From Azospirillaceae bacterium (lineage in GTDB: Bacteria; Pseudomonadota; Alphaproteobacteria; Azospirillales; Azospirillaceae): DNA of 64,000 nt. The position numbers and the translations under genes were made by a program. The stretch is taken from the NCBI GenBank assembly GCA_028283825.1, contig JAPWJW010000005.1:434001-498000 (forward strand), read 5' to 3'. Within the stretch, counting starts at the first letter, position 1. Each line of letters begins with the position of its first letter. Shown here piece by piece: positions 1 to 64,000 of this stretch. The notes beneath the pieces are model-generated. The model made no database searches. It saw only the letters and a program-made list of their open reading frames with translations, and was not told the DNA's origin.

Positions 1-1197
1 TGGGTGCGGGTTGAAGGTGTTGAAGTTGGGATCGCCTTCGAAAAAGCTGCTGGAGATCTTGCCGTTGGGGTTGGTGAACAACGTGCCGCTGGCCGGGACG
101 TAACCGAAGAAGCCGCCGGACGGATCGCGCTGGTAATTGGCGATGATGGTCAGGTCGGTCTGCTCATCCGGTTTCCAGGTGAAACCCGGCTGCACCGACA
201 CCCGCTGCTGGTGCACATGGTCGATCTGCGAATCCGCCTGCGACGCCATGCCGGTCAGGCGGTAGAGGAAATGGCCGTCGGCGTCCATGGCGCCGCCAAC
301 GTCGAACGCCCCCTCCACCGCGCCGTAACTGCCGCCGCGGATTTCCACCTCATGCACCGGGTCGGCGGTGGGGCGCTTGGTCACCAACTCCGCCACACCG
401 CCGGGATTGGCCTGGCCGAACAGGACGGAGGCGGGGCCGTGCATCACCTCAATCCGTTCCAGGAAATAGGGATCGATCTGCGGTTCGCCGAACTCACCGG
501 ACAGCAGTTTCATCCCGTCCAGGTACTGATCCAGGTTGAAGCCGCGCGCCGTCATCAGCGTGTCGGTGTAGGTCAGGCTGATGCCATAGCTGTTGGAATT
601 GACGCCGGCGGTATAGCGCAGGGCTTGTGAGACGCTTTCCACCGCCTGCGCGTCCATCTGGTCGCGGGTGACGATGCTGACGGACTGCGGCACCTCGATC
701 AGCGGCGTGTCGGTCTTGCTGCCCGCCGCACTGCGGTGGGCGACATAACCGGCCACCGGGCCCGTCGCGGTTTCGGTGGCCGCTTGGGCCGCCTGGCCCT
801 CCACCCGCAGGGTGCCCAGTTGCACCACACCGGCGCGGGCCTGCGGCGGCAGGCGGCGCAGGGTGACGGTGTGGGCCGCATCCACTTCATAGCCCAGGCC
901 GGTGCCGGCCAGCAGGCGGCCCAGCGCCTGTTCCGGTGTCATGGTGCCGGCGGCGCCGGGGGTGTTCAGGCCCTGCAGCAGGTCGGCATGCACCGACACC
1001 TGCCAGCCGCTTTGCCGGCCGAACTGGGTCAGGCCGTCGGTCAGCGACTGCGCCGGAATGGCGAAGTCATGCACCGCCTGGCCGCTGGCGGTTTGCGCCG
1101 TGGCGGCCGGCGATCCCAACAGCGTGGCCACCGGCACCAGCGCCGTCGTCATGCACAGCGCCGTCGTGCGCGCCCATCCCCGCATCCCCATCCTCAT
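1..1197 (-). CDS. TonB-dependent siderophore receptor with STN domain (C-terminus outside window)
   Basis: Outer-membrane receptor for an iron-siderophore complex; the first 399 residues are present and the gene runs off the left edge. The start at 1197 follows GGAG on the minus strand and gives a signal peptide ending near 'SPAATAQT'. Residues about 40-110 form a secretin/TonB short N-terminal (STN) domain ('FAIPAQSLTDGLTQFGRQSG'), which in FpvA/FecA-type receptors contacts the FecR-type anti-sigma protein. The plug follows, with 'EVPQSVSIVTRDQM', 'LERIEVMHGPASVLFGQ' and 'NPGGVAELVTKRP', typical of the FhuE/FpvA/FoxA group. It lies 130 bp downstream of fecR on the same strand, so it is the probable target of that signalling pair. 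Substrate cannot be named. Confidence 0.93.
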   Translation of the reverse strand, partial: MRMGMRGWARTTALCMTTALVPVATLLGSPAATAQTASGQAVHDFAIPAQSLTDGLTQFGRQSGWQVSVHADLLQGLNTPGAAGTMTPEQALGRLLAGTGLGYEVDAAHTVTLRRLPPQARAGVVQLGTLRVEGQAAQAATETATGPVAGYVAHRSAAGSKTDTPLIEVPQSVSIVTRDQMDAQAVESVSQALRYTAGVNSNSYGISLTYTDTLMTARGFNLDQYLDGMKLLSGEFGEPQIDPYFLERIEVMHGPASVLFGQANPGGVAELVTKRPTADPVHEVEIRGGSYGAVEGAFDVGGAMDADGHFLYRLTGMASQADSQIDHVHQQRVSVQPGFTWKPDEQTDLTIIANYQRDPSGGFFGYVPASGTLFTNPNGKISSSFFEGDPNFNTFNPHP

Positions 1198-1327
1198 TTC
1201 CCCGTACTCCAGTTCCTGCGAAACGTGACCCACGGGTTTGGGCATCGATGAAAATGCGACGCAACATCACCCGTTTGTCAGGAGACGCCGGCGCTTTCGG
1301 TGATTTTCAAAAATTTCCGATATTTTT

Positions 1328-2257
1328 TCAGCCGGCGCTCAGCACCAACACCCAGGGGGTGATCTGGCGCACGCTGGCGCCCTGGGCCTGGGCCACGGCG
1401 CGCAGGGCCGCCACCGGGTTGGCGGTGTTGTAGACGCCAGTCAGCGGCTGCCGCGCCAGATCGCCCCCCCGCACCAGGATCACGCCCCTGAAATAGGGGC
1501 GCAGCGCGTCCACCACGGCGGCGACCGGCTGGTTCTTGGCGACGATCTGGCCCTGGGTCCAGGCGGCAACCTCATCGGGGGACACTTGGTCCTGGCGGAT
1601 CGTGCCGGCTGTCACCCGGGCCGCCTGGCCGGCGCCTAGGTCCACCGGCGGGCCGGCGTCGCCTGCCACCCGCACCCGGCCCTCACGCACCGCCACGCTG
1701 GTGCCGGTATCGTCCATCCTCACCTCGAAGGCCGTGCCGATATCGGTGGCGACGGCGTCGCGGGTGCGCACGGCGAAGGGGTGGGCGGCGTCGTGCGTGA
1801 CTTCGAAGAACGCTTCGCCCCGCAGCAGGCGCACGCGGCGACCGCCGGAATCATCTTCCACATTGATGGCGCTCTGCGGACCCAGGTGCACGGTGCTGCC
1901 GTCGGCCAGGCGCAGGGTGCGCACTTCGCCCGTGCCGGTGGCCTGGTCGGCGGTCAGGTGGCGCACCAGCGACGGGGCGGCCATCGCCAGCACCAGGCAG
2001 GCGGCCAGGGCCGCCACCACGGGGGCGGCGCGCCAGCGGCGTGGGGCGGTGTTCGCTGTGGGTAGGCGCGCCATGACCGCGACCGTGTGGCTGATCTCCG
2101 CCCAGTCCGCCGCGTGCGCCGGGCTGGCGTCCAGCCAGGCATGGAAGCGGCGGTGCAAATCCGGGTCGGCCGGCTCCTCCGTCAGGGCGACGCACCATTC
2201 CGCCGCCGTGCCGGGGGTGGGCGTGAGGTCGTTCGCCGGTTCTGATGTCGTGCCCAT
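1328..2257 (-). CDS. FecR-family anti-sigma / transmembrane signal transducer
   Basis: Inner-membrane regulator that relays occupancy of a TonB receptor to an ECF sigma factor. The 309-residue protein has a cytoplasmic DUF4880-type N-terminus ('EWCVALTEEPADPDLHRRF', 'SPAHAADWAEI'). One membrane segment lies at about residues 80-102, then a periplasmic FecR domain ('LADGSTVHLGPQSAINV', 'LLRGEAFFEVTHD'), then a C-terminal STN-like lobe ('LTGVYNTANPVAALRAVAQ'). The ATG at 2257 follows AAGGAAA at normal spacing. It lies 85 bp after the sigma factor gene and upstream of the STN receptor, giving the classic sigma/FecR/receptor order. The signalling chemistry is family knowledge. Confidence 0.94.
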   Translation of the reverse strand: MGTTSEPANDLTPTPGTAAEWCVALTEEPADPDLHRRFHAWLDASPAHAADWAEISHTVAVMARLPTANTAPRRWRAAPVVAALAACLVLAMAAPSLVRHLTADQATGTGEVRTLRLADGSTVHLGPQSAINVEDDSGGRRVRLLRGEAFFEVTHDAAHPFAVRTRDAVATDIGTAFEVRMDDTGTSVAVREGRVRVAGDAGPPVDLGAGQAARVTAGTIRQDQVSPDEVAAWTQGQIVAKNQPVAAVVDALRPYFRGVILVRGGDLARQPLTGVYNTANPVAALRAVAQAQGASVRQITPWVLVLSAG

Positions 2258-2342
2258 GCGGGTTTCCTTGAGGCGGCCGGCCGTGTGGCCTTGACCCTAT
2301 ACTTAGACGCCGGATCAGTAGGGTGTTTTCAAAAAAAGCGCA

Positions 2343-2870
2343 TCACTTCTGGCGATGCAGCCGGGCGCGGCAATGTTCCAGGCCGTCCACCACCAGCTTG
2401 TGGGCCAGGCCGATGGAGATGCCCAGATGGGCCGCGATGTCCTTCAGCTTGTGCCCGCCGAAGCGGTGCATCTCCAGCGCCACGCGGGTGCGTTCGGGCA
2501 GTTCGGCCATGGCCGCCTGCAAGGCCCGCAGTTCCGCCTTGGCCGCCACCTGCGATTCGGGGGAAGGGTGGTCCGCCGCCGCCTGTTCCGCCTGGGTGTC
2601 GGCGCCGGTGATCATCACCCGGGCCTCACGCGCCTGCTGGCGGCGGCCGTCCACCGCCAGGTTGCGCACGATGCGGTAGAGATAACCCACCGGCTCCTGC
2701 ACCAGGGTGGCGCCGGCGTCGGGCCCGGCGGCGCTGTCGAAGCGCAGATAGGCCTCCTGCACCAGATCCTCCGCCCGGGCATGGTCGCCCACGATCCCGC
2801 TGGCGTAGTTCAGCAGGCTGGCGCGGTGGGCCATGAACAGGCCCAGGATCTTTGAATCGCGCCGCACCAA
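2343..2870 (-). CDS. ECF RNA polymerase sigma factor, FecI type
   Basis: Group IV sigma factor of 175 residues. Region 2 is seen at about residues 14-75 ('LNYASGIVGDHARAEDLVQE', 'VGYLYRIVRNLAVDGRR') and region 4 at about 115-170 ('AMAELPERTRVALEMHRFGG', 'IAAHLGISIGLAHKLV'). Length and layout match FecI-like factors. It is the first gene of the minus-strand fecI-fecR-receptor block and is divergent from a LysR gene, with 188 bp between them. It probably drives the receptor gene when the cognate siderophore is bound. The region between it and fecR holds an A/T-rich tract on the minus strand (around 2315-2342) but no clear hairpin. Confidence 0.93.
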   Translation of the reverse strand: MVRRDSKILGLFMAHRASLLNYASGIVGDHARAEDLVQEAYLRFDSAAGPDAGATLVQEPVGYLYRIVRNLAVDGRRQQAREARVMITGADTQAEQAAADHPSPESQVAAKAELRALQAAMAELPERTRVALEMHRFGGHKLKDIAAHLGISIGLAHKLVVDGLEHCRARLHRQK

Positions 2871-3058
2871 TCGGTACCGGCCCCTCTGCGAACCCGGGCC
2901 GCGCTGGGCCGGGCACTATGAAATTGCGAATTGATTGCAGAACCACTCATACCCGGGGAAGGGGCGCCGCGCAAGCCGTCCGGGTTGTCTATCCAGCACC
3001 CCTTGGGCCATTGTCGCCAGGCAAGGGCCGGCGTGCCCCTCGGGAACGGGAAGCGGAC

Positions 3059-3988
3059 ATGGAAATCGCGTGGCTGAAGGATTTCCTGGCGGTGGTGGCG
3101 CACGGCGGCTTCTCCCGCGCGGCGGAGAACCGCAACATCACCCAGCCGGCGCTCAGCCGCCGCATCCGCGCGCTGGAGGATTGGGTGGGCACGCCCCTGT
3201 TCCACCGCACCACCCATTCCGTGGAACTGACCGCCGCCGGTGACTCCTTCCAGGTGACGGCGGAGGAAACGCTGCGCCGCCTGGCCAGCGGCCGGGATGA
3301 GGCGCGTGAGGTGGCGCAGGGCCATGCCGAACAGCTGCGCTTCGCCGCCACCAACGCCCTGTCGCTGACCTTCTTCCCCGCTTGGCTGCGGGGGGTGGAG
3401 GCGGTATTGCCCTTCACCATCAATGTCCAGATGGCGGCCAACCATATGGACATCTGCGAGCGGATGATGATCCAGGGCCAGGCGCAATTCCTGCTGTGCC
3501 ACCATTACCCGGGTGCCGCCACCCTGCTGGCGCCGGGGCAGTTCCGGTCCATCCATGTGGGCGACGACGTTCTGGTCCCGGTCAGCGCGCCCGATGGCGA
3601 GGGCGGGCCCCTGTTCGTCCTGCCGGGAAGTGCGGCGGCGGCGGTGTCCTACCTGGCCTACCGTCCGGAATCCGGCATGGGCCGCATCGTGGCGGCCGCG
3701 CTGGAGACCGGCCTGCCGCCCACCTGCCTGAAACCCACCTTCACCTCGCATCTGGCCAAGCTGCTGGTCACCATGGCGCTGGAGGGGCGGGGCCTGGGCT
3801 GGTCGCCCCTGAGCCTGGTGGGGGACCATCTGGCGCGCGGCGAACTGGTGCGGGCCGGCGATGAGGGCTGGGACATCCCCATGGAAATCCACCTCTACCG
3901 CTCCCGCGCGCGGCAGACGGCGGTGGCGGAAAAGTTCTGGGCGCATGTGGCGGCGCAACGGCATGAGCCTGTGGTCATGCCGTTGTAG
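3059..3988 (+). CDS. LysR-family transcriptional regulator, HypT-like
   Basis: Regulator of 309 residues with an N-terminal winged helix-turn-helix ('FLAVVAHGGFSRAAENRNIT', 'QPALSRRIRALEDWVGTPLF') and a periplasmic-binding-like effector domain. The 'QPALSRRIRALEDWVG' stretch and the 'RMMIQGQAQFLLCHHYP' stretch resemble the HypT/QseD branch, in which Escherichia coli HypT responds to hypochlorite. The ATG at 3059 was preferred over in-frame upstream starts because LysR proteins begin about here and a GGGAAG sequence precedes it. It is divergent from fecI and 185 bp upstream of the leuC-like gene on the same strand. That arrangement fits control of the leuCD-like pair, but no effector can be deduced. 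Confidence 0.9.
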   Translation: MEIAWLKDFLAVVAHGGFSRAAENRNITQPALSRRIRALEDWVGTPLFHRTTHSVELTAAGDSFQVTAEETLRRLASGRDEAREVAQGHAEQLRFAATNALSLTFFPAWLRGVEAVLPFTINVQMAANHMDICERMMIQGQAQFLLCHHYPGAATLLAPGQFRSIHVGDDVLVPVSAPDGEGGPLFVLPGSAAAAVSYLAYRPESGMGRIVAAALETGLPPTCLKPTFTSHLAKLLVTMALEGRGLGWSPLSLVGDHLARGELVRAGDEGWDIPMEIHLYRSRARQTAVAEKFWAHVAAQRHEPVVMPL

Positions 3989-4053
3989 GACGCGACGGCG
4001 TCCGCCGCAGCATTCCTGGAAGCGTCAGCGGACTGGAATGCGAGGATAGCCCA

Positions 4054-4069
4054 GGGCGCGGATGCGCCC
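4054..4069. terminator. short hairpin downstream of the LysR gene
   Basis: GGGCGC, loop ggat, GCGCCC, 65 bp after the LysR stop. There is no T tract, so it may be a weak terminator or part of the control region of the leuC-like gene. A run of A/T-rich sequence (ATAAC...GTTTAT, 4093-4111) follows it and could be a LysR-type (T-N11-A) site. Confidence 0.3.
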
Positions 4070-4173
4070 GCCCGGCGCATGAGGGAGCAAAGATAACAGA
4101 CATAGGTTTATGCGGAGACGGCATTGGGCCATGGGCCGGCTTGCCTCTCATAGTGGCTTCCAGGAGAAGCCGC

Positions 4174-5599
4174 ATGCCCCGCACGCTGTACGACAAGATC
4201 ATCGACGCCCATACCGTCTGCCGCCTGGATGAGGGCGGGCAGCTGCTGCTGTACGTCGATCGCACCATCCTGAACGAATACACCAGCCCCCAGGCCTTCA
4301 GCGGCCTGCGCGAGGCGGGACGGCCGGTGTGGAATCCCGCGGCGGCGCTGATGGTGGTGGACCACGTCAACCCCACGGCCGCCCACCGCACCCTGGAGGT
4401 GGCGGATGCCGAGGCGGCGGCGCAGATCGCCTATTTCCGTGAGAACGCGCGCGATTTCGGCGTTGAGCTGCTGGATATCCTGGACCCGCGCCAGGGCATC
4501 GAGCATGTGGTGGCGCCGGAACAGGGCCTGGTCATGCCGGGCATGGTGGTGGCCGCCGGCGACAGCCACACCACCGCTTACGGCGCCCTGGGCGCCCTGG
4601 GCTTCGGCATCGGCACCTCCGACATCGAGCATTACCTGGCGACCCAGACCCTGGTGTACCGCCGGCTGAAGACCCTGCGCGTCACCGTGGACGGGACCCT
4701 GGCCCCCGGCGTCACGCCCAAGGATCTGGTGATGGAGGTCATCCGCCGCATCGGCGCCGACGGCGCCACCGGCTACGCCGTGGAGTTCGCCGGACCCGCC
4801 ATCGCCGCCATGAGCGTGGAGGGCCGCATGACCGTCTGCACCATGATCGTGGAGGCCGGCGCGCGCGGTGCCGTCATCGCGGCGGATGAGAAGGTGCTGG
4901 CCTACATCCAGGGCCGCCCCCGCGCGCCCAAGGGCGACATGTGGGACCGGGCGGCGGCGGCTTGGCTGGCCTTGAAGACGGACGATGGCGCCGTCTTCGA
5001 CCGGGAGGTGGAGATTGTGGCGAGCGCGGTGGCGCCCATGGTGACCTGGGGCACCAGTCCCGACCAGGCGGCGGTCATCACCGGTCGCGTGCCCGCCCCA
5101 GAGGGCGAGGCTGATCCTGGCCGGCGTGCCGCGCTGTCCCGTGCCCTGGACTATATGGGCCTGGCGGCGGGCGCGGCGCTGGAGGATATCGCCATCGACC
5201 ATGCCTTCATCGGGTCCTGCACCAACGCCCGCATCGAGGATTTGCGTGACGCCGCCCGCATCCTGCGCGGCCGGCGGGTGGCGGCCGGGGTGCGCGCCAT
5301 CATCGTGCCGGGATCGACCCAGGTGCGGGCCCAGGCGGAGCGGGAAGGGCTGGACCGCGTGTTCATCGACGCCGGCTTCGAATGGCGGCAGTCCGGCTGT
5401 TCCATGTGCCTGGCCATGAACGATGACGTGCTGAAGCCCGGTGACCGTTGCGCCTCCAGCACCAACCGCAATTTCGAGGGGCGGCAGGGCAAGGGGGCCC
5501 GCACCCACTTGGATGAGCCCCGCCATGGTGGCCGCCGCCGCCGTGGCCGGCCGCCTGGCCGACGTGCGCCGCTTCGCCCCGCAGGAGGATGTCGCCTGA
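4174..5599 (+). CDS. leuC: 3-isopropylmalate dehydratase large subunit-like protein (leuC-like, +1 frameshift at 5511-5512)
   Basis: Large subunit of an aconitase-family [4Fe-4S] hydro-lyase, LeuC type. The ATG at 4174 follows AGGAG with 7-base spacing. The three cluster cysteines are visible: one in 'FIGSCTNAR' (about residue 349) and two in 'SGCSMCLAMN' (about 408 and 411); 'GDSHTTAYGALGALGFGIGT' and 'SNRNFEGRQGKG'-type motifs are present. One extra G in 'ttGGatgag' at 5511-5512 shifts the frame. Removing it restores the standard LeuC ending (THLMSPAMVAAAAVAGR..) and a stop TGA at 5597-5599 that overlaps the leuD ATG. Uncorrected, the frame reads straight into leuD and mimics a 690-residue fusion. 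Substrate is uncertain: the 'VDHVNPT' segment differs from the usual LeuC 'DHNVPT', and the neighbours are not leucine genes, so a related 2-alkylmalate or citrate-like substrate is possible. Confidence 0.85.
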
Positions 5600-6213
5600 T
5601 GGAACCCCTCATCCGCATCAGTGGTCCGGCGGCATGCCTGCCCCAGCCCAACATCGATACCGACGTCATCATGCCCAAGCAGTTCCTGAAGGGCGTGGAC
5701 CGCCGGGGCCTGGACCGGGGCGTGTTCTTCGACCTGCGCTTCGACGCCCAGGGCCAGCCCCGCCCGGACTTCATCCTGAACCGGCCCGGCTGGCGCAACG
5801 CCCGCTTCCTGGTGGTGGGCCCCAATTTCGGCTGCGGTTCCAGTCGTGAGCACGCGGTGTGGGGCCTGGCGCAACTGGGCATCCGCGCCCTGATCGGCAC
5901 CAGCTTCGCCGGCATCTTCAACGACAACTGCCAGCGCAACGGCATCCTGACCGTGACCCTGGACGCCGGTCTGGTGGCGGACCTGATGGCGGTGGCGGGC
6001 CAAGCCGGGGCCAACGGCCTGACCGTGGACCTGCCGGCGCAGACCATCATCGTGAACGCCGACGGCCGGATTATTCCCTTCGCCATCGATCCGGTGCGCA
6101 AGGATGCCCTGGTCCAGGGCCTGGACGGCGTAAGCGCCACTCTGGCCCGCCATGCCGGTGCCATCCGGGTGTTTGAGGCCGGTCACCGCCAGGCCAATCC
6201 CTGGTTCTTCTGA
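5599..6213 (+). CDS. leuD: 3-isopropylmalate dehydratase small subunit-like protein
   Basis: Swivel-domain subunit (204 residues) that pairs with the LeuC-like protein. 'NIDTDVIMPKQFLKGVDRRG' and 'NFGCGSSREHAVWGLAQLGI' are the characteristic LeuD motifs, the second containing the substrate-binding SSREH. Length agrees with bacterial LeuD (about 200). Its ATG at 5599-5601 overlaps the corrected leuC stop as TGATG, implying translational coupling. The pair stands apart from other leucine biosynthesis genes, so it is either a second leuCD copy or a specialised hydratase. The gene symbol reflects family, not proven function. Confidence 0.87.
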   Translation: MEPLIRISGPAACLPQPNIDTDVIMPKQFLKGVDRRGLDRGVFFDLRFDAQGQPRPDFILNRPGWRNARFLVVGPNFGCGSSREHAVWGLAQLGIRALIGTSFAGIFNDNCQRNGILTVTLDAGLVADLMAVAGQAGANGLTVDLPAQTIIVNADGRIIPFAIDPVRKDALVQGLDGVSATLARHAGAIRVFEAGHRQANPWFF

Positions 6214-6242
6214 AGCCCGCCCTTTCCATGAAAGTTTCAGGC

Positions 6243-6266
6243 CCCTGAATCGTCTTACTTTCAGGG
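6243..6266. promoter_or_regulatory. inverted repeat between leuD and the PepSY gene
   Basis: CCCTGAA (6243-6249) and TTCAGGG (6260-6266) form a 7-bp stem with a 10-base loop. There is no T tract, so an operator or weak terminator is possible. It lies 30 bp after leuD and 33 bp before the PepSY start. Confidence 0.35.
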
Positions 6267-6298
6267 CCCCGGTTCGGGGCATTTGAAGGGGCGCCGTC

Positions 6299-7468
6299 AT
6301 GGCCGGGGATACGGGGATCAGGCTCAAGCGTTGGGCCTGGGTGCATAAGTGGAGCAGCCTGGTCTGCACCCTGTTCCTGCTGCTCATCTGCCTGACCGGC
6401 CTGCCCCTGATCTTCGCGGAGGAGATCAACCACTGGCTGGAACCGCACCACTATGCCGACCTGCCGGCCGACACGCCGCGCGCCGACCTGGACGGCATGG
6501 TGGGGCAGGCGCGGGCCCTGTTCCCCGGCCAGGTGATGGTGTCGGCCTTCATCGATGATGACGAGCCTCAGGTCTATCTCTGGATGGCGCCGTCGTGGGA
6601 CGCCATCAAGGATGACTTCAACGCCGCCCACTTCCTGCGCTTCGACGCCCGCACCGGTGCGGTGCTGGAGAATTCGCAGCCGCAGGGCGACCAGCCGACC
6701 ACCTTCATGGAGGTCATGCTGCACCTTCATACCGATCTGTTCACCGGCCTGACAGGGGAGCTGTTCCTGGGCGGCATGGCGTTGCTGTTCGTGGTGGCGG
6801 TGGTGTCGGGCGTGGTGCTGTACGCGCCATTCGCGCCCAAGGACCGCTTCGGCACCCTGCGCACCGGCCGCACGCGGCGCCTGGCCTGGCTGGACACGCA
6901 CAATCTGCTGGGGGTGGTGACCCTGGCCTGGGCGCTGGTGGTGGGGGCCACCGGCGTGGTGAACGAGTTGTCCACCCCGCTGTTCGGCCTGTGGCGCATG
7001 ACCGACGTGGCGGAGATGCTGAAGCCCTGGCAGGGCCAGCCGGCCCCGGCGCAGGACGCGCTGGCGTCCTTGCAGCGCGCCTTTGACACGGCCACCGCCG
7101 CCCTGCCCGGCATGCAGGTGACCAGCGTGGATTACCCGGGCGCCGCCGATGGCAGCCCGCACCACTATGTGCTGTGGGCCAAGGGCGCCAGCCCGCTGAC
7201 CAGCCGCCTGTTCAGCCCCGTGCTGGTGGACGCGCGCAGCGGCGACCTGTCGGGCGTGGTCGCCATGCCCTGGTATCTGCGGGCGCTGGAGGTTTCCCGG
7301 CCGCTGCACTTCGGCGATTACGGCGGCTTGCCGCTGAAGATCCTGTGGGCGCTGCTGGACCTGGTGACCATCGTGGTGCTGGGCAGCGGCCTCTACCTGT
7401 GGCTGGTCCGCCGCGTGCCGGCCCCGGTGCGGGCCCCGGCCGACGCGCTGCCGTCCACCGGGGACTGA
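6299..7468 (+). CDS. PepSY-associated TM protein, probable ferric-siderophore reductase type
   Basis: Integral membrane protein of 389 residues. The first membrane helix is at about residues 17-40 ('LVCTLFLLLICLTGLPLIFA'), preceded by 'LKRWAWVHKWSSL', the usual PepSY_TM start with a conserved His. A long periplasmic PepSY segment follows, then helices near residues 155-178, 200-220 and 348-372. GAAGGGG precedes the ATG at good spacing. Members are commonly encoded beside TonB receptors and are thought to reduce ferric-siderophore in the inner membrane; here a TonB receptor gene follows 265 bp downstream, supporting that role. The exact electron donor or substrate is not evident. Confidence 0.87.
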   Translation: MAGDTGIRLKRWAWVHKWSSLVCTLFLLLICLTGLPLIFAEEINHWLEPHHYADLPADTPRADLDGMVGQARALFPGQVMVSAFIDDDEPQVYLWMAPSWDAIKDDFNAAHFLRFDARTGAVLENSQPQGDQPTTFMEVMLHLHTDLFTGLTGELFLGGMALLFVVAVVSGVVLYAPFAPKDRFGTLRTGRTRRLAWLDTHNLLGVVTLAWALVVGATGVVNELSTPLFGLWRMTDVAEMLKPWQGQPAPAQDALASLQRAFDTATAALPGMQVTSVDYPGAADGSPHHYVLWAKGASPLTSRLFSPVLVDARSGDLSGVVAMPWYLRALEVSRPLHFGDYGGLPLKILWALLDLVTIVVLGSGLYLWLVRRVPAPVRAPADALPSTGD

Positions 7469-7480
7469 TCCGGACCAAGA

Positions 7481-7496
7481 GTAAAGTATGCTTTAC
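7481..7496. promoter_or_regulatory. 16-bp palindrome, candidate operator
   Basis: GTAAAGTATGCTTTAC, arms GTAAAG/CTTTAC around TATG, starts 13 bp after the PepSY stop and lies upstream of the TonB receptor. It is A/T-rich in otherwise G/C-rich sequence. No matching regulator family is certain. Confidence 0.4.
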
Positions 7497-7504
7497 GTTA
7501 TTCT

Positions 7505-7538
7505 GGGCCCACCGGTATCACGCCGGCGGGCCCATTTT
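7505..7538 (+). terminator. hairpin after the PepSY gene
   Basis: GGGCCCaCCGG, a 7-base loop, then CCGGcGGGCCC, followed by ATTTTG. It is probably a terminator for the leuCD-PepSY unit. The T tract is short. Confidence 0.55.
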
Positions 7539-7733
7539 GATTCCACCTGTGCCTGGGCTGGTGCAAGTGACGTCGCGATTATTCACGGTTGCACAACATT
7601 ACGTGCAGCCGAAATCGCCTAGTGCCCGGCGGACCATTGGCAACATCCTCAATAATGCGGGGACCGAAAAGGCGTCGCGGGGCGTGAACCCAGATGTCGC
7701 GCCAGGAAAACAAAAAGGGAGGATTTCGGACTT

Positions 7734-9909
7734 ATGTACAAGCTACATAGGAAGAACGTGCGCGACCTCTGCATGGCGGCATGCGTGCTCGCGGCGGCGG
7801 AGCCATTTGCGCTGGCCAGGGCCCAGACGCAGAACCCGGCCCAACCAGCCGACCAGGGACCGGCCGTGCCGGGCAAGTCGGCCACGGCCGAGTTGGATGA
7901 GGTCATCGTCACCGCGCAGAAACGGGTGGAGAATTCGCAGACCGTGCCGGTGGCGGTGACGTCCGTGACCGGCGACACCATGGCCCAGCGCGGCAACAGC
8001 GACGTCACCGGTCCTGCAGGGCCTGGTGCCCAACCTTGAGATCAACAACAACAACCAGGCGACCGGTTTCGCCATCCGCGGCATCTTCAGCACCAACGAC
8101 CAGGCGCAGGCCGACCCGGCCGTGGCCTTCCATGTCGATGGCGTCTATCTCGGCCGGCCCAATTCCGCCGGTGCCGCGCTGTACGACATCGACCATATCG
8201 AGGTGCTGCGCGGGCCGCAGGGCACGCTGTACGGCCGTAACTCCACCGCCGGCGCCATCAATGTCATCACCAACCAGCCCAAATACACCAATGAGTTCGC
8301 CGGCTCGGCCGAGGTCGGCAACTTCGGGCTCTATTCCTTCTCCGGCATGGCCAACGTGACGCCGGCGGACAATACCGCCTTCCGCATCGCGTTCGAGACG
8401 CGCAACCACGATCCCTACGGCAAGACGGCGTACGAAGACCAGGACGAAAGCTCCGTCCGTGTCGAAGGCCTGGTGGAACCGACCGACCGCCTGCGCGTGC
8501 TGATCGCCGGTGACTACGATTATCGTGGCGGTGTCGGACCGGGGGCCTATCTGCTGGGCGTGACGGGTGATCCGCGCCAGAACCCGTTCGCCAAGTCGGA
8601 CGGCTATAACAAGAACATGAACTACGGCGCGCACGGGGACATTTCCTACGACCTCGACTTCGCCACCCTGACCATCCTGCCGGCGTTCCACCGTTATTCG
8701 CTGTCGTCGCTGTATTACACCGACGTGCCGCTGATCCTGAACGAGGCGGACAACGAAACCTCGACCGAGGTGCGGCTGTCGTCCAACGGCAAGGATGACA
8801 AGTTCCGTTGGCTGATCGGCCTGTTCTGGGACAAGGAAGACCAACGCAGCGACAAGACCATCTACAACGCCGTCAACGCCGGCCCGGCCGGTTACTTCAA
8901 CCTGCGCCAGGACTATCCCACCATCACCTCGGAATCCAAGGCGGCGTTCGGCCAGGTGTCCTATTCGCTGCTGGACGATCTGCGCGTCATCGGTGGCCTG
9001 CGGTATACCGAGGATCAGAAGACCCAGAACGGCTTCGAACAGACCTTGAAGGGCACCATTCCGTTGAACACGGTGCCCAGCATCGCCGACCAGACCTGGC
9101 ACGCCCTGAACTACAAGGCCGGCCTGGAATACGATGTGGCCGCCCAGTCCATGCTGTATGCCACCATTTCCACCGGCTACAAGGCGGGCGGCGTCTATGA
9201 CGGCTTGGCGCCCAACAGCTACAACCCGGAAAAGCTGAAGGCGTATGAGATCGGGTCCAAGAACCGGCTGTTCAACAACCGGGTCCAGATCAACGCCGAC
9301 TTCTTCTATTACGATTACCAGAATTACCAGGCGACCCAGCTGGGCTGCATCGTGTCGCCCACGCCCAGCACCCCCTGCGCCACCGGCCGCGTCACCTACA
9401 ACGCCAGTTCCGCCACCGTCTACGGCCCCGAACTGGAAAGCCAGTTCGCCATCACCGCCCAGGACAAGCTGAGCGTGGTCGCCAGTTATGTGTACAGCGA
9501 GTTCGGCACCTTCATCCTGCCGGCCTCCCCCTTCGGCGGCGCGCCGGTGGTGGCGACCGGCAACCCCCTGCCCAAGTCGCCGCGCTGGACCGGCACCATC
9601 GCCTATGAACACCGCTGGGACTTCGCCAATGGCGCAACCCTGACGGGTGAGGCCAAGATGCACCTGGCCAGCAGCCAGCAGTTGCTGTTCACCGACAACA
9701 GCCCCATCACCCGCCAGGCTGGGTATGAGATGACCGACCTGAACCTCAGCTACACCACGGCGGATGAGCGTTGGACCATCACCGGTTATGTCCGCAACCT
9801 GGAGGACCAGGTGGTGAAGTCCTACGCCTTTGCCGGTTCCACCAACGACTTCCTGGGATCCTACCTGCCGCCGCGGCTGTACGGCCTGCGGGTGTCGGCG
9901 AAGTTCTGA
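7734..9909 (+). CDS. TonB-dependent receptor (+1 frameshift near 8013)
   Basis: Outer-membrane beta-barrel transporter of about 724 residues once the frame is corrected. GGGAGG (7718-7723) precedes the ATG. The N-terminus has a signal peptide and a TonB-box-like 'LDEVIVTAQKR'. Plug motifs 'FAIRGIFSTNDQ', 'IEVLRGPQGTLYGRNSTAGA' and 'INVITNQP' are clear, and the barrel ends in 'LRVSAKF' with the usual terminal Phe. One extra C at 8013-8014 breaks the frame between '..QRGNSDVTG' and 'LQGLVPNLEINNNN'; deleting it joins the two halves perfectly. Receptors with this plug type in alphaproteobacteria import a range of ligands, not only iron, so the substrate is open. The PepSY neighbour suggests a siderophore. 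Confidence 0.88.
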
Positions 9910-9936
9910 TCCTGCGCCGTGCCGTGGGGATGGCCT

Positions 9937-9960
9937 GGGCCCGGCTGACCAACCGGGCCC
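9937..9960 (+). terminator. GC-rich hairpin after the TonB receptor
   Basis: Perfect 8-bp stem GGGCCCGG / CCGGGCCC with loop ctgaccaa, 27 bp after the stop codon; only a C/T-rich tract follows. A stronger terminator lies just downstream. Confidence 0.45.
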
Positions 9961-9995
9961 GTCTTCCTCCCGCTGTCTTCCATGCGCGGCTTCTC

Positions 9996-10037
9996 CGGGC
10001 CGGGTGATCCCCCAAGGGTTCCCCCGGCCCGTTTTTT
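9996..10037 (+). terminator. Rho-independent terminator
   Basis: CGGGCCGGG (9996-10004) pairs perfectly with CCCGGCCCG (10023-10031) and is followed at once by TTTTTT. It ends transcription from the TonB receptor before the MFS gene at 10068. Confidence 0.85.
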
Positions 10038-10067
10038 CTGGCCTGTCTCATAAGGTGTGGCGTTGAG

Positions 10068-11546
10068 ATGACTGACCATCCTGGTTCCCCGCCGGCGGAG
10101 GGGGATGACCGTCCGCCCGCCGCCCTGATCGTCATCCTGCCGATGATCGTGGCGGGCGCCCTGTTCCTGCAGAACCTGGACAGCACGGTGCTGGCCACCG
10201 CCGTGCCCGCCATGGCGGCATCCTTCGGCGTCCGGCCCACCGACATCGGTGTCTGCCTGACCAGCTACATCATCAGCCTGGCGCTGTTCATCCCGGCCAG
10301 CGGCTGGGTGGCGGACCGCTTCGGCGCGCGCACGGTGTTCCAGGCGGCGGTGGGCATCTTCCTGCTGGGGTCCGCCGCCTGCGGCATGAGCGACAGCCTG
10401 GGCGCCATCGTCGCCGCCCGGGTGGTGCAGGGGCTGGGTGGGGCCATGATGGTGCCGGTGGGGCGCCTGGTCATCCTGCGCGCCATCCCGCGCAACCACC
10501 TGGTGCGGGCCTTCAGCTACCTGACCATCCCGGCGCTGGTGGGGCCGGTGGTGGGGCCGCCGCTGGGCGGCTTCATCGTCACCTATGTCTCGTGGCGCTG
10601 GATCTTCTTCATCAATATTCCGGTGGGCCTGGTGGCGCTGGTGATGGCGCACCTCTACATCCGCAATTTCCGCAATCCCACGCCGCCCCGGTTCGACGGC
10701 ATCGGCCTGGTGCTCAGCGGCACGGCCCTGGTCAGTCTGCTGCTGGGGGCGGAGGCGGCGCGCCTGATCCACACCGGGCCGGCCGTGCTGGTCGCCCTGT
10801 TCGGCGTGACCGTCCTGTCCGCCTGGGCCTGTGTGCGCCATGCCCTGCGGCGGTCGCAGCCGCTATTGGATTTCCGCCTGCTGGCCATCCAGAGCTTCCG
10901 CACCACCACCGTGGGCGGGTCGCTGTTCCGCATCGGCACCGGCGGCCTGCCTTTCCTGCTGCCCCTGCTGTTGCAGGTGGGCTTCGGGCAGAGCGCGTTT
11001 GAATCCGGCTTGATCACCTTCGCCAGCGCCGCCGGCGCCCTGGTGATGAAGCCGGTGACCACTGGACTGCTGCGCCGTTTCGGCTTCCGCGCCGTCCTGC
11101 TGTCCAGCGGCAGCGCCACGGCCGCATTCGTGGCGCTGCACGGCCTGTTCTCGCTGGGCCTGCCGGCGGCGGTGATTGCCATCCTGCTGTTCGTCGCCGG
11201 CCTGTTCCGCTCCCTGCAGTTCAGCGCCATCATGACGTTCGGTTTCTCCGACGTGCCGCGTGAGCGCATGAGTGCTGCCACCAGCCTGGCCGGCGTGTTC
11301 CAGCAGGTGTCCCTGGCCCTGGGCGTGGTGGTGGGCACCGTGCTGACGGAGATCAGCGTGGGGTTCCGTCACGATGCCGGCGGCGGCCTGGCGCCGTCCG
11401 ACTTCATCATGCCCTTCCTGGTGCTGTCGTTGCTGTGCGTGGCGTCCAGCCTGGTGTTCCTGGAACTGCCGCTTGACGCCGGCCACGAGGTCAGCGGCCA
11501 CAAGCGCAAGGCGGCGCTTCCGGCCGAGGGCACGGAGCTCACCTGA
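10068..11546 (+). CDS. DHA2-family MFS drug/metabolite exporter (EmrB/QacA type)
   Basis: Proton-driven efflux transporter of 492 residues, the usual length for 14-helix DHA2 pumps. The first helix carries 'NLDSTVLATAVPAMA', the motif D-type sequence of EmrB. Motif A is 'GWVADRFGARTV' (about residues 82-93), and motif C is 'GPVVGPPLGGFIV', which marks antiporters. There is no adjacent membrane-fusion protein gene (emrA), so it either acts alone or with a partner elsewhere. It stands alone between two terminators, suggesting its own transcription unit. Substrate unknown; export of a toxic intermediate or siderophore is speculative. Confidence 0.9.
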   Translation: MTDHPGSPPAEGDDRPPAALIVILPMIVAGALFLQNLDSTVLATAVPAMAASFGVRPTDIGVCLTSYIISLALFIPASGWVADRFGARTVFQAAVGIFLLGSAACGMSDSLGAIVAARVVQGLGGAMMVPVGRLVILRAIPRNHLVRAFSYLTIPALVGPVVGPPLGGFIVTYVSWRWIFFINIPVGLVALVMAHLYIRNFRNPTPPRFDGIGLVLSGTALVSLLLGAEAARLIHTGPAVLVALFGVTVLSAWACVRHALRRSQPLLDFRLLAIQSFRTTTVGGSLFRIGTGGLPFLLPLLLQVGFGQSAFESGLITFASAAGALVMKPVTTGLLRRFGFRAVLLSSGSATAAFVALHGLFSLGLPAAVIAILLFVAGLFRSLQFSAIMTFGFSDVPRERMSAATSLAGVFQQVSLALGVVVGTVLTEISVGFRHDAGGGLAPSDFIMPFLVLSLLCVASSLVFLELPLDAGHEVSGHKRKAALPAEGTELT

Positions 11547-11553
11547 AAAAGCA

Positions 11554-11587
11554 ACGGGACGAAGCGGGGGCGGCCGCTTCGTCCCGT
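11554..11587. terminator. bidirectional terminator between convergent genes
   Basis: Perfect 12-bp stem ACGGGACGAAGC / GCTTCGTCCCGT with a 10-base loop. On the minus strand it is followed by TTGCTTTTTC, on the plus strand by GCTGTTT. It serves both the MFS gene and the convergent carboxymuconolactone-decarboxylase-family gene. Confidence 0.85.
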
Positions 11588-11614
11588 GCTGTTTCAAGAT
11601 GGCTTCCGGCGGGG

Positions 11615-12187
11615 TCAGGCCTTGACCTTCTTGAAATCGACGATGTCGGGGAAGGGCGCCTTCTGCTCGGCGCGCAATTGCACCTGGAAGGTGTTCAGGC
11701 ACATGGCCAGCATGGAGAAGTTGCCCATGGCGCCGATGATGTCGACCAACCCCTCCTCGCCGAAGGTGGCGTGGGCGCGGTCATAGGTGTCCTGGCTGAC
11801 GAAATGGGTGGTCAGCAGTTCGGTGGCGAAGTCGTAGAACACCTGCTCGTCATCATGGGTGAAGCGCGGCACCCGGCCCTGCGCCAGATCCTCCACCGCA
11901 GTGGCGTCCACCCCGGCCTGGATGGCTTTTCCCGAATGGGCGGCCCAGGAATACTGCGCGTCCCAGAAGCGGGCGGTGACCAGGATGCTCAGTTCGCGGA
12001 TGCGTTCCGGCAGCTTGGTATCGAACCGCAGATAGGCGCCCAGGGCCTCCACCCGGTCGCACAGGCCGGCACTGCGCAGCCAGATCAGGAAGGGGCCGCG
12101 CACATGGCCGCGCTTGCCGCCGATGCGGTCGTACAATACACGCTGCTGGTCGCTGAGGGTGGACAAGTCCAAATCTGGTAGACGCAT
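11615..12187 (-). CDS. carboxymuconolactone decarboxylase (CMD/AhpD-like) family protein
   Basis: All-alpha protein of 190 residues. The central CMD region reads 'LPERIRELSILVTARFWDAQ', then 'YSWAAHSGKAIQAGV'. The AhpD-type C-x-x-C is absent, but the His of 'WAAHSGKA' that sits after it is kept, as in the gamma-carboxymuconolactone-decarboxylase-like branch. Members act as decarboxylases, hydrolases or peroxidase partners in aromatic catabolism. It is divergent from a dioxygenase-like VOC gene, which supports an aromatic or alicyclic catabolic role. The reaction is not assigned. Confidence 0.85.
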   Translation of the reverse strand: MRLPDLDLSTLSDQQRVLYDRIGGKRGHVRGPFLIWLRSAGLCDRVEALGAYLRFDTKLPERIRELSILVTARFWDAQYSWAAHSGKAIQAGVDATAVEDLAQGRVPRFTHDDEQVFYDFATELLTTHFVSQDTYDRAHATFGEEGLVDIIGAMGNFSMLAMCLNTFQVQLRAEQKAPFPDIVDFKKVKA

Positions 12188-12349
12188 GATCTCCCGGCCT
12201 TTTTTCTGATGTTGAGGCAGATAAGGCCCTGATTATCCCGCGCGCGGGGACCCGTGCGTTAGGCGGCATTCGTGACGCTAATGTCTAAGGCGGTTGAACG
12301 GTCCGACGTTGACTATCCGCGCGCGTGGGGCAACATCAATCCACAATAA

Positions 12350-12369
12350 GCGGGGCTTTCAGGCCCCGC
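12350..12369 (+). promoter_or_regulatory. hairpin in the leader of the VOC gene
   Basis: GCGGGGC, loop TTTCAG, GCCCCGC. It sits 22 bp upstream of the VOC start and just before its GGGAGGGG ribosome-binding region, so it could act in leader control. The rest of 12188-12391 is a divergent promoter region with no other clear structure. Confidence 0.4.
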
Positions 12370-12391
12370 GGCATGGGAGGGGTTTTGCGTC

Positions 12392-13291
12392 ATGGCGATC
12401 AGCCGGTTGGAAGAAATCGTCTTCGCGGTCAACGACTTGGGTGAGTGTGCCCGCTTCTGCGAAGATTTCGGCCTGGTGCGGTTGAGCGCTGGGGACGACC
12501 GTATCGTCTTCCAGACGGCGACCGGCCAGCGCATCGTCTGCGCGGCGGTGGACAGTCCCGGCCTGCCGGCTGGCGTGGTTCCGGGTGCCGGCATCCGTGA
12601 GGTGGTGTGGGGCGTGTCGGACGCCGCCGACCTGGATTGGATCACGGCGGAACTGTCGCGCGACCGCGCCGTGACGGTGGATGGGGACGGCACTGTGCAC
12701 AGCGTGGATGAGACCGGCTTCGCCATCGCCTTCCGGGTGCAGACGCCGTTGTCCGCCACGGTGGACCGGCGCCTGATGAACACCTATGGCCATACGGAAC
12801 GCTATAACGCGGCCCTGTCCTCCTACGGCCAGGCGGCACCCCGGCGCGCCATCCACGTGGCGCTGGACCTGCCCAAGGAGGGGCGGGAAAAGGCCCGCGC
12901 CTTCTATGAACAGCGCCTGCACTTCCGCGCGGTGGAGGAGGTGGTGCCCACCGGCGTCTTCCTGCAATGCGAGGGGGAGGAGGACCACCACCAGCTGTTC
13001 CTCTGCCACCGCACCGATCGGCCCGGCATCAACCACGTGGCGTTCGAGGCGCGCGACTTCGATGAGGTGGTGGAGGGCGGCAACCATCTGGTGGAAAAGG
13101 GCTGGAAGGAGGCGCGCCGCCTGGGCCGCCACACCCTGGGCTCCAACGTCTTCCGTTTCTTCCACACGCCCATCGGCTGCCGTTTCGAATATGTCAGCGA
13201 CATGGACAAGGTGGAAAAGGGCATCCCCACCCGCGTCTGGGAAACCAGCCCGCCGCATCATCTGTGGATGATCAAGACCAACGCGGATTGA
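12392..13291 (+). CDS. two-domain VOC protein, type I extradiol dioxygenase-like
   Basis: Protein of 299 residues with two vicinal-oxygen-chelate domains, the size and layout of catechol 2,3-dioxygenase. The N-terminal domain (about 5-120) lacks metal ligands; the C-terminal domain (about 150-270) keeps a His-His-Glu triad: H155 ('AIHVALD'), H215 ('INHVAFE') and E266 ('CRFEYVSD'). The C-terminal pattern 'FHTPIGCRFEY' resembles the extradiol dioxygenase signature. Strong GGGAGGGG upstream. It would open a catecholic ring or act on a related diketone. Its neighbours, a FAH-family hydrolase and further VOC and cupin genes, support a ring-cleavage role. The substrate is not deducible. Confidence 0.82.
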   Translation: MAISRLEEIVFAVNDLGECARFCEDFGLVRLSAGDDRIVFQTATGQRIVCAAVDSPGLPAGVVPGAGIREVVWGVSDAADLDWITAELSRDRAVTVDGDGTVHSVDETGFAIAFRVQTPLSATVDRRLMNTYGHTERYNAALSSYGQAAPRRAIHVALDLPKEGREKARAFYEQRLHFRAVEEVVPTGVFLQCEGEEDHHQLFLCHRTDRPGINHVAFEARDFDEVVEGGNHLVEKGWKEARRLGRHTLGSNVFRFFHTPIGCRFEYVSDMDKVEKGIPTRVWETSPPHHLWMIKTNAD

Positions 13292-13307
13292 TTATGAACG
13301 GCGATGG

Positions 13308-13342
13308 CGCCCCCGCCGGCCAGCGGGGGCGTTGTTGTTTTG
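13308..13342 (+). terminator. Rho-independent terminator after the VOC gene
   Basis: Perfect 9-bp stem CGCCCCCGC / GCGGGGGCG with a 6-base loop, followed by TTGTTGTTTT. Confidence 0.8.
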
Positions 13343-13361
13343 GACACTTCAAACGCCGGGC

Positions 13362-13476
13362 GCCCGCATCCGCGGGCTTGGCTTATCCTCGATTTCCAGT
13401 CCGCCTGCGGCTCCCCGAAAATCTCCGGCACCCGCAGTCGCGGGCTACAGCGGCGTGGGACGCGTCCCACGCCGCT
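13362..13476. repeat. palindrome-rich intergenic repeat unit (REP-like)
   Basis: It contains a hairpin GCCCGC-atcc-GCGGGC (13362-13377). A direct repeat, CCCGCATCCGCGGGCT (13363-13378) and CCCGCAGTCGCGGGCT (13431-13446), has its copies 68 bp apart. A perfect 28-bp palindrome at 13449-13476 is centred on GGGACGCGTCCC. The palindrome lies 4 bp beyond the cupin stop on the minus strand and could terminate it. The composite look suggests a dispersed extragenic element. Confidence 0.55.
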
Positions 13477-13480
13477 GGTC

Positions 13481-13900
13481 TTATTTCTCCTCCGCGCCCA
13501 TCAGATCGGCGGGGGACAAATGCACCACCGTCTCGCCGGTGTCGGCGAAGGTGCGTGACACGATGGGGGAGCTGTAGACCCACAGGATGCGCATCGGCGC
13601 GTCGCCGGTGTTGCGGAAGCAGTGCATGCGGTTGGCGGTGATGTAGGTGGTGTCGAACGGCACCAGCGGCGTCACCACGCCATCGATCTCCACCTCGCCC
13701 TGGCCTTCCAGCAGGGTCACCTGCTCATCGCAATTGTGGGAATGCATCGGCGCGCCCTGTCCCTTGGGATAACAGCTCATGCCGGTGGTGAATTGCGCGC
13801 CCGGAACCTTGCTGGGCACCACCAGCGGCCAAGTCTCGATACCGCTGCCGCGTGAAATGACTTTGACGTCATCGATCTTGATGATTTGGGCGATACTCAT
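13481..13900 (-). CDS. cupin-domain protein
   Basis: Single-domain cupin of 139 residues. Motif 1 is 'PMHSHNCDEQVTLLEGQGEV' with ligands H53, H55 and E59; motif 2 contains 'ANRMHCFRNTG' with H93. The complete 3-His/1-Glu set implies a metal-dependent dioxygenase, isomerase or sensor fold. The start at 13900 follows GGGGAGGGGACC and was chosen over longer in-frame extensions that reach into a purely intergenic-looking stretch. It is divergent from the MFS-FAH-VOC operon and convergent with the VOC dioxygenase gene. Small cupins of this kind often accompany ring-cleavage pathways. The reaction is unknown. Confidence 0.85.
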   Translation of the reverse strand: MSIAQIIKIDDVKVISRGSGIETWPLVVPSKVPGAQFTTGMSCYPKGQGAPMHSHNCDEQVTLLEGQGEVEIDGVVTPLVPFDTTYITANRMHCFRNTGDAPMRILWVYSSPIVSRTFADTGETVVHLSPADLMGAEEK

Positions 13901-14271
13901 GGTCCCCTCCCCACGGCCGGGTGCGGCCGGCCGTTTTGTTCGTGTTCTCATTCCCCTTATGTGGATCGGCGGGGTGATGATTGTCAAACCCGCCGGAATG
14001 GGCCCGAAGCGCCGCGATAATTTCTGTAAAGTATTGATATGATTGGCGGAAGGCATTGGTTGCGATGCCAATCCATTAGTTCGTCCCGGTGAACATTAAT
14101 ATCCCTGAAATTGGCGCATCCGGCTGCGGTTCACCGTGTTAGCCTTTTCTCGTCAAAATAAGGCCCAGCGGCCGTCCCGGGAGGACAGGGCACGAGTTCA
14201 CCCAAGTGCCTGATTTTCAAAGTTTCCGCCTGTGTCGGTTTGCGCCTGAGGCCCAAAACGGGAGGTTACGC
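13901..14271. promoter_or_regulatory. 371-bp divergent control region between cupin and MFS genes
   Basis: No gene is visible. It holds interleaved dyads near 14052-14073 (ATTGG..CCAAT with GGCAT..ATGCC). A long-range pair CGGTGAAC (about 14087) / GTTCACCG (about 14130) flanks an A/T-rich stretch, ACATTAATATCC. This is compatible with regulator sites for both flanking genes. Assignment to a particular regulator is not possible. Confidence 0.4.
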
Positions 14272-15588
14272 ATGACAAGTGCGCCTGACTTGCGCAGCGC
14301 CGACGGCAGCGGTTGGAAAATTGCGGTCTTATATGGGTTCGGCGTCACCGCGGCCATGGCGGTCAGCGAGGCGGTGCCGGTGTTGAGTTCCATCGCCCGG
14401 GAATTCCATCCCCCCTCCCATGCCGCCGTGGGGGCGGTGCTGTCGCTGCCGTCGCTGATCGTGGCGCTGGGCGCCCTGTTCGTGGGCTGGCTGGTCGACC
14501 GGTTCGGGGACAAGCCCTTCATCTTCGCCGGCGCCATCCTGGCCGCCCTGGGCGATGGCGTGTCGGCCCTGGCGCCCAGCCTGAACGTGCTGTTCGTGGG
14601 CCGTGTCATCTCCGGCGTCGGTTACGTCCTGGTGGCCATCGCTGCCGTCACCATGCTGGTGCGTGTGACGGCCGGCCCGCGCCGGCGCTTCGCGCTGGCC
14701 CTATGGTCCAGCTTCGTGCCCATGAGTTTCATCGTGCCCTTCCTGGCGGCCGGCCTGATCCAGGCCTCGGGCTCCTGGCGCTGGGCCTTCGGCGGCCATG
14801 CCATCCTGCTGCTGCTGTTCGTCGCCATCGGCGTGCCGGCGCTGCGCCGGGCCCAGCCGGCGCCCACTGGGGTGCTGCCGTCGCGCACGGCGGGGCTGAA
14901 GGCGGTGTTGCGCTCCCCCTGGCCCTATGCCCTGGGCATCTCCTTCGGGGCGGACGCCGCCTTGCAGACCGGCATCATGGCCGTGCTGGCCCCCTATCTG
15001 GCCAAGCGGTATGGCGTGTCGGAGGTGTTGGCCCAGAACTGCAACGTGGTGGCCATGGCGGTGAACATCGCCGGTTGCCTGCTGGTGGGCGTGCTGATCA
15101 ACCGCCGGGTTCCGGCCTGGCTGATCGGTGCCGTGGGCACCATCGTCACCGGCGCCGGGGCCGCCGCGATCTTCGCCGCCGACCTGGGTTTTGAGGGTGC
15201 GGTCGCGGCCAGTTGGGTCTTCACCTTCGGCAGTGGCCTGCTGGTCGGCATGTGGGCCCTGCTGCCCGTCTGCGCCCCGTCGCCCAGCAGTGCCGGCGCC
15301 ACCAGCGGCCTGGTCACGCAGATCACGCTGATGGGCGTCCTGGCCGGCGCGCCGCTGGCCTTCTCCGCCATGGCCGCTCCCACGCCCGGCCCCATGCTGA
15401 CCTTCATCGGCCTCAGCCTGCTGATCAACCTGGCGGGCCTGCCGGTGTGGCTGCGCGCCACCGCCCTGCACGCCGCCCCGGCGACGGCACCCGGCCTGCG
15501 CGACGTGCCGGCCCCCACCCGCGACGGCAGCAGCACCTCCTCCCGCAGCCGGATCGAGCCATTGACCCGGCCGGAGGCCACCCGATGA
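14272..15588 (+). CDS. MFS transporter (12-helix, probable substrate importer)
   Basis: Major facilitator protein of 438 residues. The start at 14272 follows GGAGGT; a longer in-frame start at 14206 lacks a ribosome site. Motif A-like 'GWLVDRFGDKPF' lies between helices 2 and 3, and 'GRVISGVGYVLVAIAAVTML' is in helix 4. Twelve hydrophobic segments are apparent, and the tail (about 395-438) is polar, rich in Thr, Ser and Arg. Its stop overlaps the start of the FAH-family hydrolase as ATGA, so it is co-translated with catabolic genes and likely imports the pathway substrate. It resembles the cyanate/aromatic-acid transporter branches only loosely. Confidence 0.88.
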   Translation: MTSAPDLRSADGSGWKIAVLYGFGVTAAMAVSEAVPVLSSIAREFHPPSHAAVGAVLSLPSLIVALGALFVGWLVDRFGDKPFIFAGAILAALGDGVSALAPSLNVLFVGRVISGVGYVLVAIAAVTMLVRVTAGPRRRFALALWSSFVPMSFIVPFLAAGLIQASGSWRWAFGGHAILLLLFVAIGVPALRRAQPAPTGVLPSRTAGLKAVLRSPWPYALGISFGADAALQTGIMAVLAPYLAKRYGVSEVLAQNCNVVAMAVNIAGCLLVGVLINRRVPAWLIGAVGTIVTGAGAAAIFAADLGFEGAVAASWVFTFGSGLLVGMWALLPVCAPSPSSAGATSGLVTQITLMGVLAGAPLAFSAMAAPTPGPMLTFIGLSLLINLAGLPVWLRATALHAAPATAPGLRDVPAPTRDGSSTSSRSRIEPLTRPEATR

Positions 15589-16364
15589 AGCTCTGCCGCT
15601 TCCTGCATCAGGGCAGCCCCCGCTTTGGCCGGGTGGAGGGGGAGGTGATCGTGCCGCTGGACGGCACCTTCGCCGATGGTTGGCGGGAGGGGGGCGGCGC
15701 CGTCGCCCTGTCCGGCACCACCCTGCTGGCCCCGTCCATCCCCAACACCTTCTTCTGCGCCGGCCTGAATTATACCGGCCACATCCAGGCGGCCGCCGCC
15801 AAGGGTTACCAGGCCGCCAAGGTGCCGACGCGGCCCGACATCGGCTATCGCGCCAACAACGCCCTTTCCGGCCATCTGGCCGACATCGTCCGGCCCGCCG
15901 ACATGGAGGGCAATTTGGAATATGAGGGCGAACTGGTGGCCGTCATCGGCCGGCCCCTGCGTCACGCCAGCCGGAATGAGGCGCAGGCCGGCATCTTCGG
16001 CTGGACGGTAGGCAACGACGTCAGCGCGCGGCAGTGGCAGCGCAGCGACCGCACCTTCTGGCGCGGCAAGAACGCCGACACCTTCAAGCCCATGGGCCCA
16101 TGGATCGAGACCGACTTCGATCCCGCCGGCGCCCGCACGCGGGTGATCATCAACGGCGTGCAGTCCAGCGAGTACGGCACCGATTCCATGATCTTCAGCG
16201 CCGTCGACTTCATCGTCGAGATCACCCGCTACATCACCATGGTGCCGGGGGACATCCTCTGGCTGGGCACCGACGCCACCCACGCCATGAACGTGGGCGA
16301 TCTGGTGGAGGTCGAGGTGACGGGTCTGGCCACCCTGGCCAACCGGGTCGTGGCGGAAAAGTAA
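15585..16364 (+). CDS. fumarylacetoacetate hydrolase (FAH)-family protein
   Basis: Divalent-metal enzyme of 259 residues that cleaves or isomerises acylpyruvate-like diketo acids. Metal ligands of the fold are visible as E114 and E116 in 'LEYEGELVAVIGRP' and D145 in 'GNDVSARQWQ'; 'GPWIETDFDPAG' and 'TMVPGDILWLGTDA' are the usual later motifs. The ATG at 15585 overlaps the MFS stop. Homologues include 2-hydroxyhepta-2,4-diene-1,7-dioate isomerase, acylpyruvase and ring-cleavage-product hydrolases. With an extradiol-type VOC enzyme nearby, it may process the ring-cleavage product. That link is inference. Confidence 0.92.
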   Translation: MKLCRFLHQGSPRFGRVEGEVIVPLDGTFADGWREGGGAVALSGTTLLAPSIPNTFFCAGLNYTGHIQAAAAKGYQAAKVPTRPDIGYRANNALSGHLADIVRPADMEGNLEYEGELVAVIGRPLRHASRNEAQAGIFGWTVGNDVSARQWQRSDRTFWRGKNADTFKPMGPWIETDFDPAGARTRVIINGVQSSEYGTDSMIFSAVDFIVEITRYITMVPGDILWLGTDATHAMNVGDLVEVEVTGLATLANRVVAEK

Positions 16365-16424
16365 GCAATGCCTGCCGGCGGATACCGGTGCCCGCCGACT
16401 GAGGGACGTATTAGGGAGAAAGTA

Positions 16425-16826
16425 ATGAGCAACAAACCCCATTCGATTCACCACGTGAACTTCCCCATGCGCGACCGGGAAACCACGAAGGAATGGTACT
16501 GCAAGGTGTTCTCGATGAAGTGGGTCGATCCCAAGAGCAACACCGACGTGCTGCTGCTGACCCGGGGCGGGTTCGACCTGCATTTCACGCCGGTGCCGGA
16601 GGACCAGTGGCACCGCATGGCGCCGTCGCACTTCGCCATCGAGGTGGAGGATTGGGACGGCTTCCTGGCCCATCTGAATGAGCTGAAGGTGCGCCACAGC
16701 ATGACGGTGGAGCGGCCGCAGAACAACTCCCGCTACTGCTACATCGCCGACCCGAACGGCCACACCATCGAGCTGACCTACCACGGCAAGCTGCACACCG
16801 AAGCCTCGGTGAAGATGGAAGGCTGA
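16425..16826 (+). CDS. single-domain VOC (glyoxalase/dioxygenase superfamily) protein
   Basis: Small protein of 133 residues. The start at 16425 was chosen because AGGGAG lies just before it; an upstream in-frame start overlaps no ribosome site. Ligand candidates are H10 ('IHHVNFPM'), H69 ('SHFAIEVED') and E116 ('HTIELTYH'), giving a complete VOC metal triad if it dimerises. It lies 60 bp after the FAH gene and is presumably in the same operon. Glyoxalase, dioxygenase or isomerase chemistry is possible. Confidence 0.86.
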   Translation: MSNKPHSIHHVNFPMRDRETTKEWYCKVFSMKWVDPKSNTDVLLLTRGGFDLHFTPVPEDQWHRMAPSHFAIEVEDWDGFLAHLNELKVRHSMTVERPQNNSRYCYIADPNGHTIELTYHGKLHTEASVKMEG

Positions 16827-16892
16827 CCCAGCCATTTCTTTTCGTCGCCTGGCCGCCATGCCCGTTCGCCACCCGCACATTGGAACATTTGG

Positions 16893-17336
16893 ATGAGCAT
16901 TACCCATCAAGAGGCGAAGCTACTTGTCGCCGCAGCCCAGCAAAAGGCCGAGGCCATTGGCAAGCCCATCACCGTGGTGGTGGTGGATGCCGGCGGCTTC
17001 ATCGTCGTCAGCGAACGCCTGGACGGCGCCCGGCCGCTGACCCCCAGCATCGCGGCCAGCAAGGCCTACACCGCCGCCGTGATGCAGCGCCCCACCAACA
17101 TGCTGAAGCAATGGTGCAAGACCCAGCCGGAGTTCTTCGCCCAGGTGTCCACCATGGGCCACCTGCCCATCGTCGCCACCGACGGCGGCCTGACCCTGCG
17201 CCGGGGCGGCCCCATCCTGGGTGGCATCGGCATCTCCGGCGGCACCGGCGATGAGGACCAGCAGATCGCCGAGGCCACGCTGGCCGAGCTGGGTTACGAC
17301 CTGAACTTCGCCGAATGGAACAGCTTGCGCAAGTGA
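16893..17336 (+). CDS. GlcG/HbpS family protein
   Basis: Protein of 147 residues of the GlcG/HbpS (DUF336) family. It shows 'KPITVVVVDAGGFIVVSERL' (about residues 24-43), 'SIAASKAYTAAVMQRPT' and the Gly-rich 'GGLTLRRGGPILGGIGISGG' loop. Streptomyces HbpS binds haem; proteobacterial GlcG lies in glycolate and other oxidative catabolic operons and its function is unsettled. There is no signal peptide, so it is probably cytoplasmic. It is 66 bp after the VOC gene with a weak ribosome site, and 27 bp before the MetE-like gene. Confidence 0.9.
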   Translation: MSITHQEAKLLVAAAQQKAEAIGKPITVVVVDAGGFIVVSERLDGARPLTPSIAASKAYTAAVMQRPTNMLKQWCKTQPEFFAQVSTMGHLPIVATDGGLTLRRGGPILGGIGISGGTGDEDQQIAEATLAELGYDLNFAEWNSLRK

Positions 17337-17363
17337 CGCGCGGATGAAGGGGAGGGCCGCATC

Positions 17364-18308
17364 ATGGCCAACAACTACACCTATCATGCCGACATCATCG
17401 GCGCGCTGATCCCACCGGAGATTGCCGAGGCGCCGTCATCCGCCACGGTGGATGAGTGGGTCAAACGCGCCCTGATCGTGCAGCGCGCCGCCGGATTGGC
17501 CGTCGTCACCGACGGTGAATATCGCCGCCATGGCCTGGCCGAGGCGCTGCTGCAACGCGGCCTGACCGATCAACCGCCCGCCCTGGTGGATGAGGAGGGC
17601 GCCTTCCTGCTGCGCGCCACCAATTTGGGCGTCAAGGTTTCGCTGCCCTCGCCCGCATCGGCCCTGCACCAATTGGCGCACAAGGCGGGACCTGGCTTCG
17701 ATGCGGCTGCCGCGCAGGCGGCTCTGGCCAAGGCCTACGCCGGTGAGATCGACGGCCTGCTGGCGGCGGGCATCGCCTACATCCAGTTCAACGGCTCCGC
17801 CTACGCCAAGCTGCTGGACGATGAATCCAAGCCCGGCGCGCTGGACGCCATCAAAACGGCCGCCGCCTTCGACGCGGCGGTGCTGGGCGCCGTCACGCGG
17901 CCGGACAAGGCCCGCATCGGCTTTCGCATCGGCCGCCCCGGTCCCAACCCGCGCTGGCCCACGGGTGTGGTGCCGGAGGGCCTGCAAACGCTGTTCAACC
18001 TGCCGGTTGACCGCCTGCTGCTGGACATCGGCTGCACAGATGCCGACTTCGGTTTCCTGGCGGCGGTGCCGGCCGACAAGCTGGTGGTGGTGGGCCTGAT
18101 CGACAGCACCAGGCAGCAGCTGGAAGAGCAGGACATTGTGCTGGAGGCCATCGACCGCGCGGCGGCGGCGGTGGGTGATGGCCTGCGCCTGGCGCTCAGC
18201 CCCCGTGGCGGCTTTCAGCGCGACAGCGGCCTGACCTGGGACGACCAGCGCCGCAAGCTGGAACTACTGGTGGACATCACCCTGCGCTGGTGGGGCTTCG
18301 CGATGTGA
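17364..18308 (+). CDS. MetE-like (cobalamin-independent methionine synthase C-domain) protein lacking zinc ligands
   Basis: Protein of 314 residues, the size of stand-alone MetE C-terminal homologues (UROD/MetE-like TIM barrel). Recognisable pieces are 'HADIIGALIPPE' (compare R-A-D-x-I-G-S-L-L-R-P), 'VTDGEYRRHGLAEAL' and 'GIAYIQFNGSAYAKLL'. The zinc-binding motifs of active methyltransferases are gone. The His-x-Cys segment is 'GFRIGRPGPNPRWP', and the C-terminal Ser-Pro-Gln-Cys-Gly-Phe has become 'LSPRGGF'. It is thus unlikely to activate homocysteine thiol through zinc. Last gene of the MFS-FAH-VOC-GlcG operon (preceded by GGGGAGGG). A different transferase, lyase or demethylase reaction in the catabolic pathway is plausible but unproven. 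Confidence 0.83.
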   Translation: MANNYTYHADIIGALIPPEIAEAPSSATVDEWVKRALIVQRAAGLAVVTDGEYRRHGLAEALLQRGLTDQPPALVDEEGAFLLRATNLGVKVSLPSPASALHQLAHKAGPGFDAAAAQAALAKAYAGEIDGLLAAGIAYIQFNGSAYAKLLDDESKPGALDAIKTAAAFDAAVLGAVTRPDKARIGFRIGRPGPNPRWPTGVVPEGLQTLFNLPVDRLLLDIGCTDADFGFLAAVPADKLVVVGLIDSTRQQLEEQDIVLEAIDRAAAAVGDGLRLALSPRGGFQRDSGLTWDDQRRKLELLVDITLRWWGFAM

Positions 18309-18319
18309 TTGGCCGCCTT

Positions 18320-18365
18320 AGAGCGGAACGCGATCAGGTGGAATCACCTGATCGCGTTCCGCTCT
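18320..18365. repeat. long perfect hairpin, copy 1 of a palindromic doublet
   Basis: Perfect 21-bp arms (18320-18340 and 18345-18365) around a 4-base loop GAAT. The left arm begins with the shared core TTAGAGCGGAACGCGATCA (18318-18336). It lies between the convergent MetE-like and creatininase genes and could terminate both, though it lacks a T tract. Confidence 0.75.
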
Positions 18366-18378
18366 ATCATGAACAGCT

Positions 18379-18420
18379 TTAGAGCAAGATGCGATCATGC
18401 CTGATCGCATCTTGCTCTAA
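18379..18420. repeat. long perfect hairpin, copy 2 of a palindromic doublet
   Basis: Perfect 19-bp arms (18379-18397 and 18402-18420) around TGCC. The left arm TTAGAGCAAGATGCGATCA matches copy 1 at 14 or more of 19 positions, with identical ends, so the two are members of one palindromic repeat family. Confidence 0.75.
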
Positions 18421-18472
18421 CCGGCGGATGGGGAAGGGGCTTTCCGGTGTCCAGCTGGAAAGCCCCTTTGCT

Positions 18473-19225
18473 TTACAGAACCGGTGCTTCGGCCCCGAAG
18501 GCTGCGATCTCGCTCACCAGGCCGGTCACAGCCAGGCGCACCAGGTCGCCGCCCTTTTCCGGGGTGGCCAGGGCGGGGTCGGAGCCCATGCGGCCGTCGG
18601 GATGGCGGGCGCGGAAGTCCAGGGCCTCGCGGATGGGGCCGGAACCGGCGATCTGCGGCGTGTAGGTCGCACTCTTGATGGCGTCGGGGTAGGCCCACTG
18701 GGTGACGGCGATTTCCGACGGAGTGGCGTGGCTGCCGTGGCCCACCGGGAACTGGCGCTGCGCCAGGGCGTTGACGCCCGGCAGATCCCACCAGTTGCGC
18801 AGCTTGCAGGCGAAGCCGGCGGGGCGGCGGGCGAAGCTGGCCTCGGCATACAGTTCGGAGAAGGCGGCCTCGATGGTGGCGATGTTGCCGCCATGGCCGT
18901 TCAGGAAATAGATGCGCTGGAAACCGTGGCCGGCCAGCGACCGCACCCAATCGCCGATGGCGGCCATGAAGGTGGAGGGGCGCAGACTGATGGTGCCGGG
19001 GAAACCCAGATGGTGCTGGGCCATGCCGATGTTGAAGGTGGGGCCCACCAGGATGTCGGCGCCCGACTTGTGCGCCTCATGCGCGATGATTTCCGGGCAC
19101 AGCCAGTCGGTGCCCAGCAGGCCGGTGGGGCCGTGCTGCTCATTGGAGCCGATGGGGATGACGATCGCCTTGGACCGTTCCAGGAATTGGCCGACTTCGG
19201 CCCAGGTCGACAGGTGCAACAGCAT
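18473..19225 (-). CDS. creatininase-family amidohydrolase
   Basis: Metal-dependent amide/lactam hydrolase of 250 residues. Ligand residues of the creatininase fold are present: E29 and H31 in 'PIGSNEQHGP', D40 in 'LGTDWLCP', and 'LNGHGGN' (H111), followed by a Glu eight residues later. Family members open creatinine, formamides (riboflavin/mycofactocin-type) and cyclic amides. Strand switches here: it is convergent with the MetE-like operon and is followed downstream by none, so it is the last gene of the minus-strand series starting at lhgO. An amide or lactam step suggests a nitrogen-containing substrate for this island; that is inference. Confidence 0.9.
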   Translation of the reverse strand: MLLHLSTWAEVGQFLERSKAIVIPIGSNEQHGPTGLLGTDWLCPEIIAHEAHKSGADILVGPTFNIGMAQHHLGFPGTISLRPSTFMAAIGDWVRSLAGHGFQRIYFLNGHGGNIATIEAAFSELYAEASFARRPAGFACKLRNWWDLPGVNALAQRQFPVGHGSHATPSEIAVTQWAYPDAIKSATYTPQIAGSGPIREALDFRARHPDGRMGSDPALATPEKGGDLVRLAVTGLVSEIAAFGAEAPVL

Positions 19226-19312
19226 GGGGATGGTTCCTCGGGGACAGCCCTATGAAGTGGGCTTTCATGCCCGCACCATAAAGACCCCTATGCCCAAAGG
19301 CACTGGAAACCG

Positions 19313-20512
19313 CTACCAGGCCGCACGCTGCGCCTGCACGTCGTCGGCGATCATGGCGCCGATGGGCAGGGCCGAGGTGGCGGCGGGTGAGGGGGCGTTG
19401 CAGACGTGGATGCACCGCGCCGTCTTCTTCAGCAGGAAGTCGTGCACCAGGGTGCCGTCGCGCATCACCGCCTGGGCGCGGATGCCGGCCTCCTGTGGCA
19501 GCAGATCATCCACCGTCAGCGAGGGACAATACTTCCGGCAGGCCTCCAGGTAGCCCCGGATCATCAGGGAGTTCTTCATTTCGGTGAGGCCGGAGCGGAA
19601 ATTGTTGGCGATCACCCGCCAGAATCCGGGGAAGGCCAGCATGCGCGCCACGTCGGCGACATCGACGGCGAACTTCGGATAGCGCTGGCGCGCCAGGCTC
19701 AGCACCGCGTTGGGGCCGACGGTGATGCCGCCGTCGATCATGCGTGTCAGGTGGATGCCCAGGAAGGGCAGGTCCGGGTCGGGAATGGGGTAGATCAGGG
19801 CGTTGATCAGGCCGGCGCGTTCGGCCGGCAGGCGGAAGTATTCGCCGCGAAAGGGCACGATCTGGAAGTCGGTCTCCAGCCCCGCGGCCTCCACGATGCG
19901 GTCGGCCTGGGCACCGGCGCAGGCGATAAGCTGGCGGGCGGTGTGGGTGCCGGTGGCGGAATGCACCACGACGGCGCCCGGCGTCTCCTCGATCCGCGTC
20001 ACCCGCGCGTTGCGCATCACCTGGCCGCCACCCTGGGTGATGCGGGCGGCCAGCGCCGCACCCACCTGCTTGTAATCGACGATGCCGGTGGCGCTGACGT
20101 GGATGGCGCCCAGGCCGATGATGTTGGGTTCCGCCTCGCGCAGTTCATCGGCCCCCATCAGGCGGCAGTCGATGCCGTTCTGCCGCGCCCGGCCGAACAG
20201 GGCCTGCATGCGCTCCAGTTCCAGGGGGTTGGTCGCCACCAGCAGCTTGCCGCAGGTGATGACGGGAATACCGTTCTCGGCACAAAAGGCCTTGGTCGCC
20301 TCCGCCCCTGCCTTGCACAGCATGGCCTTCAGGCTGCCCGGCGCGTAATAGACGCCGGCATGGATGACGCCGCTGTTGTGGCCGGTCTGGTGCCGGCACA
20401 GGCTGTCGTCCTGTTCCAGCACCACCAGTTCACAGCCTGGAAACCGTTCCATCAGCGTGTAGGCGGTGGCGAGGCCGACGATGCCCCCGCCGACGATGCA
20501 AAAGTCCAGCAT
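19313..20512 (-). CDS. lhgO: L-2-hydroxyglutarate oxidase/dehydrogenase (LhgO-type FAD protein)
   Basis: FAD-dependent DAO-family enzyme of 399 residues that oxidises L-2-hydroxyglutarate to 2-oxoglutarate at the inner membrane. The N-terminal dinucleotide motif is 'CIVGGGIVGLATAYTL', and the LhgO hallmark 'RHQTGHNSGVIHAGVYY' with 'PGSLKAMLCKAG' follows. Length matches E. coli LhgO (about 420). It sits 87 bp upstream of the creatininase gene on the same strand. With the 2-oxoglutarate-semialdehyde dehydrogenase further along, it hints that carbon from this island reaches 2-oxoglutarate. Confidence 0.9.
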   Translation of the reverse strand: MLDFCIVGGGIVGLATAYTLMERFPGCELVVLEQDDSLCRHQTGHNSGVIHAGVYYAPGSLKAMLCKAGAEATKAFCAENGIPVITCGKLLVATNPLELERMQALFGRARQNGIDCRLMGADELREAEPNIIGLGAIHVSATGIVDYKQVGAALAARITQGGGQVMRNARVTRIEETPGAVVVHSATGTHTARQLIACAGAQADRIVEAAGLETDFQIVPFRGEYFRLPAERAGLINALIYPIPDPDLPFLGIHLTRMIDGGITVGPNAVLSLARQRYPKFAVDVADVARMLAFPGFWRVIANNFRSGLTEMKNSLMIRGYLEACRKYCPSLTVDDLLPQEAGIRAQAVMRDGTLVHDFLLKKTARCIHVCNAPSPAATSALPIGAMIADDVQAQRAAW

Positions 20513-20653
20513 GGTAACCCTGGGTCCAAGGCGGCCCGCACCCGGGGCCGGGGGAACGATTAGGGCAGCCGGGTGCCCGCGCGTTAAGGCCCCTTGTCGT
20601 GAATGACAAGGTCACCCTCCGTGATCAATCCACCACCCGTCAGGCTTGACGGG

Positions 20654-21557
20654 TTAGTCCAGCGGATGGGTGCGGAACCACTGCACCAGGAACTTGACGA
20701 AGACGCGCACCTTTTCCGGGGTGGCGTCGCCGGGGGCGAAGGCGGCATAGAACGGGCGCTCGGGGATGCTCTCGTTGGGTAGCACGGCCACCAGGCTGCC
20801 GTCGCTCAAGTCCTTCTCCACCATGTGGAAAGGGATCAGGCCCACGCCCAGGCCGCTTTTCACCGCCTTGCTCAACACCAGATAGGTGTTGGAGGCGAAG
20901 GCGATCTGGCCCTTCACCCGCACGGTCTTGCCATCTTCCGTCAGGTCCCAATGCTGGTCTTCCGACTGGGTGACGCAGGGCAGGTTCTGCAGGTCCTTGG
21001 CCTTCGCCGGCTGGCCCGTGTTTCTCGATGAAGGCGGGGGAGGCCACCAGCGCGTAGCGGATGGCCGCGATCTTGCGCACCTTGACCAGGGAATTGGGGA
21101 TGCGCCGGGTCTGCAAGGCCACGTCATAACCGCGCTCGATGAAATCGTAGGTCTTGCGCGACATGCCGCCCAAATTCATCTCCACGGAGATGCGCGGGTA
21201 TTCCTGGCAGAAGGCGACGACGGCGTCGGCCACGTCCAGCGACCCGATCCACTTGGGCACGATGATGGACAACTGCCCGGCCGGCTCGGCGATGCGTTGG
21301 GAGATCTGTTTCTCGACGCCCGACACCTCTTCCAGGATGCGCTGGCAGAACTGGTAATAGGAACTGCCGGCCTCCGTCAGGCTGACGGACCGGGTGGTGC
21401 GGACCAGCAACCGCGTGGCCAGGTGGTTTTCCAGGTCCGATATCTGGCGGGACACCAGCGCCCGTGAGATGCGCAGGGAATGGGCGGCTTCGGTGAAGCT
21501 GCCCTGTTTCACGACCTGCACGAAGGTCGTCATCGTGCCGAAAAGATCCATCGCCAT
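20654..21557 (-). CDS. LysR-family regulator (+1 frameshift near 21015)
   Basis: Regulator of about 300 residues after correction. The N-terminal helix-turn-helix is 'FVQVVKQGSFTEAAHSLRIS', then 'RALVSRQISDLENHLATRLL', and the C-terminal effector domain ends '..KFLVQWFRTHPLD'. One extra base in 'ctGGCCCgtg' (21013-21017) splits the reading frame between '..ASPAFIEKHG' and 'QPAKAKDLQNLPCVTQ'. A second possible start is Met-3 at 21551, which has AGGA at better spacing. It belongs to the CrgA/AaeR-like branch that often controls aromatic-compound genes. It faces the same way as lhgO and is separated from the ABM gene by two terminators, so it is its own unit. Confidence 0.85.
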
Positions 21558-21784
21558 CCTGCCGCTTGAGAGACGGGTATCAGCCCGCTTCCGGTTGTCG
21601 TTCGCGTGTGATCAGCATTGGGCGGGCCCTTTTTCGGGCCTGGCGCGCTCATCCCCCTATCGCTTTTTTTATGTGCCGGCGGCCCGTGGTCATGGGCCGT
21701 AAGCGATTGCGATATAATTGGAATGAGTGATGGCGGTGGCACTGTCAAGCGGCATCGCCGGCCCACCGGCGGCCCGATAAAAAA

Positions 21785-21808
21785 GCCCCCGCCGGGAAGG
21801 GCGGGGGC
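21785..21808 (-). terminator. Rho-independent terminator for the minus-strand operon
   Basis: GCCCCCGCC / GGCGGGGGC stem. Read on the minus strand it is followed by TTTTTT (complement of 21779-21784). It ends the operon whose last gene is the ABM protein. The rest of 21558-21780 holds the LysR promoter region: an A/T-rich stretch, GATATAATTGG, near 21710-21720 and a GGCCC/GGGCC hairpin around 21624-21640. Confidence 0.85.
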
Positions 21809-21839
21809 AGTATGGGACGTGCCAAGAAAGACGCGAAAA

Positions 21840-21863
21840 GCGGGGCCGCTCCTGTGGCCCCGC
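21840..21863 (-). terminator. first terminator hairpin after the ABM gene
   Basis: Perfect 8-bp stem GCGGGGCC / GGCCCCGC with loop gctcctgt, followed on the minus strand by TTTTCG. It lies 5 bp from the ABM stop codon, in tandem with the terminator at 21785. Confidence 0.75.
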
Positions 21864-21867
21864 ATCT

Positions 21868-22170
21868 TCAAAAGCCACGGGCGGCCAGCTGTGTGTGCCG
21901 GACCTCCGGTGTGCCGTCGAAGAAGTCGCCGACCAGGGCGCGCCAGGTGGCCCAGCGGCCGGATGCCTTGAAGTCCACGGTGTGGTTTTCCAGCGTGTTC
22001 CACTCGATCAGCAGGTAGAAACGCGACGGCTGTTCGATACAGCGTTCCAGCCGCAGGCTGCGGCAGCCGGCGGCGTCCCTGAACACCGTCGCCACCGCCC
22101 CGGTGGCGGCGGTCAGGAAGGCATCTTCCTGCCCGGCCTTGATGTCGAAACGGGCGATTTCCAGGATCAT
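21868..22170 (-). CDS. antibiotic biosynthesis monooxygenase (ABM)-domain protein
   Basis: Small ferredoxin-like protein of 100 residues. 'MILEIARFDIKAGQEDAFLT' opens the domain; 'RFYLLIEWNTLENHTVDFKA' with the conserved Trp and His follows, as in quinol monooxygenase YgiN-like proteins. Its start ATG (22170) overlaps the stop of the Ldh2-type dehydrogenase, so it is translationally coupled and the longer in-frame start is unlikely. Members are cofactor-free oxygenases or dimeric isomerase-like proteins. Role in the island is unknown. Confidence 0.85.
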   Translation of the reverse strand: MILEIARFDIKAGQEDAFLTAATGAVATVFRDAAGCRSLRLERCIEQPSRFYLLIEWNTLENHTVDFKASGRWATWRALVGDFFDGTPEVRHTQLAARGF

Positions 22171-23210
22171 GGCAGGGCCACGCCATTGTCGGCCGCCGCC
22201 TTTTCCAGCTGGGCCCACAGCTTGGGCCGCACGGTCAGGCCGCTGGCCGACCGTGCCTTCAGGGTGCGGCCGCCGCGCTCACCCGGTACCAGGATCTCCG
22301 TGCCCTCATCCGCGCGGGGCAGGCCCTTGATGGCCAGGATGGCGGCATCGATGGCGGCGCGATAGCCCGCCGGCTCCCGGAACGCCGCGATGTCCACGGC
22401 GATCAGCGACGCGTTCTGGCGGTGCTTGCGCCCGCCCGGCGCCTTCTCATGGAAGGGCGCCACGATGGCGTTGTCGGTCAGTACGCTGGTCAGGAACTCG
22501 AACATCAGCGACATGCCCGATCCCTTGGCGCCGGCCATGGGGGTGGGGATGGCGGCCACGGCCGGATCGGTGGTGGGCTCGCCCTCCTTGGTGGTCGCCG
22601 CCCCCTCGGGCAGGGGGATGCCCTTTTGCAGGTGCTGGGCGATGCGGCCCAGGGCGATGGTGGCGGTCGCCATGTCCAGCAGCACGGTGCCGTGGTCGGA
22701 CGAAGGTACCGCGATGGCCAACGGGCTGGTGGCGACGGCCGCCCCCTTGACGCCGGTGTAGCCCATGTTGGGCATGCCGGCGACGATGGCGATGCCGATC
22801 AGGCCGGCCTGGGCCGCCTGGTCGGCATAGTGGCCGACGGCGCCGGTGTGCACCGTGCCACGCACCGACACCCAGCCCACGCCGGCCTCCTTCGCGATGT
22901 CGATGGCGCGGCGCATGCCCAGGGTCATGGCGACGGGGCCGGGTGCGCCGTCGGCGTGCACGATGGCGGTGGCGGCGCGCGGCTGTTCGATGCGCAGATC
23001 GGCACGGGCGTTGGCCTCCCCTGAGTCCAACAGCTCCAGATAGCGCGGCACGCGCCCCAGGCCGTGGGATTCCACGCCGCGCAGTTCCGCCCACACCAGG
23101 GCGTCGGCGATGATCGCCGACCACTCCGCATCCAGGCCCTTGGCTTTGAAAAGACCGGCGACGAAGGTCTTAAGGTCGGCGGCGGGGATGGTCTTGTTCT
23201 GGTCCGACAT
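22167..23210 (-). CDS. Ldh2-family NAD(P)-dependent malate/L-lactate/ureidoglycolate-type dehydrogenase
   Basis: Oxidoreductase of 347 residues in the Ldh2 (YlbC/DpkA/AllD) fold. Marks are 'ALVWAELRGVESHGLGRVPR' (substrate-binding His), 'SVRGTVHTGAVGHYADQA', 'MATATIALGRIAQHLQKG' and 'GAKGSGMSLMFEFLTSVL'. Family members oxidise 2-hydroxyacids or reduce cyclic imines. It is followed by the coupled ABM gene and preceded 17 bp upstream by the 2-oxoglutarate-semialdehyde dehydrogenase gene. A 2-hydroxy-acid intermediate upstream of the aldehyde dehydrogenases would fit. The substrate is not determined. Confidence 0.9.
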   Translation of the reverse strand: MSDQNKTIPAADLKTFVAGLFKAKGLDAEWSAIIADALVWAELRGVESHGLGRVPRYLELLDSGEANARADLRIEQPRAATAIVHADGAPGPVAMTLGMRRAIDIAKEAGVGWVSVRGTVHTGAVGHYADQAAQAGLIGIAIVAGMPNMGYTGVKGAAVATSPLAIAVPSSDHGTVLLDMATATIALGRIAQHLQKGIPLPEGAATTKEGEPTTDPAVAAIPTPMAGAKGSGMSLMFEFLTSVLTDNAIVAPFHEKAPGGRKHRQNASLIAVDIAAFREPAGYRAAIDAAILAIKGLPRADEGTEILVPGERGGRTLKARSASGLTVRPKLWAQLEKAAADNGVALP

Positions 23211-23227
23211 GTTCCGTGGACTCCCGA

Positions 23228-24688
23228 TTAACCTGGAAGGGTGTAGGCGGTCTTGACCGTGGTGTAGAACTCCACCGCGTAACGGCCCTGCTCACGCGCG
23301 CCGTAGCTGGAGTTGCGGCGGCCGCCGAAGGGGGCGTGGTAATCGACGCCTGCGGTGGGCAGGTTGACCATGACCATCCCGGCCTTGCTGGCGCGCTTGA
23401 AGTGTGAGGCGTACTTCAGGCTGGTGGTGCAGATGCCGGACGACAGGCCGAATTCGGTGTCGTTGGCGGTGGCCAGCGCCTCTTCATAGTCGGCCACCTG
23501 GATCACGGCGGCCACGGGCCCGAAAATCTCTTCCTGGGCGATGCGCATGCTGTTGCGCACGCCGGTGAACAGGGCCGGGCTGAGGTAGAAGCCGGGCTCG
23601 GCCAACTCCAGCCGCTGGCCGCCGGTGACCAGTTCCGCCCCTTCCTCCCGCCCCAGCGCCACGTAGCGCAAATCCTGCTCCAGCTGCTTGGCATCGACCA
23701 CCGGGCCGATGTGGGTCGCCGGATCCAGGGCGTTGCCGACCTTCAGCTGGGCCATGCGCGCCACCACCCGCTCCACGAAGTGGTCATGGATCCCCCGGGT
23801 GACGATCAGGCGGGAGGAGGCGGTGCAGCGCTGCCCGGTGGAGAAGAAGGCGCCGTTGACCGCCACCTCCACCGCCACGTCCAGGTCGGCGTCGTCCAGC
23901 ACCACCAGCGGGTTCTTGCCGCCCAGTTCCGTCAGCACCTTTTTCATCGGGTTGGCGGTCACACAGCCCTTGGCGATGTGCCGGCCGGTGGCGACGGAGC
24001 CGGTGAAACTGATGGCGTTGATGTCGGAGCTGGCCACCATGGCCTCGCCGATGACGCGACCGGCGCCGAACACCGTGTTGAACACGCCGGCCGGCAGGCC
24101 GCTGTCGGCGATGATCCGGGTCAGCAGCAGGCTGGTGGCCGGCACCACCTCCGCCGGCTTGAACACCACGGCGTTGCCGTAGGCCAGGGCCGGTGCCACT
24201 TTCCATGCCGGGATGGCGATGGGGAAGTTCCAGGGGGCGATAACGCCCGCCACGCCCACGGCCTCCCGCGTGATCTCCACCTCCACGCCCGGGCGCAATG
24301 AGGCCAGGTGTTCCCCCGGCGTGCGCAGGCATTCGCCGGCGAAGAAGGTGAAGACCTGCGAGGCGCGCACCGTCTCGGCGATGCCCTCGGCCAGGGTCTT
24401 GCCTTCCTCCCGCGCCAGCACGCGGCCGATCTCTTCCCGGCGGTCGTTCAGCGCGGCACCGATGCGTTGCAGCACGTCGTGGCGGATTTGGGGGGAGGTG
24501 GCGGCCCAGGCCGGCTGGGCGGCTTGCGCGGCCCGTGCCGCCTCTGCCACCAGATCGGCGGTGCCGGCCGGGAACAGGCCGACCGTTTCCCGCGTGTCGG
24601 ACGGATTGATATCCGGAACCTGCCCGGCGCCGTCATGCCACGCGCCCGCGATGAAGTGCCGCCCGACGAGGGGCGCTTCGGTATTCAT
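23228..24688 (-). CDS. aldehyde dehydrogenase, 2-oxoglutarate-semialdehyde dehydrogenase-like
   Basis: NAD(P)-dependent aldehyde dehydrogenase of 486 residues. General base E254 lies in 'TELGGKNPLVVLDDADLDVA', nucleophile C288 in 'FFSTGQRCTASSRLIV', and the coenzyme loop in 'APWNFPIAIPAWKVAPALA' and 'FTGSVATGR'. The N-terminus and 'TGQRCTASSR' signature resemble the alpha-ketoglutaric semialdehyde dehydrogenases of sugar-acid and hydroxyproline catabolism. It lies in a run of minus-strand genes with a second aldehyde dehydrogenase 41 bp upstream. Exact substrate is inferred from similarity of motifs only. Confidence 0.88.
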   Translation of the reverse strand: MNTEAPLVGRHFIAGAWHDGAGQVPDINPSDTRETVGLFPAGTADLVAEAARAAQAAQPAWAATSPQIRHDVLQRIGAALNDRREEIGRVLAREEGKTLAEGIAETVRASQVFTFFAGECLRTPGEHLASLRPGVEVEITREAVGVAGVIAPWNFPIAIPAWKVAPALAYGNAVVFKPAEVVPATSLLLTRIIADSGLPAGVFNTVFGAGRVIGEAMVASSDINAISFTGSVATGRHIAKGCVTANPMKKVLTELGGKNPLVVLDDADLDVAVEVAVNGAFFSTGQRCTASSRLIVTRGIHDHFVERVVARMAQLKVGNALDPATHIGPVVDAKQLEQDLRYVALGREEGAELVTGGQRLELAEPGFYLSPALFTGVRNSMRIAQEEIFGPVAAVIQVADYEEALATANDTEFGLSSGICTTSLKYASHFKRASKAGMVMVNLPTAGVDYHAPFGGRRNSSYGAREQGRYAVEFYTTVKTAYTLPG

Positions 24689-24729
24689 AGCAATACCCTT
24701 TCCAGTAAGTCGGTTTTCGCGACCGCGCC

Positions 24730-26172
24730 TCAGCGCAGCTTGTGCGAAACCCGCTTGGTCACGAGGTAGGCGTCCAGGGCCTCCGCACCGCCTTCGCGGC
24801 CATAGCCGCTTTCCTTGACGCCACCCGACGGCGCCTCGCTGACCGATCCGCCGGTGTGGTTGATCGACAGGATGCCGGCCTCCAGCCGGTCGGCCAGGGT
24901 GGCGGCGGTGGCGGCACTTTCCGTGAAGCCGTAGGCGGCCAGGCCGAAGGGCAGGCCGTTGGCGATGTCCAATGCTGTGTCCAGGTCGGTGAAGGGCACC
25001 ACCGGCGCCACCGGGGCGAACGGTTCCTCCACCATGATGCGGGCGTCCAGCGGCACCCGGTCCAACACCGTGGGCTCGAAGAAGAAGCCGCGATTGCCGA
25101 TGCGGTTGCCCCCAAAACGCACACGGGCGCCGCGCTCTTTTGCGTCGGTCACCAGTTGTTCGGCGGCGGCCAGGCGGCGGGCGTTGGCCAGCGGGCCCAT
25201 CTTGATGCCCTCGCCAAAGCCGTCACCCACCGGCAGGCTGCGCGCCGCGTCCACAAACGCGTCCACGAAGCGGTCGTGGATGCTTTCATGCACGATGAAA
25301 CGGCTGGGGGAGGTGCAGACCTGGCCGGCGTTGATGAATTTGCCGGCCGCACAGGCCTTGGCGGCGGCCACCGGGTTGGCGTCGGCGCAGACGACGACCG
25401 GGGCGTGGCCGCCCAGTTCCATGATGGCCGGCTTCATCCGCCGCGCCGCCTGTTCCGCCAGCAGCTTGCCCACGGGGATGGAGCCGGTGAACGCGACCAG
25501 CCGGATGATGGGCGACGCGATCAGGTGGGATGAGATGGCGGGCGGATCGCCGAACACCAGGTTCAAGACGCCCGCCGGCAGGCCCGCGTCGGCGAAGCAG
25601 CGCACCAGTTCCACCGCCGTGCCCGGCGTCTCCTCCGCCGACTTCAGTACCACGGAACAGCCGGCCGCCAGCGCCGCCGCGATCTTGCGCATGGGCGACC
25701 CGGCCGGGAAGTTCCACGGCACGAAGGCCGCCACCGGGCCGATGGGCTGGCGCTGCACGTACAGGCGCAGATTGGGCTCCGTCGGGATGATGCGGCCGTA
25801 GGCACGGCGCGCCTCCTCCGTATCCCATTCCAGGGTGCCGGCCACGCGCTGCGCCTCGCCGGTCGCTTCTGCCACCAGCTTGCCCTGTTCCAGGGTCATG
25901 ATGCGCCCGATTTCGGCCGAGCGTTCGCGCAGGATGCGGGCGGCGGTCTTCAGGATGCGGGTGCGCTCCGCCACCGGCGTGTCGCGCCAGAGGGCGAAGC
26001 CGCGCTGGGCGGCGGCCAGGGCGCGGTCCAGGTCGGCCACGCTGGCATGCGGCACGCGGCCGATGACCTCTTCGGTCGCCGGGTTGATGACATCGGTCCA
26101 GCGCTCGGCGGTGCCGTCGGTCCAGGCGCCGTCGATGTACAGCTGGATGCGGGGATAGCGGGCGCTTGTCAC
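24730..26172 (-). CDS. aldehyde dehydrogenase, succinate-semialdehyde dehydrogenase-like
   Basis: Aldehyde dehydrogenase of 480 residues. E252 in 'MELGGHAPVVVCADANP' and C286 in 'NAGQVCTSPSRFIVH' form the active site; 'FVPWNFPAGSPMRKIAAALA' and 'AFTGSIPVGKLLAEQ' are nucleotide-binding motifs. The pattern resembles GabD-type enzymes and other class I semialdehyde dehydrogenases. Its start overlaps the stop of the alpha/beta hydrolase gene as ATGA, so the two are co-translated. It may oxidise an aldehyde released by that hydrolase or by the TPP enzyme encoded upstream. Confidence 0.89.
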   Translation of the reverse strand: MTSARYPRIQLYIDGAWTDGTAERWTDVINPATEEVIGRVPHASVADLDRALAAAQRGFALWRDTPVAERTRILKTAARILRERSAEIGRIMTLEQGKLVAEATGEAQRVAGTLEWDTEEARRAYGRIIPTEPNLRLYVQRQPIGPVAAFVPWNFPAGSPMRKIAAALAAGCSVVLKSAEETPGTAVELVRCFADAGLPAGVLNLVFGDPPAISSHLIASPIIRLVAFTGSIPVGKLLAEQAARRMKPAIMELGGHAPVVVCADANPVAAAKACAAGKFINAGQVCTSPSRFIVHESIHDRFVDAFVDAARSLPVGDGFGEGIKMGPLANARRLAAAEQLVTDAKERGARVRFGGNRIGNRGFFFEPTVLDRVPLDARIMVEEPFAPVAPVVPFTDLDTALDIANGLPFGLAAYGFTESAATAATLADRLEAGILSINHTGGSVSEAPSGGVKESGYGREGGAEALDAYLVTKRVSHKLR

Positions 26173-26951
26173 GATGCCGTCTCCGGATAGACCTGCTTCA
26201 GGATCTGGTGGACGGCCGCGTTGAACACGTCCGGCATTTCCCAGTACAGCGAGTGCGGGCCGTTGGGCACGATGGTGAGGGTGGAGGCGGGCAGCAGCCG
26301 GTGCGCCTGGCGCACCGTGTCGGGGCGCAGCACGGCGTCGCGTTCCCCCGCCAGGAAGTGGATGCCGACGCCGGACGCCGCCACCTCCGCCGCCGTCGGG
26401 CCCTGGGCCTGCAGGTTGCGCAGGTCCTGCATCTTGGCGTGGTTGAAGGTGCCCATCTGCTGGAACAGGAACTTCAGCGCCGGCTGGCCGGATTGGAACT
26501 GCGGGGTCAGCAGGCGGTCGATCACCGGCAGCTTTTCCGCCTCATGCCGGTTGGCCTTCACCAGGGTGGCCAGTTCCGGGTCGCTGATCCCACCCACGGA
26601 ATGGGCCAGGATGACGCCGGACACCAGATCCGGCCGGCGCAGGGCCAGGCGCAGGGCCGGGGCGGCGCCGATCGACTGGCCCAGAATGGCGCAGCGGTTG
26701 ATGTCGGCGGCGGCCAGCACGGCCTCGATATCGTCGACGAAGTCCAGGCTGTCAGGGCCGCCCTCCACGGGGTCGGAATTGCCGAAACCCCGCAGGTCCA
26801 CCGTCACCACCTTGTACCATTGCGACAGGTAGGCGACCTGGCGGTACCAGGCGACATGGTGGCCGCCCGATCCGTGCACGAACAGGATCGCCGGGCCGCC
26901 GCCATGCGTCTCATAATAAATCTGGGTGCCCTTGGAATTCGCGTAAGCCAT
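26169..26951 (-). CDS. alpha/beta hydrolase
   Basis: Hydrolase of 260 residues with a complete triad: S93 in the nucleophile elbow 'ILGQSIGAAP', D205 in 'AGERDAVLRPD' and H233 in 'NGPHSLYWE'. The oxyanion region is 'LFVHGSGGHHVAWYRQ'. There is no signal peptide. The fold covers C-C hydrolases of meta-cleavage pathways, lactonases and deformylases. It lies 73 bp downstream of the TPP enzyme gene and is coupled to an aldehyde dehydrogenase. A ring-fission-product or ester hydrolase role is plausible. Confidence 0.9.
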   Translation of the reverse strand: MAYANSKGTQIYYETHGGGPAILFVHGSGGHHVAWYRQVAYLSQWYKVVTVDLRGFGNSDPVEGGPDSLDFVDDIEAVLAAADINRCAILGQSIGAAPALRLALRRPDLVSGVILAHSVGGISDPELATLVKANRHEAEKLPVIDRLLTPQFQSGQPALKFLFQQMGTFNHAKMQDLRNLQAQGPTAAEVAASGVGIHFLAGERDAVLRPDTVRQAHRLLPASTLTIVPNGPHSLYWEMPDVFNAAVHQILKQVYPETAS

Positions 26952-27024
26952 TCGGCTGTCCTCCCCCTATGGCGAGCAAGACCCGTTTTTCTTGCCAGGC
27001 ATGTTTGTTCTTTTAAGGTAAAGC

Positions 27025-28740
27025 TTACTTGTCTACGTACGCATTGACGATGGCGGTGCGGCCATCCCGGACAGCGGCGATACCGTCGCGCAGCGCATCG
27101 GCCAGGGCCTCATGCGTCGTCGCCTCGGCGGTGTACATGCCGAAAGGCTGGCCGAAGGCCTCCAGCGGCGGCTGGCTCGACAGATCCACGCCGGGGAAGT
27201 CGCCCTCCGCCTTGGACACGCCGTCCGGATAGAAGCGCAGGTGGTTCAGCTGCATCGACAGATAGCGCTTGTTGTTCAGGATGACGATCAGCACCGGCAG
27301 CTTCTGATCCCGCGCCAGCGCCAGGCCCTGGACGATGGGATTGTAGAGGAAGGACCCGTCGCCCACCGTCAGGATGACCAGATCGTCGGGCTTGGCCATC
27401 TTCACGCCCAGCGCCACGCCGATGCCCTGGCCCAGGCCGCCCTGGACGTAGAAGTAACGCTGCGGCGTTTCCCAGATCAGGTGCTGCTGCATCAGCCGGC
27501 TGTGGGTGATGGTCTCATCCACGTAGGTGGCCTGGTCGCCCACAGCATTGGCCACCGCGTCTCGCAGGCTGGCGATGGCGTGCACGGCGCTCAGCCGCTC
27601 CGCCTTGGCCGCCTGTTCCTCCGCCTTGGCGATGCGGGCGCGCAACTCGACATGGAAGGCGGCGTGCCGTTCGGCGCGGGCGACCACTGCCGCCTTGTCC
27701 GTGGGCCCGAAGGCGGCGGCCAGATCCAGGGTGTGGGCGACGTCGCCCTCCAAATACTGGTCGGCGTACAGCACCTGGTGCACGGCGGCTGGCCGCTGCG
27801 GCACCTCATCGATCACCACGGTGGTGGCGTTTTGCGGCCGGTTGGACGGCGGGTACCAGGGGGCGCGGCAGTTGACCAGCAGCACCAGGTCGGCCGTGTC
27901 CTTCAGGGCCCCGATCTCACTGCCCCGGTACAGCGGGTGGGTCTTGGGGAAGTTGCCGCAGACATTGGCCTGCGGCTCGATCACCGGGATGCCGAAGGCC
28001 TCGGCGAAGCGCACCAGGGCGTGGAAGGCATCCGGATCGCGGCCGGCGGATTCCGTCATGATGACCGGCTCATTGGCCGTCCGCAGGCGGGCCACCAGGG
28101 TCTCGATCTCCGCATCCGGGCTGACCCGCTTGCCCGCCGGCGCCACGGGGGTGGGGTGGGGCGAGGGCGTCCACGGTTCCAGCAGCACCTCCACCGGGGC
28201 GTTCAGGTAGACCGGCGCCTGCGGGCTGCGCTGCGCGATTTCGCCCGCCCGCTTCACGAATTCATACAGCGTCTCGACGCCCGGAACCTGGGACGACCAT
28301 TTGACGATGTTGTCCACCAGGCCGTGCGGCCCGCCGACGACGCTGAGGTTGCGATACCATTGCGAGCCGGGGTCCACGCTTTTGCGCTCGCCATAACTGT
28401 TGCTGTCCGACGACAGCACCAGCAGGGGCAGGCCGGCCAGGTTGGCCGCGTGGATGCCGCAGGCGCCCTGCAACAACCCCGGCCCGGCATGGAGAAGGAC
28501 GGCCTGCATCCGGCCGGTGACCAGCGTGTACCCAATGGCCAGATCGACGGCCAGCGTCTCATGCCAGACGTCGATATAGGCCGGCCCGGCGACGCCCACC
28601 TTGCGCTGGCGGGCCACCGCCTCCCACACCGGGGCCCATTCGGACCCCGGGGAGCAGATCACGTAGTCGAGGTTCAGGGCCCGGAATGCCTCCAGCAGCC
28701 CCTCACCACCATCCTGATACACGCGTCCTTCTGCCATCAT
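27025..28740 (-). CDS. thiamine-diphosphate-dependent enzyme, acetolactate synthase/benzoylformate decarboxylase-like
   Basis: ThDP enzyme of 571 residues. The N-terminal pyrimidine domain contains the cofactor-activating Glu61 ('DVWHETLAVDLAIGY'). A central domain covers about residues 195-335, and the C-terminal pyrophosphate domain has 'TVGDGSFLYNPIVQGLALA' with 'ILNNKRYLSMQ', i.e. the GDG...NN motif. Length matches the ALS/decarboxylase family, but close resemblance to ilvB is lacking: no regulatory subunit is nearby. Two adjacent Met codons open the frame after AAAAGG. It probably decarboxylates a 2-oxo acid to an aldehyde, which the aldehyde dehydrogenases downstream could oxidise. That connection is inference. 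Confidence 0.88.
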   Translation of the reverse strand: MMAEGRVYQDGGEGLLEAFRALNLDYVICSPGSEWAPVWEAVARQRKVGVAGPAYIDVWHETLAVDLAIGYTLVTGRMQAVLLHAGPGLLQGACGIHAANLAGLPLLVLSSDSNSYGERKSVDPGSQWYRNLSVVGGPHGLVDNIVKWSSQVPGVETLYEFVKRAGEIAQRSPQAPVYLNAPVEVLLEPWTPSPHPTPVAPAGKRVSPDAEIETLVARLRTANEPVIMTESAGRDPDAFHALVRFAEAFGIPVIEPQANVCGNFPKTHPLYRGSEIGALKDTADLVLLVNCRAPWYPPSNRPQNATTVVIDEVPQRPAAVHQVLYADQYLEGDVAHTLDLAAAFGPTDKAAVVARAERHAAFHVELRARIAKAEEQAAKAERLSAVHAIASLRDAVANAVGDQATYVDETITHSRLMQQHLIWETPQRYFYVQGGLGQGIGVALGVKMAKPDDLVILTVGDGSFLYNPIVQGLALARDQKLPVLIVILNNKRYLSMQLNHLRFYPDGVSKAEGDFPGVDLSSQPPLEAFGQPFGMYTAEATTHEALADALRDGIAAVRDGRTAIVNAYVDK

Positions 28741-28756
28741 GTGACCTTTTCAGTTT

Positions 28757-28889
28757 GCGGTGATCGGAACCGATCACCGCCCCTCAGGCGCCGGGCGGCG
28801 GACCTCCGTCCGCCTTGGCTCACGCGCTTGCGCGCGCGGCCGCCGTCGCGGCCGTCAAAGGGATGGTGAGCGGAACTCACCATCCCTTT
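28757..28889. repeat. cluster of three hairpins between amidohydrolase and TPP-enzyme genes
   Basis: Stem 1: GCGGTGATCGG / CCGATCACCGC (28757-28780, AA loop). Stem 2: GGCGGAC / GTCCGCC (28797-28814). Stem 3: AAAGGGATGGTGAG / CTCACCATCCCTTT (28857-28889, 5-base loop), 2 bp beyond the amidohydrolase stop. Together they may attenuate read-through into the TPP enzyme gene or be a dispersed element. No long T tract is present. Confidence 0.6.
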
Positions 28890-28891
28890 GC

Positions 28892-29782
28892 TTACGCTGC
28901 GCGTTCGGAAAGCGGGACCTGGTCGCCGATGTCCCAGTCCAGCGTCTGGCACAGGCCCTTGCCCATCACCCACTCCAACTGGTCCGGGGTCAGGCCCAGA
29001 TGCTGGGTGAAATGCTCCACCGTCTGCTTGTAGGTCAGGTGCTTGGCATCCATCAGGCGGGTCAGGTCGGTGCCCCAGAAGCAGCGCTCCGGACCCATCT
29101 TCTTGATCAGGTTCAGTACGTAGGGGTTCAGGTTGGTGTAGGGGTAGGGATGGGTGGAATAACCCGGCAGCGCCGACACCTTGACGGAGATGTTCGGGTG
29201 CTTATGCAGGTCCGCCGTCTCATCGACCCAGTAGCCGATGGCGTCGTCGACGGAGCGCGCCAGGATGCCCATGTGGTCGATGATGATCTTCAGGCCCGGG
29301 TGGCGGGCGGCGATGGCGCCCAGTTCCGCCTTCCAGATGGGGGCGTGCACCATGGTGGGGAAACCCAGTTCTTCCGCGAAGGGCCAGTACCAGTCACAGG
29401 TGCCGTCGATCATCCAGTTGCGGTCCTGGGGACGGTGGAAGGTCAGGCGCGTGCCCTTGATGCCGGGGATGGAAACCCAGTCCCGCATCATCGCCTTGGC
29501 TTCCTCCGGCTTGTCCTGCGGCACGCGGGCCATGACGCCGAAACGGTCCGGGTACTTTTCCGACGCCTCCAGGCCGTAATCGATGCGGTCGCCTTCCCAC
29601 GACGGCGGGACGATGACAACGCGATCGACGCCGGCCTTGTCCATGTTCTCCAGGCACTCTTCATAGGTGAAGGGTTCCAGGCGGTGGCCGTTCAGCAGCA
29701 TGCGTTCGCGCGCGCCGGGGATCCACGGGCGATCCGGAGTTTCGTCTTTCCAGATATGAACTTGGGAGTCGGCGATCAGCAT
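28892..29782 (-). CDS. amidohydrolase 2-family metal-dependent hydrolase
   Basis: TIM-barrel hydrolase of 296 residues. The start at 29782 ('MLIADSQVHIWK', with the D-x-Q-x-H metal motif) was chosen over an upstream in-frame start whose peptide is unlike the family. Further metal and active-site residues sit in 'TMVHAPIW', 'IIIDHMG' and 'CFWGTDLTRLM' (D). The family includes 2-pyrone-4,6-dicarboxylate lactonase, ACMS decarboxylase and lactonases. It differs too much from LigI to be called that. It lies upstream of the TPP enzyme on the minus strand and 223 bp downstream of the ferredoxin gene; lactone hydrolysis or decarboxylation is the likely chemistry. Confidence 0.87.
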   Translation of the reverse strand: MLIADSQVHIWKDETPDRPWIPGARERMLLNGHRLEPFTYEECLENMDKAGVDRVVIVPPSWEGDRIDYGLEASEKYPDRFGVMARVPQDKPEEAKAMMRDWVSIPGIKGTRLTFHRPQDRNWMIDGTCDWYWPFAEELGFPTMVHAPIWKAELGAIAARHPGLKIIIDHMGILARSVDDAIGYWVDETADLHKHPNISVKVSALPGYSTHPYPYTNLNPYVLNLIKKMGPERCFWGTDLTRLMDAKHLTYKQTVEHFTQHLGLTPDQLEWVMGKGLCQTLDWDIGDQVPLSERAA

Positions 29783-30005
29783 AGTCTCATCCGTTTCGTT
29801 GTTATGGCAGTGGTGACATCGCTCCCGTTCATTGGTAGTCGAGGGGGCCAAGGGGGTCGAGGCGGCTTCTCGTTGAAATATTGGTGCTGATAAGTGAACA
29901 ATGCCGCCGGGGCGCGGGGAAGATCGAAGGCGCGCCGGCCCTATAAAAACAGCGGCTTAGCGGCCGTTTCGATTTGCCGGTTTTGTGCGATGCACAACGA
30001 AAACT

Positions 30006-30323
30006 TCAGTCATCTGGCGCCAGCGTGGCGCGAATGCCGTCCAGCGCGTCGGTCAGCCGTATCTGGCAGGACAGGCGCGAGGTCGGCTGGCGGTGCTGGG
30101 ACAGGCCCAACAGGCGGTCCTCCTGCGGGCTCGGCGGTGCCAAGTCCTTGAAATGGCGCCCATCCACATAGACGTGGCAGGTGCCGCACGACAGGCCGCC
30201 GCCGCACAGGCCGAAAAAGTCATCCGGTTCGCGCAGGCGGATGGCATCCAGCGCGGTGGTGCCGGCCGGCACCTCGACCGTGCCCATGCTGCCGTCGCGA
30301 TGGATGACCGTCAGTCCAGGCAT
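30006..30323 (-). CDS. [2Fe-2S] ferredoxin
   Basis: Electron carrier of 105 residues. The cluster ligands are C40, C46 and C49 in 'FGLCGGGLSCGTCHVYV' plus C86 in 'SRLSCQIRL', the C-x5-C-x2-C...C spacing of the adrenodoxin/putidaredoxin group used by cytochrome P450s and ring hydroxylases. The beginning 'LTVIHRDGSMGTVEVPAGT' fits a beta-grasp ferredoxin. No oxygenase or reductase gene adjoins it, so its partner must be elsewhere. It is flanked by 223 bp and 155 bp non-coding stretches, the latter without visible structure. Confidence 0.93.
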   Translation of the reverse strand: MPGLTVIHRDGSMGTVEVPAGTTALDAIRLREPDDFFGLCGGGLSCGTCHVYVDGRHFKDLAPPSPQEDRLLGLSQHRQPTSRLSCQIRLTDALDGIRATLAPDD

Positions 30324-30478
30324 GAATGGTTCCCCCGATTATTGTGCGGCGCACCCTGGGTTATGGGGCCGGCAGGGTAATCCTGGCGCGGCGGCGGCCG
30401 GGGCGGAAGCCGGATCGTGCGCAACCTAATGTTCAAAGGCTGATCGTCGCCCGACAGGCTGCCCCCGCGACGCCTATA

Positions 30479-31699
30479 TCATAACTTTATCGCGGGTCCG
30501 GGCGGTGGCCCGGCCATCAACTGATCGATCAGTGCCTGGTACAGCCGGGTGGGCCGGAACCCTTTGCGCAAGGTCAGGCCGATGGCGCGTGAGGTGTCGG
30601 CCTGCGCCTCGCACAGCAGGGCCAGGATGCCCAGATCCAGTTCCAGCTTGATCTGCCGGGGGGAGATGGGGGCGACGAAATCACTGCCCAGCAGCAGGGC
30701 GCGGGTGGCGACCAGCGATCCGCATTCCACCACCCGCGCCGGCGGCGGGCAGCCCTGGGCGGCCAGGTGGCGCTCGAATGTTTCCCGCCCGGGGGCGCCC
30801 TTGCCTGCCAGCACCCAGGTCAGGTCGGCCGGCAGGTCACGCAAGGGGCGGGGCCGGCCGCCGGGACCCAGCAGGGGGTGGCCCGGCCGCACGGCGATGG
30901 CCAGTGGGTCCTGGAAGGCCGGCACCTGCACGATGTCGTCCACTGGCGCCGGGCTGCGCAGTGCGCCGACGATGATGTCCACCTGGCCGTGCAGCAGGGC
31001 TCGCAGCTGTTCGGCATAGGGGCCGTCGATCACCCGCACCTGGGCCTCCGGATACCGCGCCAGCGTGGCGACGATGCCGTCCGGCACCCAGCCGGAACGG
31101 GACAGGGGCAGGGCGCCGATCAGCAGGGCGCCGTCCACCCGGCCCTCCAACTCGCGCGCGGCGTCCACCGCCAGGCCGATCTCGCGGCGGCAGACGTCAC
31201 CGGCGCGGGCCAGCAGCCGGCCGTCCGGCGTGGCCTCACCGCTCGCCGCCCCCTGGCGCCACAGGCTGAGGCCCGTCACCGTTTCCAGGTCGCGCACCAG
31301 GCGGTGGACGTTGGGTTGCGACACGCCCAGCGACCGGGCGGCGGCCATGAAACTGCCGGCCGTCAGCAGGGCCGACAGCGCCGCCAGCTGCCGTTCGGTG
31401 ATCAGCCGGCGGAAGTTGGGCGGCAGGTCAGGGTGGGCCCGGCGCCGGCGCAGCGTCGCCTCCGCCCCGTCGATGTGGGCGAAGGCCACCTCCACCCGCT
31501 GGCAGAACAGGGCGCCGGCGTCGGTGGCGTGCATGCCGCGGCTGGATCGGTGGAACAGCGGCACGCCCACCGTCCGCTCCAGCGAGGCGATGGCGGCGGT
31601 CAGGGCCGGCTGGGTGGCGCCACCCTCGGCACTGGCGCGGGTGGCGCTGCCGGAACGATGGACGGCCAGGGCGGCGTGGAGCAGGCGGAACTTCAGCAT
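30479..31699 (-). CDS. LysR-type regulator with two N-terminal helix-turn-helix domains
   Basis: Regulator of 406 residues, about 100 longer than normal LysR proteins, because two LysR HTH segments are present in tandem. The first spans about residues 2-60 ('HRSGSATRASAEGGATQPAL', 'SLERTVGVPLFHRSSRGMHA'). The second spans about residues 100-160 ('TAGSFMAAARSLGVSQPNVH', 'RLVRDLETVTGLSLWRQG'). A normal effector-binding domain follows (about 185-395). The start at 31699 ('MLKFRLLH') was chosen to match LysR N-termini; a start at 31741 would add 14 residues. It is divergent from ligK with about 107 bp between, so it probably controls the lig operon and perhaps the minus-strand catabolic genes. 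Confidence 0.87.
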   Translation of the reverse strand: MLKFRLLHAALAVHRSGSATRASAEGGATQPALTAAIASLERTVGVPLFHRSSRGMHATDAGALFCQRVEVAFAHIDGAEATLRRRRAHPDLPPNFRRLITERQLAALSALLTAGSFMAAARSLGVSQPNVHRLVRDLETVTGLSLWRQGAASGEATPDGRLLARAGDVCRREIGLAVDAARELEGRVDGALLIGALPLSRSGWVPDGIVATLARYPEAQVRVIDGPYAEQLRALLHGQVDIIVGALRSPAPVDDIVQVPAFQDPLAIAVRPGHPLLGPGGRPRPLRDLPADLTWVLAGKGAPGRETFERHLAAQGCPPPARVVECGSLVATRALLLGSDFVAPISPRQIKLELDLGILALLCEAQADTSRAIGLTLRKGFRPTRLYQALIDQLMAGPPPGPAIKL

Positions 31700-31806
31700 G
31701 GCGATGAACCTATAACACAGATCTATGGCGTGGCGCGCCAATCGCCGTAACGCCCGCCGCCGCCCCGGGGCTAAGGTTCGGTCAAAGTTCGAAAGGGAGA
31801 GCCCCC

Positions 31807-32493
31807 ATGCCTGTCGTCGTCACCAACATCAAACGCCCCGCCGCCGAGGTTTGCGCCGCCCTGGAAAGTCATGGCGTGGCCACCATTCATGAGGCGCAGG
31901 GCCGCACCGGCCTGATGGACGCCGCCTTGCGCCCCATCTACCGCCCCGCCTGCATCGCCGGCCCCGCCGTCACCGTGGAACTGCCGCCCGGCGACAACTG
32001 GATGATCCATGTGGCGGTGGAACAATGCCAGCCGGGCGACGTGCTGGTCGTCTCCCCCACCTCGCCCAGCATCGATGGTTATTTCGGCGACCTGCTGGCC
32101 ACCTCACTGAAGGCGCGGGGGGTGAAGGGGCTGATCATCAATGCCGGCATCCGCGACGTCGCGACCCTGACCGCCATGGGTTTCCCCGCCTGGTCCAAGG
32201 CCATCTACGCCCGCGGCTGCGTGCGCGCCAACCTGGGCAACGTCAATATGGCGGTGGTCTGCGCCGACCAGCTGGTGCACCCGGGCGATGTCATCGTCGC
32301 CGATGATGACGGCGTCTGCGTCGTGCCGCGCGACCAGGCCGCCGCCGTGGCGGAAAAGGCCGCCGCCCGTGCCGCGTCGGAGGAGGCGCGGCGCCTGCGG
32401 TTCCAGAACGGCGAGCTGGGCCTGGACATCTATGACATGCGCGAGACCCTGCGCGCCAAGGGCCTGGTCTATGTCGACCAGAAGGATTTGTGA
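31807..32493 (+). CDS. ligK: 4-carboxy-4-hydroxy-2-oxoadipate aldolase (LigK/GalC-type, RraA fold)
   Basis: Class II aldolase of 228 residues. It splits 4-carboxy-4-hydroxy-2-oxoadipate into pyruvate and oxaloacetate, the last step of the protocatechuate 4,5-cleavage and gallate pathways, and often also accepts 4-hydroxy-4-methyl-2-oxoglutarate. The signature '[20 protein letters not shown]' followed by '[17 protein letters not shown]' includes the Arg and Asp that bind substrate and metal in this family. '[14 protein letters not shown]' and the C-terminal helix '[16 protein letters not shown]' are typical. First gene of the four-gene plus-strand operon, GGGAGAG upstream. Confidence 0.93.
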
Positions 32494-32496
32494 GCC

Positions 32497-33585
32497 ATGC
32501 CGCTGAAAGCCATCCGGTGCGGCGTCTATCGCGGCGGCACGTCCAAGGGGCTGTTCTTCCTGGCGGATGACCTGCCGGCCGACACCACCGCGCGCGACGC
32601 GATCCTGCTGCGCGCGCTGGGGTCGCCCGACCCGCGCCAGATCGACGGCATGGGCGGCGCCCATCCCCTGACCTCCAAGGTCGCGGTGGTCGGACGCTCC
32701 AACCGGCCGGACACGGACGTGGATTACCTGTTCCTGCAGATCTTCCCGGACAAGTCCATCGTGACTGACCAGCAGAACTGCGGCAACATCCTGGCGGCCG
32801 TCGGTCCCTTCGCCATAGAGCAAGGCCTGATGGCGCCACAGGGCGATGTCACCAGCGTCCGCATCCATCTGGTCAACACCAGCAGCAGCGCCGTCGCCTA
32901 TGTCCAGACCCCCGGCGGGGTGGTGGAGTATGAGGGCGACGCCCGCATCGATGGCGTGCCCGGCACCGCCGCCCCCATCCCCATCGATTTCCTGGACGTT
33001 GCCGGGTCCAGCTGCGGCGCCCTGCTGCCCACCGGCCGGCCGCTGGACGTCATCGACGGCGTGCCGGTCACCCTGATCGACAACGGCATGCCGGTCATCG
33101 TCGTCAAGGCGTCCGATTTGGGCAAGACGGGGTACGAAAGCCCGGCAGAACTTGAGGCCGATGGGGACTTGGTGGCGCTGGTGGAACGCATCCGCCTGGC
33201 CGCCGGCCCGCTGATGAACCTGGGCGACGTGGGGCCCAAGTCGGTGCCCAAGATCTCCCTGGTGGCGCCGGCGCGCGACGGCGGCACCTTGTGTACCCGC
33301 ACCTTCATCCCCCACCGGGTGCATGAGGCCATCGGCGTGTTCGGTGCCGTCAGCGTCGCCACCGCCGCTGTGCTGGACGGCACGGTGGCCAGCGACCTGC
33401 TGTCCGCCACGGTGTCGGGCACCGTCAATCTGGAGGTCGAGCACCCCACCGGTTTCTTCACCGTTTGCATGGACGTGGCGGACGAGGGGGCGGAACGCCG
33501 CATCCAGCGCTCCGCCCTGCTGCGCACGGCGCGCAAGCTGATGTCCGGCGAGGTTTACGTGCCGCAAGGAGGGCTACTGCCATGA
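32497..33585 (+). CDS. ligU: 4-oxalomesaconate tautomerase (LigU/GalD-type, PrpF family)
   Basis: Isomerase of 362 residues that interconverts keto/enol or positional isomers of 4-oxalomesaconate (GalD in Pseudomonas putida gallate catabolism; LigU in Novosphingobium). PrpF-fold motifs are seen: 'CGVYRGGTSKGLFFLADDLP' at the N-terminus, 'IDGMGGAHPLTSKVAVV' and 'TDQQNCGNILAAVGPFAIE' with the active-site Cys. It starts 3 bp after ligK and its stop overlaps the next start as ATGA. Between the aldolase and hydratase genes, its assignment as LigU/GalD is well supported by context. Confidence 0.92.
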   Translation: MPLKAIRCGVYRGGTSKGLFFLADDLPADTTARDAILLRALGSPDPRQIDGMGGAHPLTSKVAVVGRSNRPDTDVDYLFLQIFPDKSIVTDQQNCGNILAAVGPFAIEQGLMAPQGDVTSVRIHLVNTSSSAVAYVQTPGGVVEYEGDARIDGVPGTAAPIPIDFLDVAGSSCGALLPTGRPLDVIDGVPVTLIDNGMPVIVVKASDLGKTGYESPAELEADGDLVALVERIRLAAGPLMNLGDVGPKSVPKISLVAPARDGGTLCTRTFIPHRVHEAIGVFGAVSVATAAVLDGTVASDLLSATVSGTVNLEVEHPTGFFTVCMDVADEGAERRIQRSALLRTARKLMSGEVYVPQGGLLP

Positions 33586-34472
33586 CCGTGTCGCGTATCG
33601 CCCTGATCGGCTTTGGCGAGGTCGGCCAGGCCCTGGCGCCGGCCCTGAACGGTGGCGGGGCCCGCGAAGTGAGGGTCTACGATCGGCTGTTCGACGATCC
33701 CCAGGCGCCCTGCCGCCTGGCCGCCGACCGTCTGCCCGTCGTCCCCTGTGCCACCCTGGCGGCGGCGCTGGATGGCGCTGATTTGGTGATCTCCGCCGTC
33801 ACGGCGGCGCAGACCAGCCTGGTAGCGGGGCAGGTGGCCGCCACCTTGGCGCCCGGTGCCTGGTTCATGGACCTGAACTCCGCTTCGCCCACGCAAAAGA
33901 TCGTGGCGGCCGACGCCATCGCCGCCGTGGGCGGGCGGTATGTCGAGGTGGCGGTGATGTCGCCCATCGACCCGCAGGGCATCACTTCACCCATGCTGCT
34001 GGGCGGCCCGTTCGCGCAAGCCTTCGAGCCGGTGGCCCATGTGTTGGGTTTCGCCGGCGCTCGCTTCTACAGTGCCGTGCCCGGCCAGGCGGCGGCCACC
34101 AAGCTGTGCCGCAGCGTCCTGATCAAGGGCATGGAGGCGCTGGTGGCTGAGGCCTTCCTGGCCGCCCGCCATTACGGGGTGGAGGACACCATCTTGAAAA
34201 GCCTGGGCAACCTGCTGCCCCACCCCGACTGGCCGGCGCATGCACGCTACATGCTGTCGCGCGCCCTGCAGCATGGCGCGCGCCGGGCGGAAGAGATGGA
34301 AGAGGCGGCGGCCACCGTCGCCGCCGCCGGCCTGGAACCGCGCATGGCCAGCGCCACGGTGGGCGTCCAGCGCTGGGCCGCCGGTTTCGGCCACGCGGCA
34401 TCCGATACCGACCTGCACACCATGCTGGACAGCGTCCGGCGCGATATCGACCCCGAGGAGCATGCGGGATGA
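33582..34472 (+). CDS. 6-phosphogluconate-dehydrogenase-like oxidoreductase with DUF1932 C-terminal domain
   Basis: NAD(P)-binding protein of 296 residues. The N-terminal Rossmann motif is 'IALIGFGEVGQALAPALNGG' and the central beta-hydroxyacid-dehydrogenase-like region includes 'FMDLNSASPTQKIVAADAIA'. The C-terminal DUF1932-type helical domain contains 'AATKLCRSVLIKGMEALVAE'. The ATG at 33582 follows AAGGAGGG; a longer in-frame frame from 33465 overlaps ligU and is rejected. It lies between ligU and ligJ with ATGA overlaps on both sides, so it must serve the same pathway. It could oxidise or reduce a 2-hydroxy/oxo acid, perhaps a substitute for LigC, but the reaction is unassigned. Confidence 0.88.
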   Translation: MTVSRIALIGFGEVGQALAPALNGGGAREVRVYDRLFDDPQAPCRLAADRLPVVPCATLAAALDGADLVISAVTAAQTSLVAGQVAATLAPGAWFMDLNSASPTQKIVAADAIAAVGGRYVEVAVMSPIDPQGITSPMLLGGPFAQAFEPVAHVLGFAGARFYSAVPGQAAATKLCRSVLIKGMEALVAEAFLAARHYGVEDTILKSLGNLLPHPDWPAHARYMLSRALQHGARRAEEMEEAAATVAAAGLEPRMASATVGVQRWAAGFGHAASDTDLHTMLDSVRRDIDPEEHAG

Positions 34473-35506
34473 GCGTAGAAAAGCCCCTGATCATCGATTG
34501 CCACGGCCATTACACCACCGCACCCGCAGCGTTGAATCGCTTCCGTGACACGCAATTGGCCCATTTCAAGGACCCGACCCTGCCGGCCCCGGCGGGCGTG
34601 ACAGTCAGCGACGATGAAATCCGCGAGACCATCGAGACCAACCAACTGAAGCTGCTGCGCGACCGTGGTGCCGACATGACCATCTTCAGCCCGCGCGCCT
34701 CTGCCATGGCGCACCATGTGGGCGATGGCGGGGTGTCCATGCGCTGGACGGTGGAATGCAACGACCTGATCAAGCGCGTGGTCGACCTGTACCCGGAAAA
34801 CTTCATCGGCGTCTGCCAGCTGCCGCAGTCGCCGGGCACCGACCTGAAGTCCTCCATCGCGGAGCTTGAGCGCTGTGTCGCCATGGGTTTCGTCGGCTGC
34901 AACCTGAACCCGGATCCGTCGGGGGGGCACTTCAACGCCCCGCCGCTGTACGACAAATACTGGTACCCCTTCTTTGAGAAGATGGTGGAACTGGACGTGC
35001 CGGCCATGATCCACGTGTCGGGGTCGTGCAACCATGCCTTCCACGCCACCGGCGCCTATTACATCAGCGCCGACACCACCGCCTTCATGCAGTTCATCGA
35101 AGGTGACCTGTTCCGTGACTTCCCCGGGCTGCGCCTGATCATCCCGCACGGCGGCGGGGCGGTGCCCTATCACTGGGGCCGGTATCGCGGCCTGGCCGAC
35201 ATGCTGAAGAGGCCCTTGCTGGCCGACCATGTGATGAAGAACGTCTACTTCGACACCTGCGTCTACCACCAGCCCGGCATCGACCTGCTGTTCGAGGTGA
35301 TCGAGCTGAAGAACATCCTATTCGGATCGGAAATGGTCGGTGCCGTGCGCGGCATCGATCCCGAGACGGGTTTCCACTTCGACGACACCAAGCGCTACAT
35401 CGACGCGCTGGGCCTGTCGGCCGAGGACCGCTACGCCATCTACGAAGGCAACGCCCGGCGGGTCTATCCCCGGCTGGGCGCCTTCCTGAACAGCCGGGGC
35501 CTGTGA
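34469..35506 (+). CDS. ligJ: 4-oxalomesaconate hydratase (LigJ-type amidohydrolase fold)
   Basis: Zinc-dependent hydratase of 345 residues that adds water to 4-oxalomesaconate to give 4-carboxy-4-hydroxy-2-oxoadipate, the LigK substrate. Metal-binding motifs are 'IDCHGHYTTAP' near the N-terminus, 'PAMIHVSGSCNHAFHATGAY' in the middle and 'LIIPHGGGAVPYHWGRYRGL'; 'LFGSEMVGAVRGIDP' completes the LigJ pattern. Its start overlaps the preceding stop. The ligJ product feeds ligK at the other end of the operon. Hence this operon converts 4-oxalomesaconate to two central metabolites. Confidence 0.93.
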   Translation: MSVEKPLIIDCHGHYTTAPAALNRFRDTQLAHFKDPTLPAPAGVTVSDDEIRETIETNQLKLLRDRGADMTIFSPRASAMAHHVGDGGVSMRWTVECNDLIKRVVDLYPENFIGVCQLPQSPGTDLKSSIAELERCVAMGFVGCNLNPDPSGGHFNAPPLYDKYWYPFFEKMVELDVPAMIHVSGSCNHAFHATGAYYISADTTAFMQFIEGDLFRDFPGLRLIIPHGGGAVPYHWGRYRGLADMLKRPLLADHVMKNVYFDTCVYHQPGIDLLFEVIELKNILFGSEMVGAVRGIDPETGFHFDDTKRYIDALGLSAEDRYAIYEGNARRVYPRLGAFLNSRGL

Positions 35507-35558
35507 CCTTGGGAGGTTGTCGCCGGAGGATCATTGCCCGGTGGCAATAAGGACGGCG

Positions 35559-35587
35559 GTGGGCGGCGGAGCAGTTGCGCCGCCCAC
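35559..35587 (+). terminator. hairpin after the lig operon
   Basis: Perfect 10-bp stem GTGGGCGGCG / CGCCGCCCAC with a 9-base loop, 53 bp after ligJ. Only TTC follows, so termination may be partial. Confidence 0.55.
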
Positions 35588-35703
35588 TTCATGCCGTGGA
35601 GCTTGTTCCAAAACAGACCGGCTGGATTGTTTGTTGCCATCCCGCTACTCTGCCGCCCGACAGGGCCGCCGGCTGGCGGGAAACAGGGCTTTTGGGAACA
35701 CAC

Positions 35704-36297
35704 ATGGACAACGCCACCCGTTCGGAACGCACCCGTGCCGCCGCCATCCAGTCGGCGCTGGCGATCATTGCGCGCGACGGGCCGGGGCGGCTGACACTGG
35801 ACGCCATCGCGCGGGAAAGCGGCATCAGCAAGGGCGGGCTGATGCACCAGTTCCGCACCAAGCAGGCGGTGCTTGAGGCCCTGGTGGAACACCAGATGTC
35901 CCATTTCGATGCGGTTGGGCGGGCGTTCCACCAGACACTCGGTCCGGATCAGCCTGAGGCCAGTCTGCTGACCCAGATCGCCGTTTCCCGTGAGGTGGCC
36001 GCCAACAACAGTCCCATCGCCTTCGCCATCATCGGGGCGCTGGCCGAGGATCCTGGCTTGCTGGCCCCCAGTCGTGAGTCCAGCGCGCTCAAACTCGACG
36101 CCGTTCGGGAGGAGGCTGCCGATCCCGACCTGGCCGTGCTGCGCTGGGCCGCGTCCATGGGGCTGGCGCTGACATCGCTGTTCGGCATGAATCCTTTGCC
36201 GGCGGAGGAACAGCGGCGCCTGTTCGACCGGTTGATGGACGGCCGGCAGTGGGCGCCTTTGGGAAAGGGGACGTCCCCGGCCAAAGGTGCGGCCTAG
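35704..36297 (+). CDS. TetR/AcrR-family transcriptional regulator
   Basis: Regulator of 197 residues. The N-terminal HTH spans about residues 9-55 ('IIARDGPGRLTLDAIARESG', 'ISKGGLMHQFRTKQAVLEAL'); the C-terminal ligand domain resembles the TetR_C_37-like group, with 'AVLRWAASMGLALTSLFGMN'. The start at 35704 was chosen for the family-length N-terminus; longer frames overlap intergenic sequence. It follows the lig operon but after a hairpin, and a TetR-like operator (36380-36397) lies in the gap before the lipoprotein gene. The inducer is unknown. Confidence 0.9.
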   Translation: MDNATRSERTRAAAIQSALAIIARDGPGRLTLDAIARESGISKGGLMHQFRTKQAVLEALVEHQMSHFDAVGRAFHQTLGPDQPEASLLTQIAVSREVAANNSPIAFAIIGALAEDPGLLAPSRESSALKLDAVREEAADPDLAVLRWAASMGLALTSLFGMNPLPAEEQRRLFDRLMDGRQWAPLGKGTSPAKGAA

Positions 36298-36379
36298 GCG
36301 CCTTCCAAGACCGATTACCTGGATGAGCCCTTGCCGGTCATTGCGCACCGGACATGGCAGCTTTTCTCGGGCTTCTTAA

Positions 36380-36397
36380 AAACCGACTAGACGGTTT
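36380..36397. promoter_or_regulatory. TetR-type operator candidate
   Basis: AAACCGACTAGACGGTTT, arms AAACCG/CGGTTT around ACTAGA. The -CCGACTAG-CGG- pattern is typical of TetR-family sites. It lies 82 bp after the tetR stop and 103 bp before the lipoprotein start, where a promoter is expected. Confidence 0.6.
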
Positions 36398-36499
36398 GTT
36401 TTTAGGATGGCACTGTACGGACATCGGATGGGGATGAACCGGCGCCGGGATCGGCTGCCGTGACACCCCACTGAAACCGACCCTTGATGGAGTATCCAG

Positions 36500-37171
36500 A
36501 TGTTGAAGGTGATCAAGCCGCCCTATTGGGCGGCGCTGGCGGCGTGCGCCTTGTTGGCGGGGTGCGGCAGTGTGGAGCCGGTGGCGTACCGCGACCTGCC
36601 GTCCGCCTCATACCTGCGGCCGGATCCGAAGGATGACACCGGGCACGTCCCCTATCGTTATTCCACGCCGGTGGACTGGCGGGCCTATTCCAAGGTGATC
36701 GTCGATCCCGTCGCCATCTATTACGGCGCCGACAGTCAGTTCGGCGACATGGACGAAAAGGACAAGGTCGAACTGGCGGACTATATGCAGGCGGAGTTCC
36801 GCAAGAAGCTGGCGACCCATTTCCAGATCAGCGGGGCGCTGGAGCCCGGGACCCTGCGCGTCAAGCTGACCCTGACCGGGGCCGCCGCCACCACGCCCGT
36901 CCTGGGCCCGCTGTCGCACTTCGACATCGCCGGTGGCCTGTACAACGGCGTGCAGGCCGTGCGGGGCGGGGAGGGGATGATCAGCGGTTCCGTCGTGTAC
37001 GCCGTGGAGATCTATGATGCGGCGACATCCCGACTGCTGTCCGCCTACATCACCAAGCAATATCCCGGCGCCATGAACATCGGCGCCAGCTTCGGTTCCT
37101 TGGGCGCCGCCAAGACCGGCATAGAGAAGGGGGCGGACTCCCTGCTGGAACAACTAGGTGGGCAGACTTAA
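36500..37171 (+). CDS. DUF3313-family lipoprotein
   Basis: Secreted lipoprotein of 223 residues. The signal peptide ends in a lipobox 'ACALLAGCGSV' (Cys about residue 22). The mature part resembles DUF3313: 'LPSASYLRPDP', 'YSKVIVDPVAIYYG', 'KKLATHFQI' and a Gly-rich 'GGEGMISGSVVYAVEIYDA'. The fold binds in the periplasm, with no enzymatic motif. It stands between the TetR site and the S10 carboxypeptidase gene. Function unknown; it may be a target of the upstream TetR. Confidence 0.85.
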   Translation: MLKVIKPPYWAALAACALLAGCGSVEPVAYRDLPSASYLRPDPKDDTGHVPYRYSTPVDWRAYSKVIVDPVAIYYGADSQFGDMDEKDKVELADYMQAEFRKKLATHFQISGALEPGTLRVKLTLTGAAATTPVLGPLSHFDIAGGLYNGVQAVRGGEGMISGSVVYAVEIYDAATSRLLSAYITKQYPGAMNIGASFGSLGAAKTGIEKGADSLLEQLGGQT

Positions 37172-37302
37172 GGGCGGCTTTGGATTTGGTGGGCCCGCTG
37201 CATAACTTGACCGCGGGCCCGTCGAAACCAGACCATCCAGAAAAAATATGCCGGTGCGCCGAAGGTAGAGTCCGTCCCGAACTTGCTACGGAAGGACCTT
37301 CG

Positions 37303-38763
37303 ATGCGCGTCTCCCGTCTTCCCTTGCTGGCTCTGGCCATCACCTTGGGCATTGCGGCGCCCGCATTCGCCCAGGATGCGCCGGTGCTGAGCCCCGTCAC
37401 CTTGCCGGGCCCGGTCACGGTGGATCACAGCGGGACCTTCGGTGGCAGGAAGGTGGCTTATCAGTCGGTGGTGGAGGCCATCGACGTGAACGACGGGGCG
37501 GGCAAACCGGACGCGCGGCTGGTCGCCACCTCCTACATCGCCAAAGGGGGCATGGACGCCAGGCGGCCGGTGCTGTTCGTCTTCAACGGCGGCCCCATCG
37601 GCGCCAGCGCGCCGCTGCATATGGGCGCCTTTGGCCCCAAGCGCGTGGCGGTGCCGGACGACATCAATGCCGATCCGTCCACCTTCAGGCTGGTGGACAA
37701 TGTCTATACCCCGCTGGACGTGGCCGACGTGGTGGTGTTCGATCCCGCCAATACCGGCTACAGCCGCACGCTGCCGGGTGTCGCACCTGAAACCCAGTTC
37801 TCCAACGTCGCGGACGCCCGCCAACTGGCCCAGTTGGTCCTGGCCTGGCGCCGCATCCACGGCCGCCCCGAGGCGCCCGTCTATCTGGTGGGCGAAAGCT
37901 ACGGCACCATGCGGGCGGTGGAGGCGGCGGACCAGTTGCAGGCGGCGGGCGACCCGGTGGCCGGCATCTTCCTTTTGGGCCAGGCGGTGAACATCATCGA
38001 ATACGCGCAGCGCCCCAACAACATCATCAGCTACGCCGTCTCGCTGCCCACGCTGGCGGCGGTGGCGTGGAGCCATGACAAGGTGGCGCGCCAAGGGCGC
38101 ACCTTTGAGGGCTTTGTGAAAGAGGCGCAGGCCTATGGCGCCGGCGAATACCTCACGGTGCTGTTCCAGGGCGATACGGCCGCACCAGAGCGCATGGCGG
38201 CGGTGGCGGCCAAGTTGCAGGACTTCACCGGCGTGCCGGCCGCGGAGTTCCTGAAGCGCCGGCTGAAGCTGACCAAGAACGACTTCCTGCGCCTGCTGGT
38301 CCCCGGCCAGACGCTGGACAGCTACGACGCCCGCTACACCGTGCCGGCCGGACAGCCCATGGCGCTCTACGCCTCCCGCTTTGAGCCGGAGATGGTGGGT
38401 TATTTCCAATCCTTCCTGAAGGTGCCTGCCGCCGCCGGTACCTATTCCCTGGCCAACCCGGCGGAAGCCGCGTTCGAAAGCTGGGAATGGGCGAAAAACA
38501 AGACGCCTTTCTTCGACTGGCCCTATGTCGGCCAGTTGAAGGCGATGATGGACAAGAACCCGAAGATGCGGCTGTACGTCGCCAACGGCTATTTCGACAC
38601 CCAGACCACCATCGGCGCCATGGACTACCTGGCGTCGCAGTCGGGCCTGCCGCGCGACCGGGTGCGGACGGCGGACTTCGCCGGCGGCCACATGTTCTAT
38701 ACGGTGGAGGCCAGCCTGAAGGCTTTCATGGACGATGTGCGGCGCGTGGTCACTGCAAATTAA
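37303..38763 (+). CDS. secreted S10-family serine carboxypeptidase
   Basis: Peptidase of 486 residues with a cleaved signal peptide ('LALAITLGIAAPAFAQ'). The serine is S199 in 'LVGESYGTMRAVEAADQL'; the catalytic Asp is in 'LYVANGYFDTQTTIGAM' and the His in 'FAGGHMFYT'. The oxyanion loop, usually N-G-G-P-G-(A/S)-S, reads 'FNGGPIGASAPL'. The start at 37303 follows GAAGGA; a longer frame from 37180 is not signal-peptide-like. It precedes a GH29 gene, so it may trim peptides from glycopeptides in the periplasm. That role is inferred from position. Confidence 0.88.
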   Translation: MRVSRLPLLALAITLGIAAPAFAQDAPVLSPVTLPGPVTVDHSGTFGGRKVAYQSVVEAIDVNDGAGKPDARLVATSYIAKGGMDARRPVLFVFNGGPIGASAPLHMGAFGPKRVAVPDDINADPSTFRLVDNVYTPLDVADVVVFDPANTGYSRTLPGVAPETQFSNVADARQLAQLVLAWRRIHGRPEAPVYLVGESYGTMRAVEAADQLQAAGDPVAGIFLLGQAVNIIEYAQRPNNIISYAVSLPTLAAVAWSHDKVARQGRTFEGFVKEAQAYGAGEYLTVLFQGDTAAPERMAAVAAKLQDFTGVPAAEFLKRRLKLTKNDFLRLLVPGQTLDSYDARYTVPAGQPMALYASRFEPEMVGYFQSFLKVPAAAGTYSLANPAEAAFESWEWAKNKTPFFDWPYVGQLKAMMDKNPKMRLYVANGYFDTQTTIGAMDYLASQSGLPRDRVRTADFAGGHMFYTVEASLKAFMDDVRRVVTAN

Positions 38764-38832
38764 ATTAATTAACTTTCCTTTATCGTCTCGGGTATCATCG
38801 TCGGGCCCACAGAAGCCCTGAGGATGCCTGCC

Positions 38833-40947
38833 ATGATGCTCCGCCGCCGTTCCCTGTTGACCCTGGCGGCGGTGACGCCGGTGTTGAGCGTGGTGGGGCG
38901 GGGGGCCCGGGCGGCACAGGCGCCGACCCCGGAAGGGGCGGTGCCGTCGGCGCGGCAACTGAACTGGCACGCGCTGGCGGCCTACGCCTTCGTGCATTTC
39001 AGCATCAACACCTTTACCGACCGGGAATGGGGCTACGGCGATGAATCGCCGGCCCTGTTCAACCCGTCCGACTTCGATGCCGACCAGATCGCGGCCACGG
39101 CCAAGGCGGCGGGCCTGCGTGGCCTGATCCTGACGGCCAAGCATCATGACGGCTTCTGCCTGTGGCCCAGCGCCTATACCGACCACAGCGTCAGGAACAG
39201 CCCCTACAAGGGCGGCCAGGGCGATATCGTGCGGGAGATGTCGGACGCCTGCCGCCGCCAGGGCCTTGCCTTTGGCCTCTATCTCTCCCCCTGGGACCGC
39301 AACCACGCGGACTATGGCCGGCCGACCTACCTGACCTATTACCGCAACCAGTTGCGCGAATTGCTGACCGGCTACGGCCCGCTGTTCGAGGTGTGGTTTG
39401 ACGGCGCCAACGGCGGCGACGGCTATTACGGCGGCGCGCGGGAGAAGCGCACCATCGATGCCCGGACCTTCTACGACTGGTCCAACACCTGGAAGCTGGT
39501 GCGGGACCTGCAGCCCCAGGCCGTGATCTTCGGCGAATGGGGCGAGGATCCGCACGGCCCCTGGGCGTCGGACGCCCGCTGGGTGGGTAATGAGGAAGGG
39601 TACGCCGGCGATCCGTGCTGGGCCACGGTGGGCGATGCGCCTTATACCCAGGCCATCGGCCAGAACGGGGTGCGCGGCGGCGCCAACTGGCGCCCGGCGG
39701 AGGTGGACGTGTCCATCCGCCCCGGCTGGTTCTGGCACGAGCGCGAGGATGGCGATGTCAAGTCGACCGCCCGTCTGCTGCGCCTCTATTTCGAATCCGT
39801 GGGCCGCGGCGCCAATCTGATCCTGAACCTGCCGCCCGACCGGCGCGGCCGCATTCCCGACCATGACGCCGCCAATCTGCGGGCCCTGGGCGACATCCTG
39901 CATGCCACCTTCGGCCATGACCTGGCGGCGGGCGCCCGGCTGATGGCCAGCGACGCGCGCGGGCCCGCCTTCGGTCCCGACAGGGTGATGGACGGGCGCG
40001 CCGACACCTATTGGGCGCCCAGGGACGAGGTGCGCGCGGCCCACCTGATCCTGGATCTGCCCGGCGCGCGTACCTTCGACGTCGTCTCCTTGCGCGAATA
40101 CATCCCCCTGGGTCAGCGCGTGGGCACCTTCGCCTTGGACACTTGGGATGCGACGCGGAAGGACTGGGTCGAATTCGCCCGGCACCAGGCCATCGGCAGC
40201 CAGCGCCTGGTGCGCCTGGCCGCCCCCCTGACCACCACCCGCGTGCGGCTGCGCATCCTGGATGCCAGTGCCTGCCCCGCCATCCGGGAGGTCGGCCTGT
40301 TCCGTTTGCCCGAGGTGCTGGACGAACCCGTCATCGCCCGTGACCGCGCGGGCCGGGTCACCCTGTCCAGTGCTGAGCCGGGGGTGGAGATCCGCTACAC
40401 CGTGGACGGCAGTGCGCCCACCGCATCCTCTCCCCTTTATGCCGGGCCGTTCGCCTTCCCCGATGCGGGCGTGATCAAGGCGCTGTGCCGCCAGCCGCGC
40501 ACCGGCGCGCTCAGCAGCGTCGCCGGCCGGCCGGTGGAGGTGTCCAAGGCCGGCTGGCGGGTGGTGTCCGCCAGCACACCGGGGGCGGAGGTTCTGATTG
40601 ATGACGACGGCGCCACCCTCTGGACCACCGCCGGTGCCTTGCCGCAGGAGGTGGTGATCGATCTGGGCATGTCGCGCACGCTGAAGGGTTTCACCCTGCT
40701 GCCGACCCAGCACCGGCCGGACGGTGTCGGCGCGCCGGCGGGCTACGCGGTACAGGTGGGGCTCGATGGCAAGGATTGGGGCCAGCCGGTGACCGGGGAA
40801 TTTTCCAACATCGCCGCCAACACCGGCTTGCAACGCGTGCTGTTCGACCGGTCGGCCAGTGGCCGCTACCTGCGGCTGGTCATCACCCGGGCGGCCGGCG
40901 GTGAAGGTCAGGTGGCCTTTGCCGAGGTGGGTGTCATCACCCGCTGA
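38833..40947 (+). CDS. secreted alpha-L-fucosidase, GH29, with discoidin-like and chitobiase-type C-terminal domains
   Basis: Retaining fucosidase of 704 residues from Met 38833 (two further Met codons at 38824 and 38836 are possible; TGAGGA fits 38833-38836). The signal region 'MMLRRRSLLTLAAVTP' is Tat-like. GH29 catalytic domain, about residues 30-350: 'FINTFTDREWGYGDE'-type start, 'LILTAKHHDGFCLWPS', 'PLFEVWFDGANGG' with the nucleophile Asp, and 'GRGANLILNLPPDRRGRI'. After it come a F5/8 type C domain (about 370-480), a chitobiase C-terminal Ig-like segment ('EIRYTVDGSAPTASSPLYAG') and a second F5/8 C domain. The additions suggest binding to complex glycans. It probably starts an operon; A/T-rich sequence precedes it. 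Confidence 0.9.
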   Translation: MMLRRRSLLTLAAVTPVLSVVGRGARAAQAPTPEGAVPSARQLNWHALAAYAFVHFSINTFTDREWGYGDESPALFNPSDFDADQIAATAKAAGLRGLILTAKHHDGFCLWPSAYTDHSVRNSPYKGGQGDIVREMSDACRRQGLAFGLYLSPWDRNHADYGRPTYLTYYRNQLRELLTGYGPLFEVWFDGANGGDGYYGGAREKRTIDARTFYDWSNTWKLVRDLQPQAVIFGEWGEDPHGPWASDARWVGNEEGYAGDPCWATVGDAPYTQAIGQNGVRGGANWRPAEVDVSIRPGWFWHEREDGDVKSTARLLRLYFESVGRGANLILNLPPDRRGRIPDHDAANLRALGDILHATFGHDLAAGARLMASDARGPAFGPDRVMDGRADTYWAPRDEVRAAHLILDLPGARTFDVVSLREYIPLGQRVGTFALDTWDATRKDWVEFARHQAIGSQRLVRLAAPLTTTRVRLRILDASACPAIREVGLFRLPEVLDEPVIARDRAGRVTLSSAEPGVEIRYTVDGSAPTASSPLYAGPFAFPDAGVIKALCRQPRTGALSSVAGRPVEVSKAGWRVVSASTPGAEVLIDDDGATLWTTAGALPQEVVIDLGMSRTLKGFTLLPTQHRPDGVGAPAGYAVQVGLDGKDWGQPVTGEFSNIAANTGLQRVLFDRSASGRYLRLVITRAAGGEGQVAFAEVGVITR

Positions 40948-40959
40948 GCCGTCGGCCGG

Positions 40960-43338
40960 TCAGGGCTGGGGGATCAGCCAGGCTTCCGCGACTTGGTGCC
41001 CCCGGCCGCTGCCGCCCATGCCGGGCGGCCGGGTCCAGGCCAGTTCCAGTTGGCCGTCCTTCACGGCGGCCGCTGGGATGTCGAACTCCACCGTTTCCGG
41101 GTTTTGCGTCCGGGGGCGGGCGGGGTGGATTTCGATGCCGCCACCGGCCACCAGGCGCATGGGCAGGGCATACCCTTCGCCGGCGTAGGTTACGCGCAAC
41201 CGATAGCGGCGCGCCGGGTCCAGGTGCTGGTAGCGCAGGGTGATGGGCCGGTCGTACAACGTCTCCGCATAGGTGACCCAGGACAGGCGCCAGCCGTCAT
41301 CCGGCGTGGTGTCGGCGATGCCGTCGATGGCAGTGTCGTACAGTTCCGGGTCCTGGTCGAACCCGGTCCCCCGCACCAGGTGCGGGGAATTGTCCGGGTC
41401 GCCCAGATCATCATAACGGCTGCCGGGGACGGGATGCGCCCAGTCCACGATTTCCGCCAGGCGCCGTTGCCGCGCCGCCTCCGTCGGCAGGGCGCCGATG
41501 GTGGCGAACTGGCGGGTCAGCCAGACGCGGTCGTTCAGGCTGGTGTCGATGCGATCCAGGTTGGCGCCGCGCTCCACCCCCGACGCGCCGTACAGCTTGA
41601 CGCTCAATTGCAGGCCTACGTCCTGGAACAGCCGGCCGGCCAGGTCGAACAGGCGGTCGCGCAGGGCCAGCGTCTCGGCGCTGTCGCCGGCGGACAGCGC
41701 CTGGGCCGCGGCGGTCATTGCGGCGGCGCTGCCGGTGGCGGGGGCATGGGCCAGGGCCGTCAGCGCCTGGGCCTCACGGTCCGCCTCCGCCACCGCCCGG
41801 GCGCGGGCATAGGCGTCGTAATGGGCGCGGTACAACAGCGATTCCAGGCGCCAGTTGCGCCGCTGGTCCGCCGCCTCCAGCCGCTGGAAGCCTTGGCATG
41901 TGGCGTCGATACCGGCGTTGGCCCGGATGGGGCCGCGCCAGTTGTCCTCCAGCCCCTGGATCAGGGGGGGCAGGGTATCGGCCGCATCGCCGCCGATGAA
42001 ATAGCGGGCGTAGTCGCGCAGCGTGTCCTGCGGGGCGGTATCCGGGTCCCAGCCCAGGCGGGTCCACAGCACCTTGTTGACGTCGTCGTTCACGCCCTCG
42101 GAATAGGTCACGAAACCGTTGGTCAAGGGTGATAAATGGCGAAAAATGGCCGTCTCATCCTGCGGGCGGGGATTGATGGGCTCCCGCCCCTCCAGCAGGG
42201 CGAAGGCCAGATCCCAATTGGGCACGGGGAACTGGGCGTGCAGGGCGTGGCCGATGTCGGGATAGAACTGGATGGGATAAATGGCCGGGATGCGGGCACG
42301 TTGCACCGGCATGGGGTCGCGTGACTGCGGCCCGAAAAACACGCCGGTCAGCCAGGCGGGCTTCTCCGCCAGCAGGGCGTAGAATTCCTCATACGTCGCC
42401 TGGTCGAACCCCTGGCCCGACACCCAGACCTCGGCACCCGGGTGATAGCGGCGCAGGATCGCCGCCTCCTGCGCCAGCAGGGGGAACAGCAGGCGGGGCG
42501 GCGTGTGGCCGGGGTCACCACCCGGCACGTACAGGGCGTGGATGGCGGGGAAGTGCTGCACCAGATCCTCGAACGCCGCCAACTCCGCCGCCACGGCGCC
42601 GGGGGCGGCGTAGTCCTTAGCCATCTCCGGATAGAACAGGTCGCAGTCCAGGCCGTACTTGGCCAGGATCCGCGCGATGCCGATATCGGTATCCAGCGCC
42701 GGGGCCGGGAACAGCGGGCTGACGGGATCGTCGTCCGACGCCGGCGCGATCAGTTGCACGGCATTGGCGCCGAATACCGCCAGGTCGCGGATCTGCTGTT
42801 CGAACTGTGCCAGGGTCCAGGCGTCATAGGTGTTGTTCTTGAAACGATAGCCGATCTGGTGGCCGCGCACGGGATAGCGCGGGCTGGTGGACAGGTTCAG
42901 CGCCTGGTCCAGCGTCGTGGAACCTGAGCGCATGTCCAGGGTTCGCAGCAGGTGGCCCACGCCGTAGAGAATGCCCCGGCTGTCGTTGCCGGCGATGACC
43001 AGCAGGGCGTGGCCGTGGTCGTCCAGCGTGCGCAGGGTATAGCCTTCGGCCGGTCTCGCCCCCTGCGGTGGTGCCCAATGCAGACCATGGGGCAGCAGGC
43101 GGGCGATCTGGTCGACGCGGCCAATGACGATGCGGGGCGCATCCGGTGCCCCTGGGCCCCATGACACGCCCGTGCGTTTGGCGACCTCATCCACCAGCAG
43201 GGCCGCGGCGGCGGCCTCCGGCCCCGTGCGGTCGGCGGCGGTGACCAGGGTGGCGTGGGTCAGGTCCAGCGGGGCCGCGTGCGCGGTGCCCGCCAGCAGG
43301 ACCGCCAGCAGCGGACCGAAAAAATGGACGCGGCGCAT
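40960..43338 (-). CDS. secreted, unclassified glycosidase-like protein (GH20/GH67 N-domain plus TIM-barrel-like region)
   Basis: Protein of 792 residues. The signal peptide 'FFGPLLAVLLAGTAHA' supports the start at 43338, 7 bp after the mannokinase stop. Residues about 20-135 have the zincin-like fold found ahead of GH20 and GH67 domains ('AAALLVDEVAKRTGVSW', 'LLVIAGNDSRGILYGVGHLL'). Next comes a barrel-like stretch with 'YPVRGHQIGYRFKNNTYDAW', 'DLAVFGANAVQLIAP', 'PGGDPGHTPPRLLFPLLAQE', 'VWVSGQGF' and 'FVTYSEGVNDDVNKVLWTR', and a C-terminal beta-rich module (about 600-792). Candidate acids are the Asp/Glu residues in 'GGDPGHTP' and 'YSEGVNDD'. I cannot assign it to a numbered GH family. Context (N-glycan locus, downstream of mak) implies action on a glycan. 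Confidence 0.72.
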   Translation of the reverse strand: MRRVHFFGPLLAVLLAGTAHAAPLDLTHATLVTAADRTGPEAAAAALLVDEVAKRTGVSWGPGAPDAPRIVIGRVDQIARLLPHGLHWAPPQGARPAEGYTLRTLDDHGHALLVIAGNDSRGILYGVGHLLRTLDMRSGSTTLDQALNLSTSPRYPVRGHQIGYRFKNNTYDAWTLAQFEQQIRDLAVFGANAVQLIAPASDDDPVSPLFPAPALDTDIGIARILAKYGLDCDLFYPEMAKDYAAPGAVAAELAAFEDLVQHFPAIHALYVPGGDPGHTPPRLLFPLLAQEAAILRRYHPGAEVWVSGQGFDQATYEEFYALLAEKPAWLTGVFFGPQSRDPMPVQRARIPAIYPIQFYPDIGHALHAQFPVPNWDLAFALLEGREPINPRPQDETAIFRHLSPLTNGFVTYSEGVNDDVNKVLWTRLGWDPDTAPQDTLRDYARYFIGGDAADTLPPLIQGLEDNWRGPIRANAGIDATCQGFQRLEAADQRRNWRLESLLYRAHYDAYARARAVAEADREAQALTALAHAPATGSAAAMTAAAQALSAGDSAETLALRDRLFDLAGRLFQDVGLQLSVKLYGASGVERGANLDRIDTSLNDRVWLTRQFATIGALPTEAARQRRLAEIVDWAHPVPGSRYDDLGDPDNSPHLVRGTGFDQDPELYDTAIDGIADTTPDDGWRLSWVTYAETLYDRPITLRYQHLDPARRYRLRVTYAGEGYALPMRLVAGGGIEIHPARPRTQNPETVEFDIPAAAVKDGQLELAWTRPPGMGGSGRGHQVAEAWLIPQP

Positions 43339-43345
43339 GGGGGCG

Positions 43346-44242
43346 TCAGGAGGCCCAGAGGCGGGCGGCACCCCGCACGCCGGAGGAATCACCCCAGCGC
43401 GCCTTCAGGATCTTGGCTTCCCAGGTGTCGGTGAACAGGTAGGGCAGGATCGCCTCGGGCAGGCGGTCATAGATTTCCTGCACGTTGGACAGGCCGCCGC
43501 CCAGCACGAAGACATCCGGGTCCACCATGTTGCAGACCACGGCCATGCCCCGGCCTAGGCGGCTGATGAAACGGTCGAAGGCGGCCTCGGCCTCGGGCAC
43601 GCCCCGGCGCATGTCGGCGATGATGGTCTCGGCGTCGTTCTTGCGGCCGGACACGGCCTGGTAATCGCGTTGCAGGCCGCTGCCCGACACCCAGGTCTCC
43701 AGGCAGCCTTCTTTGCCGCACCAGCAGATGGGGCCCGGCACCTCATTGGCCTTGGGCCAGGGCAGGGCGATGTGGCCCAACTCCCCCGCCAGGGCGTTGG
43801 CGCCCTCCACCAGGCGGCCGTTGACCACCAGGCCGCTGCCGCAGCCCGTGCCCAGGATGACGGCGAAGGCGATGCGCGCACCCACGGCGGCGCCGTCCAT
43901 CGATTCCGACAGCGCCAGGCAGTTGGCGTCGTTGGCGACGCGGACATCGCGACCCAGAGCGGCGCTGATGTCGTCATGGAACAGCCGGCCGTTCAGCCAG
44001 ACGGAGTTGGCGTTGCGCATCAGCCCCGTCTGGGGGGAGATGGAACCGGGCAGGCCGATGCCCACCGTGCCCTTGGCCCCGGCCTCCGCCTCCACCCGGT
44101 GGACCAGGTCGCGGATGGCGGCGATGGCGCCGTCATAGCTGCCGGGGTTGGGCACGCGGATGCGGGACAGGAATTCACCGTCCGGACCCAGGGCGGCCGC
44201 CTCGATCTTCGTGCCGCCGAAATCTATGCCGATCTGGATCAT
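43346..44242 (-). CDS. mak: ROK-family fructokinase/mannokinase (Mak-type)
   Basis: Sugar kinase of 298 residues, closely resembling E. coli Mak over its length: 'GIDFGGTKIEAAALG', 'TVGIGLPGSISPQTG', 'MRNANSVWLNGRLF', catalytic D105 in 'ANDANCLALSE' and 'ILGTGCGSGLV'. The zinc motif 'CWCGKEGCLETWVSGSG' (C173, C175, C180 with H157) and 'LKARWGDSSGVRGAARLW' at the C-terminus also match. It phosphorylates mannose or fructose; in this locus mannose released from N-glycans is the likely substrate. It is followed 7 bp later by the unclassified glycosidase gene. Confidence 0.93.
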   Translation of the reverse strand: MIQIGIDFGGTKIEAAALGPDGEFLSRIRVPNPGSYDGAIAAIRDLVHRVEAEAGAKGTVGIGLPGSISPQTGLMRNANSVWLNGRLFHDDISAALGRDVRVANDANCLALSESMDGAAVGARIAFAVILGTGCGSGLVVNGRLVEGANALAGELGHIALPWPKANEVPGPICWCGKEGCLETWVSGSGLQRDYQAVSGRKNDAETIIADMRRGVPEAEAAFDRFISRLGRGMAVVCNMVDPDVFVLGGGLSNVQEIYDRLPEAILPYLFTDTWEAKILKARWGDSSGVRGAARLWAS

Positions 44243-44456
44243 GACGGATGCTCCAACCCTGTTCCCTGTGCGCTTTGCTTTGCGTGTGTTCTTGCTGTCG
44301 GCGGCCCGCCGCCATCTTGCCCTGAGGCCGAAACGCGCGGGGGCATGATAGTGGAGATATTATATATGAAAATTAAAATATTAATCGGCTGCCGCCTGTT
44401 CGACGTTGACGTGCACGCGAATCCTGCGATCGACCATTCCCCATCCGCCCATTTCC
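44243..44456 (-). promoter_or_regulatory. A/T-rich intergenic control region upstream of mak
   Basis: 214 bp with a very A/T-rich core (44350-44395; TATTATATATGAAAATTAAA on the plus strand) in otherwise G/C-rich DNA. It probably holds the mak promoter and a binding site for the ROK regulator encoded just upstream, whose homologues bind A/T-rich sequence. Confidence 0.45.
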
Positions 44457-45713
44457 TCATCCCGCCGCCGTTTTCATCAGGGTCATGCGGGTGGGCAACA
44501 GGCGGTCGTTGAAGGGCAGGATGGCGGCGCCGATGGCGGGGGCGTCCTGGGCCATGGCGGCGCGGTGCACGGGGATCATCACCGGCACCAGATCGCCCCG
44601 GGTGCGCAGTTTGCGGTTGATGCGGTGCGCCAGGCTGTCCAGCAACTCCAGCGGCAACCGCCCACCCAGGAAGACGGACTCCGGGTTGATCAGGCAACTC
44701 ATGGAAATCAGCGGATCCAGCAGCAGGTCGCTGGCCATGTCCAACCAGCGGCCCAGGATGTCCTTGCCGGCGGCGTTCAGGGTGCGCAACTGCCCGGGCC
44801 GGCTGACCGCGTGGCCGTTGGCGGCCAGCAGCGAATAGAGGGCGGACAGGGACACCACGTTCTGCAGGGGCTGGGGATAGGGGTTGCCGGTGCGCACCGG
44901 CAGGAAGCCGATCTCGCCGCTGCGGCCATTGGCGCCGATGATGGCGTTGCCGTTGATCACCAGGCCGCCACCCAGGCCATGGCTGATCAGGATGTAGAAG
45001 AAGCTGGGGTCGCGCATGCCGTGGCCAAACTGCAGTTCGCCCAGGGCGGCCGCGGTGGCGTCGTTCTCGACATAGACGGGCAGGGCCAGCGGTTCGGCGA
45101 ACAAGGATGGCACGTGGATGGCCTTCCACACCTCATACTCCGGCGGGGCGCCGGTCGCGTCGCCGCGCAGCAGGTCGCTCCGCAGCAAATCGTTCCGCAC
45201 CAGGTCGTTGGGCATGGCGACGCCGATGCCGGTCAGCCGGTCCATGGGCAGGTCGCCGTCGGCCTTCAGGGTGTCGATCTGTTCCTGGAAAAAGTCGGCG
45301 ACGATGGCTGGCGAGGCGAACGCCACCTCCAGCGTCGCCCGGCGGCGCACATGGCCCAGCAGGTCCAGCACCACCAGGGTGACGTGGTCGCGGTCGACGT
45401 TGACGCCGATGGAAAAGCAGCCGTCCGGATTAATGGCCAGGGGAATGGCCGGCTGCCCCCGGCCACCGTGCAGCCGTTCCACCTCGATGATCAGGCCGTC
45501 GTTCAGCAGGCGCTTGGTGATGTTGGTGATGGCGGGTGGTGTCAGCCCCGTCAGGTTGCCCAGTTCCGTCCGGGTGATGGGCCCGCTGACCCGGATGGCC
45601 TGCAACACGATGCGCTGGTTGTAATCGCCGGCACGCTCAATGTTCGTGCCCGACAGGCTGGCGCTGACCGTCGCATGCAGGGTCGCCCGATTCTGGCGGG
45701 TGGGCGGCGTCAT
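44457..45713 (-). CDS. ROK-family transcriptional regulator (NagC/Mlc type)
   Basis: Regulator of 418 residues. The N-terminal winged HTH spans about residues 30-90 ('VSGPITRTELGNLTGLTPPA', 'ITNITKRLLNDGLIIEVERL'); the ROK sugar-binding domain follows ('VENDATAAALGELQFGHGM', 'ISHGLGGGLVINGN', 'NGRSGEIGFLP'). The Cys-rich zinc motif C-x-C-G-x-x-G-C of kinases and NagC is absent: the segment after 'GEIGFLP' reads 'VRTGNPYPQPLQNV'. It lies between nagK and mak on the same strand and probably represses the sugar-uptake and glycan genes until GlcNAc or mannose binds. Confidence 0.9.
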   Translation of the reverse strand: MTPPTRQNRATLHATVSASLSGTNIERAGDYNQRIVLQAIRVSGPITRTELGNLTGLTPPAITNITKRLLNDGLIIEVERLHGGRGQPAIPLAINPDGCFSIGVNVDRDHVTLVVLDLLGHVRRRATLEVAFASPAIVADFFQEQIDTLKADGDLPMDRLTGIGVAMPNDLVRNDLLRSDLLRGDATGAPPEYEVWKAIHVPSLFAEPLALPVYVENDATAAALGELQFGHGMRDPSFFYILISHGLGGGLVINGNAIIGANGRSGEIGFLPVRTGNPYPQPLQNVVSLSALYSLLAANGHAVSRPGQLRTLNAAGKDILGRWLDMASDLLLDPLISMSCLINPESVFLGGRLPLELLDSLAHRINRKLRTRGDLVPVMIPVHRAAMAQDAPAIGAAILPFNDRLLPTRMTLMKTAAG

Positions 45714-45830
45714 CCAACCAGTCCTTTTCAGGTTTCAGGGAACGCCGCCGTGCGCCCGGCGGCGACGTTCGAAGCAGCTCTATGACGCGGCATTTTTTGC
45801 AGGAAATGCAACGATAGTGATATCTCTCCC

Positions 45831-45843
45831 GACAGCGTTGTCA
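45831..45843. promoter_or_regulatory. LacI-type palindrome, possible Nag regulator operator
   Basis: GACAGCGTTGTCA, near-perfect dyad with a further GCGTTG-T-CAACGC pairing (45835-45847). It resembles the GACA-CG-TGTC operators of LacI-type GlcNAc regulators in proteobacteria. It overlaps the last codons of nagK upstream of the ROK gene; no LacI gene is in the window. Confidence 0.4.
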
Positions 45844-46756
45844 ACGCGAGATGTTCGGGTTATCGCGCGGCGAGGGGGTGGTTCCGGCGCCAAAGCGGGC
45901 CAGCAGCAGGCTGCCCTCCAGCGCGTCACCCTCGGGTTCCACCAGCAGCGACTGTGCCCAGGGGCTGAGCCAGGGGGTCAGGGGCTGGGCTAGGCCGCCC
46001 ATCAGGCACAGGCGCGGCGCGCCCAAGGCCACCAGCCGGTGCATGTAGGATTCCAGGTTGGCCACCGCCTGGCCGATGATGGCGATGGCGACAAGGTCGC
46101 CCTGGGCCGCGAAGGCCAGAACCTCAGGCGCCAGCTTGCCGTAGTCGGCGGGCTTGGCCCGGTCGGCCCAGGCGACGATGGCGGCCGGCGTGGGGCCCAG
46201 GGCCGCCCGTACGTGACGGGTCAGGGCGGTTTCCGCCACCAGCCCGTCATGGCCGCGCAGGGCGGCGCGGACGGCGTCGCGGCCGATACTGGCGCCGCTG
46301 CCCTCGTCCGACACCTCGAAGCCCCAGCCGCCGACGATGTGCGGCCGGCCCTGCACCAGGGCATAACCCGCACTGCCGGTGCCGGTGATCAGGATGGCGC
46401 CGTCGCGGCCGGAAAAGGCACCCAGGCAGGCGGTATGGGCGTCGGTTTCCAGGGTCAGGCCGGCGAAGCGGGGGCCGGCGGCGCGGGTGCGGAGCCGGTC
46501 GTCGTCATTGGTCACGGCCGGCCAGGCCCAGGCCGGCATGGGTTTGGTCCAGCGCGTCGCGGTCCAGGCCCGCCTGTGCCAGGGCGCCGTCGGCGGCATC
46601 CAGGATGCTGCCCCAGGCCAGATCCAGGCCCAGGCGGATGTTGGCGGGGCCGCCCAGGCCCTCCCCCAACAGCGCACCACGGGCGTCGCGCAACCGGGCG
46701 CGGCACTTGGTGCCGCCACCGTCGATTCCAAGGAAATAAAGGGGTGTCGAAGTCAT
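45841..46756 (-). CDS. nagK: N-acetylglucosamine kinase, BadF/BadG ATPase family (+1 frameshift near 46517)
   Basis: Kinase of about 304 residues after correction. 'YFLGIDGGGTKCRARLRDAR' begins the ASKHA fold; 'LITGTGSAGYALVQGR', 'GGWGFEVSDEGSGASIGRDA' and 'APRLCLMGGLAQPL' follow. These agree with the eukaryotic-like NagK proteins of Alteromonadales and Caulobacter GlcNAc operons. One extra base in 'cGGCCgg' (46516-46523) splits the frame between '..AGLGLAG' and 'VTNDDDRLRTR'. The start at 46756 lies 71 bp after the transporter gene. It would trap imported GlcNAc as the 6-phosphate. Confidence 0.86.
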
Positions 46757-46827
46757 TGCCACGCTTTTGGGATAGGGGACGCTCAGGCGGTCGAAACACC
46801 TGCCGGTGTTGGGAAGGAGGCCGACGA

Positions 46828-48147
46828 TCACGCGATGGCCGAATCCAGGGATTCGGGCTTGGCCGCCTTCGGGCCGATGCGATGGCCCCACAGCGCGTAG
46901 AACAGGATGTAGAGGTAGGCCGGCGCCATCAGGGCCAGGAATACGGCCTGGAAGTCGTGCTCCTGCTTCAGGTGGACGAACAGTTGGGGAAGGATGGCGC
47001 CGCCGGCGATGCCCATGATCATCAGGGCCGACCCGGTCTCGGTGTGGCGGCCCAGGCCGCGGATGCCCAGCGGGAAGATGGCCGGCCACATCATGGCGTT
47101 GGCGAAGCCCAGGGCCGCCACGCAGGCGACCGAGGCATAACCTTGGGTCGCATAGGCGGCCACCGTCAGCACCGCGCCCAGGGCGGCGGAGAAGGCGAGA
47201 TAGCGTTCCTGCGACAGCACCCGGGGAATCAGCGCCAGGCCGCCCAGGTATCCCGCCAGCATGGCCGCCAGGGTGAAGGAGGTGAAGAACTTGGTCTCAT
47301 CCAGCGGCAGGTCGAAGCCATGGCCGTAGGTGCCGATGGCATCGCCGGCCATGACCTCCACACCGACATACAGGAACAGGCACAGCACGCCCAGCCACAG
47401 GTGCGGGAAATGCAGGATGCCGGGGCCCTGGGTGCGGCCCTGGGCCTGGTCTTCCGGGGCGGCGTTGGCCGTGCCGGCGCTGATTTCCGGCAGGGGCGAG
47501 CGGATGACCCACACGGCCAGCAGGGCCAGCAGGCCGGCCATCGCCAGGTAGGGCGCGTGGATCTTGGCGGCGAACGCGTCCAGGATCTGCTCCTTCGCCT
47601 CAGGGCTGCCGGCCGCCTGCACCCGCTGGTCCAGGTCGCCGATCCCGTTCAGCACCACGGCGCCGATGGCAACGGGCGCCAGCATGCCGGCGATCTTGTT
47701 GCAGATGCCCATGACGGCGATGCGCTGGGCCGCACTTTCGATGGGGCCGAGGATGCTGATGTAGGGGTTGGCGGCGGTTTGCAGCAGCGACAGGCCGGCA
47801 CCGATGATGAACAGGCCGACCAGCGCGCCACCGAAGACGCGGTTGGTGGCGAATTCCCCGAAGATGAAGGCGCCGACCGCCATGATCAGCAGGCCGGCCC
47901 CCATGCCCTTCTTCATGCCGGTGAATCGCAGCAGGACGGAGGAGGGCAGGGACAGGAAGAAGTAGGACAGGTAAAACACCATAGGGACCAGGAAGGCGTT
48001 CACGTCATCCAGGTTGAAGGCCAGTTTCACAAACGTGATCAATGGCCCGTTCAGCCAGGTCACGAATCCGAAAACAAAAAAAAGAACTCCGATCACGATC
48101 ATCGGCGTCTTGCCTTGAGGGTGCGCGCCCATGCCTTCAGATCCCAT
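46828..48147 (-). CDS. nagP: sugar:H+ symporter, NagP/FucP-like MFS transporter
   Basis: Twelve-helix transporter of 439 residues. The FucP-branch signature 'FFVFGFVTWLNGPLITFVK', 'LSLLQTAANPYISILG' and 'AQRIAVMGICNKIAGMLAP' are conserved, as are 'GGAILPQLF' and 'PAYLYILFYALWGH' near the C-terminus. The start at 48147 follows AGGACGG; a longer in-frame start at 48303 would add a non-family extension. It is the first gene of the minus-strand nagP-nagK-ROK-mak block and is divergent from the large TonB receptor. Imports GlcNAc or a related hexose released in the periplasm; exact sugar is inferred from the neighbouring kinase. Confidence 0.9.
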   Translation of the reverse strand: MGSEGMGAHPQGKTPMIVIGVLFFVFGFVTWLNGPLITFVKLAFNLDDVNAFLVPMVFYLSYFFLSLPSSVLLRFTGMKKGMGAGLLIMAVGAFIFGEFATNRVFGGALVGLFIIGAGLSLLQTAANPYISILGPIESAAQRIAVMGICNKIAGMLAPVAIGAVVLNGIGDLDQRVQAAGSPEAKEQILDAFAAKIHAPYLAMAGLLALLAVWVIRSPLPEISAGTANAAPEDQAQGRTQGPGILHFPHLWLGVLCLFLYVGVEVMAGDAIGTYGHGFDLPLDETKFFTSFTLAAMLAGYLGGLALIPRVLSQERYLAFSAALGAVLTVAAYATQGYASVACVAALGFANAMMWPAIFPLGIRGLGRHTETGSALMIMGIAGGAILPQLFVHLKQEHDFQAVFLALMAPAYLYILFYALWGHRIGPKAAKPESLDSAIA

Positions 48148-48455
48148 GCCCGTCCTGCCTTTCGTTTTCCCTTGGGGGATGTGCCTGTCCCTCTTATATA
48201 CGCCCGTCCGGGCGCATGTCCGGCACCCCTGAGGGGCCAGTGGACTGGCGGAAGCCTTTTCCTTCCTTGGTCCCACAATGCCCGGATCCTGGCCAGACGC
48301 CAATTATAAAATCAAATTAAAAAAGTATTGACGAGGGGGTGGGATATCCGACAGCCTGGGGATCGCTGAGACCCTATTCGGAACACCGATGTGGGGCGGA
48401 TTGAAAATAATCCGCGCAGGGCTGCAAGAAACAAAGTCGGAACGGGGATTGACTC
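48148..48455. promoter_or_regulatory. 308-bp divergent control region of nagP and the TonB receptor
   Basis: No gene is seen. It contains CGCCCG-TC-CGGGCG (48201-48214) beside TATATA (48195-48200, a possible minus-strand -10 element of nagP). There is an A/T-rich stretch at 48301-48325 (plus-strand receptor promoter, TTGACG at 48329). A leader hairpin GCGGATT-gaaaat-AATCCGC lies at 48396-48415, 40 bp before the receptor start. Confidence 0.5.
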
Positions 48456-51041
48456 ATGGGAATCAAGAAATACGCATTGGCGACGACCATACTGGCCACC
48501 ATGGGCTTGGGGGCCCAGGCCTTGGCGCAGACCACCGCGCAGACCGCGAATACGGACGATGACCTGCAAGAGGTGGTCGTTACCAGCATTCGCAAGAGCC
48601 TTGAACGCTCGATTGAAGTGAAGCGCGAGGCGAATGCTATCGTCGACGTGATTTCCGCCGAAGGCGTGGGCAAGTTCCCGGACACCAATGTCGCGGAATC
48701 CTTGTCGCACCTGCCGGGCATCAACGTCGACCATCAGTTCGGTGAAGGTGAGAAGATCAGCATCCTGGGCACCGACCCGGCGCTGAATCGCGTATTGGTG
48801 GATGGCCAGACCATCGGCTCGGCCGACTGGGGCGGCAACCCCAACGACCCGAACAGCCGCACCTTCAACTACTCGCTGCTGTCGCCGGAAATCATCGACC
48901 AGGCCGAAGTCTACAAATCGACCGAAGCCCGCATCGACGAAGGCAGCCTGGGTGGCACGGTCATCATCCACACCCGCAAGCCGTTGGACCTGGACGCGAA
49001 TACCATGCGCGCCTCCCTCGGCTACTCGTACAACACCCGTTCGGAGGAGGGGAACCCCAAGGGCTCCCTGATGTACAGCTGGAAGAACGCGGCCAGCAAC
49101 TTCGGTGTCCTGGTCGCCGGCACCTATGACAAGGAAGACCTGTCGCGCGCCGGTATCGAGTTCTTCGGTTACAACAAGGGCAGCACCATCACCTCCAACC
49201 CGACGGTGACGGGCACCGGCAGCCTGGCGACCGCCACGTATCCGGCCGGCATCAACGCCGCCTACTTCGAACAGACGCGTGAGCGCGAGGGCCTGCAGGC
49301 CGCCGTGCAGTACCAGCCGACCGACACCATCGACCTGAACCTGTCGGGCATCTACATCCACGGCAACTACAACAACTACAGCCAGTCGCGCTTCATCTAC
49401 CCGGCGGCCAGCACCGGCGCCTTCCAGGCGGTGACGCTGAACAATGGCCTGATCACCGGCGCCACGCTGGGCAACGGCGCCTATACCGAGTTGGACACCA
49501 ACTACCGCAAGACCACGGTGCAGACCGCCCGGGTCAACTTGGCCGGCACCTGGACGCCGACCAACGACTGGAAGGTCGCGACCGACGTCGGTTACACCCG
49601 CGCCTACGGCGGCAAGGATCCGGAATACCTGCTGTCGTTCTATTCCTCGGCGCCGTACAGCTTCAGCTACGACGGGTCGAAGACCAACGTCACCTACACC
49701 AACGGTTCCGCTTCGGGCAACGCGCTGTCCACCAACGGCACCGGCAGCCAGGTGGGCGGCATCGCGGCCCAGTTGAACGCCGACGCGGAAGCCTATGCCC
49801 AGACCGACATCACCCACGATGTCAACTGGGGCCCGCTGACCACCATCCAGGCCGGTTTCAAGTACACCGACCACACCAACCAGGTTCAGGCCTACGGTAG
49901 CAAGACCTACTCCGAGGGCTCCGTTTCGCTGGCGTCGCTGGGGGCCACCGCCATTCCCAACGGCCTGTTCAATGGCCTGAACGCCAGCGGCGACCTGGTG
50001 AACTTCTCCACCATCAGCAAGGCCGCGGTCGTCAGCTACATCGACTCGCTGCCCACCACCTACTACACGGACTATGGTTCCGAGTATAAGGTGACGGAGA
50101 AGAACGCGGACTCCTACATCCAGGCGAACTTCAAGGGTGACCGGTATCGCGGCAACATCGGTGTCCGTTACGTGCACACCGACGACGACATCAAGTATTG
50201 GAACTCGCCCGACGGCGGCACCACCTACGACGCCACGACGCAGAACAGCCGTTACGGCCGTTTCCTGCCGGCCGCCAACTTCGCCTATGACGTTTCCGAT
50301 GATGTCGTGCTGCGCGCCGGTGCTGCCGAGGTGATCGCCCGTCCCCGTTACGCCGACATGGCGGGCGCCTTCTCCAAGGACGACACCCAGCACACCGCCA
50401 GCGGCGGCAACCCGAACCTGAAGCCCTACGAATCCAACAACTACGACGTTTCGGCCGAGTGGTACCCGAACAAGGACTCGATCCTGTCCGGCGAATTCTT
50501 CTTCCGCCAGATTTCGTCCTACATCGTCACCACGTCGGTGGAAGAGGTCCTGCCCGACAACACGCATGGCGGCACCGCCACCTATGACGTGTCCACGCCC
50601 GTGAACTACACGAACGCGAACGTGAAGGGCTTCTCGGCCATGTATCAGACCAATCTGATGTATGGCTTCGGCATCCAGACCAACTATACCTACGCCATTG
50701 CCGACACCAGCAACGGCTACAACATGCCGTACCTGTCCCGGCACACCTACAACGTCATTCCTTACTACGAAGACGGTCCCTTCCAGGCGCGTGTCAGCCT
50801 GGGCTGGCGGTCCAACTACTTCACCAGCATCGGTCGCCTGAATTCCACCAACATGACCGACAGCTACATGGAACTGGACTTCTCGGCTTCGTACTCCGTG
50901 AACGACAACATGCAGATCACGGTCGGCGGCACCAACCTGCTGGACGAACTGTACTACACCTACAACAACGTCAAGTCGGCGCCCATCGGTTACTACCGCA
51001 ACGGCTCCGTCTACTCGGTCAGCATGTCCTACAAGATGTAA
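48456..51041 (+). CDS. TonB-dependent receptor for a glycan/amino sugar (861 aa)
   Basis: Large outer-membrane transporter with signal peptide ('LATTILATMGLGAQALAQ'). The TonB box region is 'DDLQEVVVTSIRKSLERSIE', followed by the plug motifs 'VISAEGVGKFPDTNVAESLS', 'HLPGINVDHQFGEGEKISIL', 'LNRVLVDGQTIGSADWGG', 'IDQAEVYKSTEARIDEGSLG' and 'GTVIIHTRKPLDL'. This pattern is the TIGR01782 (Xanthomonas/Caulobacter) carbohydrate group. The barrel ends 'SVYSVSMSYKM'. The gene follows a leader hairpin and is transcribed with the glycosidases downstream or separated from them by the terminator at 51055. Imports an oligosaccharide product; by context a GlcNAc-containing or N-glycan fragment. Confidence 0.92.
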   Translation: MGIKKYALATTILATMGLGAQALAQTTAQTANTDDDLQEVVVTSIRKSLERSIEVKREANAIVDVISAEGVGKFPDTNVAESLSHLPGINVDHQFGEGEKISILGTDPALNRVLVDGQTIGSADWGGNPNDPNSRTFNYSLLSPEIIDQAEVYKSTEARIDEGSLGGTVIIHTRKPLDLDANTMRASLGYSYNTRSEEGNPKGSLMYSWKNAASNFGVLVAGTYDKEDLSRAGIEFFGYNKGSTITSNPTVTGTGSLATATYPAGINAAYFEQTREREGLQAAVQYQPTDTIDLNLSGIYIHGNYNNYSQSRFIYPAASTGAFQAVTLNNGLITGATLGNGAYTELDTNYRKTTVQTARVNLAGTWTPTNDWKVATDVGYTRAYGGKDPEYLLSFYSSAPYSFSYDGSKTNVTYTNGSASGNALSTNGTGSQVGGIAAQLNADAEAYAQTDITHDVNWGPLTTIQAGFKYTDHTNQVQAYGSKTYSEGSVSLASLGATAIPNGLFNGLNASGDLVNFSTISKAAVVSYIDSLPTTYYTDYGSEYKVTEKNADSYIQANFKGDRYRGNIGVRYVHTDDDIKYWNSPDGGTTYDATTQNSRYGRFLPAANFAYDVSDDVVLRAGAAEVIARPRYADMAGAFSKDDTQHTASGGNPNLKPYESNNYDVSAEWYPNKDSILSGEFFFRQISSYIVTTSVEEVLPDNTHGGTATYDVSTPVNYTNANVKGFSAMYQTNLMYGFGIQTNYTYAIADTSNGYNMPYLSRHTYNVIPYYEDGPFQARVSLGWRSNYFTSIGRLNSTNMTDSYMELDFSASYSVNDNMQITVGGTNLLDELYYTYNNVKSAPIGYYRNGSVYSVSMSYKM

Positions 51042-51054
51042 GTCTCCCTCCCCC

Positions 51055-51092
51055 TGGGGCGTCGTCAGCCATGGCGGCGCCCCATTTTTTTT
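51055..51092 (+). terminator. Rho-independent terminator after the TonB receptor
   Basis: TGGGGCG (51055-51061) pairs with CGCCCCA (51078-51084), followed by eight T residues. It sets the receptor apart from the glycosidase operon starting at 51151. Confidence 0.82.
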
Positions 51093-51150
51093 AATATTAA
51101 AATAATCAAGGCAGTGGGTCCGTGGGGCTGACAAACGGGAGACGGGCGGG

Positions 51151-53331
51151 GTGGTATTCACAACGACGATAAAGGCGTGGCTGCGCCTGGCCGCCGTGGC
51201 GGGGGCGTTTCTCGCCGTGATGCCGGCCGTGGCCGCGACGCGGGTGGATCTGGATGCCGACTGGCAGTTCCGTACCGACCTGAAAGGCGAGGGCGCCCAG
51301 TTGGGCTGGCCCGCCAAGACGCCGGAACTGACCCGGCCGGTCAGTGTCCCCCATACCTGGAACCTGGGCCTCAATCACGATTACGATGGCATCGGTTGGT
51401 ATTTCAAAACCCTGGCCTTGCCGGCCGCGATGGCCGGCAGCCACATCGAACTGCACTTCGGCGCCACCTTCTACAAGGCCCGTGTCTGGGTGAACGGCGT
51501 GGAGGTCGGCGGACATGAGGGCGGGTTCACCGCCTATTGGTTCGATGTCAGCGCCTTGGTGCATCCGGGTGAGAACCGCATCGCGGTCGCCATCGACAAC
51601 CGGCCCGGTTTCGCCACCATCCCCGGCTACGCCATGCGGCAGGCCGGATCGGGCAACGCCTGGTACGACTGGTGGCGCTTCGGCGGCATCGTCCGTGACG
51701 TCTGGCTGAGTGTGGGAGATGAAGGCCTGATCCGCCGGCAGCGCGTCACCAGCACGCTACCCGCCGGCCCGGCGCCGGCCCAGGCGCGGGTCCACACCCA
51801 GATCTTCGTGGAAAACGTCGGCACGGCCGCGCAGGATTTCCGCATCAATACGGTGGCCTACGCGCCCGATGGCAGCGTTGCCGCCCGTGCCGAGGGGCAC
51901 GATACCGTTGCGGCTGGTGCCAAGGATGCACCGGTCCTGGACTTGCCCATCATCCAGCCCAAGCTGTGGAACGTGGGCGCCGCCCAGCTGTACCGCGTCG
52001 TCACCGAACTGCGCGACGGCCAAGGGCGCCTGCTGGACCAGCATGAGGACAGCATCGGCCTGCGGAACGTGGAGGTGCGCGACCGCCATCTGTATGTGAA
52101 CGGCCAGCGCGTGCGCCTCAGCGGCATCACCCGGCATGAGGAATCCCCCTGGGAAGGGCTGGCGGAAACCGCCGGTACCATCAAGTACGACTGGAACGAT
52201 CTGGCGGCGCTGCACACCACCCTGACCCGGCCGGTGCATTATCCGCAAAGCCAGGCGGTGCTGGACGCGGCCGACCGCGACGGCATCCTGCTGGTGCCCG
52301 AAATCCCCGTCTGGCAGTTCAGCCAGGCGCAGCTGCGCGACCCGCGCGTCCAGGATCTGGCCAAGCGCATGCTGACGGAGGTGGTCGAGGAATCCGGCAA
52401 CCACCCCAGCATCTTCGCCTGGAGTGTGTGTAACGAGAGCGACGCCTCCACCCCCGGCGGGGAGGCTTATGTCACCGCCATGAAGTCGCTGCTCAACACC
52501 ATCGATCCCGGCCGCCTGGTGACCTTCGCCGACGCCGACATCGCCATCAAGCCGTGGCGGGACGAGGCGGTGATGCGCAATGTCGACTTCATCATGGCCA
52601 ACGCCTATTTCGGCACCTGGAGCGGTGCGCCGGAAGAGGTGGAGCCCTGGCTGGACCATGTCGACCGCACCTATCCGGACAAGATGGTCATCATCTCCGA
52701 ATTCGGCTGGCCGGGTCCCTTCTCCCGCAACCCGGCCGAGGCGGACAAGGCGCGGGCGGAGAATTTGCAAGGCCAGCTGGCGGCGTTCGAGAAGCGTGAC
52801 TTCATCGGCGGCGCCATCTTCTGGAGCTACCAGGACTACAAATCCAGCCGCAACCTGTGGCCCGGCCAGGTCGAGGGGTATGTCGACCACGGCCTGGTGG
52901 ATGAATTCCGCCAGCGCAAGCCGTCCTACTATGTCTGGGAAAAGCGGAATGAGCCGCTGACCGTCACCGCCGGGTGGCAGGTGGACAAGGACGGGCTGGA
53001 TGGCTTCCACGCCCAGCTGATGCGCAACGGCCTGGGCACCATCCCGTCATACCCGTTGCTGGGCTACCGCGCGCACTGGCGCATGGTGGCCGATGGCGGC
53101 GCCGTGTTGGGCGAGGGGCAGGCGCCGCTGGAGGATTTGGACCACGTGACCACCCTGGCTGGCCATTGGCCATCCAAGCCGGGCCTGACTGGCGCCACCC
53201 TGACCCTGGATGTCCTGACCCCCACCGGCGTGCGGGCCGGCGGCACCACCCTGGACTATGCGCCGCTGCGTCTGGGCGCCGCCCATTTCTTGCCCGATCC
53301 CAAGCAATTGCCCAAAGAGGCCAAGCCATGA
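51151..53331 (+). CDS. secreted GH2-family glycosidase, beta-galactosidase/glucuronidase-like
   Basis: Retaining glycosidase of 726 residues beginning with GTG (51151) and a signal peptide ('AGAFLAVMPAVAATR'). GH2 layout: sugar-binding N-domain ('RPVSVPHTWNLG', 'FGATFYKARVWVNGVEVGGH'), an immunoglobulin-like domain, then the TIM barrel. The acid/base Glu is in 'FAWSVCNESDASTPGG' (about residue 428) and the nucleophile Glu in 'VIISEFGWPGPF' (about 517). 'RLSGITRHEESPWEGL' marks the family. It opens the plus-strand glycosidase operon and overlaps the next gene. In a plant-type N-glycan set it could remove terminal galactose or another beta-linked sugar. Confidence 0.88.
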   Translation: MVFTTTIKAWLRLAAVAGAFLAVMPAVAATRVDLDADWQFRTDLKGEGAQLGWPAKTPELTRPVSVPHTWNLGLNHDYDGIGWYFKTLALPAAMAGSHIELHFGATFYKARVWVNGVEVGGHEGGFTAYWFDVSALVHPGENRIAVAIDNRPGFATIPGYAMRQAGSGNAWYDWWRFGGIVRDVWLSVGDEGLIRRQRVTSTLPAGPAPAQARVHTQIFVENVGTAAQDFRINTVAYAPDGSVAARAEGHDTVAAGAKDAPVLDLPIIQPKLWNVGAAQLYRVVTELRDGQGRLLDQHEDSIGLRNVEVRDRHLYVNGQRVRLSGITRHEESPWEGLAETAGTIKYDWNDLAALHTTLTRPVHYPQSQAVLDAADRDGILLVPEIPVWQFSQAQLRDPRVQDLAKRMLTEVVEESGNHPSIFAWSVCNESDASTPGGEAYVTAMKSLLNTIDPGRLVTFADADIAIKPWRDEAVMRNVDFIMANAYFGTWSGAPEEVEPWLDHVDRTYPDKMVIISEFGWPGPFSRNPAEADKARAENLQGQLAAFEKRDFIGGAIFWSYQDYKSSRNLWPGQVEGYVDHGLVDEFRQRKPSYYVWEKRNEPLTVTAGWQVDKDGLDGFHAQLMRNGLGTIPSYPLLGYRAHWRMVADGGAVLGEGQAPLEDLDHVTTLAGHWPSKPGLTGATLTLDVLTPTGVRAGGTTLDYAPLRLGAAHFLPDPKQLPKEAKP

Positions 53332-54974
53332 CCCGCTCTTCCCATCAGCGTTTCCGGGCTGGCCTGCTGGTGGCGGCCATGGCCGTCATGCCGGTGATGG
53401 CCCATGCGGCGGCCGTTCCCACCGCACCCACCGCCGATACGATCTCGCCGGAACAGGCCGACGCCCAATGGCGCAAGGCGACGGCGGCCCACGCGCCGCA
53501 GCAGGCGGCGGAACTGAAGCGGGTGGCGGAGGGTGATGCCCAGGGGCCGTTCCGCCCCGACTGGGCCTCGTTGAAGGCCTATCAGGTGCCGCAATGGTAT
53601 GCGGACGCCAAGTTCGGCGTCTTCATCCACTGGGGCCTCTACTCCGTGCCGGCCTTTGGCAGCGAGTGGTACTCGCGCAACATGTACACCGCCGGCACCA
53701 AGGAATATCAGCACCACATCGCGACATACGGCCCGCAGGACAAGTTCGGCTACAAGGATTTCATCCCCCTGTTCAAGGCGGCGAAGTACGACCCCCAGGC
53801 CTGGGCGGCGCTGTTCCGTGCGGCCGGCGCCCAGTACGTGGTGCCGGTGGCCGAACATCATGACGGCTTCGCCATGTACGACACCAAGCTGTCGGACTGG
53901 TCGGCGGTGCACATGGGGCCGAAGCGCGACCTGATCGGCGATTTGGCGAAAGCCGTGCGGGCGCAAGGCCTGCACTTCGGCCTGTCGTCCCACCGGGCCG
54001 AGCACGACTTCTTCTTTGATGAGGGGCGGAAGATTCCCTCTGACGTCAACGATCCGCGCAACGCCGATTTCTATGGCCCGGCCCAGTTGCGGGTGAAGGA
54101 GAAGGGGACGGAGGACGCCGACGTGTTCGGTGACTTCACCCCCGCCTCGCAGGCCTGGCTGGACGATTGGCTGGCGCGCTCGGCCGAACTGATCGACCTG
54201 TATCATCCCGACCTCGTCTATTTCGACTGGTGGATCGGCCACCCCACCTTCCGCGGCACGCTGCCCAAATTCCTGGCCTATTATTACAACGCCCAGGCCA
54301 AGCGGGGCGCCGGCGCCGTCGTCAATTACAAGATCGGTGCCTTCGCCGAGGGCGCCGGCGTGCTGGACATCGAACGTGGGCAGCTGCCGGGCATCCAGCC
54401 GCGGACCTGGCAGACCTGCACCTCCATCAGCAATGACAGCTGGGGCTATGTCGAGAACGACACCTACAAGCAGCCGCAGGCGCTGATCCACCTGCTGGCC
54501 GACGTAGTGTCCAAGAACGGCAATTTGCTGCTGAACATCGGCCCACGCGCCGATGGCAGCATCCCGCAGGGCGCCCAGGATACGCTGCTGGCCATGGGCG
54601 GCTGGCTGAAGGTCAACGGTGCCGCCATCTACGGCACCAAACCCTGGCGCCAGTTCGGCGAGGGCCCGACGGAGGTGGCGTCCGGTTCCTTCCAGGAAAC
54701 CAAGACCAAGCCCTACACGGCCGACGACTTCCGCTTCACCGTGGGCAAGACCGGCGGCCTGTACGCCATCGAACTGGGCTGGCCCGTCGGCGGTGAGGCC
54801 GTCATCCATGCGCTGAAGGCCGATGACCATGTGAAGGGCGTCACCCTGCTGAGCGACAGCGCCGCCGGTGGTGTGACCATCGAATTCCGTCAGGCGACCG
54901 ACGGCCTGCACCTGACGCTGCCCCACCAGCCGGTGGGTCAGTACGCCTACGTTTTCCGTATCGAGACCAACTGA
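53328..54974 (+). CDS. secreted alpha-L-fucosidase, GH29 (short form)
   Basis: Second GH29 protein in the window, 548 residues, with a signal peptide ('LVAAMAVMPVMAHAAA'). The catalytic domain includes 'YADAKFGVFIHWGLYSVPAF', 'EWYSRNMY', 'YVVPVAEHHDGFAMYDTKLS', 'DLIGDLAKAVR' and 'DLVYFDWWIGHPTF' (nucleophile Asp). 'SNDSWGYVEN' and 'DVVSKNGNLLLNIGPRADGS' follow. It lacks the discoidin modules of the protein at 38833. The 'EWYSRNMY' segment resembles GH29-A type broad-specificity fucosidases. Start overlaps the GH2 stop (ATGA). Likely releases core or antennary fucose from glycans. Confidence 0.92.
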   Translation: MTRSSHQRFRAGLLVAAMAVMPVMAHAAAVPTAPTADTISPEQADAQWRKATAAHAPQQAAELKRVAEGDAQGPFRPDWASLKAYQVPQWYADAKFGVFIHWGLYSVPAFGSEWYSRNMYTAGTKEYQHHIATYGPQDKFGYKDFIPLFKAAKYDPQAWAALFRAAGAQYVVPVAEHHDGFAMYDTKLSDWSAVHMGPKRDLIGDLAKAVRAQGLHFGLSSHRAEHDFFFDEGRKIPSDVNDPRNADFYGPAQLRVKEKGTEDADVFGDFTPASQAWLDDWLARSAELIDLYHPDLVYFDWWIGHPTFRGTLPKFLAYYYNAQAKRGAGAVVNYKIGAFAEGAGVLDIERGQLPGIQPRTWQTCTSISNDSWGYVENDTYKQPQALIHLLADVVSKNGNLLLNIGPRADGSIPQGAQDTLLAMGGWLKVNGAAIYGTKPWRQFGEGPTEVASGSFQETKTKPYTADDFRFTVGKTGGLYAIELGWPVGGEAVIHALKADDHVKGVTLLSDSAAGGVTIEFRQATDGLHLTLPHQPVGQYAYVFRIETN

Positions 54975-55045
54975 ATCGCTGCGGCCGCCTTGGCGGTCGC
55001 GGCTCCCCTCGGGTGACGCCAAGGTCACCCCCGGAAGGAGAAAGC

Positions 55046-56113
55046 ATGAAGAGCCTGTTGGGAACCCTGGCCGTCGCGGTGACCGCGCTGACGGCCACGC
55101 TGGGCAGCTTCGCGGCCGAGGCCAAGGCGCCTACCGCGTTGTTCTATATGATGGAAACCCAGAAATCGATCAACTCGTTCGAAGAACACGTCGACAAGAT
55201 CGACCTGCTGGTGCCCACCTGGTACGGCGTGGACCAGAACGGCCTGGTGTCCGGCGCGCCCAACCCCTATGTGCTGAAGCTGGCGCACCAGAACAAGGTG
55301 CCGGTCATGCCCATCCTCTCGCCCGTGAACAAGGACAAGTTCCACGAGCTGATGATGAATGAGACGGCCAAGAAGGCCATGATCGCGTCGCTGATCCAGC
55401 AGGCCAAGGAACACGGCCTGATCGGCTATCAGTTCGATTTTGAGAACATCGCCTGGACCGACCGCGATGCCTTCACCCTGATCACCAAGCAGACGGCCGA
55501 TGCCCTGCACGCCGCCGGCCTGAAGCTGTCCATTGCCGTGGTGCCCAACGCGCCGGGCCATGCCGGCAAGGGGCCGTTTTCGAAGTGGATGTGGGAATAC
55601 TGGCGCGGCGCCTTCGATTACAAGGCCCTGGCCGACGCGGTCGACCTGTTCTGCCTGATGACCTACGACCAGCATACCCGCTGGACCGTGCCGGGTCCGG
55701 TGGGCGGCATGCCCTGGGTGATGGAACACCTGAAGTACGCGCTGCAGTTCGTCCCTAAGGAAAAGCTGTCGCTGGGCATCGCCCTCTACGGTTACCGCTG
55801 GTACACCGACAACCCGGTCCGTGCCGACGGGACGGAGGCGTCCAACATCGCCGGCGCCTATTTCGACGCCGATGAATCCTTCCCTCTGGCCAAGCAGTAC
55901 GATGCCAAGGTGCAGTGGGACCCGGTGGAACATGAGTCCTTCTATTACTTCTACCGCGACCAGATGCGGGAATGGGTGTCCATGCCCGACGCCCGCGCCT
56001 TCCACGACCGTTACGCCGTGGTGAAGGAATACGGCCTGGAAGGCTTCTGCTCCTGGGTACTGGGTTCGGAAGACCCCAAGGTCTGGGACGAGTTGCCCAA
56101 GGCGCAGCGTTAA
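55046..56113 (+). CDS. secreted GH18-family glycosidase
   Basis: Protein of 355 residues with signal peptide ('LTATLGSFAAEAKAP'). The GH18 barrel is recognised by 'IDLLVPTWYGVDQNGLVSG', 'VPVMPILSPVNKD' and the active-site strand 'GLIGYQFDFENIAWTD', where D131 and the catalytic E133 correspond to the end of D-x-x-D-x-D-x-E; the first Asp-Gly pair is replaced. 'FCLMTYDQHTRW' and 'GFCSWVLGSED' complete it. It is closer to YaaH/endo-beta-N-acetylglucosaminidase-type GH18 than to classical chitinases. GGAAGGAG precedes the ATG. It may cut the chitobiose core of N-glycans. Confidence 0.88.
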   Translation: MKSLLGTLAVAVTALTATLGSFAAEAKAPTALFYMMETQKSINSFEEHVDKIDLLVPTWYGVDQNGLVSGAPNPYVLKLAHQNKVPVMPILSPVNKDKFHELMMNETAKKAMIASLIQQAKEHGLIGYQFDFENIAWTDRDAFTLITKQTADALHAAGLKLSIAVVPNAPGHAGKGPFSKWMWEYWRGAFDYKALADAVDLFCLMTYDQHTRWTVPGPVGGMPWVMEHLKYALQFVPKEKLSLGIALYGYRWYTDNPVRADGTEASNIAGAYFDADESFPLAKQYDAKVQWDPVEHESFYYFYRDQMREWVSMPDARAFHDRYAVVKEYGLEGFCSWVLGSEDPKVWDELPKAQR

Positions 56114-56199
56114 AGAAGGGCGGCGGCATGAGGGGGCCCCATGCCGCCGTAGGCCCCGTCTCTTGAACACCGGGGAAGGGGCCGCCGGGAAGTTGAATA

Positions 56200-58530
56200 A
56201 TGAAGGACGGCAGGGTGATGGGATTGGGAATGAAAACCGCGTTGGCGGTGATCGGATTGGCGGCCTTGATGGGAAGCACCGCCCTGGCCGCGTCGCTTCC
56301 AACGGTGGGCCCCATTCCCTTGCCGGCGGAGATGCAGATTGGACAAGGTAGCTTTACCTTGCCTGCAGGCGCTATCATCACCGTGCCGGCGGGCGATGCC
56401 CAGGCCCGGTTTGCGGCGTCGCAACTGGTTGACTTTGTGCAACGGGTGCGGGGCGTGTCCCTGAGTGTGCGTGAAGGGCAGGGCGATGCCGCCGTCACCC
56501 TGGCGCTGGCGCCGGATGCACCGGTGGATGAGGCCGAGGGCTATGTGCTGGACGTGGCGCCCAGTGGCATCCGCGTCACGGCACGGGATGAGGCTGGTCT
56601 TTATTACGGCGCCATGACGGTGGCCCAGCTGCTGACGCCAGAAGGCGGGCAGGGGGACGTTACCGTACCGGTGCAGCAGATCCGCGATTGGCCGCGTTTC
56701 CCCTGGCGCGGCATGATGCTGGACGTGGCCCGCCACTTCCAGCCCATGGACAGCGTCAAGGCCCTGGTCGATGAGATGGCGGCGCACAAGCTGAACCGCC
56801 TGCACCTGCATCTGAGCGACGACCAGGGCTGGCGCCTGGAGATCAAGCATTACCCCGACCTGACGCGCATCGGCGCCTGGCGCACGCCGCCTGCGGCGGA
56901 TGGCAAGCCGGTACCGGAACGTTACGGCGGTTTCTACACCCAGGATCAGATCCGCGACCTGGTGGCCTATGCCGCCGCCCGGCACATCACTGTCGTGCCG
57001 GAAATCGACATGCCCGGCCACGCCCAGGCGGTCATGGCCTCATACCCCAAGATCGGCGTCACCGGCGCCCGGCCCAAGGTGGCGGTGGACTGGGGCGTGA
57101 ACCCTTATCTCTACAATGTGAATGAGGCCAACTTCACCTTCATCCAGACCGTGCTGGATGAGGTGATGGCCCTGTTCCCGTCCACCTACATCCATGTCGG
57201 TGGGGATGAGGCGCTGAAGGATGAATGGAAGCAGTCGCCCAAGGTGCAGGCGCGCATGCGCGAGTTGGGCCTGAAGGATGAGAACGCGCTGCAATCCTGG
57301 TTCATCGAGCGCGTGGGCCGTTACCTCGCCGACCATGGCCGCCGCATGATCGGCTGGGATGAGATCCTGGAGGGCGGCATCCCCTCCACCGCCACCATCA
57401 TGTCGTGGCGCGGCACCAAGGGGGCGGTGGACGCCGCCCGCCTGGACCATGACGTCATCCTGTCGCCGGCCCCCACCCTGTACCTGGACAGCCTGCAAAG
57501 CCGCCGGAATGATGAGCCATCGGGCCGCCTGGCCATCGTCAGCCTGGCCGACATCTACGCCTACGACGCCATGCCGGTGGGGGTGGATGCCGCCCAGGCA
57601 CACCACGTGCTGGGTGCCCAGGGCAACCTGTTCACCGAATACATGATGACGCCGTGGCACGTGACCCATGCCGCCTTTCCCCGCATCGACGCCCTGGCGG
57701 AAGGCCTGTGGTCGCCCAAGGACAAGCGGGACTGGATAGGTTTCCTGACACGGCTGCCGGCCCAGATGGCGCGTTATCGCCAGTTGGGCGTGGAGGCGGC
57801 CGACAGCGCCTTCGCCGTGGACTTCCATATTGAAGACGGGGCCAACGCCGCGCTTGCCGCAGGATCCGCCACCCTGACCCTGTCCAACCAGGCCAATTTC
57901 GGCACCATCCGCTACACCACCGACGGCAGCGCACCCACCACCGCCTCGCCCCGCTATGAGATGCCGCTGAGCTTGCCCCTGCCGGCCACCATCCAGGCGG
58001 CGGTGTTCAGCGACGCCGGCCTGCCGCTGGCAGCCCCCCGCACCTATGACCTGACGCCCGACGCCCTGCGCACCCGCCAGAGCGGGGAGCTTATCGCCTG
58101 CCCGCAGGGGGAGATGGGCCTACGCATCCCGCTGCGGGCGGATGCGGACAAGACGGCGCCGGTCTACAACGTCAACCTGTTCGACGCCTGCTGGGTCTAT
58201 CCCAAGGCGCGGATGGACGGCGTGACGTCCCTGACGGTGCGGGCCGCCCGCCTGGCCCGCAACTACGGCCTGGCGCATGACGCGGCGAAGGTGCGCAGCC
58301 ATCCGGCCACCACGCCCAACGGCGAACTGGTGGTGCGGCTGGACAGCTGCGACGGCCCGGTGGCCGCCACCGTGCCCCTGCCCTCGCCCAAGACAGCACC
58401 CTTGCAATTCCCGCTGACGGCGGCGCTGCCGGCGGCGAGTGGGGAGCATGACATCTGCCTGATGTACACCGCCCCCATCACCGGGCCGCTGTATGCCATC
58501 GGAAGTGTCGGCTTGGGACTAGGTCATTGA
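56200..58530 (+). CDS. secreted beta-N-acetylhexosaminidase, GH20
   Basis: Exo-enzyme of 776 residues removing terminal GlcNAc/GalNAc. The signal peptide follows 'MGLGMKTALAVIGLAALMG' (a start at 56218 or 56230 is also possible). GH20b N-domain (about 35-150) ends 'LYYGAMTVAQLL', then the catalytic domain: 'FPWRGMMLDVARHFQPMDSV', 'KLNRLHLHLSDDQGWRLEIK', 'VVPEIDMPGHAQAVMASYP' and the Asp-Glu pair in 'STYIHVGGDEALKDEWKQSP' (about 335-336). A chitobiase C-terminal segment ('TIRYTTDGSAPTTASPRYEM') and a carbohydrate-binding-like tail follow. It overlaps the next frame by ATGA-like spacing and is operonic. Confidence 0.93.
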   Translation: MKDGRVMGLGMKTALAVIGLAALMGSTALAASLPTVGPIPLPAEMQIGQGSFTLPAGAIITVPAGDAQARFAASQLVDFVQRVRGVSLSVREGQGDAAVTLALAPDAPVDEAEGYVLDVAPSGIRVTARDEAGLYYGAMTVAQLLTPEGGQGDVTVPVQQIRDWPRFPWRGMMLDVARHFQPMDSVKALVDEMAAHKLNRLHLHLSDDQGWRLEIKHYPDLTRIGAWRTPPAADGKPVPERYGGFYTQDQIRDLVAYAAARHITVVPEIDMPGHAQAVMASYPKIGVTGARPKVAVDWGVNPYLYNVNEANFTFIQTVLDEVMALFPSTYIHVGGDEALKDEWKQSPKVQARMRELGLKDENALQSWFIERVGRYLADHGRRMIGWDEILEGGIPSTATIMSWRGTKGAVDAARLDHDVILSPAPTLYLDSLQSRRNDEPSGRLAIVSLADIYAYDAMPVGVDAAQAHHVLGAQGNLFTEYMMTPWHVTHAAFPRIDALAEGLWSPKDKRDWIGFLTRLPAQMARYRQLGVEAADSAFAVDFHIEDGANAALAAGSATLTLSNQANFGTIRYTTDGSAPTTASPRYEMPLSLPLPATIQAAVFSDAGLPLAAPRTYDLTPDALRTRQSGELIACPQGEMGLRIPLRADADKTAPVYNVNLFDACWVYPKARMDGVTSLTVRAARLARNYGLAHDAAKVRSHPATTPNGELVVRLDSCDGPVAATVPLPSPKTAPLQFPLTAALPAASGEHDICLMYTAPITGPLYAIGSVGLGLGH

Positions 58531-58562
58531 GTAAGCTGATGCCAAACCGGAGGAAAACACCC

Positions 58563-61202
58563 ATGACCCGCTTGCCCCTCACGTCCCTGGCATTGGTACT
58601 GGCCCTGACCGCGCCCGTCCTGGCGGCAGAGCCCACCGTCCGCACCCTGGACCAGGGCTGGACCTTCCGCCTGGATCCCAAGGACCCGGCGGCCAAGGCC
58701 CATGGCGGGGAAACGTCGTGGCGGGCGGCCAAGGTGCCGGGCACGGTGCAGACCGACCTGCTGGCCCTGGGCCGCATCGGCGACCCCTTCCGCCGCGATG
58801 CGGAGGCGGGCCTGCAATGGATCGGCCTGTCGGATTGGGAATACCGCACCGACATCCAGGTGGATGAGGCGACGCTGAAGCGCGGCCATGTCGACCTGGT
58901 GTTCGACGGCCTGGACACCTTCGCCGACGTGGCGCTGAACGGCACCCGGCTGGTGTCGGCCGACAACATGTTCCGCCAGTGGCGGGTGCCGGTGAAGGCG
59001 CTGCTGCACAAGGGCGCCAACACCCTGACGGTGGCGCTGCATTCGCCCATCGCCAAGCTTCAGCCCTGGCTGCTGAAGCAGCCCTACGCCCTGCCGGGTG
59101 AGTTCGACAGCGCCTTCGGTGATGAGCCGGCGGGCAAGCAGACTTCCAACTATGTGCGCAAGGCCAACTACCAGTACGGCTGGGATTGGGGTCCCCGCTA
59201 CGTCACCCTGGGCATCTGGCAGCCGGTGCGGCTGGAGGCCTGGGACGGCCCGCGGCTGGACGACTTCCACGTCGCGCAGCGGAAGGTGACGGCGGACGCG
59301 GCGGAGGTGACGGCGGAGTTCGACATCCAGGCCGACCGCGCCGGCACCCTGCAGGTGACGGTGACGCCCACCACGCCGGGCGGCACGGACCTGCCGGCGG
59401 TGACGCGCACGGTTGCGGTGGACGCCGGCGCCAACCATGTCAGCCTGCCCATCCGGATCGAGCATCCGCGCCTGTGGTACCCGGTGGGCTATGGCGCACC
59501 GGACCTTTACACCTTTCACGCCACGGTGGCCGACGGCAACGATGTGGTGGCGAAGGTGGAGCGCCGCACGGGCTTGCGCAACGTGGAACTGCGCCGCACG
59601 CCGGACCAATGGGGCAAAAGCTTCGAATTCGTGGTCAACGGCATCCCGGTGTTCGCCAAGGGCGCCAACCTGATCCCGTTTGATGCCTTCCCCAGCCGCG
59701 TGCCGGTGGAAAGCGTGCGCGCCATGCTGCAATCCGCCCGCGATGCCAACATGAACATGCTGCGCATGTGGGGCGGCGGCCACTACCAGAGCGACGCCTT
59801 CTACGACATGGCGGACGAGATGGGCCTGATGGTGTGGCAGGACTTCATGTTCGGCGGCGCCATCACCCCTTATGACGTCGCGTTCCGCGAGAACAGCCGG
59901 CAAGAGGCGGTGGAGCAGGTGAAGCGCCTGCGCGACCACCCCAGCATCGTGCTGTGGTGCGGCAATAATGAGGTGCAGACCGGCTGGGAATCCTGGCCCG
60001 ACCGCCAGACCTTCAAGGACAGCATTCCGCCGGCGGAGCGTGAGCGCATCGTCACCGGCATGACCGTGCTGTTCGGCGACGTGCTGCGCAACGTGGTGAC
60101 CAAGTACGGCGATGGCGTGCCTTATTGGGCCAGCACACCCAGCACGGATTTCGACGGCCCCGCCGACCAGATGGACGACGGCGACAAGCATTACTGGAAG
60201 GTGTGGTCCGGTTCCGCCCCGCTGGAGGATTATCTGGACACCACGCCGCGCTTCCAGTCGGAATACGGCCTGCAATCCTTCCCGGTCATGGCGACGGTCA
60301 AGGCCTTCGCCGATCCGCAGGACATGGAAAGCCCCAATTCCCCGGTGATGCGGGCGCACCAGAAGTTCGCGAACGGCAACGGCAATGACCGCCTGCTGTT
60401 CTACATCCGTAAATATTATGGCGAGCCCAAGGACTTCGCCTCCTTCATCTATCTCAGCCAGGTGATGCAGGCGGAGGGGATAGAGCTGGCGGCCAGCCAT
60501 CTGCGCGCGTCCCGGCCGCACAGCATGGGGTCGCTGTACTGGCAGTTGAACGACGTCTGGCCCGGGGCCTCCTGGTCCAGCATCGATTATTTCGGCCGGT
60601 GGAAGGCGCTGCAGTTCCACGCCCGCCGCTTCTACGCGCCCCTGCTGGCGTCGGCCCTGCGCCACAACGGCAAGACGGAGGTGCGGCTGGTGTCGGATCT
60701 GACCAACCCCACCCCGGCGCAATGGCGCCTGCGGGTCCTGGACATGGACGGTACCGTGCGGCAGGAGAAGACGACCCCCGTCACCCTGGTGCCGCTGGCC
60801 AGCACCGACGTGGGCACTTTCGACGACGCGGCCCTGTTGAAGGGGGCGGACCCGAAGCGCACCGTGGCATCGGTGGAACTGCTGGTGGACGGCCAGCCGG
60901 TGTCGCGGACGCTGGTCTATTTCAACGACACCATCGCCCTAGCCCTGCCGGACCCCGTCCTGGCGGCGGAGGTGAAGCCGGCCGCCGATGGTTACGCCCT
61001 GACGGTGACGGCCCAGCGCCTGGCGCGTGAGGTGTGGGTGGATTTCGGCGACATCGACGCCACCCTGTCGGATAACGCCTTCGACCTGCTGCCGGGGCAA
61101 AGCGTCACGCTGACGGTGCGGTCCAAGGCCGATATCAACGCCCTGCAAAAGGCGTTGACCGTGCGCTCGCTCGCGGGCGCCACCAAGGAAAGCATGGAAT
61201 GA
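58563..61202 (+). CDS. beta-mannosidase, GH2
   Basis: Enzyme of 879 residues with a signal peptide ('LTSLALVLALTAPVLAAEP'); GGAGG precedes the ATG at 58563. The GH2 beta-mannosidase pattern includes 'AKVPGTVQTDLLALGRI', 'DWEYRTDIQVDEATLKRGHV', 'KANYQYGWDWGPRYVTLGIW' and the acid/base Glu in 'IVLWCGNNEVQTGWESW' (about residue 470). The nucleophile Glu is in 'RFQSEYGLQSFPVM' (about 567) and 'GSLYWQLNDVWPGASWSSID' follows. It hydrolyses the Man-beta-1,4-GlcNAc core bond of N-glycans. Its stop overlaps the GH3 start (ATGA), so both are co-translated. Confidence 0.93.
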   Translation: MTRLPLTSLALVLALTAPVLAAEPTVRTLDQGWTFRLDPKDPAAKAHGGETSWRAAKVPGTVQTDLLALGRIGDPFRRDAEAGLQWIGLSDWEYRTDIQVDEATLKRGHVDLVFDGLDTFADVALNGTRLVSADNMFRQWRVPVKALLHKGANTLTVALHSPIAKLQPWLLKQPYALPGEFDSAFGDEPAGKQTSNYVRKANYQYGWDWGPRYVTLGIWQPVRLEAWDGPRLDDFHVAQRKVTADAAEVTAEFDIQADRAGTLQVTVTPTTPGGTDLPAVTRTVAVDAGANHVSLPIRIEHPRLWYPVGYGAPDLYTFHATVADGNDVVAKVERRTGLRNVELRRTPDQWGKSFEFVVNGIPVFAKGANLIPFDAFPSRVPVESVRAMLQSARDANMNMLRMWGGGHYQSDAFYDMADEMGLMVWQDFMFGGAITPYDVAFRENSRQEAVEQVKRLRDHPSIVLWCGNNEVQTGWESWPDRQTFKDSIPPAERERIVTGMTVLFGDVLRNVVTKYGDGVPYWASTPSTDFDGPADQMDDGDKHYWKVWSGSAPLEDYLDTTPRFQSEYGLQSFPVMATVKAFADPQDMESPNSPVMRAHQKFANGNGNDRLLFYIRKYYGEPKDFASFIYLSQVMQAEGIELAASHLRASRPHSMGSLYWQLNDVWPGASWSSIDYFGRWKALQFHARRFYAPLLASALRHNGKTEVRLVSDLTNPTPAQWRLRVLDMDGTVRQEKTTPVTLVPLASTDVGTFDDAALLKGADPKRTVASVELLVDGQPVSRTLVYFNDTIALALPDPVLAAEVKPAADGYALTVTAQRLAREVWVDFGDIDATLSDNAFDLLPGQSVTLTVRSKADINALQKALTVRSLAGATKESME

Positions 61203-63811
61203 AGCTGCGATTGCTTCTGACGACGGTTCTGTCGCTGCTGCCGGTGGCGGCCTTCGCGCAAAACACCCCCACCGCCGATGCCGACGCCCTGGTCAACCAC
61301 ATGACCTTGGCCGAAAAGGTGGGACAGGTGCAAAGTGCCGCCCCCGCTATCCCCCGCCTGAACTGGCCCGCCTATGAATGGTGGAACGAGGGGCTGCACG
61401 GTGTCGCCCGTGCCGGCTATGCCACCGTGTTCCCCCAGGCCATCGGCCTGGCCGCCACCTGGGATACCGACCTGCTGCACCGGGTGGGTGACACCATCTC
61501 CACCGAGGCGCGGGCCAAGTTCAACGCGGCGGGTCCCAAGGCGGACCACGACCGCTACATGGGCCTCAGCATTTGGTCGCCCAACATCAACATCTTCCGC
61601 GACCCGCGCTGGGGCCGGGGGCAGGAAACCTATGGCGAGGATCCGTACCTGACGGGCCACATGGGCGTGGCCTTCATCCAGGGCATCCAGGGTCCCGACC
61701 CCGCCCATCCCAAGGCCATCGCCACCGCCAAGCATTTCGTCGTGCACAGCGGGCCGGAGGCCGGGCGCCATTCCTTTGACGTCGATGTGTCGCCCTATGA
61801 CCTTGAGGCCACCTACACCCCGGCCTTCCGCCTGGCGGTGACGGCGGGGCAGGTGGGCAGCGTCATGTGTTCCTACAACGCGCTGCACGGCACGCCGGTC
61901 TGCGCCGATGGCGACCTGCTGAATGGCAGGCTGCGCCGGGATTGGGGCTTCAAGGGTTACGTCGTGTCCGACTGCGACGCGGTGGACGACATGACCCGTT
62001 TCCACCATTACCGCGCCGATAATGCCGCCTCCGCCGCCGCGGCGGTGCAGGCGGGCACGGATTTGAACTGCGGTGGCGGCGGTCGCTACGCCTACGCCGA
62101 TCTGGGCAATGCGGTGGCGCAGCACCTGGTCAGCGAAGGGGCGGTGGACCAGGCGGCCCGTCGGGTGATCGCCGCGCGGGCCCGCATGGGCGCCTTCACC
62201 GCCAACGACCCCTACGCCGACATCGGGAACGAGCGCATCGACGATCCCGCCGCCCGCGCCCTGGCGCTGGAGGCGGCGCGCAAATCCATCGTGCTGCTGA
62301 AGAACCGCAACAACCTGTTGCCGCTGGCGCCCGGCACCGGCCTAGCGGTCATCGGCCCCAACGCCGACGCGCTGAACGTGCTGGAGGCCAACTACCATGG
62401 CACCGCCGTCCAGGCATTCACGCCCCTGGCGGCGCTGCGCATGGCGCCGGGCATCGGCCTGATCAGCTACGCCCAGGGCTCCGCGCTGGCGGAGGGCGTG
62501 CCTGTGCTGGTGCCGGAAACGGCGCTGCGCACAGGGGCCGGGTCCGGTGCCGAACCCGGCCTGACCGGCGATTATTTTGACAATCTGGACTTCAGCGGGG
62601 AACCGAAGCTGACCCGCACCGACCGCACCGTCGATTTCGATTGGGACAAGGTGCCGCCGGCGCCGGGCATGGACGCCCACAAGTACGCCGTGCGCTGGAC
62701 CGGCCTGCTGGTGCCGCCGGGGGCGGGCGACTACAGCCTCGCGCTGCGCTTCGACCGCTGTTTCGACTGCCTGGGCCATGACGCCGTGCGCCTGTACGTG
62801 GATGGGCGCCTGGTGCTGGACGATCCCGGCACCGGCAAGGACGCCGACCTGACCGTGCCCCTGCATGTGGACGGCAAATCACCCCACCGCATCCGGCTGG
62901 AGATGGTGCACGGTGGCCAGGACCAGGGCATCCGCCTGATGTGGCAGGCCCCCGCCGACGCCCAGCGGGACGAAGCGGTGGCCGTGGCCCGCAAGGCTGG
63001 CGCCATCGTCGCCTTCGTCGGCCTGTCCCCCGATGTGGAGGGGGAGGAGTTGGGCATCGTCGTGCCCGGTTTCGACGGCGGTGATCGCACCGACCTGGGC
63101 TTGCCCCAGACCCAGCAACAGTTGCTGGAGGCCGTGGCCGCCACCGGCAGGCCGTTGGTGGTGGTGCTGATGTCGGGCAGTGCCGTGGCCCTGAACTGGG
63201 CGCAGGAGCATGCCGACGCCATCCTGGCCGCCTGGTATCCGGGGGAACGCGGTGGGCGGGCGATCGCGGAGACGCTGTTCGGCGTCAACAACCCGTCGGG
63301 CCGCCTGCCGGTCACCTTCTACCGCAGCGTCCGCGACCTGCCGGCCTTCGTCGATTACGCCATGACCGGCCGCACCTATCGCTATTTCGAGGGCGCGCCG
63401 CTGTACCCCTTCGGTTTCGGCCTCAGCTACACCCGCTTCGCCTATGACGGCCTGGCCCTGTCCACCGCCAACCTGGATGCCGGCCAGCCGCTGACCGTCA
63501 CCGCCACCGTGCGCAACGTGGGGGATAAGGCGGGTGATGAGGTGGCGCAACTGTACCTGACGCCACCAGCCGGCCCCCTGGCGCCGCGCCGCGCCCTGGC
63601 GGGTTTCCAGCGGGTGCATCTGGAGGCCGGGGAAAGCCGACAGGTGACCTTCCAGGTCGATCCGCGCGACCTCAGCGGCGTGGACGCCGCCGGCAACCGC
63701 GCGGTGGAGGAGGGGCGCTATCAGGTGTTTGTCGGCGGCGGCCAGCCCGACTACGCCGCCGGCGTGGACAAGACGCTGGAAATCCATAGCCGCCAGGCGC
63801 TGCCGAAATGA
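61199..63811 (+). CDS. GH3 beta-glycosidase with PA14 insertion, beta-xylosidase/glucosidase-like
   Basis: Enzyme of 870 residues with signal peptide ('LLPVAAFAQ'). The GH3 N-domain shows 'YEWWNEGLHGVARAGYATVF', typical of xylan-type GH3, 'WSPNINIFRDPRWGRGQETY' and the nucleophile Asp in 'GYVVSDCDAVDDM' (about residue 258). A PA14 domain is inserted at about residues 450-590 in the second barrel, whose catalytic Glu region is 'DVEGEELGIVVPGFDGGDR'; a fibronectin-III-like C-domain ends the protein. The 'YEWWNEGLHG' signature suggests beta-xylosidase, which in a plant N-glycan set could remove beta-1,2-xylose. The stop overlaps the next start as ATGA. Confidence 0.92.
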   Translation: MKLRLLLTTVLSLLPVAAFAQNTPTADADALVNHMTLAEKVGQVQSAAPAIPRLNWPAYEWWNEGLHGVARAGYATVFPQAIGLAATWDTDLLHRVGDTISTEARAKFNAAGPKADHDRYMGLSIWSPNINIFRDPRWGRGQETYGEDPYLTGHMGVAFIQGIQGPDPAHPKAIATAKHFVVHSGPEAGRHSFDVDVSPYDLEATYTPAFRLAVTAGQVGSVMCSYNALHGTPVCADGDLLNGRLRRDWGFKGYVVSDCDAVDDMTRFHHYRADNAASAAAAVQAGTDLNCGGGGRYAYADLGNAVAQHLVSEGAVDQAARRVIAARARMGAFTANDPYADIGNERIDDPAARALALEAARKSIVLLKNRNNLLPLAPGTGLAVIGPNADALNVLEANYHGTAVQAFTPLAALRMAPGIGLISYAQGSALAEGVPVLVPETALRTGAGSGAEPGLTGDYFDNLDFSGEPKLTRTDRTVDFDWDKVPPAPGMDAHKYAVRWTGLLVPPGAGDYSLALRFDRCFDCLGHDAVRLYVDGRLVLDDPGTGKDADLTVPLHVDGKSPHRIRLEMVHGGQDQGIRLMWQAPADAQRDEAVAVARKAGAIVAFVGLSPDVEGEELGIVVPGFDGGDRTDLGLPQTQQQLLEAVAATGRPLVVVLMSGSAVALNWAQEHADAILAAWYPGERGGRAIAETLFGVNNPSGRLPVTFYRSVRDLPAFVDYAMTGRTYRYFEGAPLYPFGFGLSYTRFAYDGLALSTANLDAGQPLTVTATVRNVGDKAGDEVAQLYLTPPAGPLAPRRALAGFQRVHLEAGESRQVTFQVDPRDLSGVDAAGNRAVEEGRYQVFVGGGQPDYAAGVDKTLEIHSRQALPK

Positions 63812-64000
63812 GGAAGGTGATGCCGACCAGCCGCCGTGAGGTCTTCCTGGGCGGTGCCGCCCTGGCGCTGGCCGGCGCCCTGCCGACCCGTGTCCTCGCT
63901 GGTGCCCGGCCCAGCCGCCGGCCGCCGCCAGCGCAGCGCAAGGTGTCCAGCCCGGCGGTGGAACGCCTGTTGGCCCAGGTGAAGGCCAAGGTGGCGGATC
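63808..64000 (+). CDS. Tat-exported protein, N-terminus only (possible GH125 alpha-mannosidase)
   Basis: The first 64 residues are present before the right edge. The signal carries a twin-arginine motif 'SRREVFLGGAALALAGALP'. After the cleavage site the sequence 'RRPPPAQRKVSSPAVERLLA' and 'QVKAKVAD' resembles the start of secreted GH125 exo-alpha-1,6-mannosidases, but too little is visible to be sure. Its start overlaps the GH3 stop, so it continues the glycosidase operon. Confidence 0.6.
   Translation, partial: MRKVMPTSRREVFLGGAALALAGALPTRVLAGARPSRRPPPAQRKVSSPAVERLLAQVKAKVAD

Follow-up and report, generated by a model that had tools for sequence, protein, structure and literature searches.

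The region 12392..31806 of the window (the whole stretch of 64,000 nucleotides that was analysed) probably combines, as a patchwork, several gene sets that degrade plant-type compounds, and is probably not the single new pathway for a nitrogen-containing ring proposed in the first-pass annotation. Its most unusual part is a rare three-gene ring-cleavage set, carried twice by the same genome. This picture builds on the gene families, the catalytic residues of VOC299 and the TPP enzyme, the gene order and the duplication of the triad, all of which are observed. We give an even chance to its fuller form, in which catabolic modules for plant-derived aromatic or oxygenated compounds, each acquired or rearranged independently, make up a mosaic rather than one operon.

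By strand and spacing we infer about six transcription units in the region. A plus-strand operon runs MFS-FAH-VOC152-HbpS-MetE-like, with VOC299 upstream; a minus-strand operon runs ferredoxin-amidohydrolase-TPP enzyme-alpha/beta hydrolase-ALDH-ALDH-Ldh2; a third unit consists of LysR-L2HGO-creatininase, and a second LysR gene, with a double HTH, is grouped with the adjoining gallate-type operon. Strand changes and a terminator-like hairpin (21808-21785, minus strand) divide the stretch into several units, a hairpin alone being weak evidence: the terminator scan gave 15 sites in the region versus 10.3 +/- 3.8 in shuffles. A single operon was rejected on strand changes and spacing. Dispersed repeats sit at two unit borders, and the gene content differs from that of six congeners. 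At gathering level, Rfam gave no match in the 64-kb window. The frame changes at about 21000 (in the first LysR gene) and about 46500 may be assembly errors or real mutations. The features are as follows.

12392..13291, plus: VOC299, two-domain extradiol-type dioxygenase, third triad member (Pfam Glyoxalase)
13349..13480, no strand: dispersed intergenic repeat, family 1, with many matches in its own genome and congeners
13481..13900, minus: cupin protein (Cupin_2, 3.9e-16), with relatives in 30 plasmid records
14272..15588, plus: MFS transporter, first gene of the plus-strand operon (MFS_1, 5.3e-33)
15585..16364, plus: FAH-family hydrolase/isomerase (FAA_hydrolase, 5.7e-54; nearest PDB entry 3qdf)
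16425..16826, plus: VOC152, small VOC protein, triad member
16893..17336, plus: HbpS-like protein (PF03928, 2.4e-31)
17364..18308, plus: MetE-like protein without the methionine-synthase zinc ligands, triad member
18318..18420, no strand: tandem pair of palindromic hairpins, dispersed repeat family 2
18473..19225, minus: creatininase-family hydrolase (PF02633, 7.7e-62)
19313..20512, minus: L-2-hydroxyglutarate oxidase, L2HGO (NF008726, 8.3e-173)
20640..21557, minus: LysR regulator with a frame change at about codon 185
21785..21808, minus: terminator-like hairpin downstream of Ldh2
22167..23210, minus: Ldh2-family 2-hydroxyacid dehydrogenase (PF02615, 5.7e-92; nearest PDB entry 2x06)
23228..24688, minus: aldehyde dehydrogenase 1, KGSADH-like, below cut-off
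24730..26172, minus: aldehyde dehydrogenase 2, SSADH-like, below cut-off
26169..26951, minus: alpha/beta hydrolase, PcaD-like, below cut-off
27025..28740, minus: TPP enzyme, benzoylformate-decarboxylase-like
28892..29782, minus: Amidohydro_2 protein, lactonase- or decarboxylase-type (PF04909, 1.9e-34)
30006..30323, minus: [2Fe-2S] ferredoxin, overlooked in the first-pass annotation (TIGR02007, 32.6 bits versus a cut-off of 132.1)
30479..31741, minus: double-HTH LysR with two HTH_1 stretches, putative regulator of the gallate-type operon
31807..35506, plus: gallate/protocatechuate lower-pathway operon with LigK/GalC, GalD, DUF1932 dehydrogenase and amidohydrolase (Amidohydro_2)

Pfam and NCBIfam place the families named earlier (VOC, FAH, creatininase, alpha/beta hydrolase, TPP, two ALDHs, Ldh2, L2HGO, two LysR and MetE-like) at about the same coordinates, and the family content supports a catabolic role well. 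The genes said to be packed together are real and not chance calls; with some six units on both strands, the one pathway drawn from them is not borne out. Among the NCBIfam matches listed for the enzymes at 12.4-30.3 kb, only L2HGO passes a curated cut-off (NF008726 equivalog, 574.7 bits versus 299).

The triad lies on the left. VOC152, the MetE-like gene and VOC299 are contiguous on another contig of the same genome (G000:C3:707452-709865), and the VOC299 paralogue (L071) is 46% identical. Relatives of VOC152 were absent at E<=1e-11 from 386 other genomes of the class, with a model built on two sequences, and from the plasmid searches. Plasmids held no MetE-like relatives at 1e-15 and three weak ones at 1e-3; the single hit in 299 genomes at 1e-35 is no sign of rarity, as this limit was too strict and missed the protein's own paralogue. 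Overall, the genome searches used E limits of 1e-65, 1e-60, 1e-55, 1e-50, 1e-35, 1e-22 and 1e-11, beyond which weaker relatives may exist.

In VOC299, residues H155, H215, E266, H200 and H247 are invariant across six aligned sequences. With roles that we assume from homoprotocatechuate dioxygenase, the protein keeps the 2-His-1-Glu set of iron ligands and the second-sphere histidines of extradiol VOC enzymes. The MetE-like protein is still recognisable as a relative of MetE of the 1ypx type (profile E 1.3e-21). However, in the alignment to 1ypx, where we presume the positions of the zinc ligands, the HxC motif is missing, and so is the last Cys (SPQCGF has become SPRGGF, and SPRHGL in the paralogue); the HxC, Glu and C-terminal Cys of cobalamin-independent methionine synthase are thus not present as a set. 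Its single-sequence model (pLDDT 36.5) was unusable.

In the proposed scheme, the MFS protein would import the substrate, VOC299 would open a catechol-type ring by extradiol cleavage, and FAH, VOC152 and the MetE-like protein would process the ring-opened product by isomerisation, C-C hydrolysis or decarboxylation. The FAH start overlaps the MFS stop by 4 bases. The scan of genes at 10-36 kb called no ring hydroxylase, so the diol for VOC299 would have to be supplied ready-made. Tentatively, and with a low probability, the triad may be an undescribed self-contained ring-cleavage unit in which the MetE-like protein, without a metal, works on the product of extradiol cleavage as a C-C lyase or decarboxylase. 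If so, this zinc-less protein gains a testable catabolic job, and the family of ring-cleaving VOC enzymes, which appears here in clusters of flavonoid type and of dihydroxylation type, gains one more branch.

On the right, the last five genes of the minus-strand operon are tightly spaced, with one overlap and otherwise gaps of 17-73 bases. The best solved relatives of the TPP enzyme are benzoylformate decarboxylases (best PDB match 100 bits); the relation is distant, with the alignment retaining a Glu and the His of 'LHA', which we take to be catalytic. Its best NCBIfam match, PRK08327, reaches 352.4 bits versus a cut-off of 456. The Amidohydro_2 protein had no sequence relative in the PDB at 0.001; its weak single-sequence model (pLDDT 49.5, TM-scores <0.5) resembles ACMSD-type decarboxylases and PDC hydrolase/COG3618. 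No reductase or oxygenase adjoins the ferredoxin.

By analogy with mandelate catabolism, this operon is best read as a shortening route from 2-hydroxyacid to 2-oxoacid, aldehyde and acid. The amidohydrolase and alpha/beta hydrolase would release the 2-hydroxyacid, Ldh2 would convert it to the 2-oxoacid, the TPP enzyme would decarboxylate the latter to an aldehyde, and the ALDHs would turn this into an acid, as for mandelate. The product may enter the adjoining gallate-type operon, making these genes a candidate 2-hydroxyacid shortening route next to a gallate-type lower pathway. A route to 2-oxoglutarate via a semialdehyde, suggested earlier, looks weak: the ALDHs score far below the cut-offs (KGSADH 506.9 versus 770; SSADH 440.3 versus 646.35), and L2HGO belongs to another unit.

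Gene neighbourhoods elsewhere argue against one unit, and the whole set was never found together in any stretch read. Neither the TPP relatives (43-47% identity, six genomes, stretches of 32-40 kb) nor those of the amidohydrolase (37-44%, eight genomes, nine stretches of 4.8-20 kb) carry the rest of it. The shared neighbours in these stretches came down to homologues of the amidohydrolase and the TPP enzyme lying about 5.4 kb apart (G278), a 22% TPP match near an amidohydrolase homologue (L046), 25-27% matches to the MFS protein of 10068-11546 (L051, L052) and, in two genomes of the family (L054, L055), a TPP relative of 30% identity with an ALDH 34-35% identical to ALDH1 about 2 kb away. With the TPP protein, a scan of genome contigs gave two distant Clostridia loci and a plasmid search one partial match. 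Amidohydrolase relatives occur in 19 plasmid records; the two inspected (H2, H4) lie in transporter-rich or plasmid-backbone neighbourhoods. A literature search on these gene combinations and on kynurenate returned no apt paper, and the accessible part of a syringate paper (PMC12314914) holds no match to the gene set.

The most serious alternative, possible though doubtful, is that a single undescribed compound has a pathway of its own here: the left part would cleave the ring, the right part would shorten the side chain, and a gallate-type lower pathway would complete the route. The genes do lie within 20 kb, and on Rhizobium plasmids VOC, alpha/beta hydrolase, P450 and ferredoxin genes accompany relatives of Ldh2, joined on one of the plasmids by FAH and cupin. 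The R. leguminosarum GLR17 plasmid cluster (L083, L085) has VOC, FAH, cupin, alpha/beta hydrolase, Ldh2 and P450 ferredoxin families, as here. Across the Rhizobium clusters (L083-L085), Ldh2 is 37% identical in both, and FAH is 27% identical in L083; a 2Fe-2S protein adjoining a P450 in L084 is 32% identical to the ferredoxin. However, just part of the Rhizobium VOC aligns, at no more than 24% identity, the alpha/beta hydrolase and cupin give no match at 1e-3, and the stretches read at L083-L085 lack a TPP enzyme, VOC152 and a MetE-like gene. The spread over both strands, the single-gene relatives without the other genes, and a creatininase and double-HTH LysR that belong elsewhere also speak against it. 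The left and right modules are linked by position only; we infer any functional link, as we do the substrates and the order of steps.

A flavonoid A-ring degradation cluster of the fde/ifc kind (compare PMC11069340 and PMC8552027, both consulted in part) appears unlikely. It shares the two-domain VOC dioxygenase family and the FAH and cupin families. In Azospirillum B510, Massilia, Bradyrhizobium, Diaphorobacter and Burkholderia, VOC proteins that match most of VOC299 at 34-38% identity are encoded close to a Rieske/2Fe-2S protein and an FAD oxidoreductase, with FAH in most of these neighbourhoods and cupin in some. Neighbourhoods of VOC relatives were taken from 10 chosen records, six from the best 20 of 52 and four from the best 25 of 50. 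Yet in a tree of 16 chosen rows, which leaves the group order open and did not compare FdeC itself, the fde-type clade (6 rows, 100/99) includes neither VOC299 nor its paralogue; simple fde membership was rejected on this placement. The gene scan at 10-36 kb gave no call for an FAD monooxygenase, a Rieske protein or an oligopeptidase-type hydrolase.

That unrelated catabolic genes gathered by chance on a plastic replicon, without joint function, is less probable still: the repeats at unit borders, the displaced creatininase and the gene content unlike six congeners would suit it, but tight operons (4-base overlaps, 17-73 base gaps) and the duplicated triad argue for function within modules.

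A nitrogen-heterocycle pathway with amide or lactam opening is very improbable and was rejected, although creatininase family membership is certain (PF02633) and Caballeronia and Acinetobacter have Rieske/aspartate-dehydrogenase/TPP clusters that include relatives of VOC299: the TPP proteins there match at 23.5% over part of the length (L078) or not at all (L082, where the stretch ends within the gene), and the creatininase, on whose family call both the nitrogen ring and the amide or lactam opening depend, scores 71.9 bits against an equivalog cut-off of 235. All six congeners have a match to its gene, with 86-90% DNA identity (split over two contigs in G001); the gene lies elsewhere there, and is here separated from its G005 neighbours. 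Because it is genus-wide and no other window gene accompanies it at 1e-12 in the five congener loci read, it is uninformative about the island, and the nitrogen ring loses its main support; a creatininase-family call beside catabolic genes is by itself no evidence for such a substrate.

Two known pathways offer further parallels. With the mandelate (mdl) pathway, the TPP operon would share a TPP decarboxylase, here putative, next to an aldehyde dehydrogenase. It differs in the distance of its TPP protein and in using Ldh2 in place of an FMN mandelate dehydrogenase, which, like a racemase, is absent from the families called at 10-36 kb; it adds an amidohydrolase, a hydrolase, a ferredoxin and a second ALDH. 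To our knowledge, no mandelate dehydrogenase of the Ldh2 family has been described. The benzoylformate (bzf) cluster offers the same comparison (PMC7760541, in part).

The other parallel is the gallate pathway (galABCD). GalC and GalD exceed their cut-offs (NF006731, 365.5 versus 179 bits; NF033377, 522.5 versus 440 bits). Both LysR genes reported earlier are present, and that of 30479-31741 goes with the operon starting at 31807 rather than with the island: it is 34% identical over residues 13-408 to the LysR adjoining a congener's gallate cluster. GalA does not adjoin here; its sole strong match in the genome lies at C1:1683480 (58%), three further ones being weak (E 3e-5 or worse). GalC, GalD, the DUF1932 dehydrogenase and the amidohydrolase are ordered as in congener G005 (order as in L062).

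The genome of origin (G000) comprises 7.16 Mb on 5 contigs, the window being G000:C5:434001-498000. The gene families listed for it by the first-pass annotation were confirmed by open frames whose third codon positions are strongly GC-biased and by Pfam/NCBIfam scans. It had also described 12392-31806 as one catabolic island, possibly acting on a nitrogen-containing ring: the catabolic genes are real, but the unit is wrong and the substrate guess weak. The genes lie on both strands and form several units by strand and spacing, from which transcription units were inferred; starts are ATG codons judged from translations by fit to the family start.

12392-13291, + strand: VOC299, a two-domain extradiol-type VOC dioxygenase, upstream of an inverted cupin gene
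14272-18308, + strand, after the inverted cupin gene: MFS, FAH-family hydrolase, VOC152 (a small VOC protein), HbpS and MetE-like (methionine-synthase-like) genes
30006-30323, - strand: ferredoxin, absent from the first-pass annotation; ISC-type match at 7e-8, below the cut-off
after the ferredoxin, - strand: amidohydrolase, TPP enzyme, alpha/beta hydrolase, two aldehyde dehydrogenases and Ldh2 (with the ferredoxin, the TPP operon)
21808-21785, - strand: terminator-like hairpin 3' of Ldh2, 9 G-C pairs, then TTTTTT
beyond the hairpin, - strand: LysR, L-2-hydroxyglutarate oxidase and creatininase-family genes

The five genes of 14272-18308 are spaced by a 4-base overlap, then gaps of 60, 66 and 27 bases. 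In the TPP operon the first two gaps are of ~220 and ~150 bases, and the last five genes are spaced by 73, 41 and 17 bases, with one overlapping pair. Terminator-like sites numbered 15 in the whole scan, versus 10.3 ± 3.8 in shuffles. A tandem pair of perfect palindromic hairpins (18318-18420; arms of 22 and 19 bases; -84.7 kcal/mol, z -13) has high-identity matches at many places in its own genome and congeners, and by DNA search 13349-13480 belongs to another family of dispersed intergenic repeats, which likewise has matches throughout the genus. Further along, 38824-63811 carries glycan-use genes: a TonB receptor, beta-glucuronidase/galactosidase-like and xylosidase Xyl3A-like enzymes (both below cut-off) and a fucosidase-like protein named by eye.

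Frame changes were seen in the LysR gene 20640-21557 (at about codon 185) and in a BadF-like gene named by eye (45841-46900, at ~46500); one is likely in the LeuC-LeuD frame 4141-6213, which seems to be fused through a short out-of-frame stretch at ~5490-5670. Finding several such changes in a single window suggests assembly indels no less than pseudogenes.

The genuine, if modest, novelty is a duplicated triad of VOC152, MetE-like protein and VOC299. A DNA search pointed to contig C3, where two weak matches in the own genome lie near each other; the proteins encoded there by a contiguous - strand set are 64%, 38% and 46% identical, respectively. The genes at the flanks of this copy are, by eye, those of an XRE-type regulator, a GNAT-like and a MarR-like protein. 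The other genes of the 12-32 kb region have no match nearby, save for weak LysR and MFS matches ~18-20 kb away; an MFS protein 50% identical to that of 10068-11546 is located there as well. With a model of the VOC152 pair, the two own copies were the sole matches among 377 phylum genomes (1e-22), 82 family genomes (1e-22) and 387 class genomes (1e-11), draws that overlap in part and each include the own genome; plasmid records had no VOC152 match at 1e-4. The MetE-like pair profile matches 1ypx at 1.3e-21. It is missing the C-terminal zinc Cys, where the window copy reads SPRGGF and its paralogue SPRHGL, and, by alignment to 1ypx, the HxC motif, so that a methionine synthase role would not be expected.

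The nitrogen ring had been argued partly from the creatininase-family gene, which turns out to be genus-wide. In a DNA search with 12100-32000 against the genus (7 genomes), it was, among the matches listed, the sole gene common to all 6 congeners at 86-90% (in two pieces in G001); the remaining gene-sized congener matches listed, at 65-77%, were a second creatininase copy in congener G005 and ALDH-like stretches. Five congener loci around it (L056, L058-L061) hold no further window gene at 1e-12. Its G005 neighbours lie in G000 at C1:1055776-1060632 and C2:528815-536743, whereas the G000 gene is on C5; it was therefore relocated here, or its surroundings were broken up. The protein also falls under the creatininase cut-off; it is no evidence for a new island and does not reveal a nitrogen ring as substrate.

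Nor is the whole set conserved in the stretches read around TPP and amidohydrolase relatives. At E<=1e-65 the TPP protein is found in 7 of 386 class genomes: the own one and six more, whose copies are 43-47% identical. Within 32-40 kb around those six, the sole further window gene with a match (1e-10) is the amidohydrolase, which has a homologue in G278. Only the own genome matched among 99 relatives (1e-60), and 10 of 82 family genomes did at 1e-50, namely the own one and nine with copies of 31-32% identity. The amidohydrolase occurs in 9 of 241 class genomes (1e-55, own included). No shared set appeared in nine stretches from the 8 other amidohydrolase genomes or in two around family TPP relatives of 30% identity; weak neighbours were a single 22% TPP match (L046) and 25-27% matches to the MFS protein of 10068-11546 (L051, L052). 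A further weak neighbour, in each of the two family stretches (L054, L055), is an ALDH that shares 34-35% identity with aldehyde dehydrogenase 1 (23228-24688, -) and lies ~2 kb from the TPP relative; this fits an aldehyde-forming TPP enzyme.

The LysR protein of 30479-31741 contains two HTH_1 stretches. Since it aligns (34%, over residues 13-408) with the LysR beside the gallate cluster of G005, we assign it to the operon 31807-35506, whose GalC and GalD exceed curated cut-offs. GalA is not beside this operon; its best genome match is on another contig (C1:1683480, 58%). In G005 (L062 2362-10431) gallate dioxygenase GalA adjoins GalB-C-D, and the second creatininase gene, 77% identical, is nearby.

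In the limited library searched, no published description of these gene combinations was found, the bzf paper (PMC7760541), in the part available, being nearest. VOC299, which retains H155, H215 and E266 in alignment, has matches (1e-15) in 52 of the 72,556 plasmid records. In six of ten examined, a Rieske/2Fe-2S protein and an FAD oxidoreductase are encoded close to the VOC gene, as described for fde/ifc flavonoid clusters in the available parts of PMC11069340 and PMC8552027; the likeness is one of gene arrangement. Two more place it within a Rieske-SDR-ALDH-TPP-aspartate dehydrogenase cluster, and the last two (Novosphingobium) differ again in surroundings. VOC152 and the MetE-like gene have no match in these ten (at 1e-6 or 1e-4). 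VOC299 and its paralogue form their own group (100/99), separate from the fde-type clade (100/99), in a tree of 16 rows, which does not fix the order of groups. On the Caballeronia (L078 1-11639) and Acinetobacter (L082 5513-16846) plasmids the cluster reads Rieske-SDR-VOC-ALDH-TPP-aspartate dehydrogenase-cupin; kynurenate-like chemistry is a guess.

The closest plasmid relatives of Ldh2 are in 3 Rhizobium records (1e-50). Both records examined combine it with a VOC, an alpha/beta hydrolase and a P450 system, one also with FAH and cupin. FAH (27%, L083) and ferredoxin (32%, L084) resemble their window counterparts, for the VOC only one of the two records gives a match, a weak one, and the alpha/beta hydrolase and cupin there have no match to theirs; the clusters parallel the window in gene content, not by shared descent of the set. 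Solved relatives of Ldh2 include sulfolactate, malate and ureidoglycolate dehydrogenases. For the TPP enzyme the best-matching solved structures are benzoylformate decarboxylases (1.3e-27), and in alignment both the 'HE' Glu and the 'LHA' His are retained. The simplest chemistry for the TPP operon would run from 2-hydroxyacid to 2-oxoacid, aldehyde and acid. A described case of such TPP decarboxylase and aldehyde dehydrogenase chemistry is the bzf cluster, where, in the part of PMC7760541 available, the two enzymes convert benzoylformate to benzoate.
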